Positions 1 through 64,000 of a stretch of DNA of 64,000 bases are shown piece by piece. Positions within the stretch are counted from its first letter, which is position 1. Each line of letters begins with the position of its first letter. The notes beneath the pieces were generated by a model that searched no databases, was not told the DNA's origin, and was given only the letters and a program-made list of their open reading frames with translations. The translations under genes were made by a program, and so were the position numbers. The DNA is from Apostichopus japonicus (Eukaryota; Echinodermata; Holothuroidea; Aspidochirotida; Stichopodidae): positions 14,503,417-14,567,416 of the forward strand of contig NC_092571.1 in NCBI RefSeq assembly GCF_037975245.1. Direction: 5' to 3'.

Positions 1-1300
1 TTATACTATTTAATTTAGTTTAATACAAGAAGCTAAAGTGTTTTCGCAATATACCGTCTGCTATATTCAGAGTATGTGTGAGTGTAACTGTTTGTGTTAC
101 AGGTAATTATTCATAATTGGCTATTGATTCAAGCTCTATCCATACAAAGTTGTCCTTTAAAATGAAATAATATTTTCCTGCATTAGATTTTCTTAAATCA
201 TTCAAGGGGAAATTTCCCGAATGGAATATCATCATACACCATCTATAGCTATTCACCATGGAATGATCTTGACCACCTGACCAATTTCCAATGATAATTG
301 CTTTCTTTGCAGCAGTCTCCTGTGATTGTAAATCAAGCTATAATACAAACAACACATTTTGTCGCCAATTTTTAATAGATTTTTTCGTGTCACCTGTATC
401 ATAAAGAATATGGTTCGGTTTACTAACTTGACGCAAGATTGGCTTGATGATGCAGTAGATGGCGAGGCCTACAGTAATATTAATATCTGCTTTTAATGGT
501 TTGGAACCATTAGATGCACCATTTTGTGACTTTATACAGGCAGGTTGTATGTATTTTATTAAATCTGACCAAAGTCATTCGTATAGAGTTGATTAACTTA
601 TTATGTGAAAGCAAAAAAAAAAAAAGCTTTGACTAGTCAAAGGTAACATTTATTACATTATGATTTTTCCCTTTTTGAAAAAAATACAAAATAATAAAAA
701 GCCTTCTTGAAATAGTTTAGAGATCATATTTTATGTGTATTATTCAATACGTTCTGCAGGTTATCCAAGTTTATTGAATCGTTATGATCGAAGTATATGG
801 AACAAAAATTCGACCATGTTGGTTGCCTAGTGTTATTTTATATTAATTCAATAACAAAGTGGAAGGATTACATGCCGTGCAAAACAATGTGGGGGAGAAG
901 CATACTCCTGCCCCTTCACAATTTAAAAAAAGGAAATAAATCTCTCCCTCCCATGCACAACCCCAACCCCGAAACACTTGCCACTTTAAACGCCTGCTAT
1001 GGCAATGTGATCGGGAAAAAACATTGTGTATATTTTAAATGGCCTGAAGTCGAGGTTTCCTAAATAAAAAATAATTCATTACGAATCAGTAATGAATTTG
1101 TAACGCAATTTTTACATGGCTGTGACAGGGCACCATGTGATGACTGCCAAAAAGCATTAAGATAGCGTCAATGTGCACAACGTAGTCCCATTAAGTTGCA
1201 ATAGCTGTAATTTATTTTTCTCTATTCTTTGTACTGTTTCCCTTCTTAAGGAGAAACAACTCCGTACCGTTGTCGAAGTATGATATGTCAGATCGTACAA
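1..1300. repeat. Diverged edge of an older segmental-duplication unit
   Basis: No gene is seen here. Short blocks resemble, in the same order, the start of unit C near 43.4-44.5 kb: the block around 100-180 with an ATTCGGCTATTGATTC-like core, the GACCTTGAACACCTGACC-like block near 270, and the GAAGAATATGGTT block near 405. The match is patchier than between units A and C, so this is read as a more ancient copy whose remainder lies left of the window. The short ORF at 797-1063 has no family signature and is not called. Confidence 0.45.
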
Positions 1301-1713
1301 TTAATTAAAAATTAAACTAGTCTAGTAATCATGCTCATAAGCATTTAGTTTCAGATGGCGCTGTACCACTACATAACAGAGGAAGTTATAGAATTCTAAC
1401 TGCATATTTCTTTAGGTGATACGAGTAGATAGAGTATGTTATTAAATGTTCTTGTTCCTTTCAAGTAGGAGATCGATTGTTATGAGTATATATTACAGAG
1501 GACAATATCTCGGGTGGAATGTCTTTATCTGTCTCTCTTATACATCTCATCCAGCTATTGGCATTGAAATGACCTTGAACAGACGAGTTGCAGACTTACT
1601 GCGTTAGTATAACCAGACAACTAGTGAAAAATACAATACTTGGCGTGTTGTTTAGTTACGTGCAGCACAACAACTGATCACGTTGGGATTCTTCGTCAAA
1701 ATGCCAACGCATA

Positions 1714-1860
1714 GAATCGCTTCTCGGCCTTTTGGTGATACACACCCGACGATGATTACACAGTCAGTCTCGATGCAAGGGGACTGGGGTTGAGAGCGGA
1801 TCAGTCGTTCGGTAGTTTGGTTTTCGTGCCCAGGTTCTTTCCTGGGTGACTTTTCTTACA
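1714..1860 (+). mobile_element. U2-headed SINE, copy 1 (internally deleted)
   Basis: It starts with the 5' end of U2 snRNA (CGCTTCTCGGCCTTTTGG) and jumps straight to the SINE body, missing about 45 nt that other copies have. The body carries GATGCAAGGGGACTGGGGTT and ends in a hairpin CCCAGG...CCTGGG followed by a T-rich tail. A target-site duplication GCATAGAAT flanks it (about 1705-1713 and 1866-1874). Unit C has the same insertion at the same site, so it predates the A/C duplication. Confidence 0.75.
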
Positions 1861-2282
1861 AAGTATGCATAGAATAGCTTGTCAACTAGGCAGACATATA
1901 CTAATTTGTCGAGGTGTGTACAATTCGCCTGTATCGAGAAGAATATGGTTCGGTATCGATGATTGTTCAATTCAACAACTCATTGCAAGATTGCTTGGTG
2001 GTGAATGAGATGGCGTAGCCTGCAGTAAAATAACAACCAGTTATAATCAGTTTGTCGGCTTGTCGAGACCTGTTTCCAAGGGTCGTTGTTATTCTGTTTT
2101 GGGGTAATAGAGGCCTACGGACTGTCCGACCGTTTTTACTTTTGTAGATGATTTGTGTTCAGTTCGGTCAGTGTGTGCCAAGGGGGGGGGGGGGGGGGGG
2201 TCAGTCGGATGTTTGTAGTAATTGTTTGTTGCTGATAGTTTAGTTAAAGTACGGGTAGGGTTTGGTGTTGAAAGCATTTAAG

Positions 2283-2330
2283 ACGTGACGTTTTGAAGTC
2301 TTCAGGGCGGATCACGTAAACAGCACAGTA
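2283..2330 (+). mobile_element. Diverged LINE 3'-end fragment
   Basis: CGTGACGTTTTGAAGTC...GGGCGGATCACGTAAA resembles the terminal hairpin of the LINE family in this window (GTGACGTTTTG...GGGTCACGTAAAAAGC). An orthologous block lies at about 44400-44447 in unit C. It is too short to show more than a 3' tail. Confidence 0.4.
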
Positions 2331-2469
2331 AAGTTACAACCAATAACAATCGGTTCCGAACCACTGGGAGTATCATATTACGTAAATACCCCCTAAGTGA
2401 GAATATCAGCATATAGGCCGGGAAGCTTGGCCTCGTATGAGTTATAATAATTCTGACCAAAGTCGTTCA

Positions 2470-4600
2470 TGAGGGATACATTTCGGATATCTTACGATGT
2501 TTCTAAGTTACTAATATCTGAAAACTGTTAGTCTGGTCCCCTTAATTATGTACATAAGATAGTATATTATAGTAGTTATTTTTTCTGGCGAGGTCATTTT
2601 TGCATTCAGAGAATTGTTATTTCTTCTTCATCATTTTTGATTTACGTCTACATGTTTCCTTTCAACTTTCTCAGCAGCCCTAGTCACCTCAATCAATTAG
2701 CATATTTTTTTATACACCCTGCATAGTTTTATTCATTTCTATTTATCTATAATCATGTTATCTCTCTGGAGTAAGTTTATGTCTTCGTTTTTATTGATTC
2801 AGTGATTGAAATGAAATTGAACTAGATTAAACACTTGAATTGTACTGAGTTTTAACGGTCAATACCGCAGTACACATTGAACGAACTAGCGACCCTCTTA
2901 TGTTTGTGTAACTTAAGTGATACCGAGTTGATTATCTAAATTCATCAGGTTGTTATTACAAGTTACCGTCGATTCGTCTCTTCCGCTCCTTGTCTACTCA
3001 GTTCCGACGGTGGCGAGGGGAAGGTTAACGCTGCATATCCAATGCACTAATCCCCTAATGGTATTTGCATATTGTGTGTATGGAAATGACTTTCAGCAAA
3101 CACAAAGTTACCTTAAACATGTTGATGCTGTGGGTTGTTCACCAAAGTAATAATTGCTCTATTTAGGAGAGATATGGGTTGAATTCAGTATCGCAGGGCT
3201 GCCATTTTGATGAGATAAAGGAGTATAAGAGATGACAGTCATTGCGGTTCATTTTTAGCGGCGAATAATCGCCATCCAATTGTTTTTACTCTTTTAACCA
3301 ACTATACTTTTCTATTCATTTTACGCAACTAAGAACCTTGGCGGTTGAGGGACTAATGTATTCAGCCACCGTCCCAGACGGTATGTCTGAGGCGCGAAAA
3401 ATACATTCCATACTTGTCTTACGTTTTCGGGAGACTATCCCAGCACAAGATGTTACCAGGCGATGGAAGCATTGCCAAATACCTTTATATTTTATTCTGA
3501 TAGATTCTTATAAATGAAAAGCATTGCAAGTGCCCTCGATATTTACATTGTAAACTTTTTACAATAAGGTCTATGAAACTAAAATGTCGCCATCACATTC
3601 AAGAGAAAGTTATCTCTTGTTTCTGAATGACAAGTTGTGGTCCTTAAGCTCCTACGTGTAAAATGCTGCTTGTATTTTGTCATTAACATAACGTCCTTTG
3701 CGCTATTCTTAAAGGTTAATTAAAGATAGCTTTCACGTACCCAAAACAAATACCTAATATTTGTGAACGATAAGTGACACGCATTCCTTACGATTGGCCA
3801 ATCTCATTATAATATGTGTATTTACAGACTTTGATTATACACGTTGTTGATTTCTATTATTATTTTCACATGTCTTTCTAATACCTCACAGTTGTTTATG
3901 GGATGAAGATGTAATTAACAAATTCGACGGCATGTTTCACAGTATCTATTAAATCTCTTTTAATAAAAGGATCTATATTATTTCTTGCTTCTTCGAGTTA
4001 TACGACTTACTGTATGTTGTGTGAAACATGGAATGTTAGTCCCTCCAATATTTCCTACTTTAACCAACCTTCTTTCTTCCATTTCGTTAATTTGATAGTT
4101 TTTTTACCATCTTAAAAGAATATTAATAATGTCTTAAAGTCGCTAACTTTTAAACAATATTGTTATTTTACAACTGTCACGTCTTCCAAAATTCCTGCTC
4201 TTTTACAAAGTTCTTATTTTCAAAGTTGGTCAGCCAGTTGAATTGGCCCTCTCATTTATTATAATATCACTTTCTACCCCAACATCATCTCTCAAGAATA
4301 GCTGCTGCCACACAAAGATGGTTTTATTTCATATGTTCCTGTGTGCCTCGTAAGCGATATCAAACTATAAATTGGGGCGAATCCGTAGTTTTTTTTTAAG
4401 GAAATGGATAAGTTCTTCGGTCGATGAAGCTGCCTCCCGTGTAGGAGGGAAGATTTGTTGGGAGCATCCTTATGTAAAATGGTGCAATCTGATGCATTTG
4501 TAAACTATAAATTAGGTTTATTATTAAGTCTAAGCGCAACAGTACTAATAACTACTTTTAAATTGTGATGTTAGGTTGAAATGAAGGAAGTAATGTACAC
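2470..4600. other. Unit A sequence without a recognisable gene
   Basis: AT-rich sequence colinear with 44.6-46.3 kb. The open stretch at 2950-3150 is conserved in unit C, but the differences between the two copies are mostly amino-acid-changing, so I see no sign of coding constraint. Nothing else is recognised. Confidence 0.4.
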
Positions 4601-4614
4601 CTCCACTCATAAAA

Positions 4615-4745
4615 TCAGCTGCTGTGATAACAATATACATATTCGATCGATATAGAACTTAATATAGAGCAGTCTTCCACAGTTCTTGACTCGTAAGTAA
4701 GCTCACCGATGTCATATCGCCGATCCCGAAGAAAGATGATGAATG
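4615..4745 (-). pseudogene. IgSF cytoplasmic-tail exon, unit A (splice acceptor lost)
   Basis: This is the paralogue of the terminal coding exon at 16339-16468. On the minus strand it keeps the block DRRYDIGELTYESRTVED and ends in YHSS followed by TGA. In units B and C the exon is preceded by a pyrimidine tract ending in GTTGAAG; here about 27 nt covering that tract and the AG are deleted, so the exon cannot be spliced normally. It also carries the same 1-nt length difference as unit C relative to unit B in its first 30 nt, which puts DRRYDIG out of frame with the phase supplied by the transmembrane exon. No Ig exons remain in unit A, so this is a relic. Confidence 0.7.
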
Positions 4746-4949
4746 CATTAATAGTTCGATAAGCAGTAACATGATTAAAGTTCTTCGAGATGAAACACAA
4801 TTAGATCGCTTATCTATCAGTCCAAAGTACTTATTCATCTCACCCGTTACATTTCTTTGAATACAAAATATGTGTCGCTTTAACGCCAACATGAATACAT
4901 TTAAAGCTTGTTCATTACGCATTGCGCATTGTGTGTGAGATGCCCTCGC

Positions 4950-7900
4950 TCTCTTCTCTAAATGAATGATATTTATTTAAATGATTAGATTATATATAAT
5001 TACCTGTATTGCTCTAATATGGTGTAAATTTGTGAGACAAAACACAGTTAGTAGAAACCTTAGCCAACCAATTTCAAGTGAATTAGATGTATTTATTTCC
5101 AATTCTCTCAATCCGCTGAATTTATAAGCGTCATTAAGCTTTGGAAATAGTAATGTGTAATTTTAATATAGCAAATATATAAAGACCAGAAAAGTAAGAT
5201 AAAGATGTAGGCAGACCGTATAGTGTGTATCAACGTGGGGATGTATGTCGTCGTGACTGTGCGTGTCATGTAAAAAAAAAGAACATATTATTCATATTAG
5301 AAACTGTTTCTCTTCTTTTCTTTACACATGTGTTGGTTGACTGTTGGCTACCTAGATGTACACCCTCCTATAGTATTACAGTTATTATATTTATAACTCT
5401 CTTCTACTCTAGTTCAATAGACGAAATAAAGTGCGTAGAATTGTGAAGACACGGTCGTACTTTTTCTTTTCGCAATAACTTCACCAGAATTGCTGTGTAT
5501 TTCAATGAATGAAATCATAAGTAACTAAAACAAGCAGGATCCTTAATATCTGTGCTTTAATCTGTCACGGTTTCGTAGTCTGACTTTTCCCTGAATATCC
5601 TCTCACTGAATTTTGAAGTTTATCTCATCTGCCAACCACCGTAAGTTAGCTCTCTTCAAAACTAGATTCGTAATACCGTAGCTATTCCAGGTAAAACTAG
5701 GCGTTTTGGGTAGCAAAGAGTAAACTGCTTTACGGTGGATACCAACTTTTTCGGAATGTTCCAAAAAAAGTGCTATGCGGAGGATATCAGATGAGCGTTA
5801 CGGCGAGTGACCTGTACACCTTACCAATGAGAATATTTTCTTTATTTTAAATTCAAAAGAATGAGGTGTTGAAGGGACTGCAAAGTGCTCGATGAGATAA
5901 GAATCTAGAGGCAAGGGTATGGTTGATACGGAGAGTACCAAATTGGAACCTTAGTTAGTACCATATCAGCGGCAAACTAATATAAGATGAGTTCTGCTAA
6001 TGATAATTGGGTCTTGCTTTTGAAAGTTCCGGATAGTTGATGCTGCTTTCTACAGCATATCTGTTAATAATGTGCCAACCGCATACTGATCTTCTGCAAA
6101 AGACAAAATAAATATTAGCCCGTGACTGGAAAATTAATTAGACCTTTCCACAATGCGGTACATCAAGATTGTTGCAACTAATTTGCATATAAATTGACAA
6201 ATACCAAGCAATTTATCCAGACAGCTAATGCGCTACATGAATTAGAATTTTGAAACACCAAAATGTTACATACACAACCGTTAAAAGCAATGCGATAAAA
6301 TCAAAACCCAAATAACTAATGATGATCGCAAAAAGCGCTAAAACATAATATAGTGAGTTTTACTTGCAAACAATGTAAACCTATACAAAGTCCTCAAAAA
6401 CACGACATCACATATTCCCAAACACCAATAGGAAGAGACCCATAACCTCTTAAACACCTTCAATATATCTAGAATCAATGAAAAACTTGGGATTTTGTGA
6501 AAATCAGAAAGCACTCAAAAGGATATGTACAGAACCGAGGAATGTAGGAACCGAAAAAAGTAATGGCACATCTGGAATCGTAAAGAATACTCATTCTGTC
6601 CTACGGAATAATCAATAATTTGAAATCTCTTTCACCTTAATGGCTAGCCAGACTATACCAAGAAAAGTCTCTTACAGCAAAATATGATCAGAAATGATGA
6701 TATAAGAAAAACATTGAACACCAAACGATTGTCTATAGAGTCTAGCACAAATACTATTTATGATATTTCCAGAGAACCACAGGGACGTTAACAAACCCTT
6801 AACTATAATACAAAACATTACATACATAACGTCGGAAAATACTTGTAATTGTCAAATGTCAGTATTCTACCATTAGGATCGGTTTTTAAAAATACATTAT
6901 ATATCATTTTCTCTTCTGTGATTATCTTGTCATGTGATACACTTAATTTTGAAATGTTGGTTCCATTCATTTTCATTTAAAAATTTAAATATTCGTTCAG
7001 CATTGCTATAGTTTTTGCTTTTATATTCGATTCAATGATTAACAAGTCAGGTGAATATTCGTTGTTTCTTTTTCGAATATTGTTTGATCTTGTATAGAAT
7101 AAATGAAAGAAGTGATTTCATTTCTTGATCGAAACAGTTTTGGGTAACTTGTTTTCGTAGGAAAGGTAATATAGACACCTATTCTGCTTCCTGTTTTTAC
7201 TTTCATAATTCAGAGCATACTCATTTTAAATATATTGAAAGTATTTTATTCTCATAAAGGACATTGGAAATCTTCACAATTTAAGTTGTGTTTATAACAT
7301 TATTTACACGTTGTCTCTTTTAATTAGTGTCACCGTTTAGGTTCATTAAGAAGGTTATTGTACAGAATATATTCAATGATCGTTTATGTATCAAACGTAG
7401 TTTTAGGACTTGATTGATGTCAAAGCTTACAAATCTGGATATCGTTTACATTATTCACAATTTTAAAGCATAAATATATATGACAGAAGAATCATTGGAT
7501 ATTCACTTGGTGCTTAATATTTTATATCCTTGCTTTATTATAATTGTATTGAAATATATAATTCCATAAAGTAGAATTAACAAACTTCTCCGAATGTCTT
7601 GCAATATTATAAGTTTGTAGAAGAAAAGAAATATTCACACAGTTCATGACAGTTGCGTATAAATAGCACATTGTTTAAATCAGCAGATGAACTCTCCTGA
7701 ATAAGTGTTATCGATTAACAAAGATGACACATAATCACATTAGGTGTCATTAATACTTTCACTTACCCAGGAAATGATATACTAATAACTGTAAAGCAGT
7801 TTAATTTTACTTTCCCATCCGTTAATGAATGATCAATATTGTCTTGTTTTTTTTTTTACATGACGCTGACGTTCATTAACATGCTGTTACCTGATTTCTT

Positions 7901-8240
7901 TATCAAGCAGATCGAAATTCCATTAAATATGACACTATTTCTTGTGAACCTCTGCTACATCAGAGAGGTGTCTCCAATACACCCATAGTTCAATTAAACA
8001 GTAAAACAACATTTTGAAACTTCTTGACGCCTGTTTCTCACTTTTAGCTAACGCAGCTGTTTGTGCTAACCAACGGTAATAACAAGATCCAAACATACAC
8101 GTTTTGTTTGATACCACTTTACTGATTATATAAGTATATGATTTTAAATCAGTTTGTGAACAATATTCGGAGGTTTGATTGACGCCTGTTTCTCACTTGC
8201 AGCTTACGCAGCCGTTTGGTTGATCAAAGGCACGACATAC
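4950..8240. other. Unit A intronic or intergenic sequence
   Basis: AT-rich sequence colinear with 46.9-49.77 and 53.3-53.58 kb of unit C, and partly with 17.0-19.8 kb of unit B. No exon, RNA gene or element is recognised. Around 7976-8003 it provides the empty site for the LINE inserted at 49788 (AATACACCCATAGTTCAATT). Confidence 0.5.
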
Positions 8241-8735
8241 CAGTGGCGTAGCTGGGGGGGACAAGGGAGGATACGTGCCCCGGGTTTAGAGGGCGCTGAA
8301 ATGGGAGAATGAGAGTAAACAATAAAGCACTTTTTAGAAAAACATGACGAATTGATGTTTGTCGTCAGGCATGAATATTTTCCAGTTATAGAATCTGAAC
8401 TGAATGTAGTTGTTTTTATTAACAAATTTATAGATTGTGATTTCTCCAGTCCATTTCGACCGTTTTCTCTTTTTAATTCTGTTCTGTATAGGTAATGACT
8501 ACATGTCACGGTAATTTCGGGTATTTCAGTATACAGTTCCAAGGCAGTAGATTTCGAAAGGTGGGAATATCATAAGCGTAGGAGAACAATTTGATTTAGG
8601 GGGGGGGGCTGTAACGACTTGCCCGAAATATAAAAAACAAATTTTTCGCGCGCCTTGCGCGTAATTTATTTTTCTTTCAGGGGCGCAATTTTCTATTCTT
8701 GCACCCGGGCGCCAAAACTTCTAGCTATGCCACTG
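8241..8735. mobile_element. hAT-like non-autonomous DNA transposon (MITE)
   Basis: The termini are imperfect inverted repeats, CAGTGGCGTAGCT at the left and AGCTATGCCACTG at the right. Subterminal GTGCCCCGGG and CACCCGGGCGCC match the style of hAT MITEs widespread in animals. The 495-bp interior has no transposase. Flanks CGACATAC and CTGTATAC fit an eroded 8-bp target-site duplication once the neighbouring foldback element is removed. The empty site is visible in unit C at about 53570-53590. Confidence 0.75.
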
Positions 8736-9744
8736 CTGTACACTGAAAACTTAAATTGGTTCACCGACTAACATAACGTTAGTCCATCTGGTGCCTCTCC
8801 CGACTAACATAGCCTTAGTCAGTTGCTATACCGACTAATTTATTCCTTAGTCAGTTGGATTTCTTAGTCGGTCATCTTAGTCCGTCAGCTTAGTCGATCA
8901 ACAATTTCTTAGTTGGTAAATGTATATTAGTCAGTTACATTAGTAAAGACCGACTAATTTATATGAGCCACCGACTAGTTTATAGCAGGTTTTACATTAG
9001 TCAGGATGGTGCCTCTCCCGACTAACGTTTCTTAGTCGGTATCGACTGACTAGTTGCACTGACTAGAATCACTGAAAGAATTAAACCCGACTAGTTTCAC
9101 TGACTAGCATCACTGAAAGAAAAGAGAGCAGAAGAAACACAAATAATGTGTACGTTGGCAGTATTTATTTCTGATAAAACTTCTGATGTCTACAAAGGCT
9201 GACTTTCGACAGATAGAGAAGAAATCGCTGTAAACAAAAATCTGAAAATATGATTTTATTCCAACAAAGTTAAGACAAGTTAATGGATCAAACATGAATC
9301 GCAAAAGTATAGCACTGCACAATAATGCAAAGTTGAATCTTGGGCAAGGGCTCCTCATGACTTTCGTTTTAAAGTGGTACCTCAAATCGACACCAGTTAA
9401 GTCTTCACGAACAAAGAGTGTTTCTCTTAACTACAAATGGCCTCCCACTTGTCTTCAGGAAGCCAAAATCTGCACCATTATTGACCTGTGAACAGAAAAT
9501 ATGATATACGTGTAAGCACAGATACAGATATAGCACATGATAACTCACATTATCATAAACATACATTTACATTAAAATTTTATAACATATTGGGAGGTAT
9601 ACATTTAAATCTAGGTCCCTCAAATTATAAGCCAGGATTAGCAGCTTTACCAAATATATATTAGCTTTGAACAGCATAACACCAAGTTATTTTTCAAAGC
9701 TTAATAATTATGTTAATCATGTTAATTATGATCCCAATAGACCG

Positions 9745-11275
9745 GGAGCCCAGCGGGTTTGGTTAGCTGGGAAGGTAACCAATTGCCTTGTACATCACAA
9801 TGTTTACAGTGCATTCCTGTATATGAAACCAGACGACTGGCAAACCGACTGTGGTGAGTGTGGCTGGGAGAGCAATTTTAAAGTCACCTGATAGCTAACC
9901 TAGATCAGTTTTCATGGTAACACATCAAAGTAAGTACAATGTGTCAGGTATGGCCCCAAGAGCAACAAATGGCCATTGCCAGTAATTATTGGTGGTGGGG
10001 TACCCCTGCCAGTGATCTATAATTGACCCCTCAAGGCTGACCTAGGTCAGCTCATGAGGTAACCACTTGAAACCTACTGGAAAATGTTGGTTAGGACTTC
10101 AGATACAACTGATGGGCATTGCCAGTAATTTTTATTGGTGGGGTACCCCTGCCAGTAGACCCCCAAAATGCCCATCCCCTCATTGACCTAGATGAGCTCA
10201 TGATGTAACCAGTTGAAAACTACTGGAAAATGGTATCACTTCATATGAAAGGGATGGGCATTTCCAGTAATTTATATTGGGGGGGGGTACCCCTGCCAGT
10301 AGACCCCCAAAATGCCCATTCCCTCATTGACCTAGGTCAGCTCATGAGATAACCAGTTGAAAAATTACTGGAAAATGATAGGTATCACTTCATATGTAAG
10401 GGATGGGCATTTCTAGTCATCTACATTGGTGGGGTAACCCTGCCAATAGACCCCCAAAATGCCCATCCCCCATTGACCTAGATTAGCTCATGAGGTAACC
10501 AGTTGAAAACTACTGTAAAATGATTTGCAGGACTCGATATGTAAGGGATGGGCATTTCCAGTAATTTATTTTAGTGGGGTACCCCTGCCAGTAGACCCCC
10601 CAAATGCCCCCCCCCCATTGATCTAGGTCAGCTCATGATTTAACCAGTTGAAAATTACTGGAAAATGATTGACAGGATAGATATGTAAGGGATGGGCGGA
10701 CTATGGCAGTGGTGGCCCACCAATATAAAATACTGGAATTGCCCATCCTAACATATGAAGTGATACCTATCATTTTCCTGTAGGTTTCAACTGGTCAAAT
10801 CATGAGCTCACCTAGGTCAATGAGGGGATGGGCATATTGGGGGTCTACTGGCAGGGGTACCCCACCAATAAAAATTACTGGCAATGCCCATCCCTTTTAT
10901 CTGAAGTCCTAACCAACATTTTCCAGTAGGTTTCAAGTGGTTACCTCATGAGCTGACCTAGGTCAGCCGTGAGGGGTCAATTGTTGATCGCTGGCAGGGG
11001 TACCCCACCACCAATAATTACTGGCGATGGCCATTTGTTGCTCTTGTGGCCATACCTGACACATTGTTCTTACTTTGATGTGGTTACCATGAAAGCTGAT
11101 CTAGGTTAGCTATTAGGTGACTTTAAAATTGCTCTCCCAGCCACATCCACCACAGTCGGTTTGCCAGACGTCAGGTTCCATATACAGGAATGCATTGTGA
11201 ACATTGTGATGTACCAGGCAATTGGTTACCTTCCCAGCTAACCAAACCCTCTGGACTCCCGCTCTACAGATCAGT
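9745..11275. repeat. Inverted repeat with about 145-bp tandem units
   Basis: The left arm begins with GGTTTGGTTAGCTGGGAAGG and the right arm ends with its complement near 11230-11250. The left arm has about five tandem units of 144-148 bp, marked by GGTGGGGTACCCCTGCCAG near 9993, 10139, 10285, 10430 and 10572. The right arm has two or three of these in inverted orientation. The arms meet near 10700-10715. ORFs in the arms are shadows of the repeat. Confidence 0.85.
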
Positions 11276-11279
11276 GAAA

Positions 11280-13250
11280 ATTTGACCAAACTTATGAAGC
11301 TTGCACGTAAATTATATACTAGACTGTTTTTTTTTTTAAAACAGGTTATGAAAAGTATCTTTAATATCATTAAACAGTTGGGTACAATAGTAAAACTCAC
11401 TCTTCCATCTTTTTTCTCTATGGTACTTGTTCCTTTGCTTTTTGGACTCTTGGATAAACTCTTTTGTTCTGCGAAGGGTACCAATATATCATCTTAAAAC
11501 ATGTCTGTAAGCCATATATAACACAGTTCTCCTCTTCTGTTGTTGCCTCCACACTGGTGTCGTACATCACAGGAAAACTCACCCTTGACTTAGATATTTG
11601 GCTTTTCAATTCCTGCTGGAAAAAAGAAACAGCAAAGTATTCATCATTTGAAAAAGAAAAAAAAAAAAGTTGTCACCACAAAGTTATGTGAGATTTTCTT
11701 CCACTACCGTCTCAAAAAACAATCCCAAAGTTTGAAGCAGACTGTATAAAGCTGAAAATTTGAACGAGAGTGTCATCACCATTGCAACCAGAATCAAATG
11801 CCCAGAATACAGAGATAATAAAACATGGGCTAAATCTTTGTTTGTTTTTATGATCTTTAAAAATATAAAATTTTAGAAACAGAAATGCACTGAGCCAACT
11901 TATTAATAGGCATAATCGTTTTTAGTTGTTATTTTGCTTGCTCACATAACAAGCCTGTTTAGACCTAGGCTAGAGGAGAATCAGTACTTTGTTACACTAA
12001 GTTTGTCTTTCAGTCGTTCTGATTTAGTCTTACTAGTAGTACTAAAATATATAACGGACCGGCGAAGACTAGAGAATACCCAGAGTTTTAGGAACTGCGT
12101 TAAACTGTATGATCTGACCTATTATTTACGTCAATGAGTTTCATTCAATCTAGGATCAAAAAGAGAAAACTAATTAATCTTAACCTTTAAACTTTGCTAC
12201 TAAACAGATATGCTTGAATTACAAATAAATGTCAAAAAAAACATCATAATCTACGAATCGATGCATATACATATAGGCCTACATAAACAGAATATTTTGA
12301 ATTCGCGCAAGTGAACCCTGCACTACATTGGACAGAAAAAGAACGTGCAATTAGACCAAACTAAACATACTAAATTTTCCGTTACTTCTACATAAAATAT
12401 CAATACAAATACAACAACTTACTCTTTTTGCAGTATACTAAAAGCACATGTTATAATAACTTCAGACTATCAAGTTTTCCTGAGAAGAAACGGTTAATAC
12501 TTCTTACAGTAAACAAGTCGACCGTGAAGGAATGTCGCAACTGTTTCCTGGGCGTGACGGGAAATTAAATACTAAAAAATGATAAATGAAAAGGTTAAAT
12601 AGAACTGAAGCGTGCATCCTGACTGCTCGCAACATATAATACCGTTGACTAGCCAACATAATTTGTTCAGCCTACTGTGGCTGTACGTTTGAAGGTCTAG
12701 CCTTGCTTATCCAATATCACAAAGCCTACCCATTTAGATTCACATGGGAAATTACAGGAAATCTTTACCAAATGAGTGTAGACTTCAAATAAACTATTGA
12801 GACTTATAGTTCCAGCATTTGTTTGGGAATAAATTAGAAGATTATGTGCCACTGTTCAATCTAGCCCAATACACACATAACACATTGTTAATTGGTGTTT
12901 AGAATGCACACTTTAGTGTTGAGAATGCACTGCAGTACCCAGTAGAAGCCTATAGGCTACTCACTGTCATTGCACTTGTGTATTGAGAAACGCCAGCGTG
13001 ACAACGGTAGCGTTACACTAACCATAATACAGTACTAGTGCCAGTGGCCTAACAATTAACTTTAATTTTACCTTTAAGTTAAAGGAATAACAGGTAGGCC
13101 GATGATGGCAGTTAATACCTCCATTCTTCTAAAGACCTTCTTTGGTGATTTACGGTTGAAAGTTGCTTAGAGTGATCGTATGACACTATGCCAAGTCCAG
13201 CAAGCTGCCGTTGCCTCTCGGTTTCCAAATTGAAGTGAATCGAATTGGGT
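11280..13250. other. Core of foldback element 1, nothing recognised
   Basis: About 2 kb of single-copy AT-rich DNA between the palindrome and the right terminal array. Short ORFs (for example 11418-11609 and 11934-12137) show no motif. It may be captured DNA or a decayed transposase. Confidence 0.4.
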
Positions 13251-13834
13251 TAAAATACATTAGTCCGTCGACACCGACTAAGCTACGATTATGGCGTAAA
13301 TCGGGTGTCCGTATCGTTCTTAGTCCATGGGTTAAAATACCTTAGTCCGTCGCCACCGACTAAGCTGTGATTATATTTTCCTTAGTCAGTGTAAACTGAC
13401 TAAGAAGCAGCGATGAAACGAAGATTTTTGCTAGTTCGTGTGCATTGACTAACGTTACAGACTAATTTAACGTTAGTCCGTGGCAATATTGACTAGTTTA
13501 TTTTTTCAGTGTATACACGTATCATTTCATACGGGTTCACTGTTGATACGTACAATCTACTTTTAGTAATGTTTCATCTTGTATAACAGTCTACGAGGAC
13601 CTTAAATATGGAAATGCTGTAGGTCAAGACGCGATTAACTTTTTAACACTATGTATGTATTTTTTGAAAATCCTATTACCAATTTCACAAGGTGATAGTC
13701 ACATCCAAGCCCCTTATTCGAAATACTCTTATTCTAGATTGGCTAATTGATGACAATTCCATGCGTTCTCAATATTATAATATTCACTTGATATGATTGT
13801 ATATTGGTTGACCCTTAGTTAGATCCTGATGTCA

Positions 13835-13905
13835 AAGTGGGCTGGTTGGGTAGCGCCGTTTGGCGTGACGTTTTGGATCCCGCAGGTCATGTAAAAAGCA
13901 CATTT
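13835..13905 (+). mobile_element. LINE 3'-end fragment
   Basis: GGGCTGGTTGGGTAGCGCCG...GTGACGTTTTGGATCCCGCAGG, ending in CATGTAAAAAGCAC, matches the 3' terminus of the LINE copies. It marks the right limit of unit A homology. Only the last 70 bp are present. Confidence 0.7.
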
Positions 13906-13929
13906 AGTTTCCTCAGAGGTTACATCCGT

Positions 13930-14386
13930 TGAGCTCCGCGATGGCTACGAGAGATGTTTATCCGGAACGAAAACTGATTGCGTAATTTTCTTATTTCGCT
14001 GTATTCTCGTACTTGGCTAAGGCAGTCAGGGAGGTGGGTGTGTGTGAGCCGACCCCATTGGTCGCAGCGCACTGTAGCTCTGTACAGGTAGTCTCTGATT
14101 GGTCGAAGCCATTTTTAAAGTTTATGCAGGGAGGGAGTGTTTACGGGGAGGGGAATTTCTGGGGTAATTAAGGTTATTTCGTTGTCGGTCGGGTGCATGA
14201 CGAGTACTTCTCCCTACTAGACCAATGTATATATGTAACATATACGATATAATATTAGAACGAGACGAGGTATTATACCTTTTTTAATATTACAACTCTG
14301 GTGTCTGCTTCCAGGTTTAGAGTTAATTTGTACCCGTCCCCCATCTACCGCCCCTTCTCTCCGGTTGGTCTCGAGACAGGTTCCCA
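13930..14386 (+). mobile_element. Putative 5' LTR of an LTR retrotransposon
   Basis: The right end ...GGTTCCCA lies one base before an 18- to 19-nt primer-binding site. Two inverted CCAAT motifs (ATTGG near 14058 and 14098) and a TATA-rich block at 14225-14260 fit a promoter-bearing LTR. The left boundary is uncertain because it follows a LINE fragment. No matching 3' LTR was found in the window, so this is a broken copy. Confidence 0.5.
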
Positions 14387-14387
14387 T

Positions 14388-14406
14388 TGGTGGCAGCGGT
14401 GGGATT
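14388..14406 (+). promoter_or_regulatory. tRNA-Leu-type primer-binding site
   Basis: TGGTGGCAGCGGTGGGATT is complementary to the 3' end of animal tRNA-Leu (…AATCCCACCGCTGCCA plus CCA). It directly follows the putative LTR with a 1-nt spacer, the arrangement where reverse transcription of a retroelement starts. Confidence 0.7.
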
Positions 14407-14432
14407 CTGTTTCTGGTGTGGAACGAATCTAG

Positions 14433-15060
14433 ATGTCTGGTACCAACCGCTTTGACCAGACTGTGGTGAACAGCCGGCTACGTAGTGACCTCCAGAAGAG
14501 AAAATCCCTGATGTATACGTGCCGGATAGATCTTGGGAAGGGATGCAACCAACGAAAGATCAAGACGGGCCTGGCCGGGAGATAAAGGGGACGGTGACAG
14601 ATTGGCTGACTTTCATGTGAGTCCAGAGGCTCTGGGGGACCAAAAATGTAGCTCAATGGCAGACAGAACGAAAACTGCGTTCCGGTGGTTAAACAAAATT
14701 ACAAGACAACTGGATAGGATAGCTTGAAGGCATGAATATGACAAACAGAAAGCCTAGAACAACCGTGGGGTAGTCCAAAGGAAGAGACTATGAAGCAGTC
14801 GCTGAAAGAGCTTTCAGAATAAACAAATTGCGATCTGGTATGAGAGCAGGGTATCCATGAAGGAGATAATAATCGGAGCTTGTCTATAATGATAGAAAAC
14901 CAGTTGGAAAAGAATGTGGCACCCGCGGTGTGAGCCTAGACCCTCATTTCGAGTGCTCCCAGAGTAAAAGCGCCCTCAGTTTATGGCTCAACACCCTGGG
15001 AGGATTACGTAGTTTGGTTTGAAGTAATATCAGAGCTAATTTGTTGGGATGACAGAACAA
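14433..15060 (+). pseudogene. Decayed internal region of the LTR element
   Basis: An ATG at about 14433 opens a frame of roughly 50 codons rich in Arg and Lys, ending in TAA near 14585, followed by broken frames. The position just after the primer-binding site fits the start of a gag gene, but I see no zinc knuckle, protease or reverse-transcriptase motif. The assignment is positional only. Confidence 0.3.
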
Positions 15061-15104
15061 GGGCCTTACACTTAACGACAAGCCTGCAGGGCCCAGACCA
15101 GAAA

Positions 15105-15412
15105 AGAAAATAATATTTGCTTTTTATATAGCGCTTTATACCAGCGATAGATCTCAAAGCGCTTTACAGACGTTATATTATCCCTGGTCAATGATAACCT
15201 GTCCCAGAGACAATCGCTCCAGTCGGCATCAGTTATATACTGCGCCCAATGGCAAGTTACCTCAAAGGTACCCATTTAACCCCTGGGTGGAGAGAGGCAA
15301 GTGAGATAAAGCATCTGCCCAAGGACACAACGTAATGAACTAGGCAGGAATCGAACCAGCAATCCTTGGATCACGAATGCGACGCCTTAGGCAATTGGCC
15401 ACTACACTCCAT
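15105..15412 (-). mobile_element. tRNA-derived SINE with AGCGCTTTA tail
   Basis: On the minus strand the head has an A-box-like TAGTGGCCAATTG (about 15393-15405) and a B box GGTTCGATTCC (about 15347-15357), spaced as in a Pol III promoter. The body ends with paired AAGCGCTTT and AAGCGCTAT motifs near 15125-15165, a tail motif I associate with SINEs of marine invertebrates, possibly the MetaSINE group. Confidence 0.7.
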
Positions 15413-16338
15413 CAAAGGTTCGAGAAAGCTAACCATATGGACATACTCAGAACGCTCTTACGTTAATGGACCTGACAAAAAAGGGAGAGTAATGGTATTA
15501 TAAACTTACAAATGTTTTTGTTACTCCTTTCGTAACTGCCGAGCTGTCTTGAATGTGTTTAAAAAATCCCTACAATGAAAAATCTATGTTCAATGGTAAA
15601 TAAAGATATTCGTCATATGCAATATGTAGGTAACACACTCTGCCTGTCATTGGCAAATCTTATTATTACAGTATATGTGTTTAAAGACATTGTATATACA
15701 CGAAATTAATACACAGTTAGTTTCTATCATTACGTGAACAGATTTTTTGAAGGATTCTCAGTTTATGGACAAAAATGTAGTGAACATATTCGCATGTTTC
15801 ACAATATCTACTAAGTATATATTGATAAAGTGATCTCTATTATTTCTTTCTTGTTCTTTATACTGTTTGATCTTCGGGTTATACGGACAGTATCTGTATG
15901 CTATGTGAATGATGGATTTTTAATCCCTCACTACATATCCTTTAACGCTACCCAAGCATCTATCATCCATTTCGTTTTTTCAGTTCCCATCTTACAAGAA
16001 TATTTACAATGTTTTAACGTTCCTAAGTTTTAAACGTTACTAGTTAACACGAATGACGTCTCCCAGAGTTCTTACTCTCTTTGAACATTCAAAGTTGGTG
16101 TGCTAGTTGAATTAGCCCTCTCATTTCTTTTAATATCACTTTCTTCCCCAAAATATGTTTTCAAGAAAACCTGCTGCGTCACAAAGATTTTTTCTCATTT
16201 GATATGTTCTCGTGTTTCGTGAGCGATATCAAACTTTCAAATGGGGCGAATCCATATTTTTTTTAAGGAAAGGGATCGGACTTGGGTAGTTGAAGCTGCC
16301 TCCCATGTAGGCAGGTGGTGTAGACCTCCACTCATGAA

Positions 16339-16468
16339 TCAGCTGCTGTGATAACAAAATTCATCTGGATCGACATCGAATTTAAACTTGAGCAAGTCTT
16401 CTACAGTTCTTGAATCGTAAGTAAGCTCACCGATGTCATATCGCCGGTCCCGGTGAAGACGATGAATG
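16339..16468 (-). CDS. IgSF receptor, exon 4: cytoplasmic tail and stop (unit B)
   Basis: This is the terminal coding exon of the IgSF gene that starts at 37862. A strong acceptor precedes it: a pyrimidine run TTTCTTTTTTCCTCTCGTT followed by GAAG. The exon opens in phase 2, matching the donor of the transmembrane exon, and reads 42 residues before TGA at 16341-16339. The tail is basic near the membrane (RLHRDRRYD), then acidic (DVDPDEF), with tyrosines in DRRYDIGELTYDS and in CYHSS. No canonical ITIM or ITAM is present. The sequence is conserved in units A and C, but only this copy is both spliceable and in frame. The intron before it is about 14.4 kb and full of insertions, so an extra exon cannot be excluded. 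Confidence 0.65.
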
Positions 16469-16999
16469 CTTCAACGAGAGGAAAAAAGAAATATCATTAA
16501 TAGTTCGATAAGCAGTAACATGATTAATCTTCTTCGAGTTAAACACAATGAGATCGCTGTATGTATCAGTACGGAGTGCTTGTTCATCTCATCCGATAAA
16601 TTTCATTGAATACGAAATTAATAATTGTATTAGTGACGCAGTAACGATACACACAACATGGATAAGGAAAAATACTGTTCGTTACGCATTTATGGAACAT
16701 GCTTTGATCTCACATGTTCCTGAAGTATGTGCATGTGAGCTGCCCTCGTTTTCTACTTTGAAAACAAATTATGTTTTTTTATTTAAGATTACATTATATA
16801 TCATTTAGTATGTTGTTCTAACATGGAGTAAATATTTGAGACAAAGGAAAAGTACTAGAACCTTAGCTAACTATGTGGATTATAGTGAATCATAGATGTA
16901 TTCATTTCCAATGAATAACGTGTATTTCTCTCAATCCGCTGAATGTAAGCGTCATTAGGCTAGCAAAGCTACTTACCGATTGCAGGTATGAAAGAAGCG

Positions 17000-18960
17000 C
17001 GCCATTATACTGGGCATTGCAGTTATAATTTACTTGCAGAGATTTTGTGTAATAAATGTTATCATTATTTTAATAAAGTAATAGAAAAAATTAAAAGGTA
17101 AGTAAAGTAAATATTACTAGGACGTAACCGAGAATCACGTTTGAAGCATACCAATGTCAGCGTAAACAATGGGTTGCGCTTAGGCCGAGGAGATTGGTAT
17201 AGGCGTAGTAGTTTAAAGAAACGTTCCTACTTTAAATTATGGCATTCCTGGTAAAAAGTTATGCAAAATGATGTCAGATTTCCTTTCCGCGATAGCTTCA
17301 CCAAAGTTGATGTTGTAACAAAAGCAGTCAGAGTGCTTGATATTTGTGTTTTAATCTGTCAAGGTCTTATAGTCTGACTTATTTCCACCGTAACAATTCC
17401 AGGAAAAACAAGACGTAAGGTTAAGCGAAAAGTGGAGTGCTACGGTGGGTACCAACTTTTTCGATGTTCGAACATCTTAGATGTTCCTTATAAGAGCTTT
17501 ACTGTGCATATCAGATGAGACTTTTTATTATTATAAATTAAATAAAGTGAGAAGTGTTGAAGGTACCAAGCGAGTGTCACGAGGGTAGTTTCATGAGGTT
17601 CCGAGAAGTGCCCTAAGAGATAGGTAACCTACAGGCAAGGGAAATTGTGATACGGAGACTAACAAATTGGAACCTCAGTAAGTACCGGGTGAGCGTCACT
17701 TCAGATAGAACTCGGGTCATCTTTTGGAAAGTTCCTGATAGGTGATCCTGTTTTCTACAGCATCTCTGTAAATAACGTGCCAACCGGACATCTGCAACAG
17801 AAAAAATAGTCCGTGACTGGAAAAGTTAATTAGACCTTTGAACAATGCGGTACATCAAGAGTCGTGCAATAATGGTGTAAAGATGAAGTATTCAAATTAG
17901 TTTAACTAATTTAAACACCATTATGGTACAATGCATCTAGATTGACAAATACCAATCATTATATCCAGACCGCTAATACGGTACATTAATTATAATTTTT
18001 GAAACACAAATACCAAAACGATACATCTAGAACCGTTGAAAGCAATGTGATGAAAAAACCCAAAATAACTAATGATAATTAACCTATGCTAAAAAACAAT
18101 ATAGTTAATCTTACTTAAGAAAAATTAAACACATACGATGTACCTCTAAAACACGACATCACAGTATCCCCAACACCAAGAGATAGATCCATAACTTCTT
18201 AAACACCTACACTATATCTAGAATCAATAAAATAAAAACCTAATATTTCAATCAGAGACCACTCAAATGGATATGTACAGAAGCGAGGAAAGAAGTAATA
18301 GCACATCTGCAATTCTGAAGAATAGTCATAGTAAAATCTATCCTACGGAAAGATCAATAATTTGACTTATCAACTTATCAACTTATCAACTTATTGGCTA
18401 GTCAGACGATACCAAGAAACGTCTCTTAGAGCAAAATATGATCACGAATGCTGAATGATAATATAAAAAAATATCCTTAAACACCAAACTATTATCTATA
18501 AAGCCTACTCAATTACTTAAAATGATATTTCCAGAACCATGGAAACATTTAAAACCCTTAACTCTAATAAAGGAAAATACAGCCACAATAAAAAAAAAAC
18601 TTGATATCGTCAAGTGTAAGTATTCTACAATTTGGATCTGTTTTTAAAGGTATATTTATATTAAATGCTATCATTTTCCCTTCTGTGATTATCTTGTCAT
18701 GTGATATACTTAATAAGTTAAGATGACTATTGTGTTTTACTTTGTCTCTTGTAATTTATGTGACCTTATAGGGAGGGTTGTACAGAATATATTCGATTAT
18801 CGCTATGTATCTAACGTAGTTTTAGGACTTGGTTGATTAAAACTTACTATAGGAAGAAATTCAAGAATGGATAGACAATAAACTCCTCCTTTTTCATTCA
18901 AATACCGTGTATGACAAATTTCTTTTCATTTCTGTCAAAGCTTACAAAACTCAAAATCGT
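17000..18960. other. Unit B intron, no gene seen
   Basis: AT-rich sequence within the long intron of the IgSF gene, colinear with 5.2-7.4 kb and 46.9-49.2 kb. A short tandem ACTTATCAACTTATCA run lies near 18377-18395. Nothing else is recognised. Confidence 0.4.
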
Positions 18961-18969
18961 TTACATCAT

Positions 18970-19149
18970 TGGCTAAGATCATGTGTAGTATCCGTTCTTT
19001 TCCCTTTCGAGGGAATGGTGATGAACATCCCGACGATGATCACACAGTCACAGTCTCGATGCAAGGGGACTGGGGCTGAGAGCGGATCAGTTGTTTGGTA
19101 GTTTGGTTTCGTGCCCAGGTCCTTTCCTGGGCGACTTTTCCTTAAAAAA
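18970..19149 (+). mobile_element. U2-headed SINE, copy 2
   Basis: The head is 5'-truncated at U2 position about 19 (GGCTAAGATCATGTGTAGTATC) and includes the GUAGUA branch-site-pairing core. The body reads GATGCAAGGGGACTGGGGCT and the tail has the CCCAGG...CCTGGG hairpin, then an A-rich end. Units A and C show the empty site (near 7440 and 49208), so this insertion is private to unit B. Confidence 0.8.
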
Positions 19150-20189
19150 AAGCATTCACAATTTTTTAAGCAAAGTTTATGAACTATATGTATGACTATC
19201 TGAACCGTTCGCCTGATGTATAAATTATACATGCATAGTCTTCACTTGACCGTCTGTACTATGGTCCTTAATATTCATTTCCTTGTTTTTTTCACAGCAT
19301 AGCAATTAACATTTTAATAAGGTATAATTAAGAAACTTCTCCGAAAGATTAAGCGTTGTATTACAATTGCAATATTACAATTATTACTTTATAAAAGAAT
19401 AAAAATACCCACACAATGCCAGTTGCGTAAGAATAGAAACATTGTTCAAATCAGCATATATAAACTCTCATGAATAGGTGTTTTCGTTTAACGAACATGA
19501 CACAGAATCACTTTATACTTTCACTTAAAAAGACTATTCACACTAAGCAGTTTTTAACTTTCCCCTCTGTTAATAATTGATCGATGTTTTTCTCTCTATC
19601 TCTCATATTCAAGTTAATAGCATACTCATATGTCAGTGACTGGGTGGAGTACATGACACTGTCGTTCGTTAACAAAATCCTGTAAAATTTACATCAGAGA
19701 GAAGTCTTCAATACACCCAAGTTTCAATCAAAGTCAGTGTGTGAACAATATTCAGAGGCTTTATTAACGCATGTTTTTTACTGATGAAAGATACTGACAA
19801 AATTTGATACGTAAAATCTACCTTTAGTCAATGTTTCATCTGGTATAACAGTCTACGGGAACCTTAAATATAAAAAGGCTATAAAGCAAGACATAATTCA
19901 CTTTATACCACTTTACAGTGAATATGTTGGACATCCTATTACCAACGTTCACAAGGTTATAGTCACATCCAAGCCCCTCATTTGATATACTTCGAGAGAG
20001 ACGTAGTGATGACTGCTGCTCAACGTAATATGTACTCGAACAGCTTATTATTATTATATGATTGTATACTCGTGGACCCCAATACATCCGGCAACAATAA
20101 AGATGATGTGCACTGTAGTAATTTTCCTTAACGGGGATTGCCACTAAATTCAGTTCAACATATATTCAACTGTTTTTAAGCGGTTCGTT

Positions 20190-22178
20190 AACTTTCCGCA
20201 GACATAGTCTGCAATGTCACTTTCCAGTTCAAAGTTTAGGATTGAAAAACCCAAATTCTATATGTACAAAGGACAATTTCCGTTTTCATTACTATGCTTT
20301 GGTATTAGTAACTATTGAATCCATGATCCATCAGAAAATGGTACGGGCAGATATGTCACCGTTAAGGTACATGCTCAGTGACGTTCAACTCTAATCGTAG
20401 TACTAAATAGTATTTATATGAAAGTAAAATATCCCACATCCCAAATATCTCACAACCGAAAACAATCTTTTCATCTGACAATAGGTTCATCTTGAAAAAC
20501 AAATCCATTCAGTGCTCTCGGGAAAATACATTATCAGGAACATTTCGACGAATTATACCAGATTAAAAAATCTCAAACTGCTTTTACACTGTAGGTTAAC
20601 TACCTCAGATGTCAGAATGGGATGGTTCGGTAGTGCCGTTTGGCCGTGACGTTTTGTATCCCGCATAGCGGGTCACGTAAAAAGCACCTCAGATTAATGT
20701 TGCAATGTCGCGTTCCTGTACAATGTTTAGGGCTGGAAAACCTCCGTGTGAGTATCTACTTGATATAAATAACGATTGAATCCATATCTGAAATCCCATC
20801 GTACAAAAACTTACGGACAGATATGTCTCCGGTGTTACAGCTCGGTAACATTCTACTTAAATATAAGTACATCTATATGATATTTATGAAGAAGAAATAT
20901 CAGAGAAGGCATAAAACTTCGAATAAGAACAGCTTGACCTAAAAATATCAATCAGTTCTCTTTGAAAAACGACGCTAACAGGAACATTGCGAAGAATAAT
21001 ATGAAAATGAAAAATCACTACATCGCAAGATCTCGTCTCCATAAATATTCAACTGTCTTTAAACTGTGCGTTAACGATGTTGCCGCAAAATTTTGTTTAC
21101 AATGGCCCGTTCCGTGAAAAGATTAGGACTGAACTACCCAAATTCGTTTAACTTTAATCTAAGTTCTATATTATATTGATTTTGAAAGAAAAGCTCAACT
21201 CCGACAACCAAAGAACAAGCTGTTTATCTGATAGTTGGTCCTCTTTGGCAATACAAATATAAACTTTTATCTGTGAAATGTTAGCAGGAACAAAACAAAA
21301 ACTAATACTGAAAAATGGAAAATCTGTTCATTATGAAATCTTAGTTTAAATAGGATTGAAAACAAATCATGAACTTACGATGGTGATTATTCTACTTGGA
21401 ATGTATAACGCTTGAATCTATGATACATATCCACAAACAGCTGATTGTATGCAATATTACGGCCAGATTTGTCTCCGCTGTGAGTTGTCTCCATGAGTTT
21501 GAACACTTAACGAAGTACTATACAATACTTTTATGAAACGGAAATATTTGTAAAGGCATCCTATAATACACAGATACACAATCAGCATGCGGAAAGTTTC
21601 GCTAGCAGGAGCATTACGAAGAGGAAGACAGGAAAGGTAAACCATCCATATTGATAGATTTCAGTTCGATGAATCATCAAATGTGTTCATGTTTTGCGTT
21701 AGTAAGAGAGAATGAATTATTTTGTCTCATTTTCCACATGACTAGGCTTGATAACAAATCATGAACGTTTGACTGATATTCTCCGTGTGAATATCTACTT
21801 GGAGTAAAGAACGATTGAAGTTATCTTCCATATAGAAAGGAACATTTCATTTGTACACAAAAGTACGAACAGATATATAGCCGCTCTGTGATATCTCGGT
21901 GATGTTCAACTATAATCTAAGTACTATATAATATTTATGGCAAATCTACATAAAGGCAAATTCTAGTTCGATCTATCTTTGACTCCTTTATACGATTGGC
22001 GTTCATGGCCACCCACAAATTATTGTTCCAGTGCTGCGTTCCTGTTTAAGGTTTTGGATTGGAAAAAAAAAACAATATCATGACATTACAGTTGGTAATA
22101 TCCTTGTAAGTATATACTTGAACAAAATAAAGATTTTTTCCAGTATCCATGTAGAAAAGTGTATCCCATTGTATATGT
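20190..22178 (-). pseudogene. Array of decayed V-type Ig exons (unit B, part 1)
   Basis: At least four or five degenerate copies of the V-domain exon lie in tandem about 350-500 bp apart on the minus strand. Recurring blocks are the translated core NTGDISVRKF near 20820, HSGDKSGR near 21470 and SGYISVRTFVY near 21860. These match HTGDTFTRTFAY in the exon at 61.8 kb. DNA landmarks TTAGGATTGAAAA and CTAAGTACTATATAATATTTAT recur. All copies have stops and frameshifts. They lie between the transmembrane and tail exons of the gene, inside its last intron. Confidence 0.7.
20625..20690 (+). mobile_element. LINE 3'-end fragment
   Basis: GGGATGGTTCGGTAGTGCCG through GGGTCACGTAAAAAGCACC is nearly identical to the last 65 bp of the full LINE copies. 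It is a heavily 5'-truncated insertion inside the V-exon relic array. Confidence 0.8.
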
Positions 22179-25100
22179 GCTTTTTACGTGACCCGCCATG
22201 CGGGATACAAAACGTCACGGCCAAACGGCACTACCGAACCATCCCATTCTGACAAACGAAACTCAGGTCTAGCGAGCCAAATAAACATACGCCCGCCGAC
22301 CTGCAGAGACAAAACGCCCACCCCCCTCCCCACTCAAACGTTCAAAAACCTACAAATGGACGACCCGCACGCAGCGAAACGAAAAACCCCTCCCCAGCAC
22401 ACCAGCGTCCAAAAAAGGCAGCCCCAGATAAACGTCGAAAATCGCCTTCAATTTGAAGGCGAATGTCAGACTTAACCGCCTCCAGGACTCCCTGCCAACT
22501 GGCAAATTTCCCCCTAAAAACCATATTACATCTATTCCGCCAAACATGTTTTTTTACAACAGAGCAAACAAAAATGATGCGGTGCAACACAGCTACCGAA
22601 CAAACTGGAGGGTCTACCCCATATAAAATAAAGCCCTGCCCCACCGACCATGAACGGTCTCCCGTAACACGGTCGGTCCAGGTCTGGAACCACTCCCATA
22701 AGTCTACTACAAAGCAACAATGCCAAATAACATTAGCAGTACTCTCTAAGCTGTCACAGCCGGTCCTAGGGCACAGTCCATCACCGAATCCCCAATGATA
22801 TCTTTTTAGGTTGGTCACCAAGGCACCGTGTGCAACTCTCCATGCGAGATCACGGAGCCTGCAACCATTCAGCCTTGAATGCACCGAACGCCATACTTCG
22901 GCAGAATGACGTCCCTGGACAAAAATTGCATTCAAGGCCTTATCCCGCAACGAACTGTGAACGAGGGCCGGCTGTGACAGGTCAACAGGGGGCAACTCAA
23001 TCAGAGCGGAGCAGATGACACGCACCACCCTGTTTGGAGTACTACTATGCGGTTCTCTGTTGCTAAAAAGCGACGGAACCCATCGACGCAGGTGCAAACC
23101 GCCCCAAAAACGTACAAAATATGAACAAGGCAACCCTGGGTCAGTTACCGCTACAAACAACTGCTTAAATAACAAAAAGGTCAATTTACTTCCCAGATGA
23201 ACCACCCCCAACCCACCCTTCTCCAGTTTTTGGTACATTACCGCCCTTTTGACAAGCTCTGTACCACCCGACCAAATGAATGAAAATATCGCTCTCTCCA
23301 ACCTCACCAGGACTCGACGCGGAATTGGATACACCGCGCCCGGGTACCACAAGATGGGCGAAACAAAACGATTAATTACGGTGACTTTCCCTAGGATCGA
23401 AAGCCAGCGGGTGCCAAAGGCTTCGAGCCTGCTCTCAAATACCTCAGCCCTCTCGTTCCAGGTGACGTCACAAGGTGCATCGTAGCCGAACCATATACCA
23501 TTAATGTTGATATTCTGATCCGACCACGACGCACCGAATGTTAAGTCTCTGTATCTCCAGCTACCAAGGCGAAGGCCCTTTGTCTTTTCCGGATTCAACT
23601 TCGCCCCGGTAGCTCTCTCAAAGATAAATAAATCCTGCGAGAGGGCACGAAAGGAGCCCAGACTCGAAACAACACACATTACGTCATCTGCATATTGAAC
23701 GCATTTCACTTTGGCACCCCCTGGCACAACGAATGGAACAAGTTTGGAATCCCTTTCCAAAAGACGAGAGAGGGACTCGCTAAACAAAACATAAAGTAAT
23801 GGAGACAGAGGGCACCCCTGGCGCACCCCCCTCTCTACGTTAAAAACCTCCGAACAAAACCCATTTACAATAACAGAACTGAAACTTTCTTGATACAAAA
23901 CAGAAATCCATTTACGAAAAACCGGGTGCAACCGAAACGTCTCCAATACATTCATTAAAAAACCGCGATCCACCATGTCAAAAACCTTCTGCTGGTCCAG
24001 AGACACCAATGCACATGGCAGATCACGCTCAATAACAAAGTCGGTCAAGTCGCGCATCAACCACAAGTTCTGCTGGATGCAATGACCCTTCACTGCACAA
24101 GTCTGGAGATCACCAACAAGATGCGGCATAGCCAGTGCAAGGCGGTTGCACAAAGCCTTAGCCAGCAACTTGTAGTCCACATTGAACAAGGTGATCGGAC
24201 GCTTGTTTTGGGGATCCAAGGGGTCCCCAGACTTTGGCAGCAAAGTAATCATGCCCAGACGTTGACTTTGGTTTAACAGTCCGTTTTGGAAGGCGTCCTC
24301 GAAGACGGCTCTGATGTCGGGTCCTATTATTGCCCAGAAGGTTCGGTAGAACTCCCTTGGAAGCCCGTCCGAACCCCGGGGACTTGCCATTCTTCATCTT
24401 CGAAAGCGCCTCCAAAGCTCAACAGTGGTTATTCCGCCCCCTAAAATATCATTGACATCGTGGGGAACGGTTTTTGAGATTCCCCTCAATAAATCAGCCT
24501 GTGCCGACAAGTCGACATTGCCACGCGTAAACAAACTCGAATAATCTCTTTATATACGCGGGCAATGCCGTGAGGGTCACTGACCACGGTCCCATCGGTA
24601 GCGCGCACAGACGGGACGCGTCTCTCACCCGCCGATGAGCTAACGGACTGGTAAAACCTCAGTGAAGGGCGCTCCTCGGCTTCCACCGCTTCGACACGGG
24701 TCCTGACGCGGGCACCGTGATACTTTTCATCGAGATAAGTCTGCAAAGCGATGACTGCCGAAGGGTCGCCAAACTTCACCTCCGCGCACAGCTTCGAGAA
24801 TTTTTCTCTTCGACGCCGTGCGCGGGTCACGCAATACTGAATTGCGTAGCGTTTGATGCGCAACTTGACATCATCCCACCACTGAGATGTAGAAGCAAAG
24901 GCCGGCTTCAATGTTTGCCATCCTTTGTACCTGGTCTCGAAACCTTGGCGGAACTCTGCCTCGTCAAGAATCTGACAGTTAAGCTTCCATAGGCCCCGCC
25001 CGATCGGGAAAATGGAAGGCAAAACAAAACGTGCTACTACAGTGTCATGGTTAGAGAGCGGACAGCTGAGCGTCTCGCAACCCGAAAATTTAAAACTTAC

Positions 25101-25793
25101 GGGCGCATACACTCGATCTATCCTGGAGGCATCTTCAACGTTAGGCCTCACCCACGTATATACCGTACTACACGGGTGCATATGCCTCCAGACATCGGCT
25201 AAAAGGTGTGCCGAAGTGAATCTGTCCAATTCAGTGATCCCAGCATCGGGACTTGCAGACACAGAAGTTCCGAGTCTGTCAAGACCCGAGTCTGGGACAC
25301 AGTTAAAGTCTCCGACCATGACACACGGCGCACTACCAGGAACAAAGGAAGTCAGGAAAAATCTCGTCTAGCAGAAGGCCGATTGGGAGCATACACATTG
25401 CAAATGGCGATGTTACCCTGTGGATACTTGAATAGAATGCAAACCAATCGGCCCTCGTGATCCGTCTCCACCCTAGTGGCACAACCCGCCTGACGAGCTG
25501 ACAAAAGGATGACAGTGCCACAGGATGAAGACGAACCAAACGAAGCATGCAGCTCACCACCCCACTCATAAGCCCATAGAGGGACATCTTCTTCCAAAAT
25601 ATGTGTTTCTTGCAGGCAAACGCAGTCGACCTCCATTGATTTACAATATTGGAAAATGCGACTGCGCTTGCGATGATCCCTCATGCCATTCACGTTCAAA
25701 GTGGCAACTGAAAGTGTATGGGCCATGAGAGGGCAGTGGGGCAAAACTACGAAGACGACGATTCCGTAAGCTTCAAGCGCGCCCTAGACGACA
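22179..25793 (-). mobile_element. LINE copy L-1 (L1/Tx1-like), 5'-truncated
   Basis: A retrotransposon copy carrying ORF2 and a short 3' end with the hairpin CCCGC...GCGGG followed by TCACGTAAAAAGC. A target-site duplication ATTGTATATGT flanks it (22168-22178 and 25794-25804). The 5' end stops just upstream of ORF2, so ORF1 is absent apart from its last codons. It sits in the last intron of the IgSF gene in unit B and is absent from unit C. Confidence 0.9.
22342..25726 (-). pseudogene. LINE L-1 ORF2: endonuclease + reverse transcriptase, frame-broken
   Basis: ORF2 encodes an APE-type endonuclease followed by a reverse transcriptase. It would nick target DNA and copy the element's RNA. Endonuclease motifs are LNVNGMRD, CVCLQET, VYAPN, VGDFNCVPD, SRIDRVYAP and SNHDTV. 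Reverse-transcriptase motifs are FDMVDRGFL, RGVRQGCPLSPLLYVL and YADD (codons at about 23684-23695). A C-terminal Cys/His cluster reads CPRTGC...HCC. Breaks occur near 25352 (after SARRDF), near 24545 (after RVYKE) and near 24390, but the 682 codons from 24390 down to 22342, with the whole catalytic core, are uninterrupted. The motif order and lack of an RNase H domain fit the L1/Tx1 group. The copy is dead as a whole. Confidence 0.85.
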
Positions 25794-25804
25794 TATTGTA
25801 TATG

Positions 25805-26404
25805 TATGTAAGGACATATACATGTCTCCGGTTCAATTCTTGTCTGACTTTTGTGAAGAAGAAACATCATAGAAGCATAGCAATTTCCTACAATCGAATA
25901 AGGTCACTACATTTGCAAGAAATTACTTAGTTACAGCCGTTCCTGCAGACGACTTACTTTGCAATGTCGCGTTCCAGTTAAAGGTTATGAATGAAAATAC
26001 CAAATACAATAAATGGTCTCCTTCCGTGTCTCCGATTGTACGCAACACTAAGGTCAGATTTGTATCCGGAAGTAGTCATTCCCATGAGTTTCAACACTAA
26101 TCCATTGCAAGTTCTATAAAATATTTTTTATGAAAAGGAAATATTTGAAACGGCGGAGTGACATATACAACCAAACAACATATTGTTGATATAAAGTAAA
26201 GCCATTGACAACAAGTCAAATCAATTTGCGGAAAATGTCTCTAGCATGGAAGTTTGGTATATAATCTCCCCTCCAAATCGCATAAAACATCGTCGGATTG
26301 TAGGATTGCAAATGTTCGATTGATAATCTCAGTGTAAGTATCTACTTGAATCTATGATCCATAGCGGAAAGAGCATCCTATTGTAGACAGAAGGTGGGCA
26401 GATA
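25805..26404 (-). pseudogene. Decayed V-type Ig exons (unit B, part 2)
   Basis: Continuation of the relic array after the LINE. One copy lies at about 25960-26250 (GCGTTCCAGTTAAAGG, GTCAGATTTGTATCCGG). The first half of another lies at 26285-26404 and is cut by foldback element 2 at GGGCAGATATA; its second half resumes after 29898. Confidence 0.6.
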
Positions 26405-27569
26405 TAGACCGACAGCCCAGTGCACTTTGATCAAACGAACGAGGTACCAATATCTGAGTATTGGAACATTTGTGGAAAAACCCAGTATATCCAAAAGTGG
26501 ATGTCTGCCGTGGTCGCTCTGCTGCATGTGGCCCCTGGGGCCAGTTAAAGGGGGCCCAAAAATGCATCTGATCAAACGAACGAGGTACCACTTGAAACCA
26601 ATGTCAACTTAATGCATGAATGCCACATAGTACTGAATGGCCCATGCCAGACAAATTTTCTGCTGCAAAGGGCCCGCCAGACGCCCAAGAAGGGCCCCTA
26701 AAAAACTGCATCTGATCAAACGAACGAGGTACCACTTGAAACCAATGTCAACTTAATGCATGAATGCCACAAATTACTGAATGGCTTATGCCAGACAAAT
26801 TTTCTGCTGCTAAGGGCCCGCCAGACGCCCCCAAATATGGCCCAAATGCCCGTTAGCGTAGCATTGACCCAGATTAAATATGCAAGGTACCACTCAAAAT
26901 CGGTTTGGAATGTTCGGGTTGATCTTACAGACTATGGAAATCATCATGCCAGACAAATTTTCTGCTACAAAGGTCCCGCCAGACGCCCCAAAATGGCCCC
27001 TAAAAAAATGCATTTGATCAAACGAACGAGGTACCACTTGAAACCAATGTCAACTTAATGCATGAATGCCACAAAGTACTGAATGGCCTATGCCAGACAA
27101 ATTTTCTACTGCTAAGGGCCCGCCAGACACCCCCAAATATCGCCCAAAATGCCCATTATCGTAGCATTGACCCAGATTAAATATGCAAGGTACCACTCAA
27201 AACCGGTGGAACCACACAAAAACAATATTAAATGCAAAGGTACTTTCCACAGAGTAAAGAACTGCAAATGCAAGACAAATGTTCTTCTGCATAGGTCCCA
27301 CCAGATAGAAAGAATACGTGGCCCAATGTGGCCCTATATATGGGTCTAAAGAATTGGATATATGTGCCTTGTAACATGACATTTCAAGCTCATGATTATA
27401 TTGTGTCCAGCATAAATTGGAGTTACTGTACACAAGACCAGTGTTTTATCTTATTTAGCTATTCGCTGCTCTAAGCAAAATAAAGATAACACTTTCACCT
27501 AAGCCTCTAAATACTTTGGGATTTGCTGGCCGGGGCAAAAATTACATTTCCCCACTTTATAATTCTAAC

Positions 27570-27806
27570 ACTCTGAGGAAGAGTCTTGCCTGGCTTGGAT
27601 CCACAGAACTACGGTTGGAAGAGCAAGAATGGGTGCTACAGCCCTGACTGGTTTGAGGGAACCGCCTTTCCCAGATCATCTATTCCAAGAGGGGGAACTG
27701 AGCGAAGATTTTCAAAGTAGCCGACCAGACGTGGCTTCAGAGTTTGATGCCGATGATTCAAGTACTGAACCATCTTGGAGTGATGACTCCGACAATGAAA
27801 CATAGA
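27570..27806 (+). pseudogene. Coding-like remnant in core of foldback element 2
   Basis: After a TAA near 27566 the plus strand is open for about 78 codons and ends with an acidic Ser/Asp-rich C-terminus (DADDSSTEP, WSDDSDNET) and TAG. In the next frame, directly after a CAG at about 27606, the text reads YGWKSKNGCYSPDWFEG, which also looks protein-like, so a single frameshift may join two parts of one C-terminus. I do not recognise the family. It could be the 3' end of a transposase or of a captured host gene. Confidence 0.4.
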
Positions 27807-27839
27807 TTTGAGCTTCCATTGTCTTTTTAGAATCAAGTT

Positions 27840-29080
27840 CTTGGGAATACTTAATTTTCATAAACTTACTAATGATTCTTTTGAGATCTGTCTGAATGGC
27901 AAATGCAGTGTCTTTTTACAATGCACACACTCCAGTGTTTAATCACTGTCAAGAGACATGAATTCTCAGTTCTTATACTTCGAACCTAACATGTGTCATG
28001 TTCAGAGTAATCACATAGTGATCTTTTGTTACTATCTTTGCCAATTATGATTTTAGTACATTTTAAACTAGCAAGATGACTCTCTTGAAAGGTAAAAGAT
28101 TCCTTCATAGATGAAAACAAAAAACCCTCATCTAGTATTCATATTTCTGAAAAATGGATGCCACATCTATTTGTTGGACTTGTTACAAGCTATTCGAATT
28201 GAATTAGTGTAATGATGGAAGTTCTAAACGACCAAGATGGAGTAATATAGGCCAATTACTCATTTTATATTTTTTATCAAGGAATGGAGTCATACGTGGT
28301 GATATCAGTATTTGTTTGTTCAATCTTAGCATTTTAAGTCCTTTAAAGAGTGTACCTAGCATAAAGGTACATATACATTTCTATGCTTCAATTATGTATC
28401 TTTTAAAAAGCATATTGGACAGTTTCAACCCAAACCTTTATCGTTAAGTACACGTTATAAAGCATTTTCACCATTGTTTGATAATTGCTTCTTTGTCTGA
28501 GCTTAAGAAACAAAACAATCTCTTTTGTTCGACTACATGTATGTCTTAAGATGACACTTAAGCGTTCTTTCTCAAGATTTTAAACTTTGTAGATTTACAA
28601 TGCTAACGTAAACACAGTGTTTTAAGATACAAAATAATTTTGGGTTTCTTATTTACAATACATAAACTGATTTTAATCTGCTCCAGTGTTTCCAGCGAAA
28701 CAAAGTAACTGCAAAGTTAAACACTGCTCACGTTACAAAGTACTGACTGGATAAAAGGAAAAAGAATGGATAAAAGGAAAAAGAATGGATTTGAGAATGC
28801 ATTATAACTGTCAGGATCTCCCTCAAAGACTGAGTTCGCGTCATTTTTGTTTTGCTCAATGAAATGTTCAGTAATTGATACACCTACTAGTATACTAATC
28901 TCATTATTCCATTGGCCTATGTAGCGGGAAGGAATTTGAATAATTCAGGATGTTCTTGATTGTTATAGATTGGTTTCTTGTGGTATCTTAACTATTTAAA
29001 CTGCATATTTTTTTTTACATGTGGTGGGCACTTTGCAGAAGAAAATTTGTATTGTATTGGCATTTCTTTACTCTGTGGAA
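27840..29080. other. Core of foldback element 2, nothing recognised
   Basis: Single-copy AT-rich DNA without motifs. A small direct repeat GGATAAAAGGAAAAAGAAT occurs twice at about 28749 and 28768. Confidence 0.4.
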
Positions 29081-29898
29081 TGCTACAAATGTCATGTCAC
29101 AAGGCACATATAGTCTGCATCGATATACAATTCATTAGGCCCATATAGGGCCGCATTGGGCCACCTATACTTTCTATCTGGTGGGACCTATGCAGAAGAA
29201 AATTTGTCTTGCATTGGAAGTTCTTTACTCTGTGGAAAGTACCTTTGCATTTAATATTGGTTTTGTGTGGTACCAACTATGATTGATCATGGCCCATTTG
29301 GGGGCCCTTTTTTAGTGTGTCTGTTAGCCCGTTTGTAGCAGAAAATTTGTCTGGCATGATGATTTCCATAGTCTGTAAGATCAACCCGAACATTCCAAAC
29401 CGGTTTTGAGTGGTACCTTGCATATTTAATCTGGGTCAATGCTACGCTAACGGGCATTTGGGCCATATTTGGGGGCGTCTGGCGGGCCCTTAGTAGCAGA
29501 AAATTTGTCTGGCATAGGCCATTCAGTAATTTGTGGCATTCATGCATTAAGTTGACATTGGTTTCAAGTGGTACCTCGTTCGTTTGATCAGATGCATTTT
29601 TTTAGGGGCCCTTTTGGGGCGTCTGGCGGGCCCTTTGCAGCAGAAAATTTGTCTGGCATGGGCCATTCAGTACTATGTGGCATTCATGCATTAAGTTGAC
29701 ATTGGTTTCAAGTGGTACCTCGTTCGTTTGATCAGATGCATTTTTGGGCCCCCTTTAACCGGCCCCAGGGGCCACATGCAGCAGAGCGACCACGGCAGAC
29801 ATCCACTTTTGGATATACTGGGTTTTTCCACAAATGTTCCAATACTCAGATATTGGTACCTCGTTCGTTTGATCAAAGTGCACTGGGCTGCTGGTCTA

Positions 29899-30200
29899 AT
29901 ATGTTCTGGTCTGGGATATACCGGTGGAGTTCAACTCTATTTTATATAATACTATATAATATTTATACGAAAAGGAAATATATAGAAAGACCAAGCTGTG
30001 CAACGGAAAGACAATCGAATAACAATATTTAGATCCGACAGTTGTTCCATCTTGACAATAGAAAATTACAATCATTATTCTTGGAAAAATAACGCATTTA
30101 CACGACAATTTCGAGGAATAAAATAGAAAACTATAATTCCGCGCTGTCAGTATATTGCTTTCTAGTTGAAATTTTGGGATTGAAAAAACGAACATTTATG
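29899..30200 (-). pseudogene. Decayed V-type Ig exon (unit B, part 3)
   Basis: Second half of the V relic split by the foldback element. GGAGTTCAACTCTA, ATACTATATAATATTTATA, CCATCTTGACAAT and GAAAAATAACGC follow in the same order as in the relics at 20.3 and 54.9 kb. It is followed by the start of another relic (TTTTGGGATTGAAAAAACG) at about 30170. Confidence 0.6.
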
Positions 30201-30915
30201 GAAGAACGACGGATAATCTAATGAAGTCCCCCCCCCCCCACATCTCCCACCACTCCCCCAAACTGAGTAACGGATTGCCCAAGAAAAAGAAAAAATACGA
30301 CAATTAACTACTTTTATTGGATACATACGTAACAACTTTTGGGTGAAGTAGTTTCCCAACTTTGAGACCAGGTCAAAATTTTTGATTTTAAAATTGAAAT
30401 TAAATTTTACCAATCCTACCATATTGTTTAAAGATATTAACATTTGATGTCATCGTTCAGTTATTGATGTGTTAATTATATTCAATTCAAACAACTGCTT
30501 TAAACAGATATTTATTTTATCGCATTTTATTTATAAGATATATTTAAAAGATAGTAATACTATATTTAATAGAATGTAATGAAATAGTTGATGGCCTATC
30601 AACCGAAAGGTTAAATTTAGCGAAAATGACTCAAATTAGGAATTGTAAGAAGTATGTTTTTATATATTTCGTTCATGGAAAAGTACGATACTTTCTTTCT
30701 CTGCATAGGTGTCTAAGTTTTCAAACACATTTGGTTCCAGTGGGAAACTCTGTCTATACATTTCATATTTATTCTGGATAATCAACGCCAAAATACATAA
30801 CATAGCAATTTATCACTTATTCCTATTTTAAAGGTTAAAAACGATACGTAGACACAAGGCCTACTATGAATGAATTTGTGTGTAGTTTCATTCTATAACG
30901 TATTACTTTGCTTAC

Positions 30916-31000
30916 CTGTAGAAATATACGATGATTATCACAGACAGGACGAGTACTACAGCAATTACGATCATCACCAACTTCATTATGTTGTTCGTGT
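30916..31000 (-). CDS. IgSF receptor, exon 3: transmembrane segment (unit B)
   Basis: An 85-nt exon with acceptor ATCTCTACAG and donor CAG|GTAAGC. It enters in phase 1, matching the donors of both Ig exons, and leaves in phase 2, matching the tail exon at 16468. The 27 complete codons are a short linker (TNN) and one long hydrophobic helix starting MKLVMIVIAVVLVLSVIII and ending in VYFYR, a typical single-pass transmembrane segment with a basic stop-transfer residue. The unit C counterpart has the same length and phases. Flanking intron sequence also aligns between units. Confidence 0.75.
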
Positions 31001-31394
31001 CTGTAGAGATGACATTAAGATATGTAAATATGTTAATATCAGCAACCATATTACGTAAGTGGATTAAATTCACGGCAAAGGGGTGAATGTTCTTCGACAT
31101 GAAAAAAATTGTTTCATAAATAATACTTGTTTGTGAAGTATATTTACTAACTTAATAAAATGTGATACACTAGATTGCTTTGCTTAGCTCTCAATGCAGT
31201 CTCAATTCAAGGTTTCGTCAAACTGATTTTTTTATCATTTTGCAGTTAGTAGATATGTGTCATCCAGTTTACTTAAATGTTATGTAAACTCCGCTAACCT
31301 ATTTACATGGAAAAGGGCTCACATAATGATATTGATTATTATAGGGGTATGCTTCTTACAAATTGTATATCTGCAGACAAAAATGCTCCATTTT

Positions 31395-31880
31395 CCGACC
31401 CCTGGCTCATTCGTCATGGACGCCGACAACGTAATATGAACCATTGAATAATCAATTGATAAATTTTTACTCTCATATTCCGTTGAAATAAAACTCCACA
31501 CGTTTCTAAAGAAACTTTACTTTACTCCCACACACAGTCTCAAGTATTAAATGGTGAACCTCACACTACATCACATCAGATGCTACCATGTGGTACACAT
31601 CGCCCTCTCCTCCCTCACCCACCAAATAGAAAAGCCGACCCCTGGCTCATTCATTATGGACGCCGACAACGTAATATGAACCAATGAATAATCAATTGAT
31701 AAATTGTTAATCTCATAATCCGTTGAAATAAAACTCCACACGTTTCTAAAGAAACTTAACTTCACTCCCACACGCAGTCACAAATATTAAATGGTAAGCC
31801 TCACACCACCTCACATCAGATGTTATGCTGTGATACCCATCGCCCCACAGCCCCCACCCCTTCTCCGCCCGACCCACAAA
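31395..31880. repeat. Two-copy tandem repeat, period 240 bp
   Basis: CCGACCCCTGGCTCATTC starts at 31395 and again at 31635. The following about 230 bp, including AATCAATTGATAAATT and CTCCACACGTTTCTAAAGAA, are repeated with modest divergence. It lies in the intron between the transmembrane and Ig exons. Unit C has no obvious counterpart. Confidence 0.85.
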
Positions 31881-32089
31881 ATGGAAACGTCGCACTTGAT
31901 ATTCCGTTTGTCCTTAAGTACGTCGTTCAATGTGTGATCTATCGACTCTCTCCAGCAACTCTTGTAAACTAAGAGCAATATTCCGCGAAAAATTACATTT
32001 TTTTTTATGGTTATGCTGATTAGAGCAGAGTGGGACTGGTCATGAGGCAGATGACTTCACCAATAAAAATGGGCGGTTGACAGTGCTAT

Positions 32090-34240
32090 TTGCCCAAGCA
32101 AGGTAGTTTGCTTGCTGTGTGGAAAGGAGGGTCATGTTTTTCGAGCCTGCCCCTTGTCATATAAAAGCATGGCGAAAGCGCGAGGTGCAGCAGGCAACGG
32201 GACCTGTTCTGCTTCAATTTACAAAGGTGGAGGACCAGGTGACCCCTGCGTGTTTGGTGCCGGTGGGTCCCATGCTGCTACTCGCCCTTCCACATCCCTT
32301 GTGGAAATTCCTGTTGTCACTTATCCCTCCCGACAATTGCGGATCTCCAAATGAAATGGATTGGTTTGATGAGGTTGGGAGGCTAGCCTGAAGGTCGGCA
32401 TGAAATAAGGGAACGAACCCACGTGAAACGGTTGGAGTCATCGTCATAGTCAAATGTGAGGGTGTTACATGTTTCAATATTGTAAGTGTATTGATGTCGA
32501 CTACGTTTGCCTTCAGAAAATTCGCATAACTGAAGAGAATGCCGATTATGTACCTATAGTTGGGGTGGTGTCCTTCATGCTTCCTTTGGTACGGTCTCAT
32601 TCTGTGGTGCGGTCGTCCTGATTTCTCCACGTCTGTCTGGCCCTGCCATCAGGATTAAGACCGATCACGAATGTCGCTTGGTATGCGTACTATTAAAATA
32701 CCTACAGGGAAACGTTACCTTATGTACCGTTTACCCGCCTAATCAATCTTATCCAGGGGAGGACTTTTGAGACTTGCCATCCTTTTACCTGGCAGTGCAA
32801 CTTGTGTCGTGGTCGGAGATTTTAATTGGGAGGCCAAAGAGTTGATAGGCTTTGGAAGGTGTTTTGAGGTGTCTTAACCATAGAGGTCATAAATTATCTT
32901 GGGTAAGACCAAATGGCTCTGATGCTTACACGGTGTCTAATTGCGATGTTATAATTTGCCCGTATTCCGATAATGGTGCTGTGGTAGCTAAGTCTATTCT
33001 TTCATCTTCCCTGTGGAAAGTGGATTCTGAAAAGTTAATTGTCATATCTTAGGGGAAAGACAGTTTCTCAATGGATTAGAATACAGGTACATGGGACGTT
33101 GTACCTTGAAGCAGGCCTTTATGTATTTAACAGGCTGGTGGGAGGATGTCAAGTTGCGCATCATTCGATATGCTGTAGAGTTCTGTGTAGCCAAAGCTCG
33201 TCGTCGAAGAGAGGATTTTTCAAACCTCTGCGTGAGTGTCAAACGTGGGGCTCCCTCCACTGATGCGGCTAAAAAATACATTAATGCTAAATGCCATGGA
33301 GCTCACATAAAAAATGCGTGGAAGCGGAGGATCAACCATCATTTAGTTTTTACCGAACATCCTTTTGGCTAAGATCATGTGTAGTATCTGTTCCCTTTCG
33401 AGGGGAATGGTGATGCCCACACGAGGACGATCACACAGTCCCAAAGCAAGGGGACTGGGGTTGAAAGCAGATTAGTTGCTCGTTAGTTTGGTTATCGTGC
33501 CCAGGTTCTTTCCCGGGTGACTTTTTCTTAAACATTATCTCTTGACAAACGTGTTCAGCTGTCCGTAATACAAATAGGAATACATTTTGTGATCCGGTAA
33601 GCATTATCTCCGTATACAAAGATTTTAAAATAACCTCTTTTCACGAGACAATGTCAATGGTCAATTGGGTGCTTACTTTCCTTCACCGAACTTGGATGGC
33701 GTTGTCAAAAATGAAGAATGGCAAACCTCCCGGATTGGATGGGCAACCTGGGGAATTTTACAGATCGTTTGGTTGATCATCGGATCGAATATTAAGACCG
33801 TCTTTGCCAGCGCCTTCGAAATCCGAGTACTTCAGCCTCTGCTGGTCGGAGGGCGTACTTCCTTTTTTAGGGGAGGGGGGCTCGCTTGACTTAAGGTTTC
33901 TTTTTCAGATTGGGCTGGTTTGGTACTGCCGTGTGGCCGTGACGTTTAGATTCCCACAGGGCGGGTCACGTAAAAAGTACTCGAGTACTTCCTCCAAATT
34001 ATCATACTTGAATTTCTATTTTATACACCACAAGTCTAAGTTCTCATATTATCAACAGGCACTGTTCTTATTCCACTTGTGCAGGGAGGTGGGTCCGTCA
34101 AGGATGCCCTTTATCCCAACCACTTATATTTAGTTACTAAGAAAACCTCACATTTGTTTAAAGAAGATATGTGTTTCATTCCTTTTGTTTTGCCGGGTGG
34201 TAAGAGTGTCAAATGCGTTTCAATACGCGGATGATGTCAA
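32090..34240 (+). mobile_element. Old LINE mosaic (ORF1 knuckle, ORF2 pieces, 3' end)
   Basis: Order and content: an ORF1 zinc-knuckle piece CLLCGKEGHVFRACP (about 32110), a strongly mutated endonuclease region (32490-33050), an ORF2 linker WWEDVKLRIIRYAVEFCVAK (about 33130-33200), a U2-headed SINE insertion, a KMKNG-like block (33700-33890), the LINE 3' end (33915-33985), and a reverse-transcriptase piece ending QYADDV (to about 34235). The left junction matches 56.39 kb in unit C, so the insertion predates the B/C split. It is far more decayed than copies L-1 to L-3. Confidence 0.7.
33362..33540 (+). mobile_element. U2-headed SINE, copy 3
   Basis: CCTTTTGGCTAAGATCATG, then GTAGTATCTGTTCCC, gives the longest clean U2 match through position about 45. 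The body has AAGGGGACTGGGGTTGAAAG and the tail GCCCAGGTTCTTTCCCGGG, then TGACTTTTTCTTAAA. It is inserted into the old LINE mosaic. Confidence 0.8.
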
Positions 34241-34399
34241 AGGTTTTTACATGACCCGCCCTGCGGGATCAAAAGCGTCACGGCCAAACGGTACTACCCA
34301 GTCATCCCATTCTAACAAAAACACCACAAGTCAAGCGAGCCAAAAACTAAAATACAACATTTAAAAAACACAAAAGGACGACCAGCACGCAGCGAAACT
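34240..34399 (-). mobile_element. LINE 3' fragment, minus strand
   Basis: ACATGACCCGCCCTGCGGG, then GCGTCACGGCCAAACGG and GACGACCAGCACGCAGCGAA, reproduces the last 160 bp of LINE L-2. The right junction precedes CTGTTAGATGTGCTGC, which is uninterrupted at 58.63 kb in unit C, giving the empty site. Confidence 0.75.
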
Positions 34400-35231
34400 G
34401 TTAGATGTGCTGCAATGTTAGTGCTTGAGATGACAGTGCCATGGATTTGGTTTCAAGGTTTTTGGATCCTACACAAACATCCTACACAAACACTGACATT
34501 AAAAAAAAATGTTTTAATATACAGCTTACTTTAAGTCAATATTTGTGACAAAAGCACCAAATTTACCCAATGTTAAGATAAAACGTTACATATCTTCGAT
34601 CCAATTGCACAAATACACATCCAATAATGGACTGCTAAAGTTTAGTTTATGATGTTTCCATATTATTTCTTTACCTATTTGCTAATTATTTTGGGAGTAG
34701 TAGATCCCTTTAAAGCTGTGGTGAAACTTATTCGCATCTTCCCTCGTCCATCTCAGAACAAACCCCACGAGAGCATTACGTCTTCTCCCCTCACAGGAAC
34801 GTGGAACCATCTGTTAGGTCACCACTTATTACACATTACGTCATGAGAATTACCATCAAGCTTATGTATTCTAAAAGGTTATCAAGAGTATAGGCTCATA
34901 TTTTAAAACCAACTATGAATTCCGGGATGCCTTCTTTCATTACAATTTTAGCGTACGCAATGACACCATGCTAAACAAATAATGGTTTTGCTCCCCCTAA
35001 ATTTTCCCAGTCAATTTAATATCAATACATTATACGTGTTTCTGTACGTTTGGGTTGTAAGATTGCAAATAATATGTACAACAATGTGAATAAGAAAGGT
35101 TGTGTCTTGAATGAGATATTGTCTGCCAGCAATGTTTCTGTAGGTCAGGCGTTTTTCTTTAAGATATATCTTTCCCGTTCAAATAACGTTCTTACAATCT
35201 TCATAAAATACAAATATGAGTAATGACTTAC
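34400..35231. other. Intron, colinear with 58.6-59.5 kb, no gene seen
   Basis: This stretch between LINE debris and Ig exon 2 aligns with unit C (GTAGTAGATCCCTTT near 34696 and 58845). The open frame at 34649-34846 is not conserved and is not called. Confidence 0.45.
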
Positions 35232-35579
35232 CTTGATCAGTTCTAGAGATGCTAAATTCACATCTGTCATCGTACTGTGATGTAGTTTTGGACTCCAACG
35301 GTTCCTGGGTAGCGATGCATCCAATGGTTGAGTTCTGATTACAAGAAGTAACGTACACTGAAAGCTCTTTAGTTCCGTTATTATCTGTGTAATGTTTCTG
35401 ATAATCACAGCCATCGGGTTTGATTACTTCCAGATTTATCGGTGGATACCCGTCTGTTATTGAACAAGATAGGACGACGTGGTATGCTGCAGATGGAGAT
35501 GAAGAGGGGCCTTCACAAACAAGAGGTGTAGACTCTGGGAGGCTGGTAGACTGTAGTGCCTCTGTAGGAGGCTGGTAGA
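35232..35579 (-). CDS. IgSF receptor, exon 2: Ig-like domain (unit B)
   Basis: A 348-nt exon with acceptor TTTTCTCTTTACAG and donor CAAG|GTAAGT, phase 1 on both sides, so it can be included or skipped without a frame change. It encodes one Ig-like domain with six cysteines (PLVCEGP, LSCSITDG, GCDYQKHY, TSCNQN, IGCIAT, DRCEF), the same pattern as the second domain of exon 1. Potential N-glycosylation sites are NNGT and QNST. A 36-nt in-frame duplication near the acceptor adds a Ser/Pro-rich stretch absent from unit C. Just upstream, V-domain sequence survives only as decayed remnants (35590-35700), so this exon was once the second half of a V + C pair. Confidence 0.75.
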
Positions 35580-35699
35580 CTGTAAAGAGAAAACCGGAGT
35601 TATCATCAGTCAATGATTGAATGAAAAGTACAAATATCCTCTAGCTGAAGGTTGAACTCAAGGAAAGTACCACGAGTAATCCTCCTCAATATATTGAAC

Positions 35700-37028
35700 A
35701 TTAAGTTAAGTAAATATTTATTGACTTTGCAGCGAACATTTCCTATTTTACCTTTATTTTAAAAGAAAGGTCATTGCCACTTAAAGATTACCGACACATA
35801 TGTTGGGCTAGAAACGAAATATAGCAATATTACGTTAAGTCATAATATTTTAGTGTTGCATTCGTATAACAAAATACACGGACTGAATGTAAAGAAAACT
35901 GTCGACGCTCTCACATGCAATATCAGACTTAACATAACTCCGTGAGCATTCTACCTTAATTAGCTATGAATAATTGACGAATGCTTCCACAATGTTACGT
36001 TACATTGTAGACACCTACACCTAAATGCGTGACTTAGATGAATACACTTTCATCTTAAGCATTAAGCAAAAAGTGTTAATAGTAATACCCCCGGAAGAAC
36101 CTTTCGAACCACTCATATAAACTCTATATAAAATTCCTGTTTCCATATGAAATCAATGTAATATTTATCGAGTTTTTGAGATGCCACAAAACGAGATTAG
36201 AAAGCACTGATGCTATCTTTAATAATTTCGCACAGACTGAGTGCGTATTAGTATATTCAACATTGTGAATTAATCACGGCGATTCATCATTTGATTTATA
36301 TGATGTAGTTCTCGAGGACCCGCGCGCCACTTTAAAGTAGCTATGCCATTTAGGACTTTTTCTTGTCGATAATTTACCATGTTCACCCTATATCTTCACA
36401 GATTCGATACATACCAAAACCCACTGAAATAACAACAGTCCAATTTCCTTGCAAGAACATGTTGCTTCAACTAAGCCACTACACCATTCTTTAAAGACTA
36501 TAGGTAGTGCCCTCGTTATATCAATTCTTGCTAACTTTTCATTGTGAATCATGCAATGGTGCCGTCTTCCATGTAATATAACTAGCACATGTTCTAATGT
36601 AGTTATATTCGCCACTGCATGCAGTGCAACGTTTTTTTTTAAATAACATTATGAAGACTATTTATCAACACAGCAAGACTTCCCTGCATCACTGTACTAA
36701 AGTACATGTGTGTTTGTACGATAGCGTTGAAAGTTCACAAATATGAACCAGGCAAAGACAGGTACATCAGGAGGCAAGGAAACACTTTGAAAGAGCTAAA
36801 ACTCATATTGGATTAAATTGTGTACTTTAACGATAACAGGATACTAGCAGTTACAAAAGTACATTGCTTTCTTTGGTGCGATTTAGTATTCGGAAATTGC
36901 TCGTCTGAAACATTTTCGAAGGGGGTGGGGTATTGTTTGTTAGGCGATGACTTTAAGAATGATGAATAGACAAGTTTTTTCTTTCAAAGCATTTGCGTAC
37001 ACGGTTAGTAATAAATGACAAAAGACTT
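35700..37028. other. Intron between Ig exons, nothing recognised
   Basis: AT-rich sequence colinear in part with 60.0-60.6 kb (for example the ATGAATAATTGACGAATGCTT-like block near 35964 and 60288). No exon-like open frame with splice sites was seen. Confidence 0.4.
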
Positions 37029-37030
37029 AC

Positions 37031-37862
37031 CTGGATTACTTTTAGAGATGTTAAATTCACATCTGTCCGAATACTGCGGTGTGGAAAGGAACGCCATCGT
37101 TTCCTGGGTAGCGATGCATCCAACAGTTGAGTTCTCATCACAAGACGTTATGTCAACAGAAAGCTCTTGAATACCGTTTTCATCCGTGTAATGTTTTTGA
37201 AAATCACAGCCATAGGGCTTAATCATTTCCAGATTTATCGGTGGAAACCCATTTGTTATTGAACACGATATAGATACGTGGTAGGAGACAGATGGGGACG
37301 AGGAGGGGCCTTGACAAACAAGAGGTGTAGGAGGCTGGTAGACTGTAAAGAGATTATAGGTGTGGTGAGAGTAAAGTGTATACGGAGAGTTATCATCAGT
37401 CAATGACAGATGATAAGTACCAGCATCCCGTCGTTGCAGGTTTAAGATAGAAAAAGAGAAATCAACCTTAGTAACTTCAGGCCAGTAGAAGTAGGATAGA
37501 TCTTCCTCGATATATTCTACTTTTACTTGAAATAAATATCGATTGACTGTCTGATTCTGCCTTCTTTGTATACCGTTGTAAGAGTAAGTCCCTTTAGAGG
37601 GAACGTTTCCATTAGTACGTCCGGTAAAGTTCATCGCTACTCGTAAACCATATATATATCTACTATATATATCCACTTTAATATGATCTGTGTTAACAGT
37701 AATATCCGGGAACGAGAAGTCACAAGCTAGCATAGCGTAGCATTCCTTTGAATTTACTGTTTGTCCTTCTGTGCAGTGATAGTTACAACCGATTACGTTA
37801 CAAGCATATAATACCAGGAAGATGGCAATATGCAAGAACTTTGAAACGATGAAACCATCCAT
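37031..37862 (-). CDS. IgSF receptor, exon 1: signal peptide + V-like + Ig domain (unit B)
   Basis: First coding exon of a predicted type I membrane receptor, probably a cell-surface recognition or adhesion molecule. The ligand is unknown. It has 277 full codons, then donor CAG|GTAAGT in phase 1. Residues 1-25 are a signal peptide with a hydrophobic core (FLHIAIFLVLYACNVIG), which supports the start. Residues about 26-175 form a V-like domain with CDFSF near 47 and DAGTYHLSL at 146-154; the cysteine expected after DxGxY is replaced by histidine. Residues 176-277 form a six-cysteine Ig domain. Candidate N-glycosylation sites are NFT78, NQT103, NST244 and NIS271. Joining this exon to 35579-35232, 31000-30916 and 16468-16339 gives 1395 nt with no stop until the last codon. 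No specific orthologue is recognised. Confidence 0.8.
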
Positions 37863-37971
37863 GTTTAAATAATTAACGACTTTTTAAGTTGTCCAACGTC
37901 GCAGATGTGCGTTTGTGTCAACATTTACTTTGAAAACTCTTATGAGAGATAGAAAGTGATCTTTGTTACAA

Positions 37972-38020
37972 TGCGCATGCGTTAATTTGCTTTCAACTGT
38001 GCATGACTGGAAAATATATT
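37972..38020 (-). promoter_or_regulatory. Possible promoter elements of the IgSF gene
   Basis: A palindromic TGCGCATGCGT (37972-37982), close to the NRF-1 consensus, lies about 110 bp upstream of the start codon, and an AATATATTTT stretch (38011-38020) lies further upstream. Neither is proof of a promoter. Confidence 0.25.
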
Positions 38021-38890
38021 TCCGACATGACAACACTCATGTACGAGTGTGTTTCGAATTTGAAACATCGCTTTGTTTTTCTTAACTTGAGCAGTTATAT
38101 TAGCTAAGAAGTAGGATAATGATTTTAATATAACATTGTTATTTAATGAACAAATACATTTTTAAGGGTGTGTGTATGAGTCGTTTGTTGTCCTTGTTTG
38201 TGTTCTTGCTATTTATTTAATGCTTAAACTCGGCTTTTGGAACAGTTCCCTCCAGTAACGTCAAAACAAGTTTTAGTATGGAACAGATGTCATACTATAC
38301 TTTCATACTGAGTTATACCGAGAAAAACAGAGAATGAGAATGCAACGTGGAGCTTGAAATGGAAGCAATGACAGAGCATAAGCATATATACATTATCTTC
38401 ATCATTTTAAAGTGATACATTCATTAAAAACGGATTGACTGTACTTGAAAGTGATGACGCTCTCACGTGAAAATTTAACAAAACTGAATTCGTGAGCATT
38501 CTACTTTCAACTGCTCTGGTGACCTGACGAGTGAATTCAAAATGTGATGCAACAGTGTAGATAAGAACTTATTAGCAATTGAAGGCTAAAATAACATCTT
38601 CCATATGAGGTATTGAGGTATATATGAGGTAACAAAAAAATCCGGATTTACTATTCTGTTATTTCTTTTGTTGGCTTTATATTTCACATCCAGGTAAATT
38701 AATATATTCATGGTTCTCGATCATCCGCAACAAATTATTTTTAGTGTTACTTTATCACAGTTTTACAATAGGCTCGTGGATTCATATGGCAGGAAGATTA
38801 GTAAAACGCACTTACAAATGGTGAGACTTTTATTTACCTTCCATTGCTTTTTGGTAGAATCTTCCACCCTTATACATTGAATAATTTATG
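38020..38890. other. 5' flank of the IgSF gene, nothing recognised
   Basis: AT-rich sequence without a gene, between exon 1 of the unit B gene and LINE L-2. Confidence 0.4.
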
Positions 38891-38985
38891 GAAGGTGCTT
38901 TTTACGTGACCCGTCGAACGGGATACAAAACGTCACGGCCAAACGGCACTACCAAACCACCCCATTCTTACAAACGAAACTCAGG

Positions 38986-41900
38986 TCAAGCGAGCCCAAA
39001 AAAAGTACATACGCCCACCGACCTGTAGAGACAAAACGCCCAACCACCCACTGAAACATTCAAAAAAACACAAAAGGACGACCAGCACGCAGCGAAACAA
39101 AACAGCCTTCCCCAGCACACCACCGTCCAAAAAGGCAGCCCCAGATAAACGGCGAAAATCGCCTTCAACTTGAAGGCGAAATGTCAGACTTCACCGCCTC
39201 TAGGACTGCCTGCCAACTGGCAAATTTCCCCCTAAAAACAACATCACATCTATTCCTCCAAATAAGTTTTTTTAGAACAGAAAAAACATAAATAATACGC
39301 TGCAACACAGCAACAGAACAAATTGGAGGATCTAATCCATATAAAACAAAGCCCTGTCCTACCGACCAGGAACGGTCTCCCGTTAAACGGTCGGTCCAGG
39401 ACTGAAACCACCCCCACAAGTTCAAAACAAAGGGGCAATGCCAAAAAAACATGGGTAGTACTTTCTAAGCTGTCACAGCCGGTCCTCGGGCACAGTCCAT
39501 CACCCAATCGCCAGTGATACCTTTTCAGATTGGTCACCAAGGCACCGTGTGCAATTCTCCACGCAAGATCACGGAGCCTGCAACCATTCAGCCCCGAATG
39601 CACTGAACGCCATACTTCGACAGGATGACGTCCCTGTACAAAAATTGTATTCAAGGCCCTATCCCGCAAGGAACTGAGAACGAGGGCCGGCCGTAACAGG
39701 TCAACAGGGGGCAACTCAATCAGAGCGGAGCAGATGACACGCACCACCCTGTTTGGAGTACTACTATGCGGTTCTCTGTTGCTAAACAGCGCCGGAACCC
39801 ATCGACGCAAGTGCAACCCGCCCCAAAACGTACAAAATATGAACAAGGCAACCCTGGGTCAGTTACCGCTACAAACAATTGCTTAAAGAACAAACAAGTT
39901 AACTTACTTCCCAGATGAACCACCCCTAGTCCCCCCTTCTCCAGTTTTTGGTACAATACCGCCCTCTTGACCAGCTCTGTGCCACCAGACCAAATGAATG
40001 AAAAAATCGCCCTCTCCAACCGCACCAGGACGCGACGCGGAATAGGGTACACCGCGCCCGGGTACCACAAAATGGGCGAAACGAAACGATTGATAACAGT
40101 GACTTTCCCCAAGATCGAAAGCCAGTGGGTGCCAAAGGTTTCGAGTCTGCTCTGAAATACCTCAGCCCTCTCGTTCCAGGTGACATCACAAGGTGCATCG
40201 TAGCCGAACCATATACCATTAATTTTGATATTCTGATCCGACTACGACGCACCGAATGGTAAGTCTCTGTATCTCCAGCTACCAAGACGAAGGCCCTTTG
40301 TCTTTTCCGGATTCAACTTCGCCCCGGTAGCTCTCTCAAAAATAGATAGATCCTGCGAGAGTGCGCGAAAGGAGCCCAGACTCGAAACAATACATGTCAC
40401 GTCATCTGCATATTGAGCGCATTTCACTTTGGCAGCCCCTGGCACAACGAATGGAACAAGTTTGGAGTCCCTTTCCAAAAGACGAGAGAGAGACTCGCTA
40501 AACAAAACATAAAGTAATGGAGACAGAGGGCACCCCTGGCGCACCCCCCTCTCTACGTTAAAAACCTCCGAACAAAACCCATTTACGATAACAGAACTGT
40601 AACTTTCTTGATACAAAACAGAAATCCATTTACGAAAATTTGGGTGCAACTGAAACGTCTTCAATACATTCATTAAAAAACCGCGATCCACCATGTCAAA
40701 GGCCTTCTGCTGGTCCAGAGACACCAATGCACATGGCAGATCACGCTCAATAACAAAGTCGGTCAAGTCGCGCATCAACCGCAAGTTCTGCTGGATGCAA
40801 TGACCCTTCACTGCACAAGTCTGGAGATCACCAACAAGATGCGGCATAGCCAGTGCAAGGCGGTTGCACAAAGCCTTAGCCAGCAACTTGTAGTCCACAT
40901 TTAACAAGGTGATCGGACGCTTGTTACGGGGATCCAAGGGGTCCCCAGACTTTGGCAGCAAAGTAATCATGCCCAGACGTTGACTTTGGTTTAACAGTCC
41001 GTTTTGGAAGGCGTCCTCGAAGACGGCTCTGATGTTGGGTCCTATTATTGTTCAGAAGGTTCGGTAGAACTCCCTCGGAAGCCCGTCCGAACCCGGGGAC
41101 TTGCCATTCTTCATCTTCGAAAGCGCCCTCCAAAGCTCAACAGTGGTTATTCCGCCCCCCAAAATATCATTGACATCGTGGGGAACGGTTTTTGAGATTC
41201 CCCTTAATAAATCAGACTGTGCCGACAAGTCGACATTGCCACGCGTAAACAAACTCGAATAATACTCTTTATATACGCGGACAATGCCGTGAGGGTCACT
41301 GACCACGGTCCCATCGGTAGCGCGCACAGACGGGACGCGTCTCTCACCCGCCGATGAGCCAACGGACTGGTAAAACCTCAGTGAAGGGCGCTCCTCCGCT
41401 TCCACCGCTTCGACACGGGCCCTGACGCGGGCACCGTGGTACTTTTCATCGAGATAAATCTGCAAAGCGATGACTGCCGAAGGGTCGCCAAACTTCACCT
41501 CCGCGCACAGCTTCGAGAATTTTTCTCTTCGACGCCGTGCGCGGGTCACGCAATACTGAATTGCGTAGCGTTTGATGCGCAACTTGATATCATCCCACCA
41601 CTGGGATGTAGAAGCAAAGGCCGGCTTCAATGTTTGCCATCCTTTGTACCTGGTCTCGAAACCCTGGCGGAACTCTGCCTCGCCAAGAATCCTACAGTTA
41701 AGCTTCCATAGGCCCCGCCCGATCGGGAAAATAGAAGGCAAAACAAAACGTGCTATTACAGTGTGATGGTCAGAGAACGGACAGCTGAGCGTCTCGCAAC
41801 CCGAAAATTTAAAACTTATGGGCGCATACACTCGATCTATCCTGGAGGCATCTTCTCCGTTAGGCCTCACCCACGTATATACCGTACTACACGGGTGCAT

Positions 41901-42452
41901 ATGCCTCCAGACATCGGCTAAAAGGTGTGCCGAAGTGAATCTGTCCAATTCTGTGATCCCAGCGTCGGGAGTAGCAGACACAGAAGCCCCGAGTCTGTCA
42001 AGACCAGAGTCTGGGACACAGTTAAAGTCTCCGACCATGACACATGGAGCACTACCAGGAACAAAGGAAGGCAGTGTGTTAAAAAATTCTCGTCTAGCAG
42101 AAGGCCGATTGGGAGCATACACATTACAAAGGGAGATGTTACCCTGTGGATACTTGAAAAGAATGCAAACCAATCGGCCCTCGTGATCCGTCTCCACCCT
42201 AGTGGCACAACCCGCCTGACGAGGTGACAGGAGGATGACAGTGCCACAGGATGAAGACGAACCAAACGAAGCATGCAGCCCACCACCCCACTCATAAGCC
42301 CATAGAGGGACATCTTCTTCCAAAATAAATGTTTCTTGCAGGCAAACGCAGTCGACTTCCATTGAAATACAATATTGGAAAATGCGACTGCGCTTGCGAT
42401 GATCCCTCATGCCATTGACGTTGAAAGTGGAAACTGAAAATGTATGGACCAT
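38986..42452 (-). pseudogene. LINE L-2 ORF2: endonuclease + reverse transcriptase
   Basis: The first in-frame ATG is at 42452-42450, 21 bp after the ORF1 stop. About 466 codons are then open, covering the full endonuclease (FNVNGMRD, VCLQET, VGDFNCVPD, SRIDRVYAP, SDHHTV) and the start of the reverse transcriptase (KMKNGKSPGSDGLP). A break near 41050 precedes the catalytic segment 40970-40242 (FDMVDRGFL, RGVRQGCPLSPLLYVL, QYADDVTC), and further shifts near 40240, 39840 and 39450 fragment the C-terminal half. The C-terminal CPRTGC cluster is still visible. Confidence 0.85.
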
Positions 42453-42472
42453 GAGAGGGCAATGGGGCAAAA

Positions 42473-43218
42473 CTACGCCGACGACGATTCTGTAAGCTTC
42501 AAGCGCGCTCTAGACGACATATCGTCGTCGGAGTCGTCGCTTGAAGCCGACCTTTTCAGTGAGGGTTCCCCCATCTCGTCGTACCAGCTCGTCCCAGTGG
42601 CACGTTTCGGCTCGACGATCACCGAGCCTCCGGAGTCACTGTCAGACATAGCCTCCGGAGACCCGACGACCGAGTCGTCGTCGGACAGAGTCTCAGGATC
42701 TGGAGATACCGGCGGCGGACTGGGGACGGAACTGGACGGGTTGATGGGGGAAGCTGGTGGAGACTTTCTCGGTGCGGGCACGGGGTTGGGGTCTGCAACT
42801 ACGGGGGAGGGTGAACCAGGTGCGGAGAGTGAATCCTCACCCGGTTCCCCCTCCTTGCGTGGAGCTTCCTCCGGGGCAGTAGGTGCGCCAGAACTTGGCG
42901 CCTTTGTTTGGCCCCCACTCTTTGTCATAAAGACATAAGAGGAGGGACAAGCTCGAAAGACATGTCCCTCCTTCCCACAGAGTGAGCACACGACTTCGCT
43001 TGGGCAAGCAGAGGTATCATGCCCACACTTTTTATTTGGGCAGCCCTTGGCTTCGTGCCCGGTCTCCCACACCTGAAGCAGGTACGAGGCTGACCGGGGT
43101 AACGCACGTGAGCTTTATGCCCGGCAATAAAAAGGAAGGAGGGAATGTCCTGCTTGAGGTCGATCCGAACCTGTCGGTGCCAGTTCAACACCCCAGGGGC
43201 CTGTGCGTAGGAGCACAT
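42473..43218 (-). pseudogene. LINE L-2 ORF1 3' half with CCHC zinc knuckles
   Basis: The nucleic-acid-binding protein of the element. After YPGQPRTCFRC a 1-nt deletion near 43065 shifts the frame; it resumes as GHEAKGCPNKKCGHDTSAC, then VCSLCGKEGHVFRAC, giving a series of CX2CX4HX4C-type knuckles as in Tx1/L1-like ORF1. The C-terminal about 130 residues are rich in Pro, Ser, Asp and Glu. The stop (TAG, 42475-42473) is just before ORF2, so ORF2 translation would need reinitiation or readthrough. The N-terminal part is missing. Confidence 0.8.
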
Positions 43219-43790
43219 TTTAATAGCCTTGACAGCCCCAAACCGACCTAAAACAGTTGCGACAAGTTCCTAAGTTATAAAATTCTAACCGAATATTTTT
43301 TTAGGTGATAAGAGTAGATAGCGTACGTGTTAGTACATTCTCTTGTTCCCTTAAAGTAGGAGATCGCATGTGTTACACCTATTTCAATAACAAGTGTGTG
43401 TGTGTGTTCTTGTAGTAATCAATATTCTTATTCGGCTATTGATTCTATTTCTGTGACTAAAACAGTTCTACATTTCAAATTAAATAATCTATTGTTATGA
43501 TATGTTATATTACAGAGGACAGCTATTGGCATTGGAATGACCTTGAACACCTGACCACCTTTCATTGACAGTAACCTGTCGCAACATCCTGTAATTGCAA
43601 ATCAACAATAATGAAAACCAACAATATAGTTACGGGGGTCCTGATGGAACAGACCAGTTGCAGACTTACTGCGTTAGTATAACCCGACAACTAGTGAAAA
43701 ATACAATATTTGGCGTGTTGTCCAGTTACGTGCAGGTCTACAACTAATCACGTTGGGATTCTTCCTCAAAATGCCAATGCATAGAATCGC

Positions 43791-43974
43791 TTCTCGGCCT
43801 TTTGGCTAAGATCATGTGAAGTATCTTTTCCCTTTCGATGGGAATGGTGATACACACCCGACGATGGTCACACAGTCACAATCTCGATGCAAGGGGACTG
43901 GGGTTGAGCGCGGATCAGTCGTTCGGTAGTTTGGTTTGTGTGCCCAGGTTATTTCCTGGGTGACTTTTCATAAA
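43791..43974 (+). mobile_element. U2-headed SINE, copy 4
   Basis: It starts CGCTTCTCGGCCTTTTGGCT, then AAGATCATGTGAAGTATC, the 5' end of U2 snRNA. The body (GATGCAAGGGGACTGGGGTT) and hairpin tail follow. Flanks TGCATAGAAT and TGCACAAAAT are the target duplication. It is orthologous to copy 1 in unit A. Confidence 0.85.
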
Positions 43975-44399
43975 CAGTATGCACAAAATAGCTTGTCAAC
44001 TAGGCAAAAATATAATAATTACTGTCGAGGTGTGTACAATTCGCCTGTTTCGAGAAGAATATGGTTTTGTATCGATGATTGTTCAATTCAACAACTCATT
44101 GTGCAAGATTGCTTGGTGATGAATGAGATGGCTATAGCCTGCAGTGAAATAACAACCAGACGGAGTTATAATCAGTTTGTGGGCGTCGAGACCTGTTTCC
44201 AAGGGCCGTTGTTATTCTGGTTTGGGGTAATAGAGGGCCTACGGACGGTCCGATCGTTTTTACTTTTGCAGATGATTCGTGTTCAGTTCGGTGAGTGTGT
44301 GCAAAAAGGGGGGGGGGGGTAGTTCAGTTGGATATTTGTAGTTTGTTGCTGATAATTTAGTTAAGGTACGGTTAGGGTTTAGTGTTGAAAGCATTTAAG

Positions 44400-46330
44400 C
44401 CGTGACATTTTGAATTCCTCTGGGCGGATCACGGAAACAGCACAGTAAAGTTACAACCAATAACAACCGGTTCAAAACCACTGGGAGTACCATATTACGT
44501 AAATACCCACTAAGTGAGAATATCAGGATATAGGCCGGGAAGCTTGGCCTCGTATGAGTTGCAATAATTCTGACTAACGTCGTTCATGAGGAATACATTT
44601 TGGATATCTTACGATGATTCTAAGTTACTAATATCTGAAAACTATTAGTCTGGTCCCCTTGATTATGTACATAATATAGTATATTATAGTAGTTATTTTT
44701 TTCTGGCCCACTGTAGCGTGGTTTGCAATGCCGTGGGTGATATAGGTAGTGTGGACGGGGCGAGGTCATTTTGCAAGCAAAGAATTGTTATTTCTTCTTC
44801 AACTTTTTTTATTCTCCTCTACATGTTTCCTTTAACTTTCTCAGCAGCCCTAGTTACCTCAATCAATAAGCATTATTTATCTATATTCATGTTCTCTGGA
44901 GTAAGTTTATGTCTACGTTTTTATTTATTAAGGGATTGAAATGAAATTGAACTAGATTAAGTACTTGAATTGTATTGAGTTTTAACGGTCAATACCGCAG
45001 AACACATTGACCGAAACTAGCGACTATCTTTTGTTTGTGTAACTTAAGTGATACCGGGTTGGTTATCTGAATTAATCAGGTTGTCATTTCAAGTTACCGT
45101 CGATTCGTCTCTTCCAATCCTTGTCTACTCAGTTCCGACGGTGGCGAGGGGAGGGTTAACGCTGCATATCCAATGCACTAGTCCCCTAATGGTATTTCCA
45201 TATTGTGTGTATGGAAATGACTTTCGGCAAACATGGATTACTTTGGTGAACAACCCGCAGCATCAACATGTTTAAGGAAACAATTGCTCTAGTTAGGAGA
45301 CATATGGGTTGAATTCAGTGTCGGGGCTGCTATTTTGATGAGATAAAGGAGTATTAGAGATGACAGTCATTGTGGTTTATTTTTAGCGGCGAATATTTGC
45401 CGTCCAATTGTTTTTACTCTTTTTAACCATCTATACTTTTCTGTTCATTTTACGCAACAAAGAACCTTGGCGGTTGAGGGACTAGTGTATTCATCCACTG
45501 CCTCAGACGATATGTCTGAGACGCGAAAAACACATTCCATACCTGTCTTACGTTTTCGGGATATTATCCCAGCACCAAGATGTTACCATGCGATGGAAGC
45601 ATTGCCAAACAACTTTATATTCGATTCTTATAGATTTATAGATAAAAAGCATTGCAAGTGCCCTCGATTTTTACATTGTGAACTTTTTAAATAAGGTCTA
45701 TGAAACTGAAATGTCGCCATCACATTCAAGAGAAAGTTATCTCTTTCTAAATGACAAGCTGTGGTCTTTGAGCTCCTACATGTGAAATGATGCTTGTATT
45801 TTGACATTAATATAACGTCTTTTGGGCTATTCTTTCAAAGTTAATTAAAGATAGTCTGCACGTACTCATACAAGTACATAATATTTGTGAACGATAAGTA
45901 CCACGCTCTCCTTACCATTGTCTAATCTTATTATAATATGTGTATTTAAAGACATTGATTATACACGTTGTTGATTTCTATTATTCTTATAACATGTCTT
46001 TTTAATACCTCACAGTGGTGTATGGGTAGATGCTGCTTCATAAAGATGGTATTATTTAATATGTTCCCGTGTGCCTCGTAAGCGATATCAAACTATAAAT
46101 TGGGCGAATCAGTACTTTTTTATAGAAATGGATGGGCCCATCGGTCGATGAAGCTGCCTCCCATGTACGGGGTGGGTGTGTTGGGAGCATCCTTATGGGT
46201 AACTGGTGAAATCTGATGCATTTGAACTATAAATTAGATTTAATATTCATTCTAAGCGCAACTGTACTAATAACTACTTTTAAATGTTGATGTAAAGTTG
46301 AAATGAGGAAAGTAATGCACACCTCCACTC
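44400..46330. other. Unit C left portion, no gene seen
   Basis: Colinear with 2.28-4.61 kb, including the diverged LINE tail at 44400-44447. The frame at 45048-45275 pairs with 2950-3150 but is not called as coding. Confidence 0.4.
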
Positions 46331-46335
46331 ACGAA

Positions 46336-46457
46336 TCAGCTGCTGTGATAACAATATCCATCTGAGATCGATATAGAACTTAAAATAGAGCAAGTTCTTG
46401 ACTCGTAAGTATGCTGACCGATGTCATATCGCCGATCCCGAAGAAAGATGATGAATG
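46336..46457 (-). pseudogene. IgSF cytoplasmic-tail exon, unit C (frame differs)
   Basis: The acceptor is intact (TTTCTTTTTCCTCGTTGAAG). Within the first 30 nt this copy has one more base than unit B. Entering in phase 2 from the transmembrane exon at 56080, it reads IHHLSSGSAI and stops at TGA (46426-46424). The conserved block DRRYDIG...YHSS is open only in another frame and ends at 46338-46336. Either the unit C receptor has a 10-residue tail, or the exon is a relic. Confidence 0.6.
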
Positions 46458-46899
46458 CTTCAACGAGGAAAAAGAAAGAAAAATATCGTTAATCGTTCGA
46501 TAAGCAGTAACATGATTAAAGTTCTTCGAGATGAAACACAATCAGATCGCTGTATGTATCAGTACGAAGTACTTGTCCATCTCACCCGTTACATTTCTTT
46601 GAATACAAAATATGTGACGCTGTAACGCCAACATTGATACATTTAAAGCCTGTTCATTACGCATTAACATGCTTTGATCATGTTCATGAGGTGTATGCGT
46701 GTGATATGCCCTCGCTCTCTACTCATTTTAATAAATATCATTTATTCGATTATATATTGTTATAATACGGTGTAAATTTGTGAGACAAAATACAGTCAGT
46801 AGAACCTTAGCCAACATCGTCAAGTGAATTATATGTATTCATTTCCAATGAATAACGTGTAATTCTCTTAATCCGCTGAATGTATGCGTCATCAGGCGT

Positions 46900-49770
46900 G
46901 GGAAAAGGACAAACCACATATCGTGTTAAGGTACAAAAGAAGCGCGCCAATATATTGAGCATTGCAGTTAGCATTTACCTGCAGAGACTTCTGTGTAATT
47001 TTAATAGAGACATAGAAAATAGATAAAGATGAGTAGGACGTAACGGAGACTCACGTTTGAAGAAAATAATATCAGCGTAACTAGGGGATGGCGTTTGGAC
47101 CGGAGGGGTTGATTAGTCTGTTAGCGGACCGGCCTTTGTTTCTAAAATTAGTTGATTGGATAGTGTGTGTGAACGTGGGAATGCATGTCGTCATATAGTA
47201 TTACAGTCATTATATTTATAACTTTCTTCTACTATAGTTCAATGGACGAAATAAAGTGCGTAGAGTTGTGAAGACACGGTCGTACTTTTTCTTTTCGCGA
47301 TAACTTCACCGAAATTGATGTGTATCTCAGTTCAATGAAATCATAAGTAACAAAACAAAAGCAAGCAGGATGCTTGATATTTGTGCTTTAATCTGTCACG
47401 GTTTTGTAGTCTGACTTTTTTCCTGAAGATCGTCTCACTGCATTTTGAAGTTTATCTTATCTGTCAACCACCGGATATCCGAGGACACTTACGGCGAGTA
47501 ACCTGTACACCTTGCCAATGAGAAGATTTTCTTTATCATAAATTTAATAAAATGAGTGTTGAAGGTACCACGAGGTTAGTTCATGAGAGGTCCGCGAAGT
47601 GCCCGATTAGAAAGAACCTAGAGTCAAGGGAATCGGTGATACGGAGAGTACCAAATTGAAACCTCAATAAGTACTATGTGAGCGCCGAATTGATATAAGA
47701 TGAGTTCTACCGCTGGTAGTTGGGTCATGCTTTTGAAGTTGATCCTGCTTTCTATAGCATATCTGTAAGTAATGGGCCAACCGCATACTGATCAACTGAA
47801 ATGACAAACTAAATAGTAGTCCGTGACTGGAAAAATAATTAGACTTTTACACAATGCGGTACATCAAGATTGGTGCAAAAATGGTGGAAAGATGAAGTAT
47901 TCAAATTAATTTAACTAATTTAAACACCATTATGAAACAATGCATATAAATTGACAAATTGATTAAAACAAAACCCCAAATAACTAATTATGAACGCAAC
48001 AGCGCTAAAACATAAAATAGTGAATTTTACTTGGAAATAGCGTAAACTAGTCCTCTAAAACACGACATCACATTATCCCAAACACCAATAGGAATAGATC
48101 CCCAACCTCTTAAACGCCTACAGTATATCTTGAATCAATAAACAAGAAAATATCACAAAATCAGAAAGCACTCAAAAGGATATGTACAGAACAGAGGAAA
48201 GAAGTAACGGCACATCTGGAATCGTAAAGAATACTCATTCTGTGCTACGGAATATTTAATAATTAATAATTTGAAATCTCTTTGAACTTAGTGGCTAGCC
48301 CGACGATACCAAGAAAAGTCTCTTAAAGGAAAATATGATCATAAATGATCATATAAGAAAAGCATTGAACACCAAACGATTGCCTATAGAGTCTAGCACT
48401 AATACTATAAATGATATTTCCAGAACCACAGAGACGTTTACAAACTCTAAACTATAATATACATAACATCAGAAAAAAACTTGCCATTGTCAAATGTCAG
48501 TATTCTACCATTAGGATCGGTTTTTAAAGATATATTATATATCATATGCTATCATTTTCTCTTCTGTGATTATCTTGTCATGTGATACACTTAATTTTGA
48601 CATGTTGATTTCCATTCATTTTCATTTTACAATTTCAATATTTCGTTCAGCAGAGTTATAGTTTGTCTTTTATATTCGATTCAATGATTAAAAAGTCAGG
48701 TGAATATTCATTGTTTCTTTTTTCGAATATTGTTTGATCTTGTGTAGAAATGATGAAGGAAGTGATTTCATTTCTTGATCGAAACAGTTTTGGGTAACTT
48801 GTTTTCGTAGGAAAGGTAATATAGACACCTAATCTGCTTCCTGGTTTTACTTTCATAATTCAGAGCATAGTCAATTTAAATATATTGAAAGTATTTTTTT
48901 TTTCTAACGAACGGCATTGGAAATTTTCACAAGTTAAGTTGTGTTTATTACAGGGTCAGAAGTATGTCGTTTATTACATTATTAACACATTGTCTCTTTT
49001 AATTAGTGTCACCGTTTACGTTCAATAAGAAGGTTATTGTACAGAATATATTCAATTATCGTTTATGTATCAAACGTAGTTTTAGGACTTCGTTAATTAA
49101 AACTAACTATAGAAAGGAATCTTTTTTATATAAAATAAATCGAAATATTATTATATCATAAACAGGGCAAATTTCTTTCAAATGTTATGTCAAAGCTCAC
49201 AAATCTGGATATTGCTTCAATTATTCACAATTTTAAAGCATAAATATACATGAAAGAAGAATCATTGACCACTGCACTATGGTGCTCAATATTTTATTTC
49301 CTTGATTTATTATAATTTTATTGAAATATATCATTCCATAAAGTAGAATTAAAAAAGTTCTCCGAGGGATTAATGTTTTATTACAATTGCAATATTATAA
49401 GTTTGTAAAAGAAAAGAAATATTCACACAGTTCATGACAGTTGCGTATAAATAGCACATTGTTTAAATCGGCATATGAACTCTCCTGAATCGGTGTTATC
49501 GATTAACGAAGATGACACAAAATCACATTAGGTGTCATTAATACTTTCACTTACACAGGAAATAATATACTAATAATAATACACTGTAAAGCTGTTCCAT
49601 TTACTTTCCCCTTCGTTAATGAATGATCAATAAAGTCTTGTTTTTTGTTAGAGTACATGACGCTGACATTCATTAACATGCTGTTACCTGATTTCTTCAT
49701 CAAGCAAATCGAAAGTCCATTAAACATGACACTATTTCTTGTGAACTTCTGTTACATCAGAGAGGTGTCT
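46900..49770. other. Unit C intron, no gene seen
   Basis: Colinear with 5.1-7.98 kb of unit A. It lies in the intron between the unit C transmembrane and tail exons. Nothing is recognised apart from the duplication itself. Confidence 0.4.
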
Positions 49771-49787
49771 ACAATACACCCTTAGTT

Positions 49788-52700
49788 GCCACTTTGAACG
49801 TGAATGGTATGAGGGATCATCGCAAGGGCAGTCGCATTTTCCAGTATTGTAAATCAATGGAGGTCGACTGCGTTTGCCTGCAAGAAGCACATATTTTGGA
49901 AGAAGATGTCCCTCTATGGGCTTATGAGTGGGGTGGTGGGCTGCATGCTTCGTTTGGTTCGTCTTCATCCTGTGGCACCGTCATCCTTCTGTCAGCTCGT
50001 CAGGCGGGTTGTGCCACTAGGGTGGAGACGGATCACGAGGGCCGATTGGTTTGCATTCTATTCAAGTATCCACAGGGTAACATCTCCATTTGCAATGTGT
50101 ATGCTCCCAATCGGCTTTCTGCTAGACGAGATTTTTTGTAACACGCTGCCTTCCTTTGTTCCTGGTAGTGCGCCGTGTGTCATGGTCGGAGACTTTAACT
50201 GTGTCCCAGACTCGGGTCTTGACAGACTCGGAACTTCTGTGTCTGCAAGTCCCGACGCTGGGATCACAGAATTGGACAGATTCACTTCGGCACACCTTTT
50301 AGCCGATGTCTGGAGGCATATGCACCCGTGTAGTACGGTATATACGTGGGTGAGGCCTAACGGTGAAGATGCCTCCAGGATAGATCGACTGTATGCGCCC
50401 GTAAGTTTTAAATTTTCGGGTTGCGAGACGCTCAGCTGTCCGCTCTCTGACCATGACACTGTGGTAGCACGTTTTGTTTTGCCTTCCATTTTCCCGATCG
50501 GGCGGGGCCTATGGAAGCTTAACTGTCGGATTCTTGGCGAGGAAGAGTTCCGCCAAGGTTTCGAGACCAGGTACAAAGGATGGCAAACATTGAAGCCGGC
50601 CTTTGTCTCTACATCTCAGTGGTGGGATGATGTCAAGTTGCGCATCAAACGCTACGCAATTCAGTATTGCGTGACCCGCGCACGGCGTCGAAGAGAAAAA
50701 TTCTCGAAGCTGTGCGCGGAGGTGAAGTTTGGCGACCCTTCGGCAGTCATCGCTTTGCAGACTTATCTCGATGAAAAGTACCACGGTGCCCGCGTCAGGG
50801 CCCGTGTCGAAGCGGTGGAAGCCGAGGAGCGCCCTTCACTGAGGTGTTACCAGTCCGTTAGCTCATCGGCGGGTGAGAGACGCGTCCCGTCTGTGCGCGC
50901 TACCGATGGGACCGTGGTCAGTGACCCTCACGGCATTGCCCGCGTATATAAAGAGTATTATTCGAGTTTGTTTACGCGTGGCAATGTCGACTTGTCGGCA
51001 CAGGCTGATTTATTGAGGGGAATCTCTAAAACCGTTCCCCACGATGTCAATGATATTTTAGGGGGCGGAATAACCACTGTTGAGCTTTGAAGGGCGCTTT
51101 CGAAGATGAAGAATGGCAAGTCCCCGGGCTCGGACGGGCTTCCGAGGGAGTTCTACCGAACCTTCTGGACAATAATAGGACCCGACATCAGAGCCGTCTT
51201 CGAGGACGCCTTCCAAAACGGACTGTTAAACCAAAGTCAACGTCTGGGCATGATTACTTTGCTGCCAAAGTCTGGGGACCCCTTGGATCCCCAAAACAAG
51301 CGTCCGATCACCTTGTTAAATGTGGACTACAAGTTGCTGGCTAAGGCTTTGTGCAACCGCCTTGCACTGGCTATGCCGCATCTTGTTGGTGATCTCCAGA
51401 CTTGTGCAGTGAAGGGTCATTGCATCCAGCAGAACTTGCGGTTGATGCGCGACTTGACCGACTTTGTTATTGAGCGTGATCTGCCATGTGCATTGGTGTC
51501 TCTGGACCAGCAGAAGGCCTTTGACATGGTGGATCGCGGTTTTTTAATGAATGTATTGGAGACGTTTCAGTTGCACCCAAATTTTCGTAAATGGATTTCT
51601 GTTTTGTATCAAGAAAGTTACAGTTCTGTTATCGTAAATGGGTTTTGTTCGGAGGTTTTTAACGTAGAGAGGGGGGTGCGCCAGGGGTGCCCTCTGTCTC
51701 CATTACTTTATGTTTTGTTTAGCGAGTCCCTCTCTCGTCTTTTGGAAAGGGATTCCAAACTTGTTCCATTCGTTGTGCCAGGGGGTGCCAAATATGCAGA
51801 TGACGTAACGTGTGTTGTTTCGAGTCTGGGCTCCTTTCGTGCCCTCTCGCAGGATTTATCTGTCTTTGAGAGAGCTACCGGGGCGAAGTTGAATCCGGAA
51901 AAGACAAAGGGCCTTCGCCTTGGTAGCTAGAGATACAGAGACTTACCATTCGGTGCGTCGTGGTCGGATCAGAATATCAACATTAATGGTATATGGTTCG
52001 GCTACGATGCACCTTGTGACGTCACCTGGAACGAGAGGGCTGAGGTATTTGAGAGCAGGCTCGAAGCCTTTGGCACCCGCTGGCTTTCGATCCTAGGGAA
52101 AGTCACCGTAATTAATCGTTTTGTTTCAACCATCTTGTGGTACCCGGGCGCGGTGTATCCAATTCCGCGTCGCGTCCTGGTGAGGTTGGAGAGAGAGCGA
52201 TATTTTCATTCATTTGGTCGGGTGGTACAGAGCTTGTCAAAAGGGCGGTAATGTACCAAAAACTGGAGAAGGGTGGGTTGGGGGTGGTTCATCTGGGAAG
52301 TAAATTGACCTTTTTGTTATTTAAGCAGTTGTTTGTAGCGGTAACTGACCCAGGGTTGCCTTGTTCATATTTTGTACGTTTTTGGGGCGGTTTGCACCTG
52401 CGTCGATGGGTCCCGGCGCTGTTTAGCAACAGAACCGCATAGTAGTACTCCAAACAGGGTGGTGCGTGTCATTTGCTCCGCTCTGATTGAGTTGCCCCCT
52501 GTTGACCTGTCACAGCCGGCCCTCGTTCACAGTTCGTTGCGGAATAGGGCCTTGAATGCAATTTTTGTCCAGGGACGTCATTCTGCCGAAGTATGGCGTT
52601 CGGTGCATTCAAGGCTGAATGGTTGCAGGCTCCGTGATCTCGCATGGAGAGTTGCACACGGTGCCTTGGTGACCAACCTAAAAAGATATCATTGGGGATT

Positions 52701-53308
52701 CGGTGATGGACTGTGCCCTAGGACCGGCTGTGACAGCTTAGAGAGTACTGCTCATGTTTTTTGGCATTGTTGCTTTGTAGTAAACTTATGGGAGTGGTTC
52801 CAGACCTGGACCGACCGTGTTACGGGAGACCGTTCATGGTCGGTGGGGCAGGGCTTTATTTTATATGGGGTAGACCCTCCAGTTTGTTCGGTTGCTGTGT
52901 TGCACCGCATCATTTTTGTTTGCTCTGTTGTAAAAAAACATGTTAGGCGGAATAGATGTAATTTGGTTTTTAGGGGGAAATTTGCCAGTTGGCAGGCAGT
53001 CCTGGAGGCGGTTAAGTCTGACATTCGCCTTCAAATTGAAGGCGATTTTCGCCGTTTATCTGGGGCTGCCTTTTTTGGACGCTGGTGTGCTGGGGAGGGG
53101 TTTTTCGTTTCGCTGCGTGCGGGTCGTCCATTTGTAGGTTTTTGAACGTTTGAGTGGGGAGGGGGGTAGGCGTTTTGTCTCTGCAGGTCGGCGGGCGTAT
53201 GTTTATTTGGCTCGCTAGACCTGAGTTTCGTTTGTCAGAATGGGATGGTTCGGTAGTGCCGTTTGGCCGTGACGTTTTGTATCCCTCATGGCGGGTCACG
53301 TAAAAAGC
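49788..53308 (+). mobile_element. LINE copy L-3 (L1/Tx1-like) with target-site duplication
   Basis: 5'-truncated at the first codons of ORF2 and complete at the 3' end (…GGGTCACGTAAAAAGC). The flanks ATACACCCTTAGTT (49774-49787) and ATACCCTTAGTT (53309-53320) are a slightly altered target-site duplication. Unit A (about 7976) and unit B (about 19710) show the uninterrupted site, so this insertion came after the duplications. Confidence 0.92.
49794..53145 (+). pseudogene. LINE L-3 ORF2, inactivated
   Basis: The same endonuclease plus reverse-transcriptase protein as L-1 and L-2. Damage seen: a frameshift near 50135 (after SARRDF), a nonsense codon TGA at about 51088 replacing the Trp of VELWRAL, a 15-nt in-frame deletion just before YADD (about 51790), TAG at about 51928 replacing the Trp of LGSWRY, and further shifts near 52190 and 52435. 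Core motifs FDMVDRGFL and RGVRQGCPLSPLLYVL remain readable. It cannot make an active protein. Confidence 0.88.
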
Positions 53309-53989
53309 ATACCCTTAGTTCAATTAAATCAGTAAAACAATATTTTGAAACTTCTTGACGCCTGTTTTCACTTTCAGCTAACGCAGCTGTTTGGGCTAAC
53401 CAAAGGAAATAACAAGATCCAAACATACACGTATCATTTGATACCACTCTACTGATTATATAAGAATTAAGTAATATTATATGATGTTAAATCAGTATGT
53501 GAACAATATTCAGAGGTTTGATTGACGCCTGTTTCTCACTCTCAGCTTACGAAGCAGATTGGGCTGATCAAAGGCTCTACATACACATTTGATACGGGTT
53601 TACTGTTGATACGTACAATCTACCTTTAGTAATGTTTCATCTGGTATAACAGTCTACGAGGACCTTACATATAGAAATGCTGTAAGTCAAGACACGATTA
53701 ACTTCACAAGGTGATAATCACATCCAAGCCCCTGATTTGAAATACGTTTATTCTAGATTATTGTATTGATGACAGTTCCATGGTTACTCAATATAATAAT
53801 ATATTCACTTGAAATGATATATTTATGGTATATTAGTGGACCCCAAATTCCCCAAGATCCAAGAACAACATTGAAGCCTTTCCATTATAGAACTTTTCCT
53901 TAACTTCATAAAATCAACGATATATAAAGATTTCATTTCAACATATATCCAACTTTTTTTAAGCTGTGCGTTAACGTTCCCGCAGACAT

Positions 53990-55563
53990 ATTCTGCAATT
54001 TTTACAGTTAAATGTTTAAGATTGAAAACCCCAAATTCTGCAGATACGAAGGACAAGTCCAAGTTTTATTACTCTGCTTGGTATCACTAACTATTGAGTC
54101 CATGATTAATCAGAAAATTTTCGGGCAGATACGTCACCGATACGATACAATTCGGTATTTTTCAGCTCTAATCGAAGTACTTAATAAAATTTGCATGACA
54201 TTGAAATCATATGGAAAGAGAAAGTCACATCATCCCACAACCGAAAACAATATTTTCATCTGATAGTTGCTTCATCTTGACAAGAAAAATCCATTCAGTG
54301 CCTTCGTGAAACGTTATCAGGAACATTTCGAAAAATAAAGAAGGGAGACGGGAAGGCTCCATATTGAATTATTCCAGTCTACAAAACTCTTCCAATTGCG
54401 TTATACCTTGTGCATTAACTACCGTTCCTTTCATATATTAAAGAGTTTCCCATTGTACACAAAAGTACGGACAGATATGTCTCCGGTGTGACACACCTCG
54501 GTGACATTCCACTCAAATGTAAGTACATCTATATGATATTTATATGAAGAAGAAATATTAGAGAAGGCAATGTCAAATCATACGACTCATAAGAACAGGT
54601 TTGACCTGATAGTTGATCCATCTACACTATAAAAATAACAATCAGTTCCCTTTGGAAAACGACGCTAACAGGAACATTACGAAGAATAATATAGAAAATG
54701 TAAAATCACTACGTTGCAAGTTCACGTCTCAATCAATATTCGACTGTCTTTAAGCGGTGCGATAACGATGTTGCCGCAAGCTCTTTTTAAAATGCCCCGT
54801 TCCGTCAAAAGATTAGGATTGAACCTACCTAACTTCATTTAATTATAATCTAAGTACTATATAATGTTAATATGGAAAGCAAAAATCGAAAGGAACATAT
54901 CATTGTACACAAAAGAAAGAACAGATATGTAGCCGCTCTGTGATATCTCGGTGATGTTCAACTCACAATCTAAGTACTATATAATATGTATTTATTAAAT
55001 ATGTAGAAAGACCCGGCCACACAACAGAAAGACAGGCGAATAACAATATATTGATCTCATAGTTGATCCATCTTGACATTATTTAAAAAAAAAACAATAT
55101 TCTCGAGAAAAAAGTGCATTTTCCCTTTAAAATAGTTTAGAAGGTGTAGGTTTGAAAGCAACAAGAAAACATGATCATAATCATTATCACTGTGCGAGTA
55201 TTCTTCCCTGAGCATATAATCTCCGAGAAAACAGCCGATTGTACGCAACACTACGATCAGATTTGTCTCCGGTGTAGGTCATCCCCATGAGTTTCAACAC
55301 TAATCTAAGTACTATATTTATGAAAACGAAATATTTGTAAAGGGGAAGTGATATCTACAGCCAAACAACATATTATTGATTTTTAGTTGCGTTAATAACA
55401 GAGAATTAATTATGTTGTCCCGTTTTCTAGTTGCAGGTTTAGGATTGAAAAACAAATCATGGAAGTAAGATAGATAATATCCGCTTCAAATCGCATCAAA
55501 CATCATCGCATTGTACTGGCAGCCACAGATAAACTGCAAATTCACCTTCAACCTGATTATCCT
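53990..55563 (-). pseudogene. Array of decayed V-type Ig exons (unit C)
   Basis: About five tandem relics, at about 53990-54330, 54390-54700, 54720-55130 (two overlapping pieces), 55250-55380 and 55420-55560. The best preserved, minus strand near 54570-54460, reads SSYKYHIDVLTF then NVTEVCHTGDISVRTF as one open stretch of about 37 codons, clearly the V domain of the IgSF exon. Upstream of it the frame is shifted. Stops and shifts exclude use as they stand. Position and strand match the unit B array. Confidence 0.72.
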
Positions 55564-55572
55564 CCGCATAAG

Positions 55573-55762
55573 GGTACTTTTTAAGAAAAAGTCGCCCAGG
55601 AAAGAAACTGGGCACGAAAACCAAACTACCAAACGACTGATCCGCTCTCAACCCCAGTCCCCTCGTATCGGGACTGTGACTGTGTGATCATCGTCGGGTG
55701 TGCATCACCATTCCCCTCGAAAGGGAACCGAAACCAAACCACACATGATCTTGGCCAAAAGG
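55573..55762 (-). mobile_element. U2-headed SINE, copy 5 (minus strand)
   Basis: On the minus strand: GGCCTTTTGGCCAAGATCATG, a body with AGTCCCGATACGAGGGGACT and a CCCAG...CTGGG hairpin, ending in a T-rich tail. A perfect 9-bp target-site duplication CCGCATAAG flanks it (55564-55572 and 55763-55771). It sits next to a V-exon relic. Confidence 0.88.
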
Positions 55763-56079
55763 CCGCATAAGACTTTTCAAAAGCATTTGGCAGCCAGTGT
55801 GAAACTCACAATGTCATAAACTTTATGATAGACTGAAAATATATGCATTCACATGTTCGGAAAGATAATTCGTCAATCATAGCATAATCATTTAAATTAT
55901 TCTGGATAATGAACGCCAAAATACATAAAATAGTATTAATCATCTATTCCCGTTAATTAGTGATACATATACACAAGGCATACTTTGAATGAACTTATAT
56001 GTAGTTATCATAGTGTCATAGTATCAATCATAGTGGAACTATTTTTTACTGTAGATGTATAACGTATAACTGTGCTTAC

Positions 56080-56164
56080 CTGTAGACATATACGATGGCT
56101 ATCACAGAGACGACGAGTATTACGGCAATTACGATCATCAACAACGTCATTATGTTCTTCGTGT
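56080..56164 (-). CDS. IgSF receptor, transmembrane exon (unit C)
   Basis: An 85-nt exon with acceptor CATTTCTGCAG and donor CAG|GTAAGC, phases 1 in and 2 out, identical in layout to the unit B exon at 31000-30916. It encodes one hydrophobic helix beginning MTLLMIVIAVILVVSVIAI and ending VYVYR. The open frame and splice sites are intact although other exons of this gene copy are damaged. Confidence 0.7.
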
Positions 56165-56389
56165 CTGCAGAAATGACAGTAAGATGCACAAATATATTAA
56201 CATGAGCAACCAAACTACGTAAGTCGATTAACTTCACCGCACTTGGGTGAATGTTCTTGTGAGTTCAACATGACGTACTTTTGTTTATAACATATGTACT
56301 AACTTTGTAAAATGTTATACATTTGGAAATTGTGCTTAGATACAAGATTTCGTCGAATTGATTTTTTGCATCAATTAAAAATTACCCAA

Positions 56390-57306
56390 CGAGGTAGGTT
56401 TGCTCGCAGTGTGGAATGGAGGGCTATGTTTTTCGCGCCTGCCCCTCGTCGTATGTAGCAAAGGCGAAACGCGACGAGCAGCCGGCAATGGGATATGTTC
56501 CAGTTACAAAGGGTTTCTAGACAGAGTAAAAAGGTGGACGTCCCGGTGCCCCCTCTGTATCCCTTGTTGATACTGACCCCTTACCGAACCCCGCAGATCA
56601 CCCTACTGTCACTCGCTTCCCTTAACTCCTCCGACAGACGATTCCAGCAGTCTGTCGAACAGTGACTCGGTCTCTTTGAAATCGTGTCCTGGTTTGATGA
56701 GGTCGGAAGCCCTCTCTGAAGAGGTCGGCTTCATGTGATTCCGTTGAGGAATTATGTAACAGAACCCGCGTAAAATGGTTGGAGTCCTCTTTAGAGTCAA
56801 ATGTTTTACTTCATTTGGTCTGGTAAAACAGAACTTTTTAAAAGGGTGGTTTTATATCAGACTTTAGTCACTGGGGATTTGGGTGTGGTTTATTTGCCCA
56901 GCAAACAGCAAACTATCCACTAAGGCAACTGTTCGTAGCAGTAGAAAATGAAGGTCTGCCATATTCGTATTTTTGCAGATTTTGGGGTGGCTTATATGTG
57001 CGTCGTTGGGTTCGAAATATGTTACGGAACTCGGCGTACTACGTTCGTTGTGGTGTTATTGTTAGCATCACTGAAGCATTGCATTACCAATAGCTTTCTG
57101 TGGATTTGTCTCGGCCTTCTAATATTCAGAAGATCATATTAGAACAAGCTGTTTGACCGAGCTGTTCGCACAGAATCATCATCCGACCGATGTATTGTGA
57201 TCTGTACATTCTAGGTTACATAATACAAGGCTTTTTCGGACATGATTACTGGTGACCGATCATTGATCAGTGACGTTTTGGATTCCGCTTAGCGCATTAC
57301 TTAAAA
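56390..57306 (+). mobile_element. Old LINE relic (unit C counterpart of 32.1-34.2 kb)
   Basis: Starts with an ORF1 knuckle region (GTGTGGAATGGAGGGC, FRACPS-like), then jumps to ORF2 C-terminal sequence (FIWSGKTEL, GDLGVVYLPSKQ near 56810-56910; FADFGVAYMC near 56980) and ends with the LINE tail GTGACGTTTTGGATTCCGC (57270-57306). Large internal deletions. The same left junction as in unit B shows a shared ancestral insertion. Confidence 0.65.
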
Positions 57307-57309
57307 GTA

Positions 57310-58620
57310 CCGGCAAATAACATAGCAATATGTTGACTTGTTTGTATGCGGTCCGTCAAATCGATGAAAGCTACAACCGACGATGTCTGGTTAAAGAAAC
57401 TAAAATACATAAAAATGATTGAATTTTGGTATAAATGGCACACCGAGAGTTGAAATATTAAATAACAAAAGTGAATTCGTTTGCTGTTCTACCTGGAATG
57501 TGTTGAAAAGAACCCCTTCAAAGAAAAATCTCTGTTTGTCCGATACAATTGTCAATCACTTAATTGATCATAAACGGAAAATAAAAACATCGTGTTTTTG
57601 TTTCGTTGTTTATCATTGTTTGACCTTGTAGTAATAAGAAACAATCAATGAATTAATTAATTTCCTCCTCGAATAAAAAAAAAACTATTCAACTTGTTTG
57701 CCTGTATGTAGGAAAAACAGAGAAATTAGGAAAGAGAAGTACACTTCCGGGTTTTACTTTAACAATTCAAAGCATAACAAGCTCCAAGACGTTGGAATTA
57801 CATTTTTCTCACGAATGGCATTAATAGAGATTCTTTAAGAAAAGTATAGTGGATTAACTTCTGTTTAAATGCTTTTAGAAGTTTTGACAAATGAAACCTT
57901 CTAATCGATACGATACAATACAATTTTGAAAACTTTCTTTGGATTTTTGTTGGACCTTATAGTGTTCAATAAGAATATTAATGTGGTGATTGCATTCATT
58001 GATCGATTAGCATTAAACTTACTTTCGTGAACAATTTACTAGTTATAGGAAAAATAGCTAGCAATACTTTTACTTTATAGTTTTCATGTATAGTTTACTA
58101 AAAGACGGTAAAATTTGCCTACTACCTTCAAACGAATGAAAAATCAGCATATAAAACGTCCGCATAACGTCCGAAATAAGTGTTTCGAGTGAAAATGAGA
58201 TACCAAATCTGATTTCTTTAAAATAGTACTCGCACTTTTTTCAAACAACTTAATTATTATTTACACCAAATTTTCCTGACTTTCCCTTTGATTGGAAAAG
58301 GTAGCTTGTGTGAGCTAGATGGAGGTTTTTATTGATTCTCTTTATAAGTGGAACTAAAATAAATGAGGTTATTTCTGTTTTGACAACATCAAAAACCATG
58401 GATCTCTCTGTCTAAATCACGTCAAAATAATATTAAACAAAATATGACTTGTTAGGATAAATAAAAATTAAACCCTGTCTGTTCTTTTTCTGATGATCCT
58501 ATGTTAGCTAGATTAACGAAATAGTAGACTAAAACTTTGATGATCTTCCAGGCAAGATTAGAGCGTGTTGCGTAGTTACATAGTGATAAGGTCACATGAG
58601 ATGTAGTTTCCTAATACTGC
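57310..58620. other. Intron with two old copies of the 48.7-49.0 kb block
   Basis: 57560-57840 and 57930-58090 each resemble 48.71-48.93 kb (TTTGATCTTGT, then AACTTGTTTTCGTAGGAAA, then GGTTTTACTTTCATAATTC). This points to older, partial duplications within the locus. No gene is seen. Confidence 0.45.
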
Positions 58621-59534
58621 ATTGCTAAAGAAACTGTTAGATGTGCTGCAGTGATAGTACTTGAGATGACAGTGCCATGGATTCAGTTGTAAGTATTTTG
58701 GATTATAAACGTCCAACACAAATACTGAAATTACAAAAAACATAATATACAGCTTCCTTTAGTCAGTGGTTGTGACAAAAGCACCAACCAGTTTAGTTTT
58801 TGATGTTTCCATATTCTTTGTTACCTTTATTTGATTATGTTGGGAGTAGTAGATCCCTTTGAAGCTGTGGTGAAATTTACTTGCATCTTCCCTCGTCCAT
58901 CTCACAAAAAAACCCATGAGATCATTACGTCTTCCCCCCACCCCCCCCCCTCCTCACAGGAACTGTTAGGTCACAACCACGTTTTTCATTTCACGTCATG
59001 AGAATTACCATCAAGCTTCTATACAGTCTTATATTTTAAATCCAACTATGAATCCTAGGATGCCGTCTTTCATTACAATTTTGGGGTACGCAATGAAACC
59101 ACACTGAAAAACATAATTCTCCAGATTATGCAATTTGTAACATTGGAATACCAATAATTTGCTAAGCTTTTGTTCTCCTAAACCTTAACAGTATTTAATA
59201 TCTATACGTTGTACGTGTTTCTGTACGTTTAGTTGAACGATTGCAAATAATATGTACAACAAAGTAAGGTTGCATCTTGAATGAGTTTCACAAATGTGGT
59301 GACTCAGGAACGGGACCTCTTCGTCTATCCAACAAATACCTAAGGTCAGAGAAACTGGAGAAATGAAAACACGAGTAACAAATATTTATTACAGCTTTAT
59401 ACTTTAGTATGTTTCATAAACTATGTTGTTTGTATTGTTTTCTTTAGTATTTGGAAAGTGGGTTAAGATATTGTCTGCCAGCAATGTTCTTACAAGCTTC
59501 ATAATATACAAATATCATAAGAGCGATGACTAAC

Positions 59535-59846
59535 CTTGATCGGTTCTAGAGATGTTAAATTCACATCTGTCATCGTACTGTGATGTAGAAAGGGACTCCA
59601 ACGGTTCATGAGTAGCGATGCATCCAACAATTGAGTTCTTATCACAAGAAGTAACGTACACTGAAAGCTCTTTAGTTCCGTTATTATCTGTGTAATATTT
59701 CTGATAATCACAGCCCTCGGGTTTGATTACTTCCAGATTTATCGGTGGATACCCGCCTGTTATTGAACAAGATAGGACGACGTGGTATGATGCAGATGGA
59801 GATGAGGAGGGGCCTTCACAAACAAGAGGTGTAGGAGGCTGGTAGA
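59535..59846 (-). CDS. IgSF receptor, Ig-domain exon 2 (unit C)
   Basis: A 312-nt exon with acceptor TTCTTTACAG and donor CAAG|GTTAGT, phase 1 on both sides. It is open throughout (103 codons) with the six-cysteine pattern of unit B exon 2 (PLVCEGP, LSCSITGG, GCDYQKYY, TSCDKN, VGCIAT, DRCEF) and the glycosylation site NNGT. It lacks the 36-nt insertion near the acceptor. V-domain remnants upstream (59860-60010) are frame-broken. It could still be spliced to the unit C transmembrane exon. Confidence 0.7.
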
Positions 59847-60009
59847 CTGTAAAGAATTTATATATGTAATGAGTGTAAAGAGTATACGGGAGTTATCATC
59901 AGTCAATGGTAGACGATAAAGTACAAACATCGTCTCGTTGAAGGTTGAAGATGGAGTAAGTGAAATTAGCCTTTGTAACTCAAGGAAAGTAGCACGAGTA
60001 ATCCTCATT

Positions 60010-61188
60010 AACTTAAGTAAATGTTTATTGATAGAGAAAATTTCCTTCTTTACCTTTATTATACAAGAAATGACATTGCCAATTAAAAATTGCCGACATA
60101 ATGGGGGCTAGAAATGAAGTATAGCAATATTACGTTAAATCATAATATTTAAGTGGTGCACTCGTATCATAAAATAGAAGGACTTAATGTAAAGAATGTA
60201 AAGAAAACTGGTGACGCTCTCACATGCAATAGGATACTTAACATGACTCCGTGAGCATTCTACCTTAATTTTAATAAGCTATGAATAATTCACGAATGCT
60301 TCCACAATGTGACGTTACAATGTAGACATACACCTACGCCTCGTCAAATGCATGACTAAGTTAAATATATTTCATCTAAAGCATTAAGCAAGAGTATTAC
60401 TATAGTAATATACTATAATAGAATATCCTGTTTACATATAAAATCAATTATATTATATTTATCGAATTTTTGAGATGCCACAAAAACGAGATTAGAAGAC
60501 ACAGAAGCTATCCTTAAATGTGCACAGACTGAGAGAGTAATACTGTACTTAATGTATTAATAATCTTGTTACGAGTTCAATTATTGAAATACGAACATGT
60601 TGTAAAGCAAGACAAGACGTTACAATGTAAAAACCCATAGTTACATCCGAACTACTTGTACTTGTTTGTAGACATGTTCATTGATGGCTATCGCCATCGG
60701 TAAAAGTATATTAAAAAGTAAAAAATGGCAAATCAGGCCTTGTTATGAACTGCATGGACTGCTTTTTTCTAAGTTTTTTTTTATTCGTTTAAAGTGATAG
60801 TGTGTGCCGTAAATTTAAAAACTACTAGCCCTACCGACGGAGAAATTATTCAAAATATGATACTAAAATTATCAGTATCCCACGAAATATAATTTTAAGT
60901 GATGGGTAAAAAAATATATTCGATTTCGATCCACAGATATTCTACACATATTTCATTTCTTTGTTTTTCTCCATAAATTAAGAAAGAACTGGAAATATCA
61001 ATGAAATTTGGTATGATAAAACATAATCAATATCATCTCACAAAGTTGCTCTACGGAGTACTAAGCGTTTTATGATTGCTAACTGCATTCTTTTGTTCCG
61101 TTCGGTTACAACAATTTACTTGGCCAATATTTCCGGTATTTTATCCAGCCAACTCCTCCCTGTTCATACAAAGTATGTGTTTTGCCAC
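60010..61188. other. Intron between Ig exons of unit C, nothing recognised
   Basis: Partly colinear with 35.7-36.3 kb of unit B. AT-rich, with no element or exon recognised. Confidence 0.4.
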
Positions 61189-61271
61189 TTAAATCAGACG
61201 AGATATGAAAATGGTAAGACACCGGTGACATAGAACGCTGGTTGCAGATATCAGATAACGGTATGGCTTAC

Positions 61272-62037
61272 CAGGATATGTCTTTGGAACTTCCCAAGCA
61301 CAACTATCAGAGAAACCTGTGATGGACATGAAGCCCAAGTGTCCCTGGGTAGCAAAACAACCCACTGTTGAATTACCACTACACGAGGTAATATAAATCT
61401 TTAACACATTATCTTTACCTTCACGTGAATAATACAGTCTTTTGGTTCAATAACGTGCAAGTCTACAACTGGATATGCGTCTGGAATGGAAAATGTCAGT
61501 TCAAATTTATAGTCATTATTCGGATGTAAAAAAAAGATTTTTCCTTTCACAGAGGAGAGGTGAAGGAGAATGATAAATGGTGAACAGACGGTAAGTATGT
61601 TGAACGAGAAGTATGTTATAGTAATCATCGAGCAATGACACATGGTAGGTTCAAGCATCTTCTGGTTGGTGGTTTAGGGTTGAAAAATCAAAATCATGAA
61701 AGTACGATGGATAATCTCGTTGTGAGCCTTCTACTTGAAATAAATAACGATTGACTGTATAATTAACATGTAAAACAAACAGCTCAGTGTAAGCAAAAGT
61801 ACGGGTAAATGTATCTCCGGTGTGGGCCATCTCAGTGAAGTTCAACTCTAATCAAAACATAATTATATATTTATATGAAAATGAAATATCTCGAAAGGCA
61901 AAGTCACACCCTACAACAGAACAAGTCTGTCGATTTGGTAGTTGATCTTGAACATTGAAATCACAATCGGTACACTCGGAAAAAGACATTAACTGCAACA
62001 TGAAGAAGAACAAATCAGAAAAATGTAAAATCTCCAT
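61272..62037 (-). pseudogene. IgSF receptor exon 1, unit C (broken)
   Basis: Paralogue of the exon at 37031-37862. A start codon at 62037 opens a signal-like segment (FSDLFFFMLQLMSF) and the V-domain start (GCDFAF). A frameshift lies near 61855, then NFTEMAHTGDTFTRTFAY and NRYLFQVEG follow. A nonsense codon TGA at 61653-61651 replaces the Gly of the DAGTYH motif. A second frameshift lies near 61430, before YITSCSGNSTVGC. The donor CCTG|GTAAGC at 61272 is intact. With two shifts and a stop it cannot encode the receptor ectodomain. Confidence 0.8.
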
Positions 62038-62099
62038 TTTTAAAGAGTTCTTATCTTTACAATCTTTAGCATTCACAACATGTAATATCACTATAGCCA

Positions 62100-63500
62100 C
62101 GCGTCTAAGATCGCTGATACTAAAATAGTAAAATAAAATATATCAAACAGTTTTTTCAATGAATTTATATAAATTCCCTTTCTTTGTTGATAGAGCTGTG
62201 TCGACTATAAATTTGGAAGAACAACGTATTCGTCCGAGCCTCTTTCGTTAACATGAAAGTTGCTTGATGTGAAGTGGTTGGTAGTTGTAGTAACTATGAC
62301 AGATTCCAACAAGGATGGCATCTTACTTACAAACATTTGCCACAATTTCTTGAACATCCGGGTTCTTATCATACATGACAGCAGATTATTTCCATTATAT
62401 TTGACTTTTACACTGACGTCCTCTGCAAATATAATTGCACAATCATGAACATATTATCAATTTCCATCAGCTCAAGATAAACTTCCGTGAAAATGATGGT
62501 GTTTTACTCTGTTAAAGTTTGTAATGTCTACTACAAATGGTGAGAATAGGCGTAAGGGGTGGGTGATACAATGCGAAAACAGAACGGTGAGCATAGTGAG
62601 CAGTAAAAGCACGTGTTTGGGAATAGGAGCGAACAAAATAATTCAACTAATCTTAAATGTTTTCTTCACTCCCCACTTATTGAACAAGAATAATGGGTTT
62701 TAATTTGTGTATCGAATTTAGCTTTACAGAAAACAGATGTGGTTAATACTTATAACATTAATATTTCTAGATTGAATTACTGACAAGGAACATAATTTAA
62801 AGGGTTCCCGGACAAATCCCCCCGGGACGATCCCCTTCCTCGGAAATCTCGACGATTGATTGATAGCCGATGTAGGCGGGGTTTAGGCTATTAGTCCAGT
62901 AAAAATGAGGGTGAACCTAGAACTAACTGCAACAGAAGATTCCATTTTTCATATTGTTGTTGTGTCCCCACTGAAGCATTTAAAGAAATTGTTCGAAGCC
63001 CCGCCTACTCATGAATATTGATGCCATTGGCACCACAAACAAAAGGGACTATCTACGCACTATTGGTAACCTACCACCAAGTATGAGACTGATCGGATTT
63101 TGCATCGTTCAGTTATCGTGATTACAAGCCGGCGCCACAGACACACACACACACACATGCGTGACAGAAATTCCTTTGCCTCTGGTAAGGAATAAAAAAG
63201 AGTCAAAGAAAAGTCTACCCGGAAACAAATGCAGCTATTGTGCGCGCGAAGTACGCAGAATATGTTAAGGTTATCTAGCTAACATGTATGTGGAAGGAGT
63301 AAAAAATTCTCACAGCATCAATGCAGCCAGTGCGCTCTAAGCGCGACAAATCTATTTTTTCACAAATTTAATAAATTTAACTTCGCTGTTACTTTTTTCT
63401 CAGGTGAGTTGGGCCTGTTGGTTATGCTTATATAACATAATATAGTACGCACGCAGTTTTTATTGGTAACTAGCGTTAAAAAATCGTTCCAATTGGGTGC
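62100..63500. other. Right flank, no gene recognised
   Basis: Outside the duplicated units. A GAAGCCCCGCCTACTCATGAA block (about 62993) and its partial inverse TAGGCGGGGTTTAGGC (62874) suggest a dispersed or foldback repeat around 62.84-63.03 kb. A short CA run lies at 63138-63158. 62680-62800 resembles 63775-63910. Confidence 0.35.
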
Positions 63501-63524
63501 TCCCGATTGACAATTATCTGTGGG

Positions 63525-63735
63525 ACAATATTCTCCAAGGGGGGGGGGGGATTCCTGGTGGAAATTGTCCGAGCGGGTAATTGTCCTGGGTAAGTCCGGT
63601 GGGGAGTCGACCGGGCTGGGAATTGTCCAGGTGGAGTTTTCTGGTGTGGGAATTGTCCGGGGGGTATTCTTCCAGGGGGAGTTGTCTGGGGGTAATTGTC
63701 CGTGGTGTAATTTTCCAGGGGCGTTGTCCGGTCAC
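63525..63735. repeat. Degenerate minisatellite (GGG-AATTGTCC units)
   Basis: About ten imperfect units of 15-20 bp, each with a G run followed by AATTGTCC or a variant (GAAATTGTCCGAGC, GGTAATTGTCCTGGG, GGAATTGTCCAGG, GGGAATTGTCCGGG). The proline-rich minus-strand ORF here (63476-63814) is a by-product of the repeat. Confidence 0.8.
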
Positions 63736-64000
63736 CTTTTAAAGAGTCTGATGTCGTACAACCTGAATACAATACCCTCTGAACAAGGATAGTGGGTTTT
63801 AACTTGACTATCACACGTTGCTTTACAGAAATTGTACGTGGTTAAATTTAAATTGGTGAGTGCTGGGAGATCATAATACTGATTAAAGTTAATATTACTA
63901 GATAACTTACTAACTGACAATGTATTACAGGTCCTCGTAAAATATGGATGTGACATGAAGATAGTAAACGTAGGGAAAATAATGTCGCTCGTTCCATTAT

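What the first reader, a model, noticed from the sequence alone, without database searches (positions are those of the whole stretch)
16339..37862. A complete four-exon IgSF receptor gene spread over 21.5 kb
Exons 37862-37031, 35579-35232, 31000-30916 and 16468-16339 have consensus splice sites. Their phases chain 1-1, 1-1 and 2-2, and the total is 1395 nt with a stop only at the end. The predicted product is signal peptide, V-like domain, two six-cysteine Ig domains, one transmembrane helix and a 42-residue tail. Exon 2 is symmetric, so a shorter isoform is possible. The last intron has absorbed a LINE, a foldback element, a SINE and V-exon relics.
Basis: partly seen in the sequence, partly recalled or inferred. 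Interest (0 to 1): 0.85.

Follow-up and report, generated by a model that had tools for sequence, protein, structure and literature searches.

The report
Sea cucumber immunoglobulin-receptor array gene

Summary
The four exons, splice sites, phases and 1395-nt frame are as described, and copies elsewhere in the genome indicate a real gene. It is one unit of a 1.47-Mb, single-orientation array (C11:13.19-14.66 Mb) with matches to 45 'A' exons (leader+V+six-Cys domain; the finding's exon 1), 42 'V0' exons (leader+V) plus 9 V0 relics, 25 'B' exons (leader+V+six-Cys), 34 Ig2, 29 transmembrane and 37 tail exons, broken ones included, in a repeated order. V0, A and B, where intact, each carry ATG, signal peptide and a phase-1 donor, and most have an NRF1-like motif 110-160 nt upstream, so a unit looks like a variable-first-exon cluster feeding one Ig2-TM-tail set. 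The window gene has lost V0 and B and keeps A only. The 42-residue tail is the weak part: 28 of 31 tails with an acceptor have one extra base and give a stub of 6-27 residues. V lacks the usual F-strand cysteine in 41 of 41 sequences. V loops vary freely, the rest is constrained. No RNA evidence was available; splicing between classes and function are inferred.

The parts
37031..37862 (-). Exon 1 (class A): ATG and signal peptide (37862-37788), V domain (37787-37344), first six-cysteine domain (37343-37031), phase-1 donor
   Evidence: 45 class-A hits in the array; 36 recovered from ATG to the donor region, 35 of them open; dN/dS 0.59 over 35
37973..37980 (.). NRF1-like core GCATGCGC/GCGCATGC, 111 nt from the ATG; probable promoter element; its only exact occurrence in the window
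   Evidence: core present in 30 of 35 A upstreams, at -110 to -122
37343..37352 (-). Acceptor-like CTCTTTACAG|TC inside exon 1 at the V/Ig boundary, same sequence as the exon 2 acceptor; possible internal 3' splice site
   Evidence: ACA|G present in 34 of 35 A exons; no AG at this place in the 19 of 23 B exons whose boundary was read; codon use does not show extra constraint
35232..35579 (-). Exon 2 (class Ig2): second six-cysteine domain, phase 1-1; its acceptor lies in the remains of a former V exon
   Evidence: 34 examined, 27 with ACAG|TY acceptor, 30 with G|GT donor, 25 intact; dN/dS 0.57
30916..31000 (-). Exon 3: transmembrane helix, phase 1 to 2; the donor holds an in-frame TAA (AGG TAA) if not spliced
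   Evidence: 29 of 29 array copies with AG...GT and 85/88 nt; CAGGTAAGCA kept in 6 of 6 aligned, two of them outside the array
16339..16468 (-). Exon 4: tail; reads 42-43 residues here because the exon is 1 nt shorter than in most copies
   Evidence: 3 of 31 tails with an acceptor have 16 nt between acceptor and CGG, 28 have 17 nt
20341..30136 (-). V-exon relics in the last intron (30136-29905, 21938-21756, 21558-21351, 20540-20341)
   Evidence: match V exons and similar relics in the TM-tail introns of other units
22178..25783 (-). LINE copy (endonuclease and reverse transcriptase frames) in the last intron; also present in the sister unit
26405..29898 (.). Foldback element, longest arms 589 nt, 97% complementary, in the last intron
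38895..43269 (-). LINE copy upstream of the promoter, about where other units carry V0 (intact, or a relic in the sister unit)
61276..62037 (-). Neighbouring unit: B exon relic (5 TGA, 2 TAA)
59535..59847 (-). Neighbouring unit: intact Ig2 exon
56080..56164 (-). Neighbouring unit: TM exon (beta class)
46321..46510 (-). Neighbouring unit: tail exon match (beta class)
4594..4746 (-). Orphan tail exon copy without the homologous acceptor

Best explanation
The gene is a functional unit of a tandem array of IgSF-like surface proteins. Shown by sequence: a standard unit reads V0 - A - B - Ig2 - TM - tail, all on one strand; V0, A and B, where intact, each hold a start codon, signal peptide and V domain (A and B also a six-Cys domain) and end in phase-1 donors; Ig2 is 1-1 and TM starts in phase 1, so any V exon can join Ig2 or TM in frame. 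Inferred: each V exon has its own promoter (an NRF1-like site at a roughly fixed distance) and is spliced alternatively to the shared Ig2-TM-tail set, as in UGT1 or protocadherin clusters. In this unit V0 and B are gone, so it makes mainly one product, V-Ig-Ig-TM with a long tail, or V-Ig-TM if exon 2 is skipped. The V domain shows its variable loops outside the cell, while the tail, in most copies a motif-free stub, only anchors it. Inferred role: recognition (microbe, self/non-self or partner) by a germline-encoded repertoire; the target is unknown.
For: Exact exon chain. Array and order: the next element after V0 is A in 42 of 51 cases, after B it is Ig2 in 17 of 25, after Ig2 it is TM in 22 of 33, after TM it is tail in 21 of 29; 171 of 234 steps go forward against a mean of 96.8 (sd 4.4) in 5000 shuffles. 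Separate starts: V0 donor G|GT at the V end in 25 of 26 examined, 22 intact; A 35 of 36 recovered open; B donor found in 15 of 23, 6 intact with start. Promoter motif: within 3 mismatches of a 12-mer in 33 of 35 A, 17 of 22 V0, 4 of 6 B, against 51 of 2125 background segments; all 14 core 8-mers in the 15 long stretches examined (192.6 kb) lie 107-193 nt upstream of the start of a V0, A or B exon, two of them of B relics. Constraint: dN/dS A 0.59, V0 0.71, B 0.65, Ig2 0.57; three V loops pN/pS 1.04 against 0.50 for the rest of V.
Against: No RNA was available, so no junction or promoter is proven. The motif may be kept by common descent of the exons rather than by use, the copies are not independent, and the exact core is in only 8 of 22 V0 and 1 of 4 B upstreams. 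TM dN/dS is 1.23 (29 copies, 27 codons) and the tail frame is not clearly constrained. Of 15 unit pairs that I compared in held pieces, 10 are 99.4-100% identical; they may be uncollapsed haplotypes, so copy numbers may be inflated. Only 6 of 23 B exons examined were found intact with a start in the pieces held. dN/dS is NG86 on pooled pairs, without a likelihood test; 0.6-0.7 is weak constraint; the loops were chosen after seeing the profile. I did not test whether B has an acceptor that would make it an internal exon.
Confidence: 0.66

Rival explanations
1. Ordinary tandem gene duplicates: each V-bearing exon heads its own separate gene (V0 and B genes being secreted or dead), and only A genes use Ig2-TM-tail. 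No shared use of downstream exons.
For: Each V class has its own start and motif; B and V0 are often broken or missing, and the window gene is complete with A alone.
Against: V0 is directly followed by A in 42 of 51 cases and A by B in 19 of 45, with no Ig2, TM or tail match between, and usually one Ig2-TM-tail set follows the group. V0 ends at the V/Ig boundary with a phase-1 donor in 25 of 26, so it needs a downstream partner; one that my queries could not match is not excluded.
Confidence: 0.2
2. The window gene is a recent pseudogene or fusion: A was brought next to the constant exons by loss of B, a LINE disrupted its upstream region, and the one-base deletion in the tail is decay.
For: LINE at 38.9-43.3 kb just upstream, no V0 or B match, tail frame differs from 28 of 31 copies.
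Against: Full 1395-nt frame with all splice sites; the A-Ig2 arrangement without B at a gap of about 1.5 kb is shared by four units (14541278, 14221008, 14380580, 14659369), so it probably predates their duplication; promoter motif intact at -111.
Confidence: 0.12
3. The terminal exon is not the real tail: the TM exon normally ends the protein (in-frame TAA in the donor), or joins another exon, and exon 4 is non-coding.
For: 8 of 29 TM exons lack a matched tail before the next A exon; tail frames are inconsistent; no clear tail match was found within about 12 and 17 kb downstream of the TM exons at 7.55 and 4.51 Mb.
Against: CAGGTAAGCA donor kept in 6 of 6, two of them outside the array, while the flank diverges; tail acceptor AG present in 31 of 32 copies; TM and tail classes co-segregate.
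Confidence: 0.25

Closest known systems
UGT1, Gcnt2 and protocadherin alpha/gamma variable-first-exon clusters (PMC1885805, passages)
   Same: Tandem first exons, in UGT1 each with signal peptide and recognition domain and a conserved upstream motif at about the same place, followed by shared exons that include the membrane anchor
   Different: Here only two or three first-exon classes per unit, but the whole unit is repeated (29 TM exons matched); IgSF-like domains; splicing not shown
Hydractinia Alr family in the allorecognition complex (PMC11067881 and PMC11999971, passages)
   Same: Clustered single-pass IgSF proteins with unusual Ig domains, intact genes beside many likely pseudogenes
   Different: No sequence comparison was made; one orientation and a repeated V0-A-B unit here; tails short and without signalling motifs; polymorphism and fusion tests not available
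Vertebrate V-set and other Ig proteins (SIRP, CEACAM, SLAM, antibody light chain)
   Same: Weak sequence similarity in the E-F-G strand region; invariant Arg and Asp-x-Gly-x-Tyr
   Different: No F-strand cysteine in 41 of 41; extra N-terminal cysteines
Sp185/333 sea urchin immune gene family (PMC1988830, PMC3091723: starts of abstracts in search listings only)
   Same: Large clustered echinoderm family
   Different: Genes of two exons under 2 kb (listing); no Ig domains (recalled); not compared by sequence

Membership tests
IgSF V-set domain | Match to the Pfam V-set profile | tested here: inconclusive
   38 of 41 members match PF07686 at E <= 0.1, best 7.8e-6; window member 20.1 bits against a cut-off of 26
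IgSF V-set domain | Arg of strand D and Asp-x-Gly-x-Tyr of strand F | tested here: met
   R83, D121, G123, Y125 invariant in 41 sequences (strand assignment recalled from general knowledge)
IgSF V-set domain | Canonical B-F disulphide (Cys in strand F) | tested here: not met
   that column holds V 21, L 17, I 3 and no Cys in 41
IgSF C-type domain (six-Cys domain) | Ig beta-sandwich fold | tested here: inconclusive
   seven strands, pLDDT 63, three sequences; no Foldseek hit at E <= 0.001; best Z 6.2 (rmsd 2.7, 84 aligned) to bacterial sandwich domains; no PDB match; only weak C2-type profile hits (12 and 8 of 31)
Variable-first-exon cluster | Several first exons with own start and signal peptide, same-phase donors, one downstream shared set | tested here: met
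   for standard units, at the level of sequence; the window unit itself keeps only one first exon
Variable-first-exon cluster | Conserved motif upstream of each first-exon class | tested here: met
   33 of 35 A, 17 of 22 V0, 4 of 6 B within 3 mismatches; promoter activity not tested
Variable-first-exon cluster | mRNAs joining each first exon to the shared exons | not testable with these tools
   no RNA data
ITIM/ITAM or charged-helix signalling receptors | Tyr motif in tail, or charge inside the helix | tested here: not met
   translation read by eye: no [ILVS]xYxx[ILV] in the window tail; the helix core is uncharged (motif recalled)
Hydractinia Alr | Sequence relation; allelic polymorphism controlling fusion | not tested
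   Huene 2022 is not held; no population or fusion data

The most novel reading that the evidence does not exclude
The whole array works as one germline V repertoire: V0 and A exons in units that lost their own TM exon are kept because they splice onto the constant exons of units downstream, and the A exon is dual-use (leader+V+Ig as a first exon, or Ig only, through its internal acceptor, when V0 is the first exon). Some 112 V-bearing exons (hits, broken ones included) would then feed about 29 membrane anchors combinatorially.
Probability: 0.14. Interest if true: 0.92.

Novelty: new variant of a known kind. Interest (0 to 1): 0.7.

Why it matters
Invertebrates lack rearranging antibodies, and how they build many recognition surfaces is an open question. 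An echinoderm array with about 29 membrane anchors and over 100 V-bearing exons (broken ones included), with constrained frameworks and free loops, would be a germline recognition repertoire in an animal with easily sampled coelomocytes, testable with long-read RNA. The multi-promoter unit plan gives a concrete prediction (V0, A and B donors all joining one Ig2). It also warns annotators: the Pfam scores seen for the window gene fall below cut-offs, so the family can be missed. I found no description of such an array in the papers searched (listings; full-text word searches of a CC-licensed library only).

Tried and rejected
Structure: AlphaFold2 on exon 1 alone gave pLDDT 41, unusable; a three-sequence alignment of window six-Cys domains gave pLDDT 63, and fold searches were undecided. 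I did not send G000 paralogues to the structure tool, because its stated rule does not name loci from that source.

Extra constraint on the internal acceptor of A: Thr codon ACA is nearly fixed there (34 of 35), but also at several other Thr columns, so the test does not discriminate. Poly(A) signal after TM as a normal end: AATAAA close behind TM in two sister copies only, one further off at 4.51 Mb, none in the other three. Long tail frame under selection: pooled pN/pS 0.81 over all 32, 0.58 in 12 alpha, 1.66 in 20 beta, with another frame lower in each set; rejected as evidence for the tail. A tail exon in the outgroup loci at 4.51 and 7.55 Mb: no clear match within about 17 and 12 kb. The V profile against PDB: four of five hits had no stretch passing on its own. 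tRNA and Rfam: none in the window (the tRNA scan used the bacterial setting).

Rows dropped: dN/dS used 35 of 36 recovered A exons (45 hits), 22 V0 of 26 examined, 6 B of 23, 25 Ig2 of 34 and 29 TM of 29; Ig hits with stops ('x') were left out of Ig2, and seven Ig2 without the exact acceptor pattern were not inspected one by one. For the profile searches I aligned 41 of 60 distinct V sequences and 31 of 60 distinct six-Cys domains (one search counts them). 32 of 37 tails were read. For the order count I relabelled four relics by hand, dropped two fragments and added nine V0 relics. The loop ranges and the TM/tail cut-offs were chosen after seeing the data.
Full report
WHERE IT IS. The window is G000:C11:14503417-14567416 of a 671.58-Mb assembly in 35 contigs. 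Size and contig count fit the published Apostichopus japonicus assembly (671.60 Mb, 23 chromosomes, 34 scaffolds, GC 38.6%; PMC10344927, passages); the window is 39.5% GC. The species is an inference from these numbers.

OBSERVATION. All four exons, their consensus ends, phases and the 1395-nt frame are as stated. Within the window there is a second, damaged unit (B relic 62037-61276, Ig2 59847-59535, TM 56164-56080, tail about 46.5-46.3 kb) and an orphan tail copy at 4.7 kb.

THE ARRAY. Searches of the own genome with Ig2, TM, tail, V, V0 and B place most hits on the minus strand of C11 between 13.19 and 14.66 Mb. Fewer lie at C11 4.1-4.5, 7.55, 11.11 and 18.05 Mb, on C18 15.16-15.68 Mb, and one TM on C4. 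Counts in the array: A 45, B 25, V0 42 plus 9 relics, Ig2 34 plus 14 broken, TM 29, tail 37; broken copies are included except where named, and the search tool calls its counts lower bounds. Order is V0-A-B-Ig2-TM-tail: 171 of 234 neighbouring steps go forward against a mean of 96.8 (sd 4.4) in 5000 shuffles. The next element after V0 is A in 42 of 51 cases (median gap 1.4 kb), after Ig2 it is TM in 22 of 33, after TM it is tail in 21 of 29 (median 7.0 kb; 14.3 kb in the window gene, whose intron holds a LINE and a foldback element).

THREE KINDS OF FIRST EXON. Where intact, V0, A and B exons each begin with ATG and a signal-peptide-like leader and end with a phase-1 G|GT donor. V0 stops at the V/Ig boundary (HTYRLF-G|GTAAGC). 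A core 8-mer, GCATGCGC or its reverse complement, occurs 14 times in the 15 long stretches examined (192.6 kb), every time 107-193 nt upstream of the start of a V0, A or B exon; two of these are B relics. Within 3 mismatches of TGCGCATGCGCA the site is found in 33 of 35 A, 17 of 22 V0 and 4 of 6 B, against 51 of 2125 background segments; the exact core is in 30 of 35 A, 8 of 22 V0 and 1 of 4 B. It resembles the NRF1 site GCGCATGCGC (PMC10810270, passages); in A one half-site is changed. The copies share descent, so these counts are not independent trials. By eye, the upstream consensus sequences of A, V0 and B look unlike each other apart from this element.

SELECTION. Pooled NG86 dN/dS: A 0.59 (signal 0.49, V 0.68, Ig1 0.45; n = 35); V0 0.71 (22), B 0.65 (6), Ig2 0.57 (25), TM 1.23 (29). 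In V of class A, three loops, chosen after seeing the profile, have pN/pS 1.04 and the rest 0.50. A exons with no matched TM before the next A are as intact as those with one: 14 of 18 against 21 of 27 are in my open full-length set (one of the 18, 14398037, is missing only because my piece was cut). Their dN/dS is 0.60 (14) against 0.60 (21); a first, hand-made division gave 0.58 and 0.63. They are kept for something: a secreted form, or splicing further downstream.

THE TAIL. 37 tail copies were found and 32 read. The acceptor AG is present in 31. Three copies (this gene, its sister at 14203201, and 14159913) have 16 nt between acceptor and CGG and read the long frame from the phase-2 TM donor (43, 43 and 41 residues); 28 have 17 nt and give a stub: 11 residues in 19, 14 in 7, 6 in one, 27 in one (the script had mis-set the acceptor in three of them). 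From a phase-1 donor (Ig2 or A, skipping TM) the 17-nt form would read the other frame; this is noted, not shown. 8 of 29 TM exons have no matched tail before the next A.

DOMAINS. V: Pfam V-set in 38 of 41 at E <= 0.1; the profile against PDB chains reaches VEGFR1, CEACAM1, MXRA8 and SLAMF5 at 4e-6 to 8e-3, mostly without a single stretch passing on its own; exons 1+2 reached a SIRP chain at 8e-5. Cysteines lie N-terminally (C-x3-C...C-x5-C) and the F-strand Cys is replaced by V, L or I in 41 of 41. Six-Cys domain: C38, C57, C79 and C106 of the first row invariant, C21 and C87 nearly so, over 31 sequences; the fold is probably Ig but unproven.

MECHANISM. Best reading: each standard unit is a small variable-first-exon cluster. 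Transcription starts at V0, A or B; the chosen exon joins Ig2 (or TM); the product is a V-tipped, single-pass surface protein. The B exon sits between A and Ig2 and opens with its own ATG and leader, so an A transcript should splice over it (I did not test for a B acceptor); this makes sharing of Ig2 likely where both are intact, as in the units of A 13720574, 14125915, 13495230 and 13238218. The window unit keeps A only. Ig2 itself seems to be a former V+Ig exon whose V part decayed into intron, with the acceptor at the old Leu-Phe-Thr-Val codons; the same acceptor-like sequence still stands inside A (34 of 35) and not in the 19 B exons read.

CAVEATS. No RNA. Of 15 pairs of units compared in held pieces, 10 are 99.4-100% identical; very recent duplication and uncollapsed haplotypes cannot be told apart here. 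Literature searches cover a CC-licensed library only.

Noticed in passing
C11:14.380-14.431 Mb against 14.220-14.271 Mb (L013/L004, L011/L017, L012/L018, L091/L094, L092/L095, L119/L121): A block of units repeated about 159.5 kb away; six held pairs 99.6-100% identical (the TM piece just below it, L120/L004, only 96.5%): very recent segmental duplication or an assembly (haplotype) duplicate.
   Followed up: partly
C18:15157647-15684889 (eight V+six-Cys exons, 53-57% to B): A second, smaller cluster of B-like exons with open frames of 285-288 aa, on both strands.
   Followed up: no
C11:7546507-7554396 and 11107845-11116542: Two similar isolated units (V0, Ig2, B-like, TM; the second with two Ig2 matches) 3.56 Mb apart on the plus strand.
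   Followed up: partly
window 22178-25783, 38895-43269, 49692-53309: Three related LINE copies (endonuclease and reverse transcriptase frames), matched stretches 85-99% identical; one lies in the last intron and one near the promoter of the gene.
   Followed up: no
window 9738-11266: Local inverted repeats (arms of 315 and 184 nt, 93-95% complementary) with direct repeats spaced about 145 nt.
   Followed up: no
C11:13697414-13697578: A fragment matching an A exon lies inside an open frame of 1734 aa; possibly an insertion of a mobile element.
   Followed up: no
L168 and L177 (units at 13.782-13.792 and 13.590-13.600 Mb): TM-less units keep an open A exon while B and Ig2 carry stops.
   Followed up: partly
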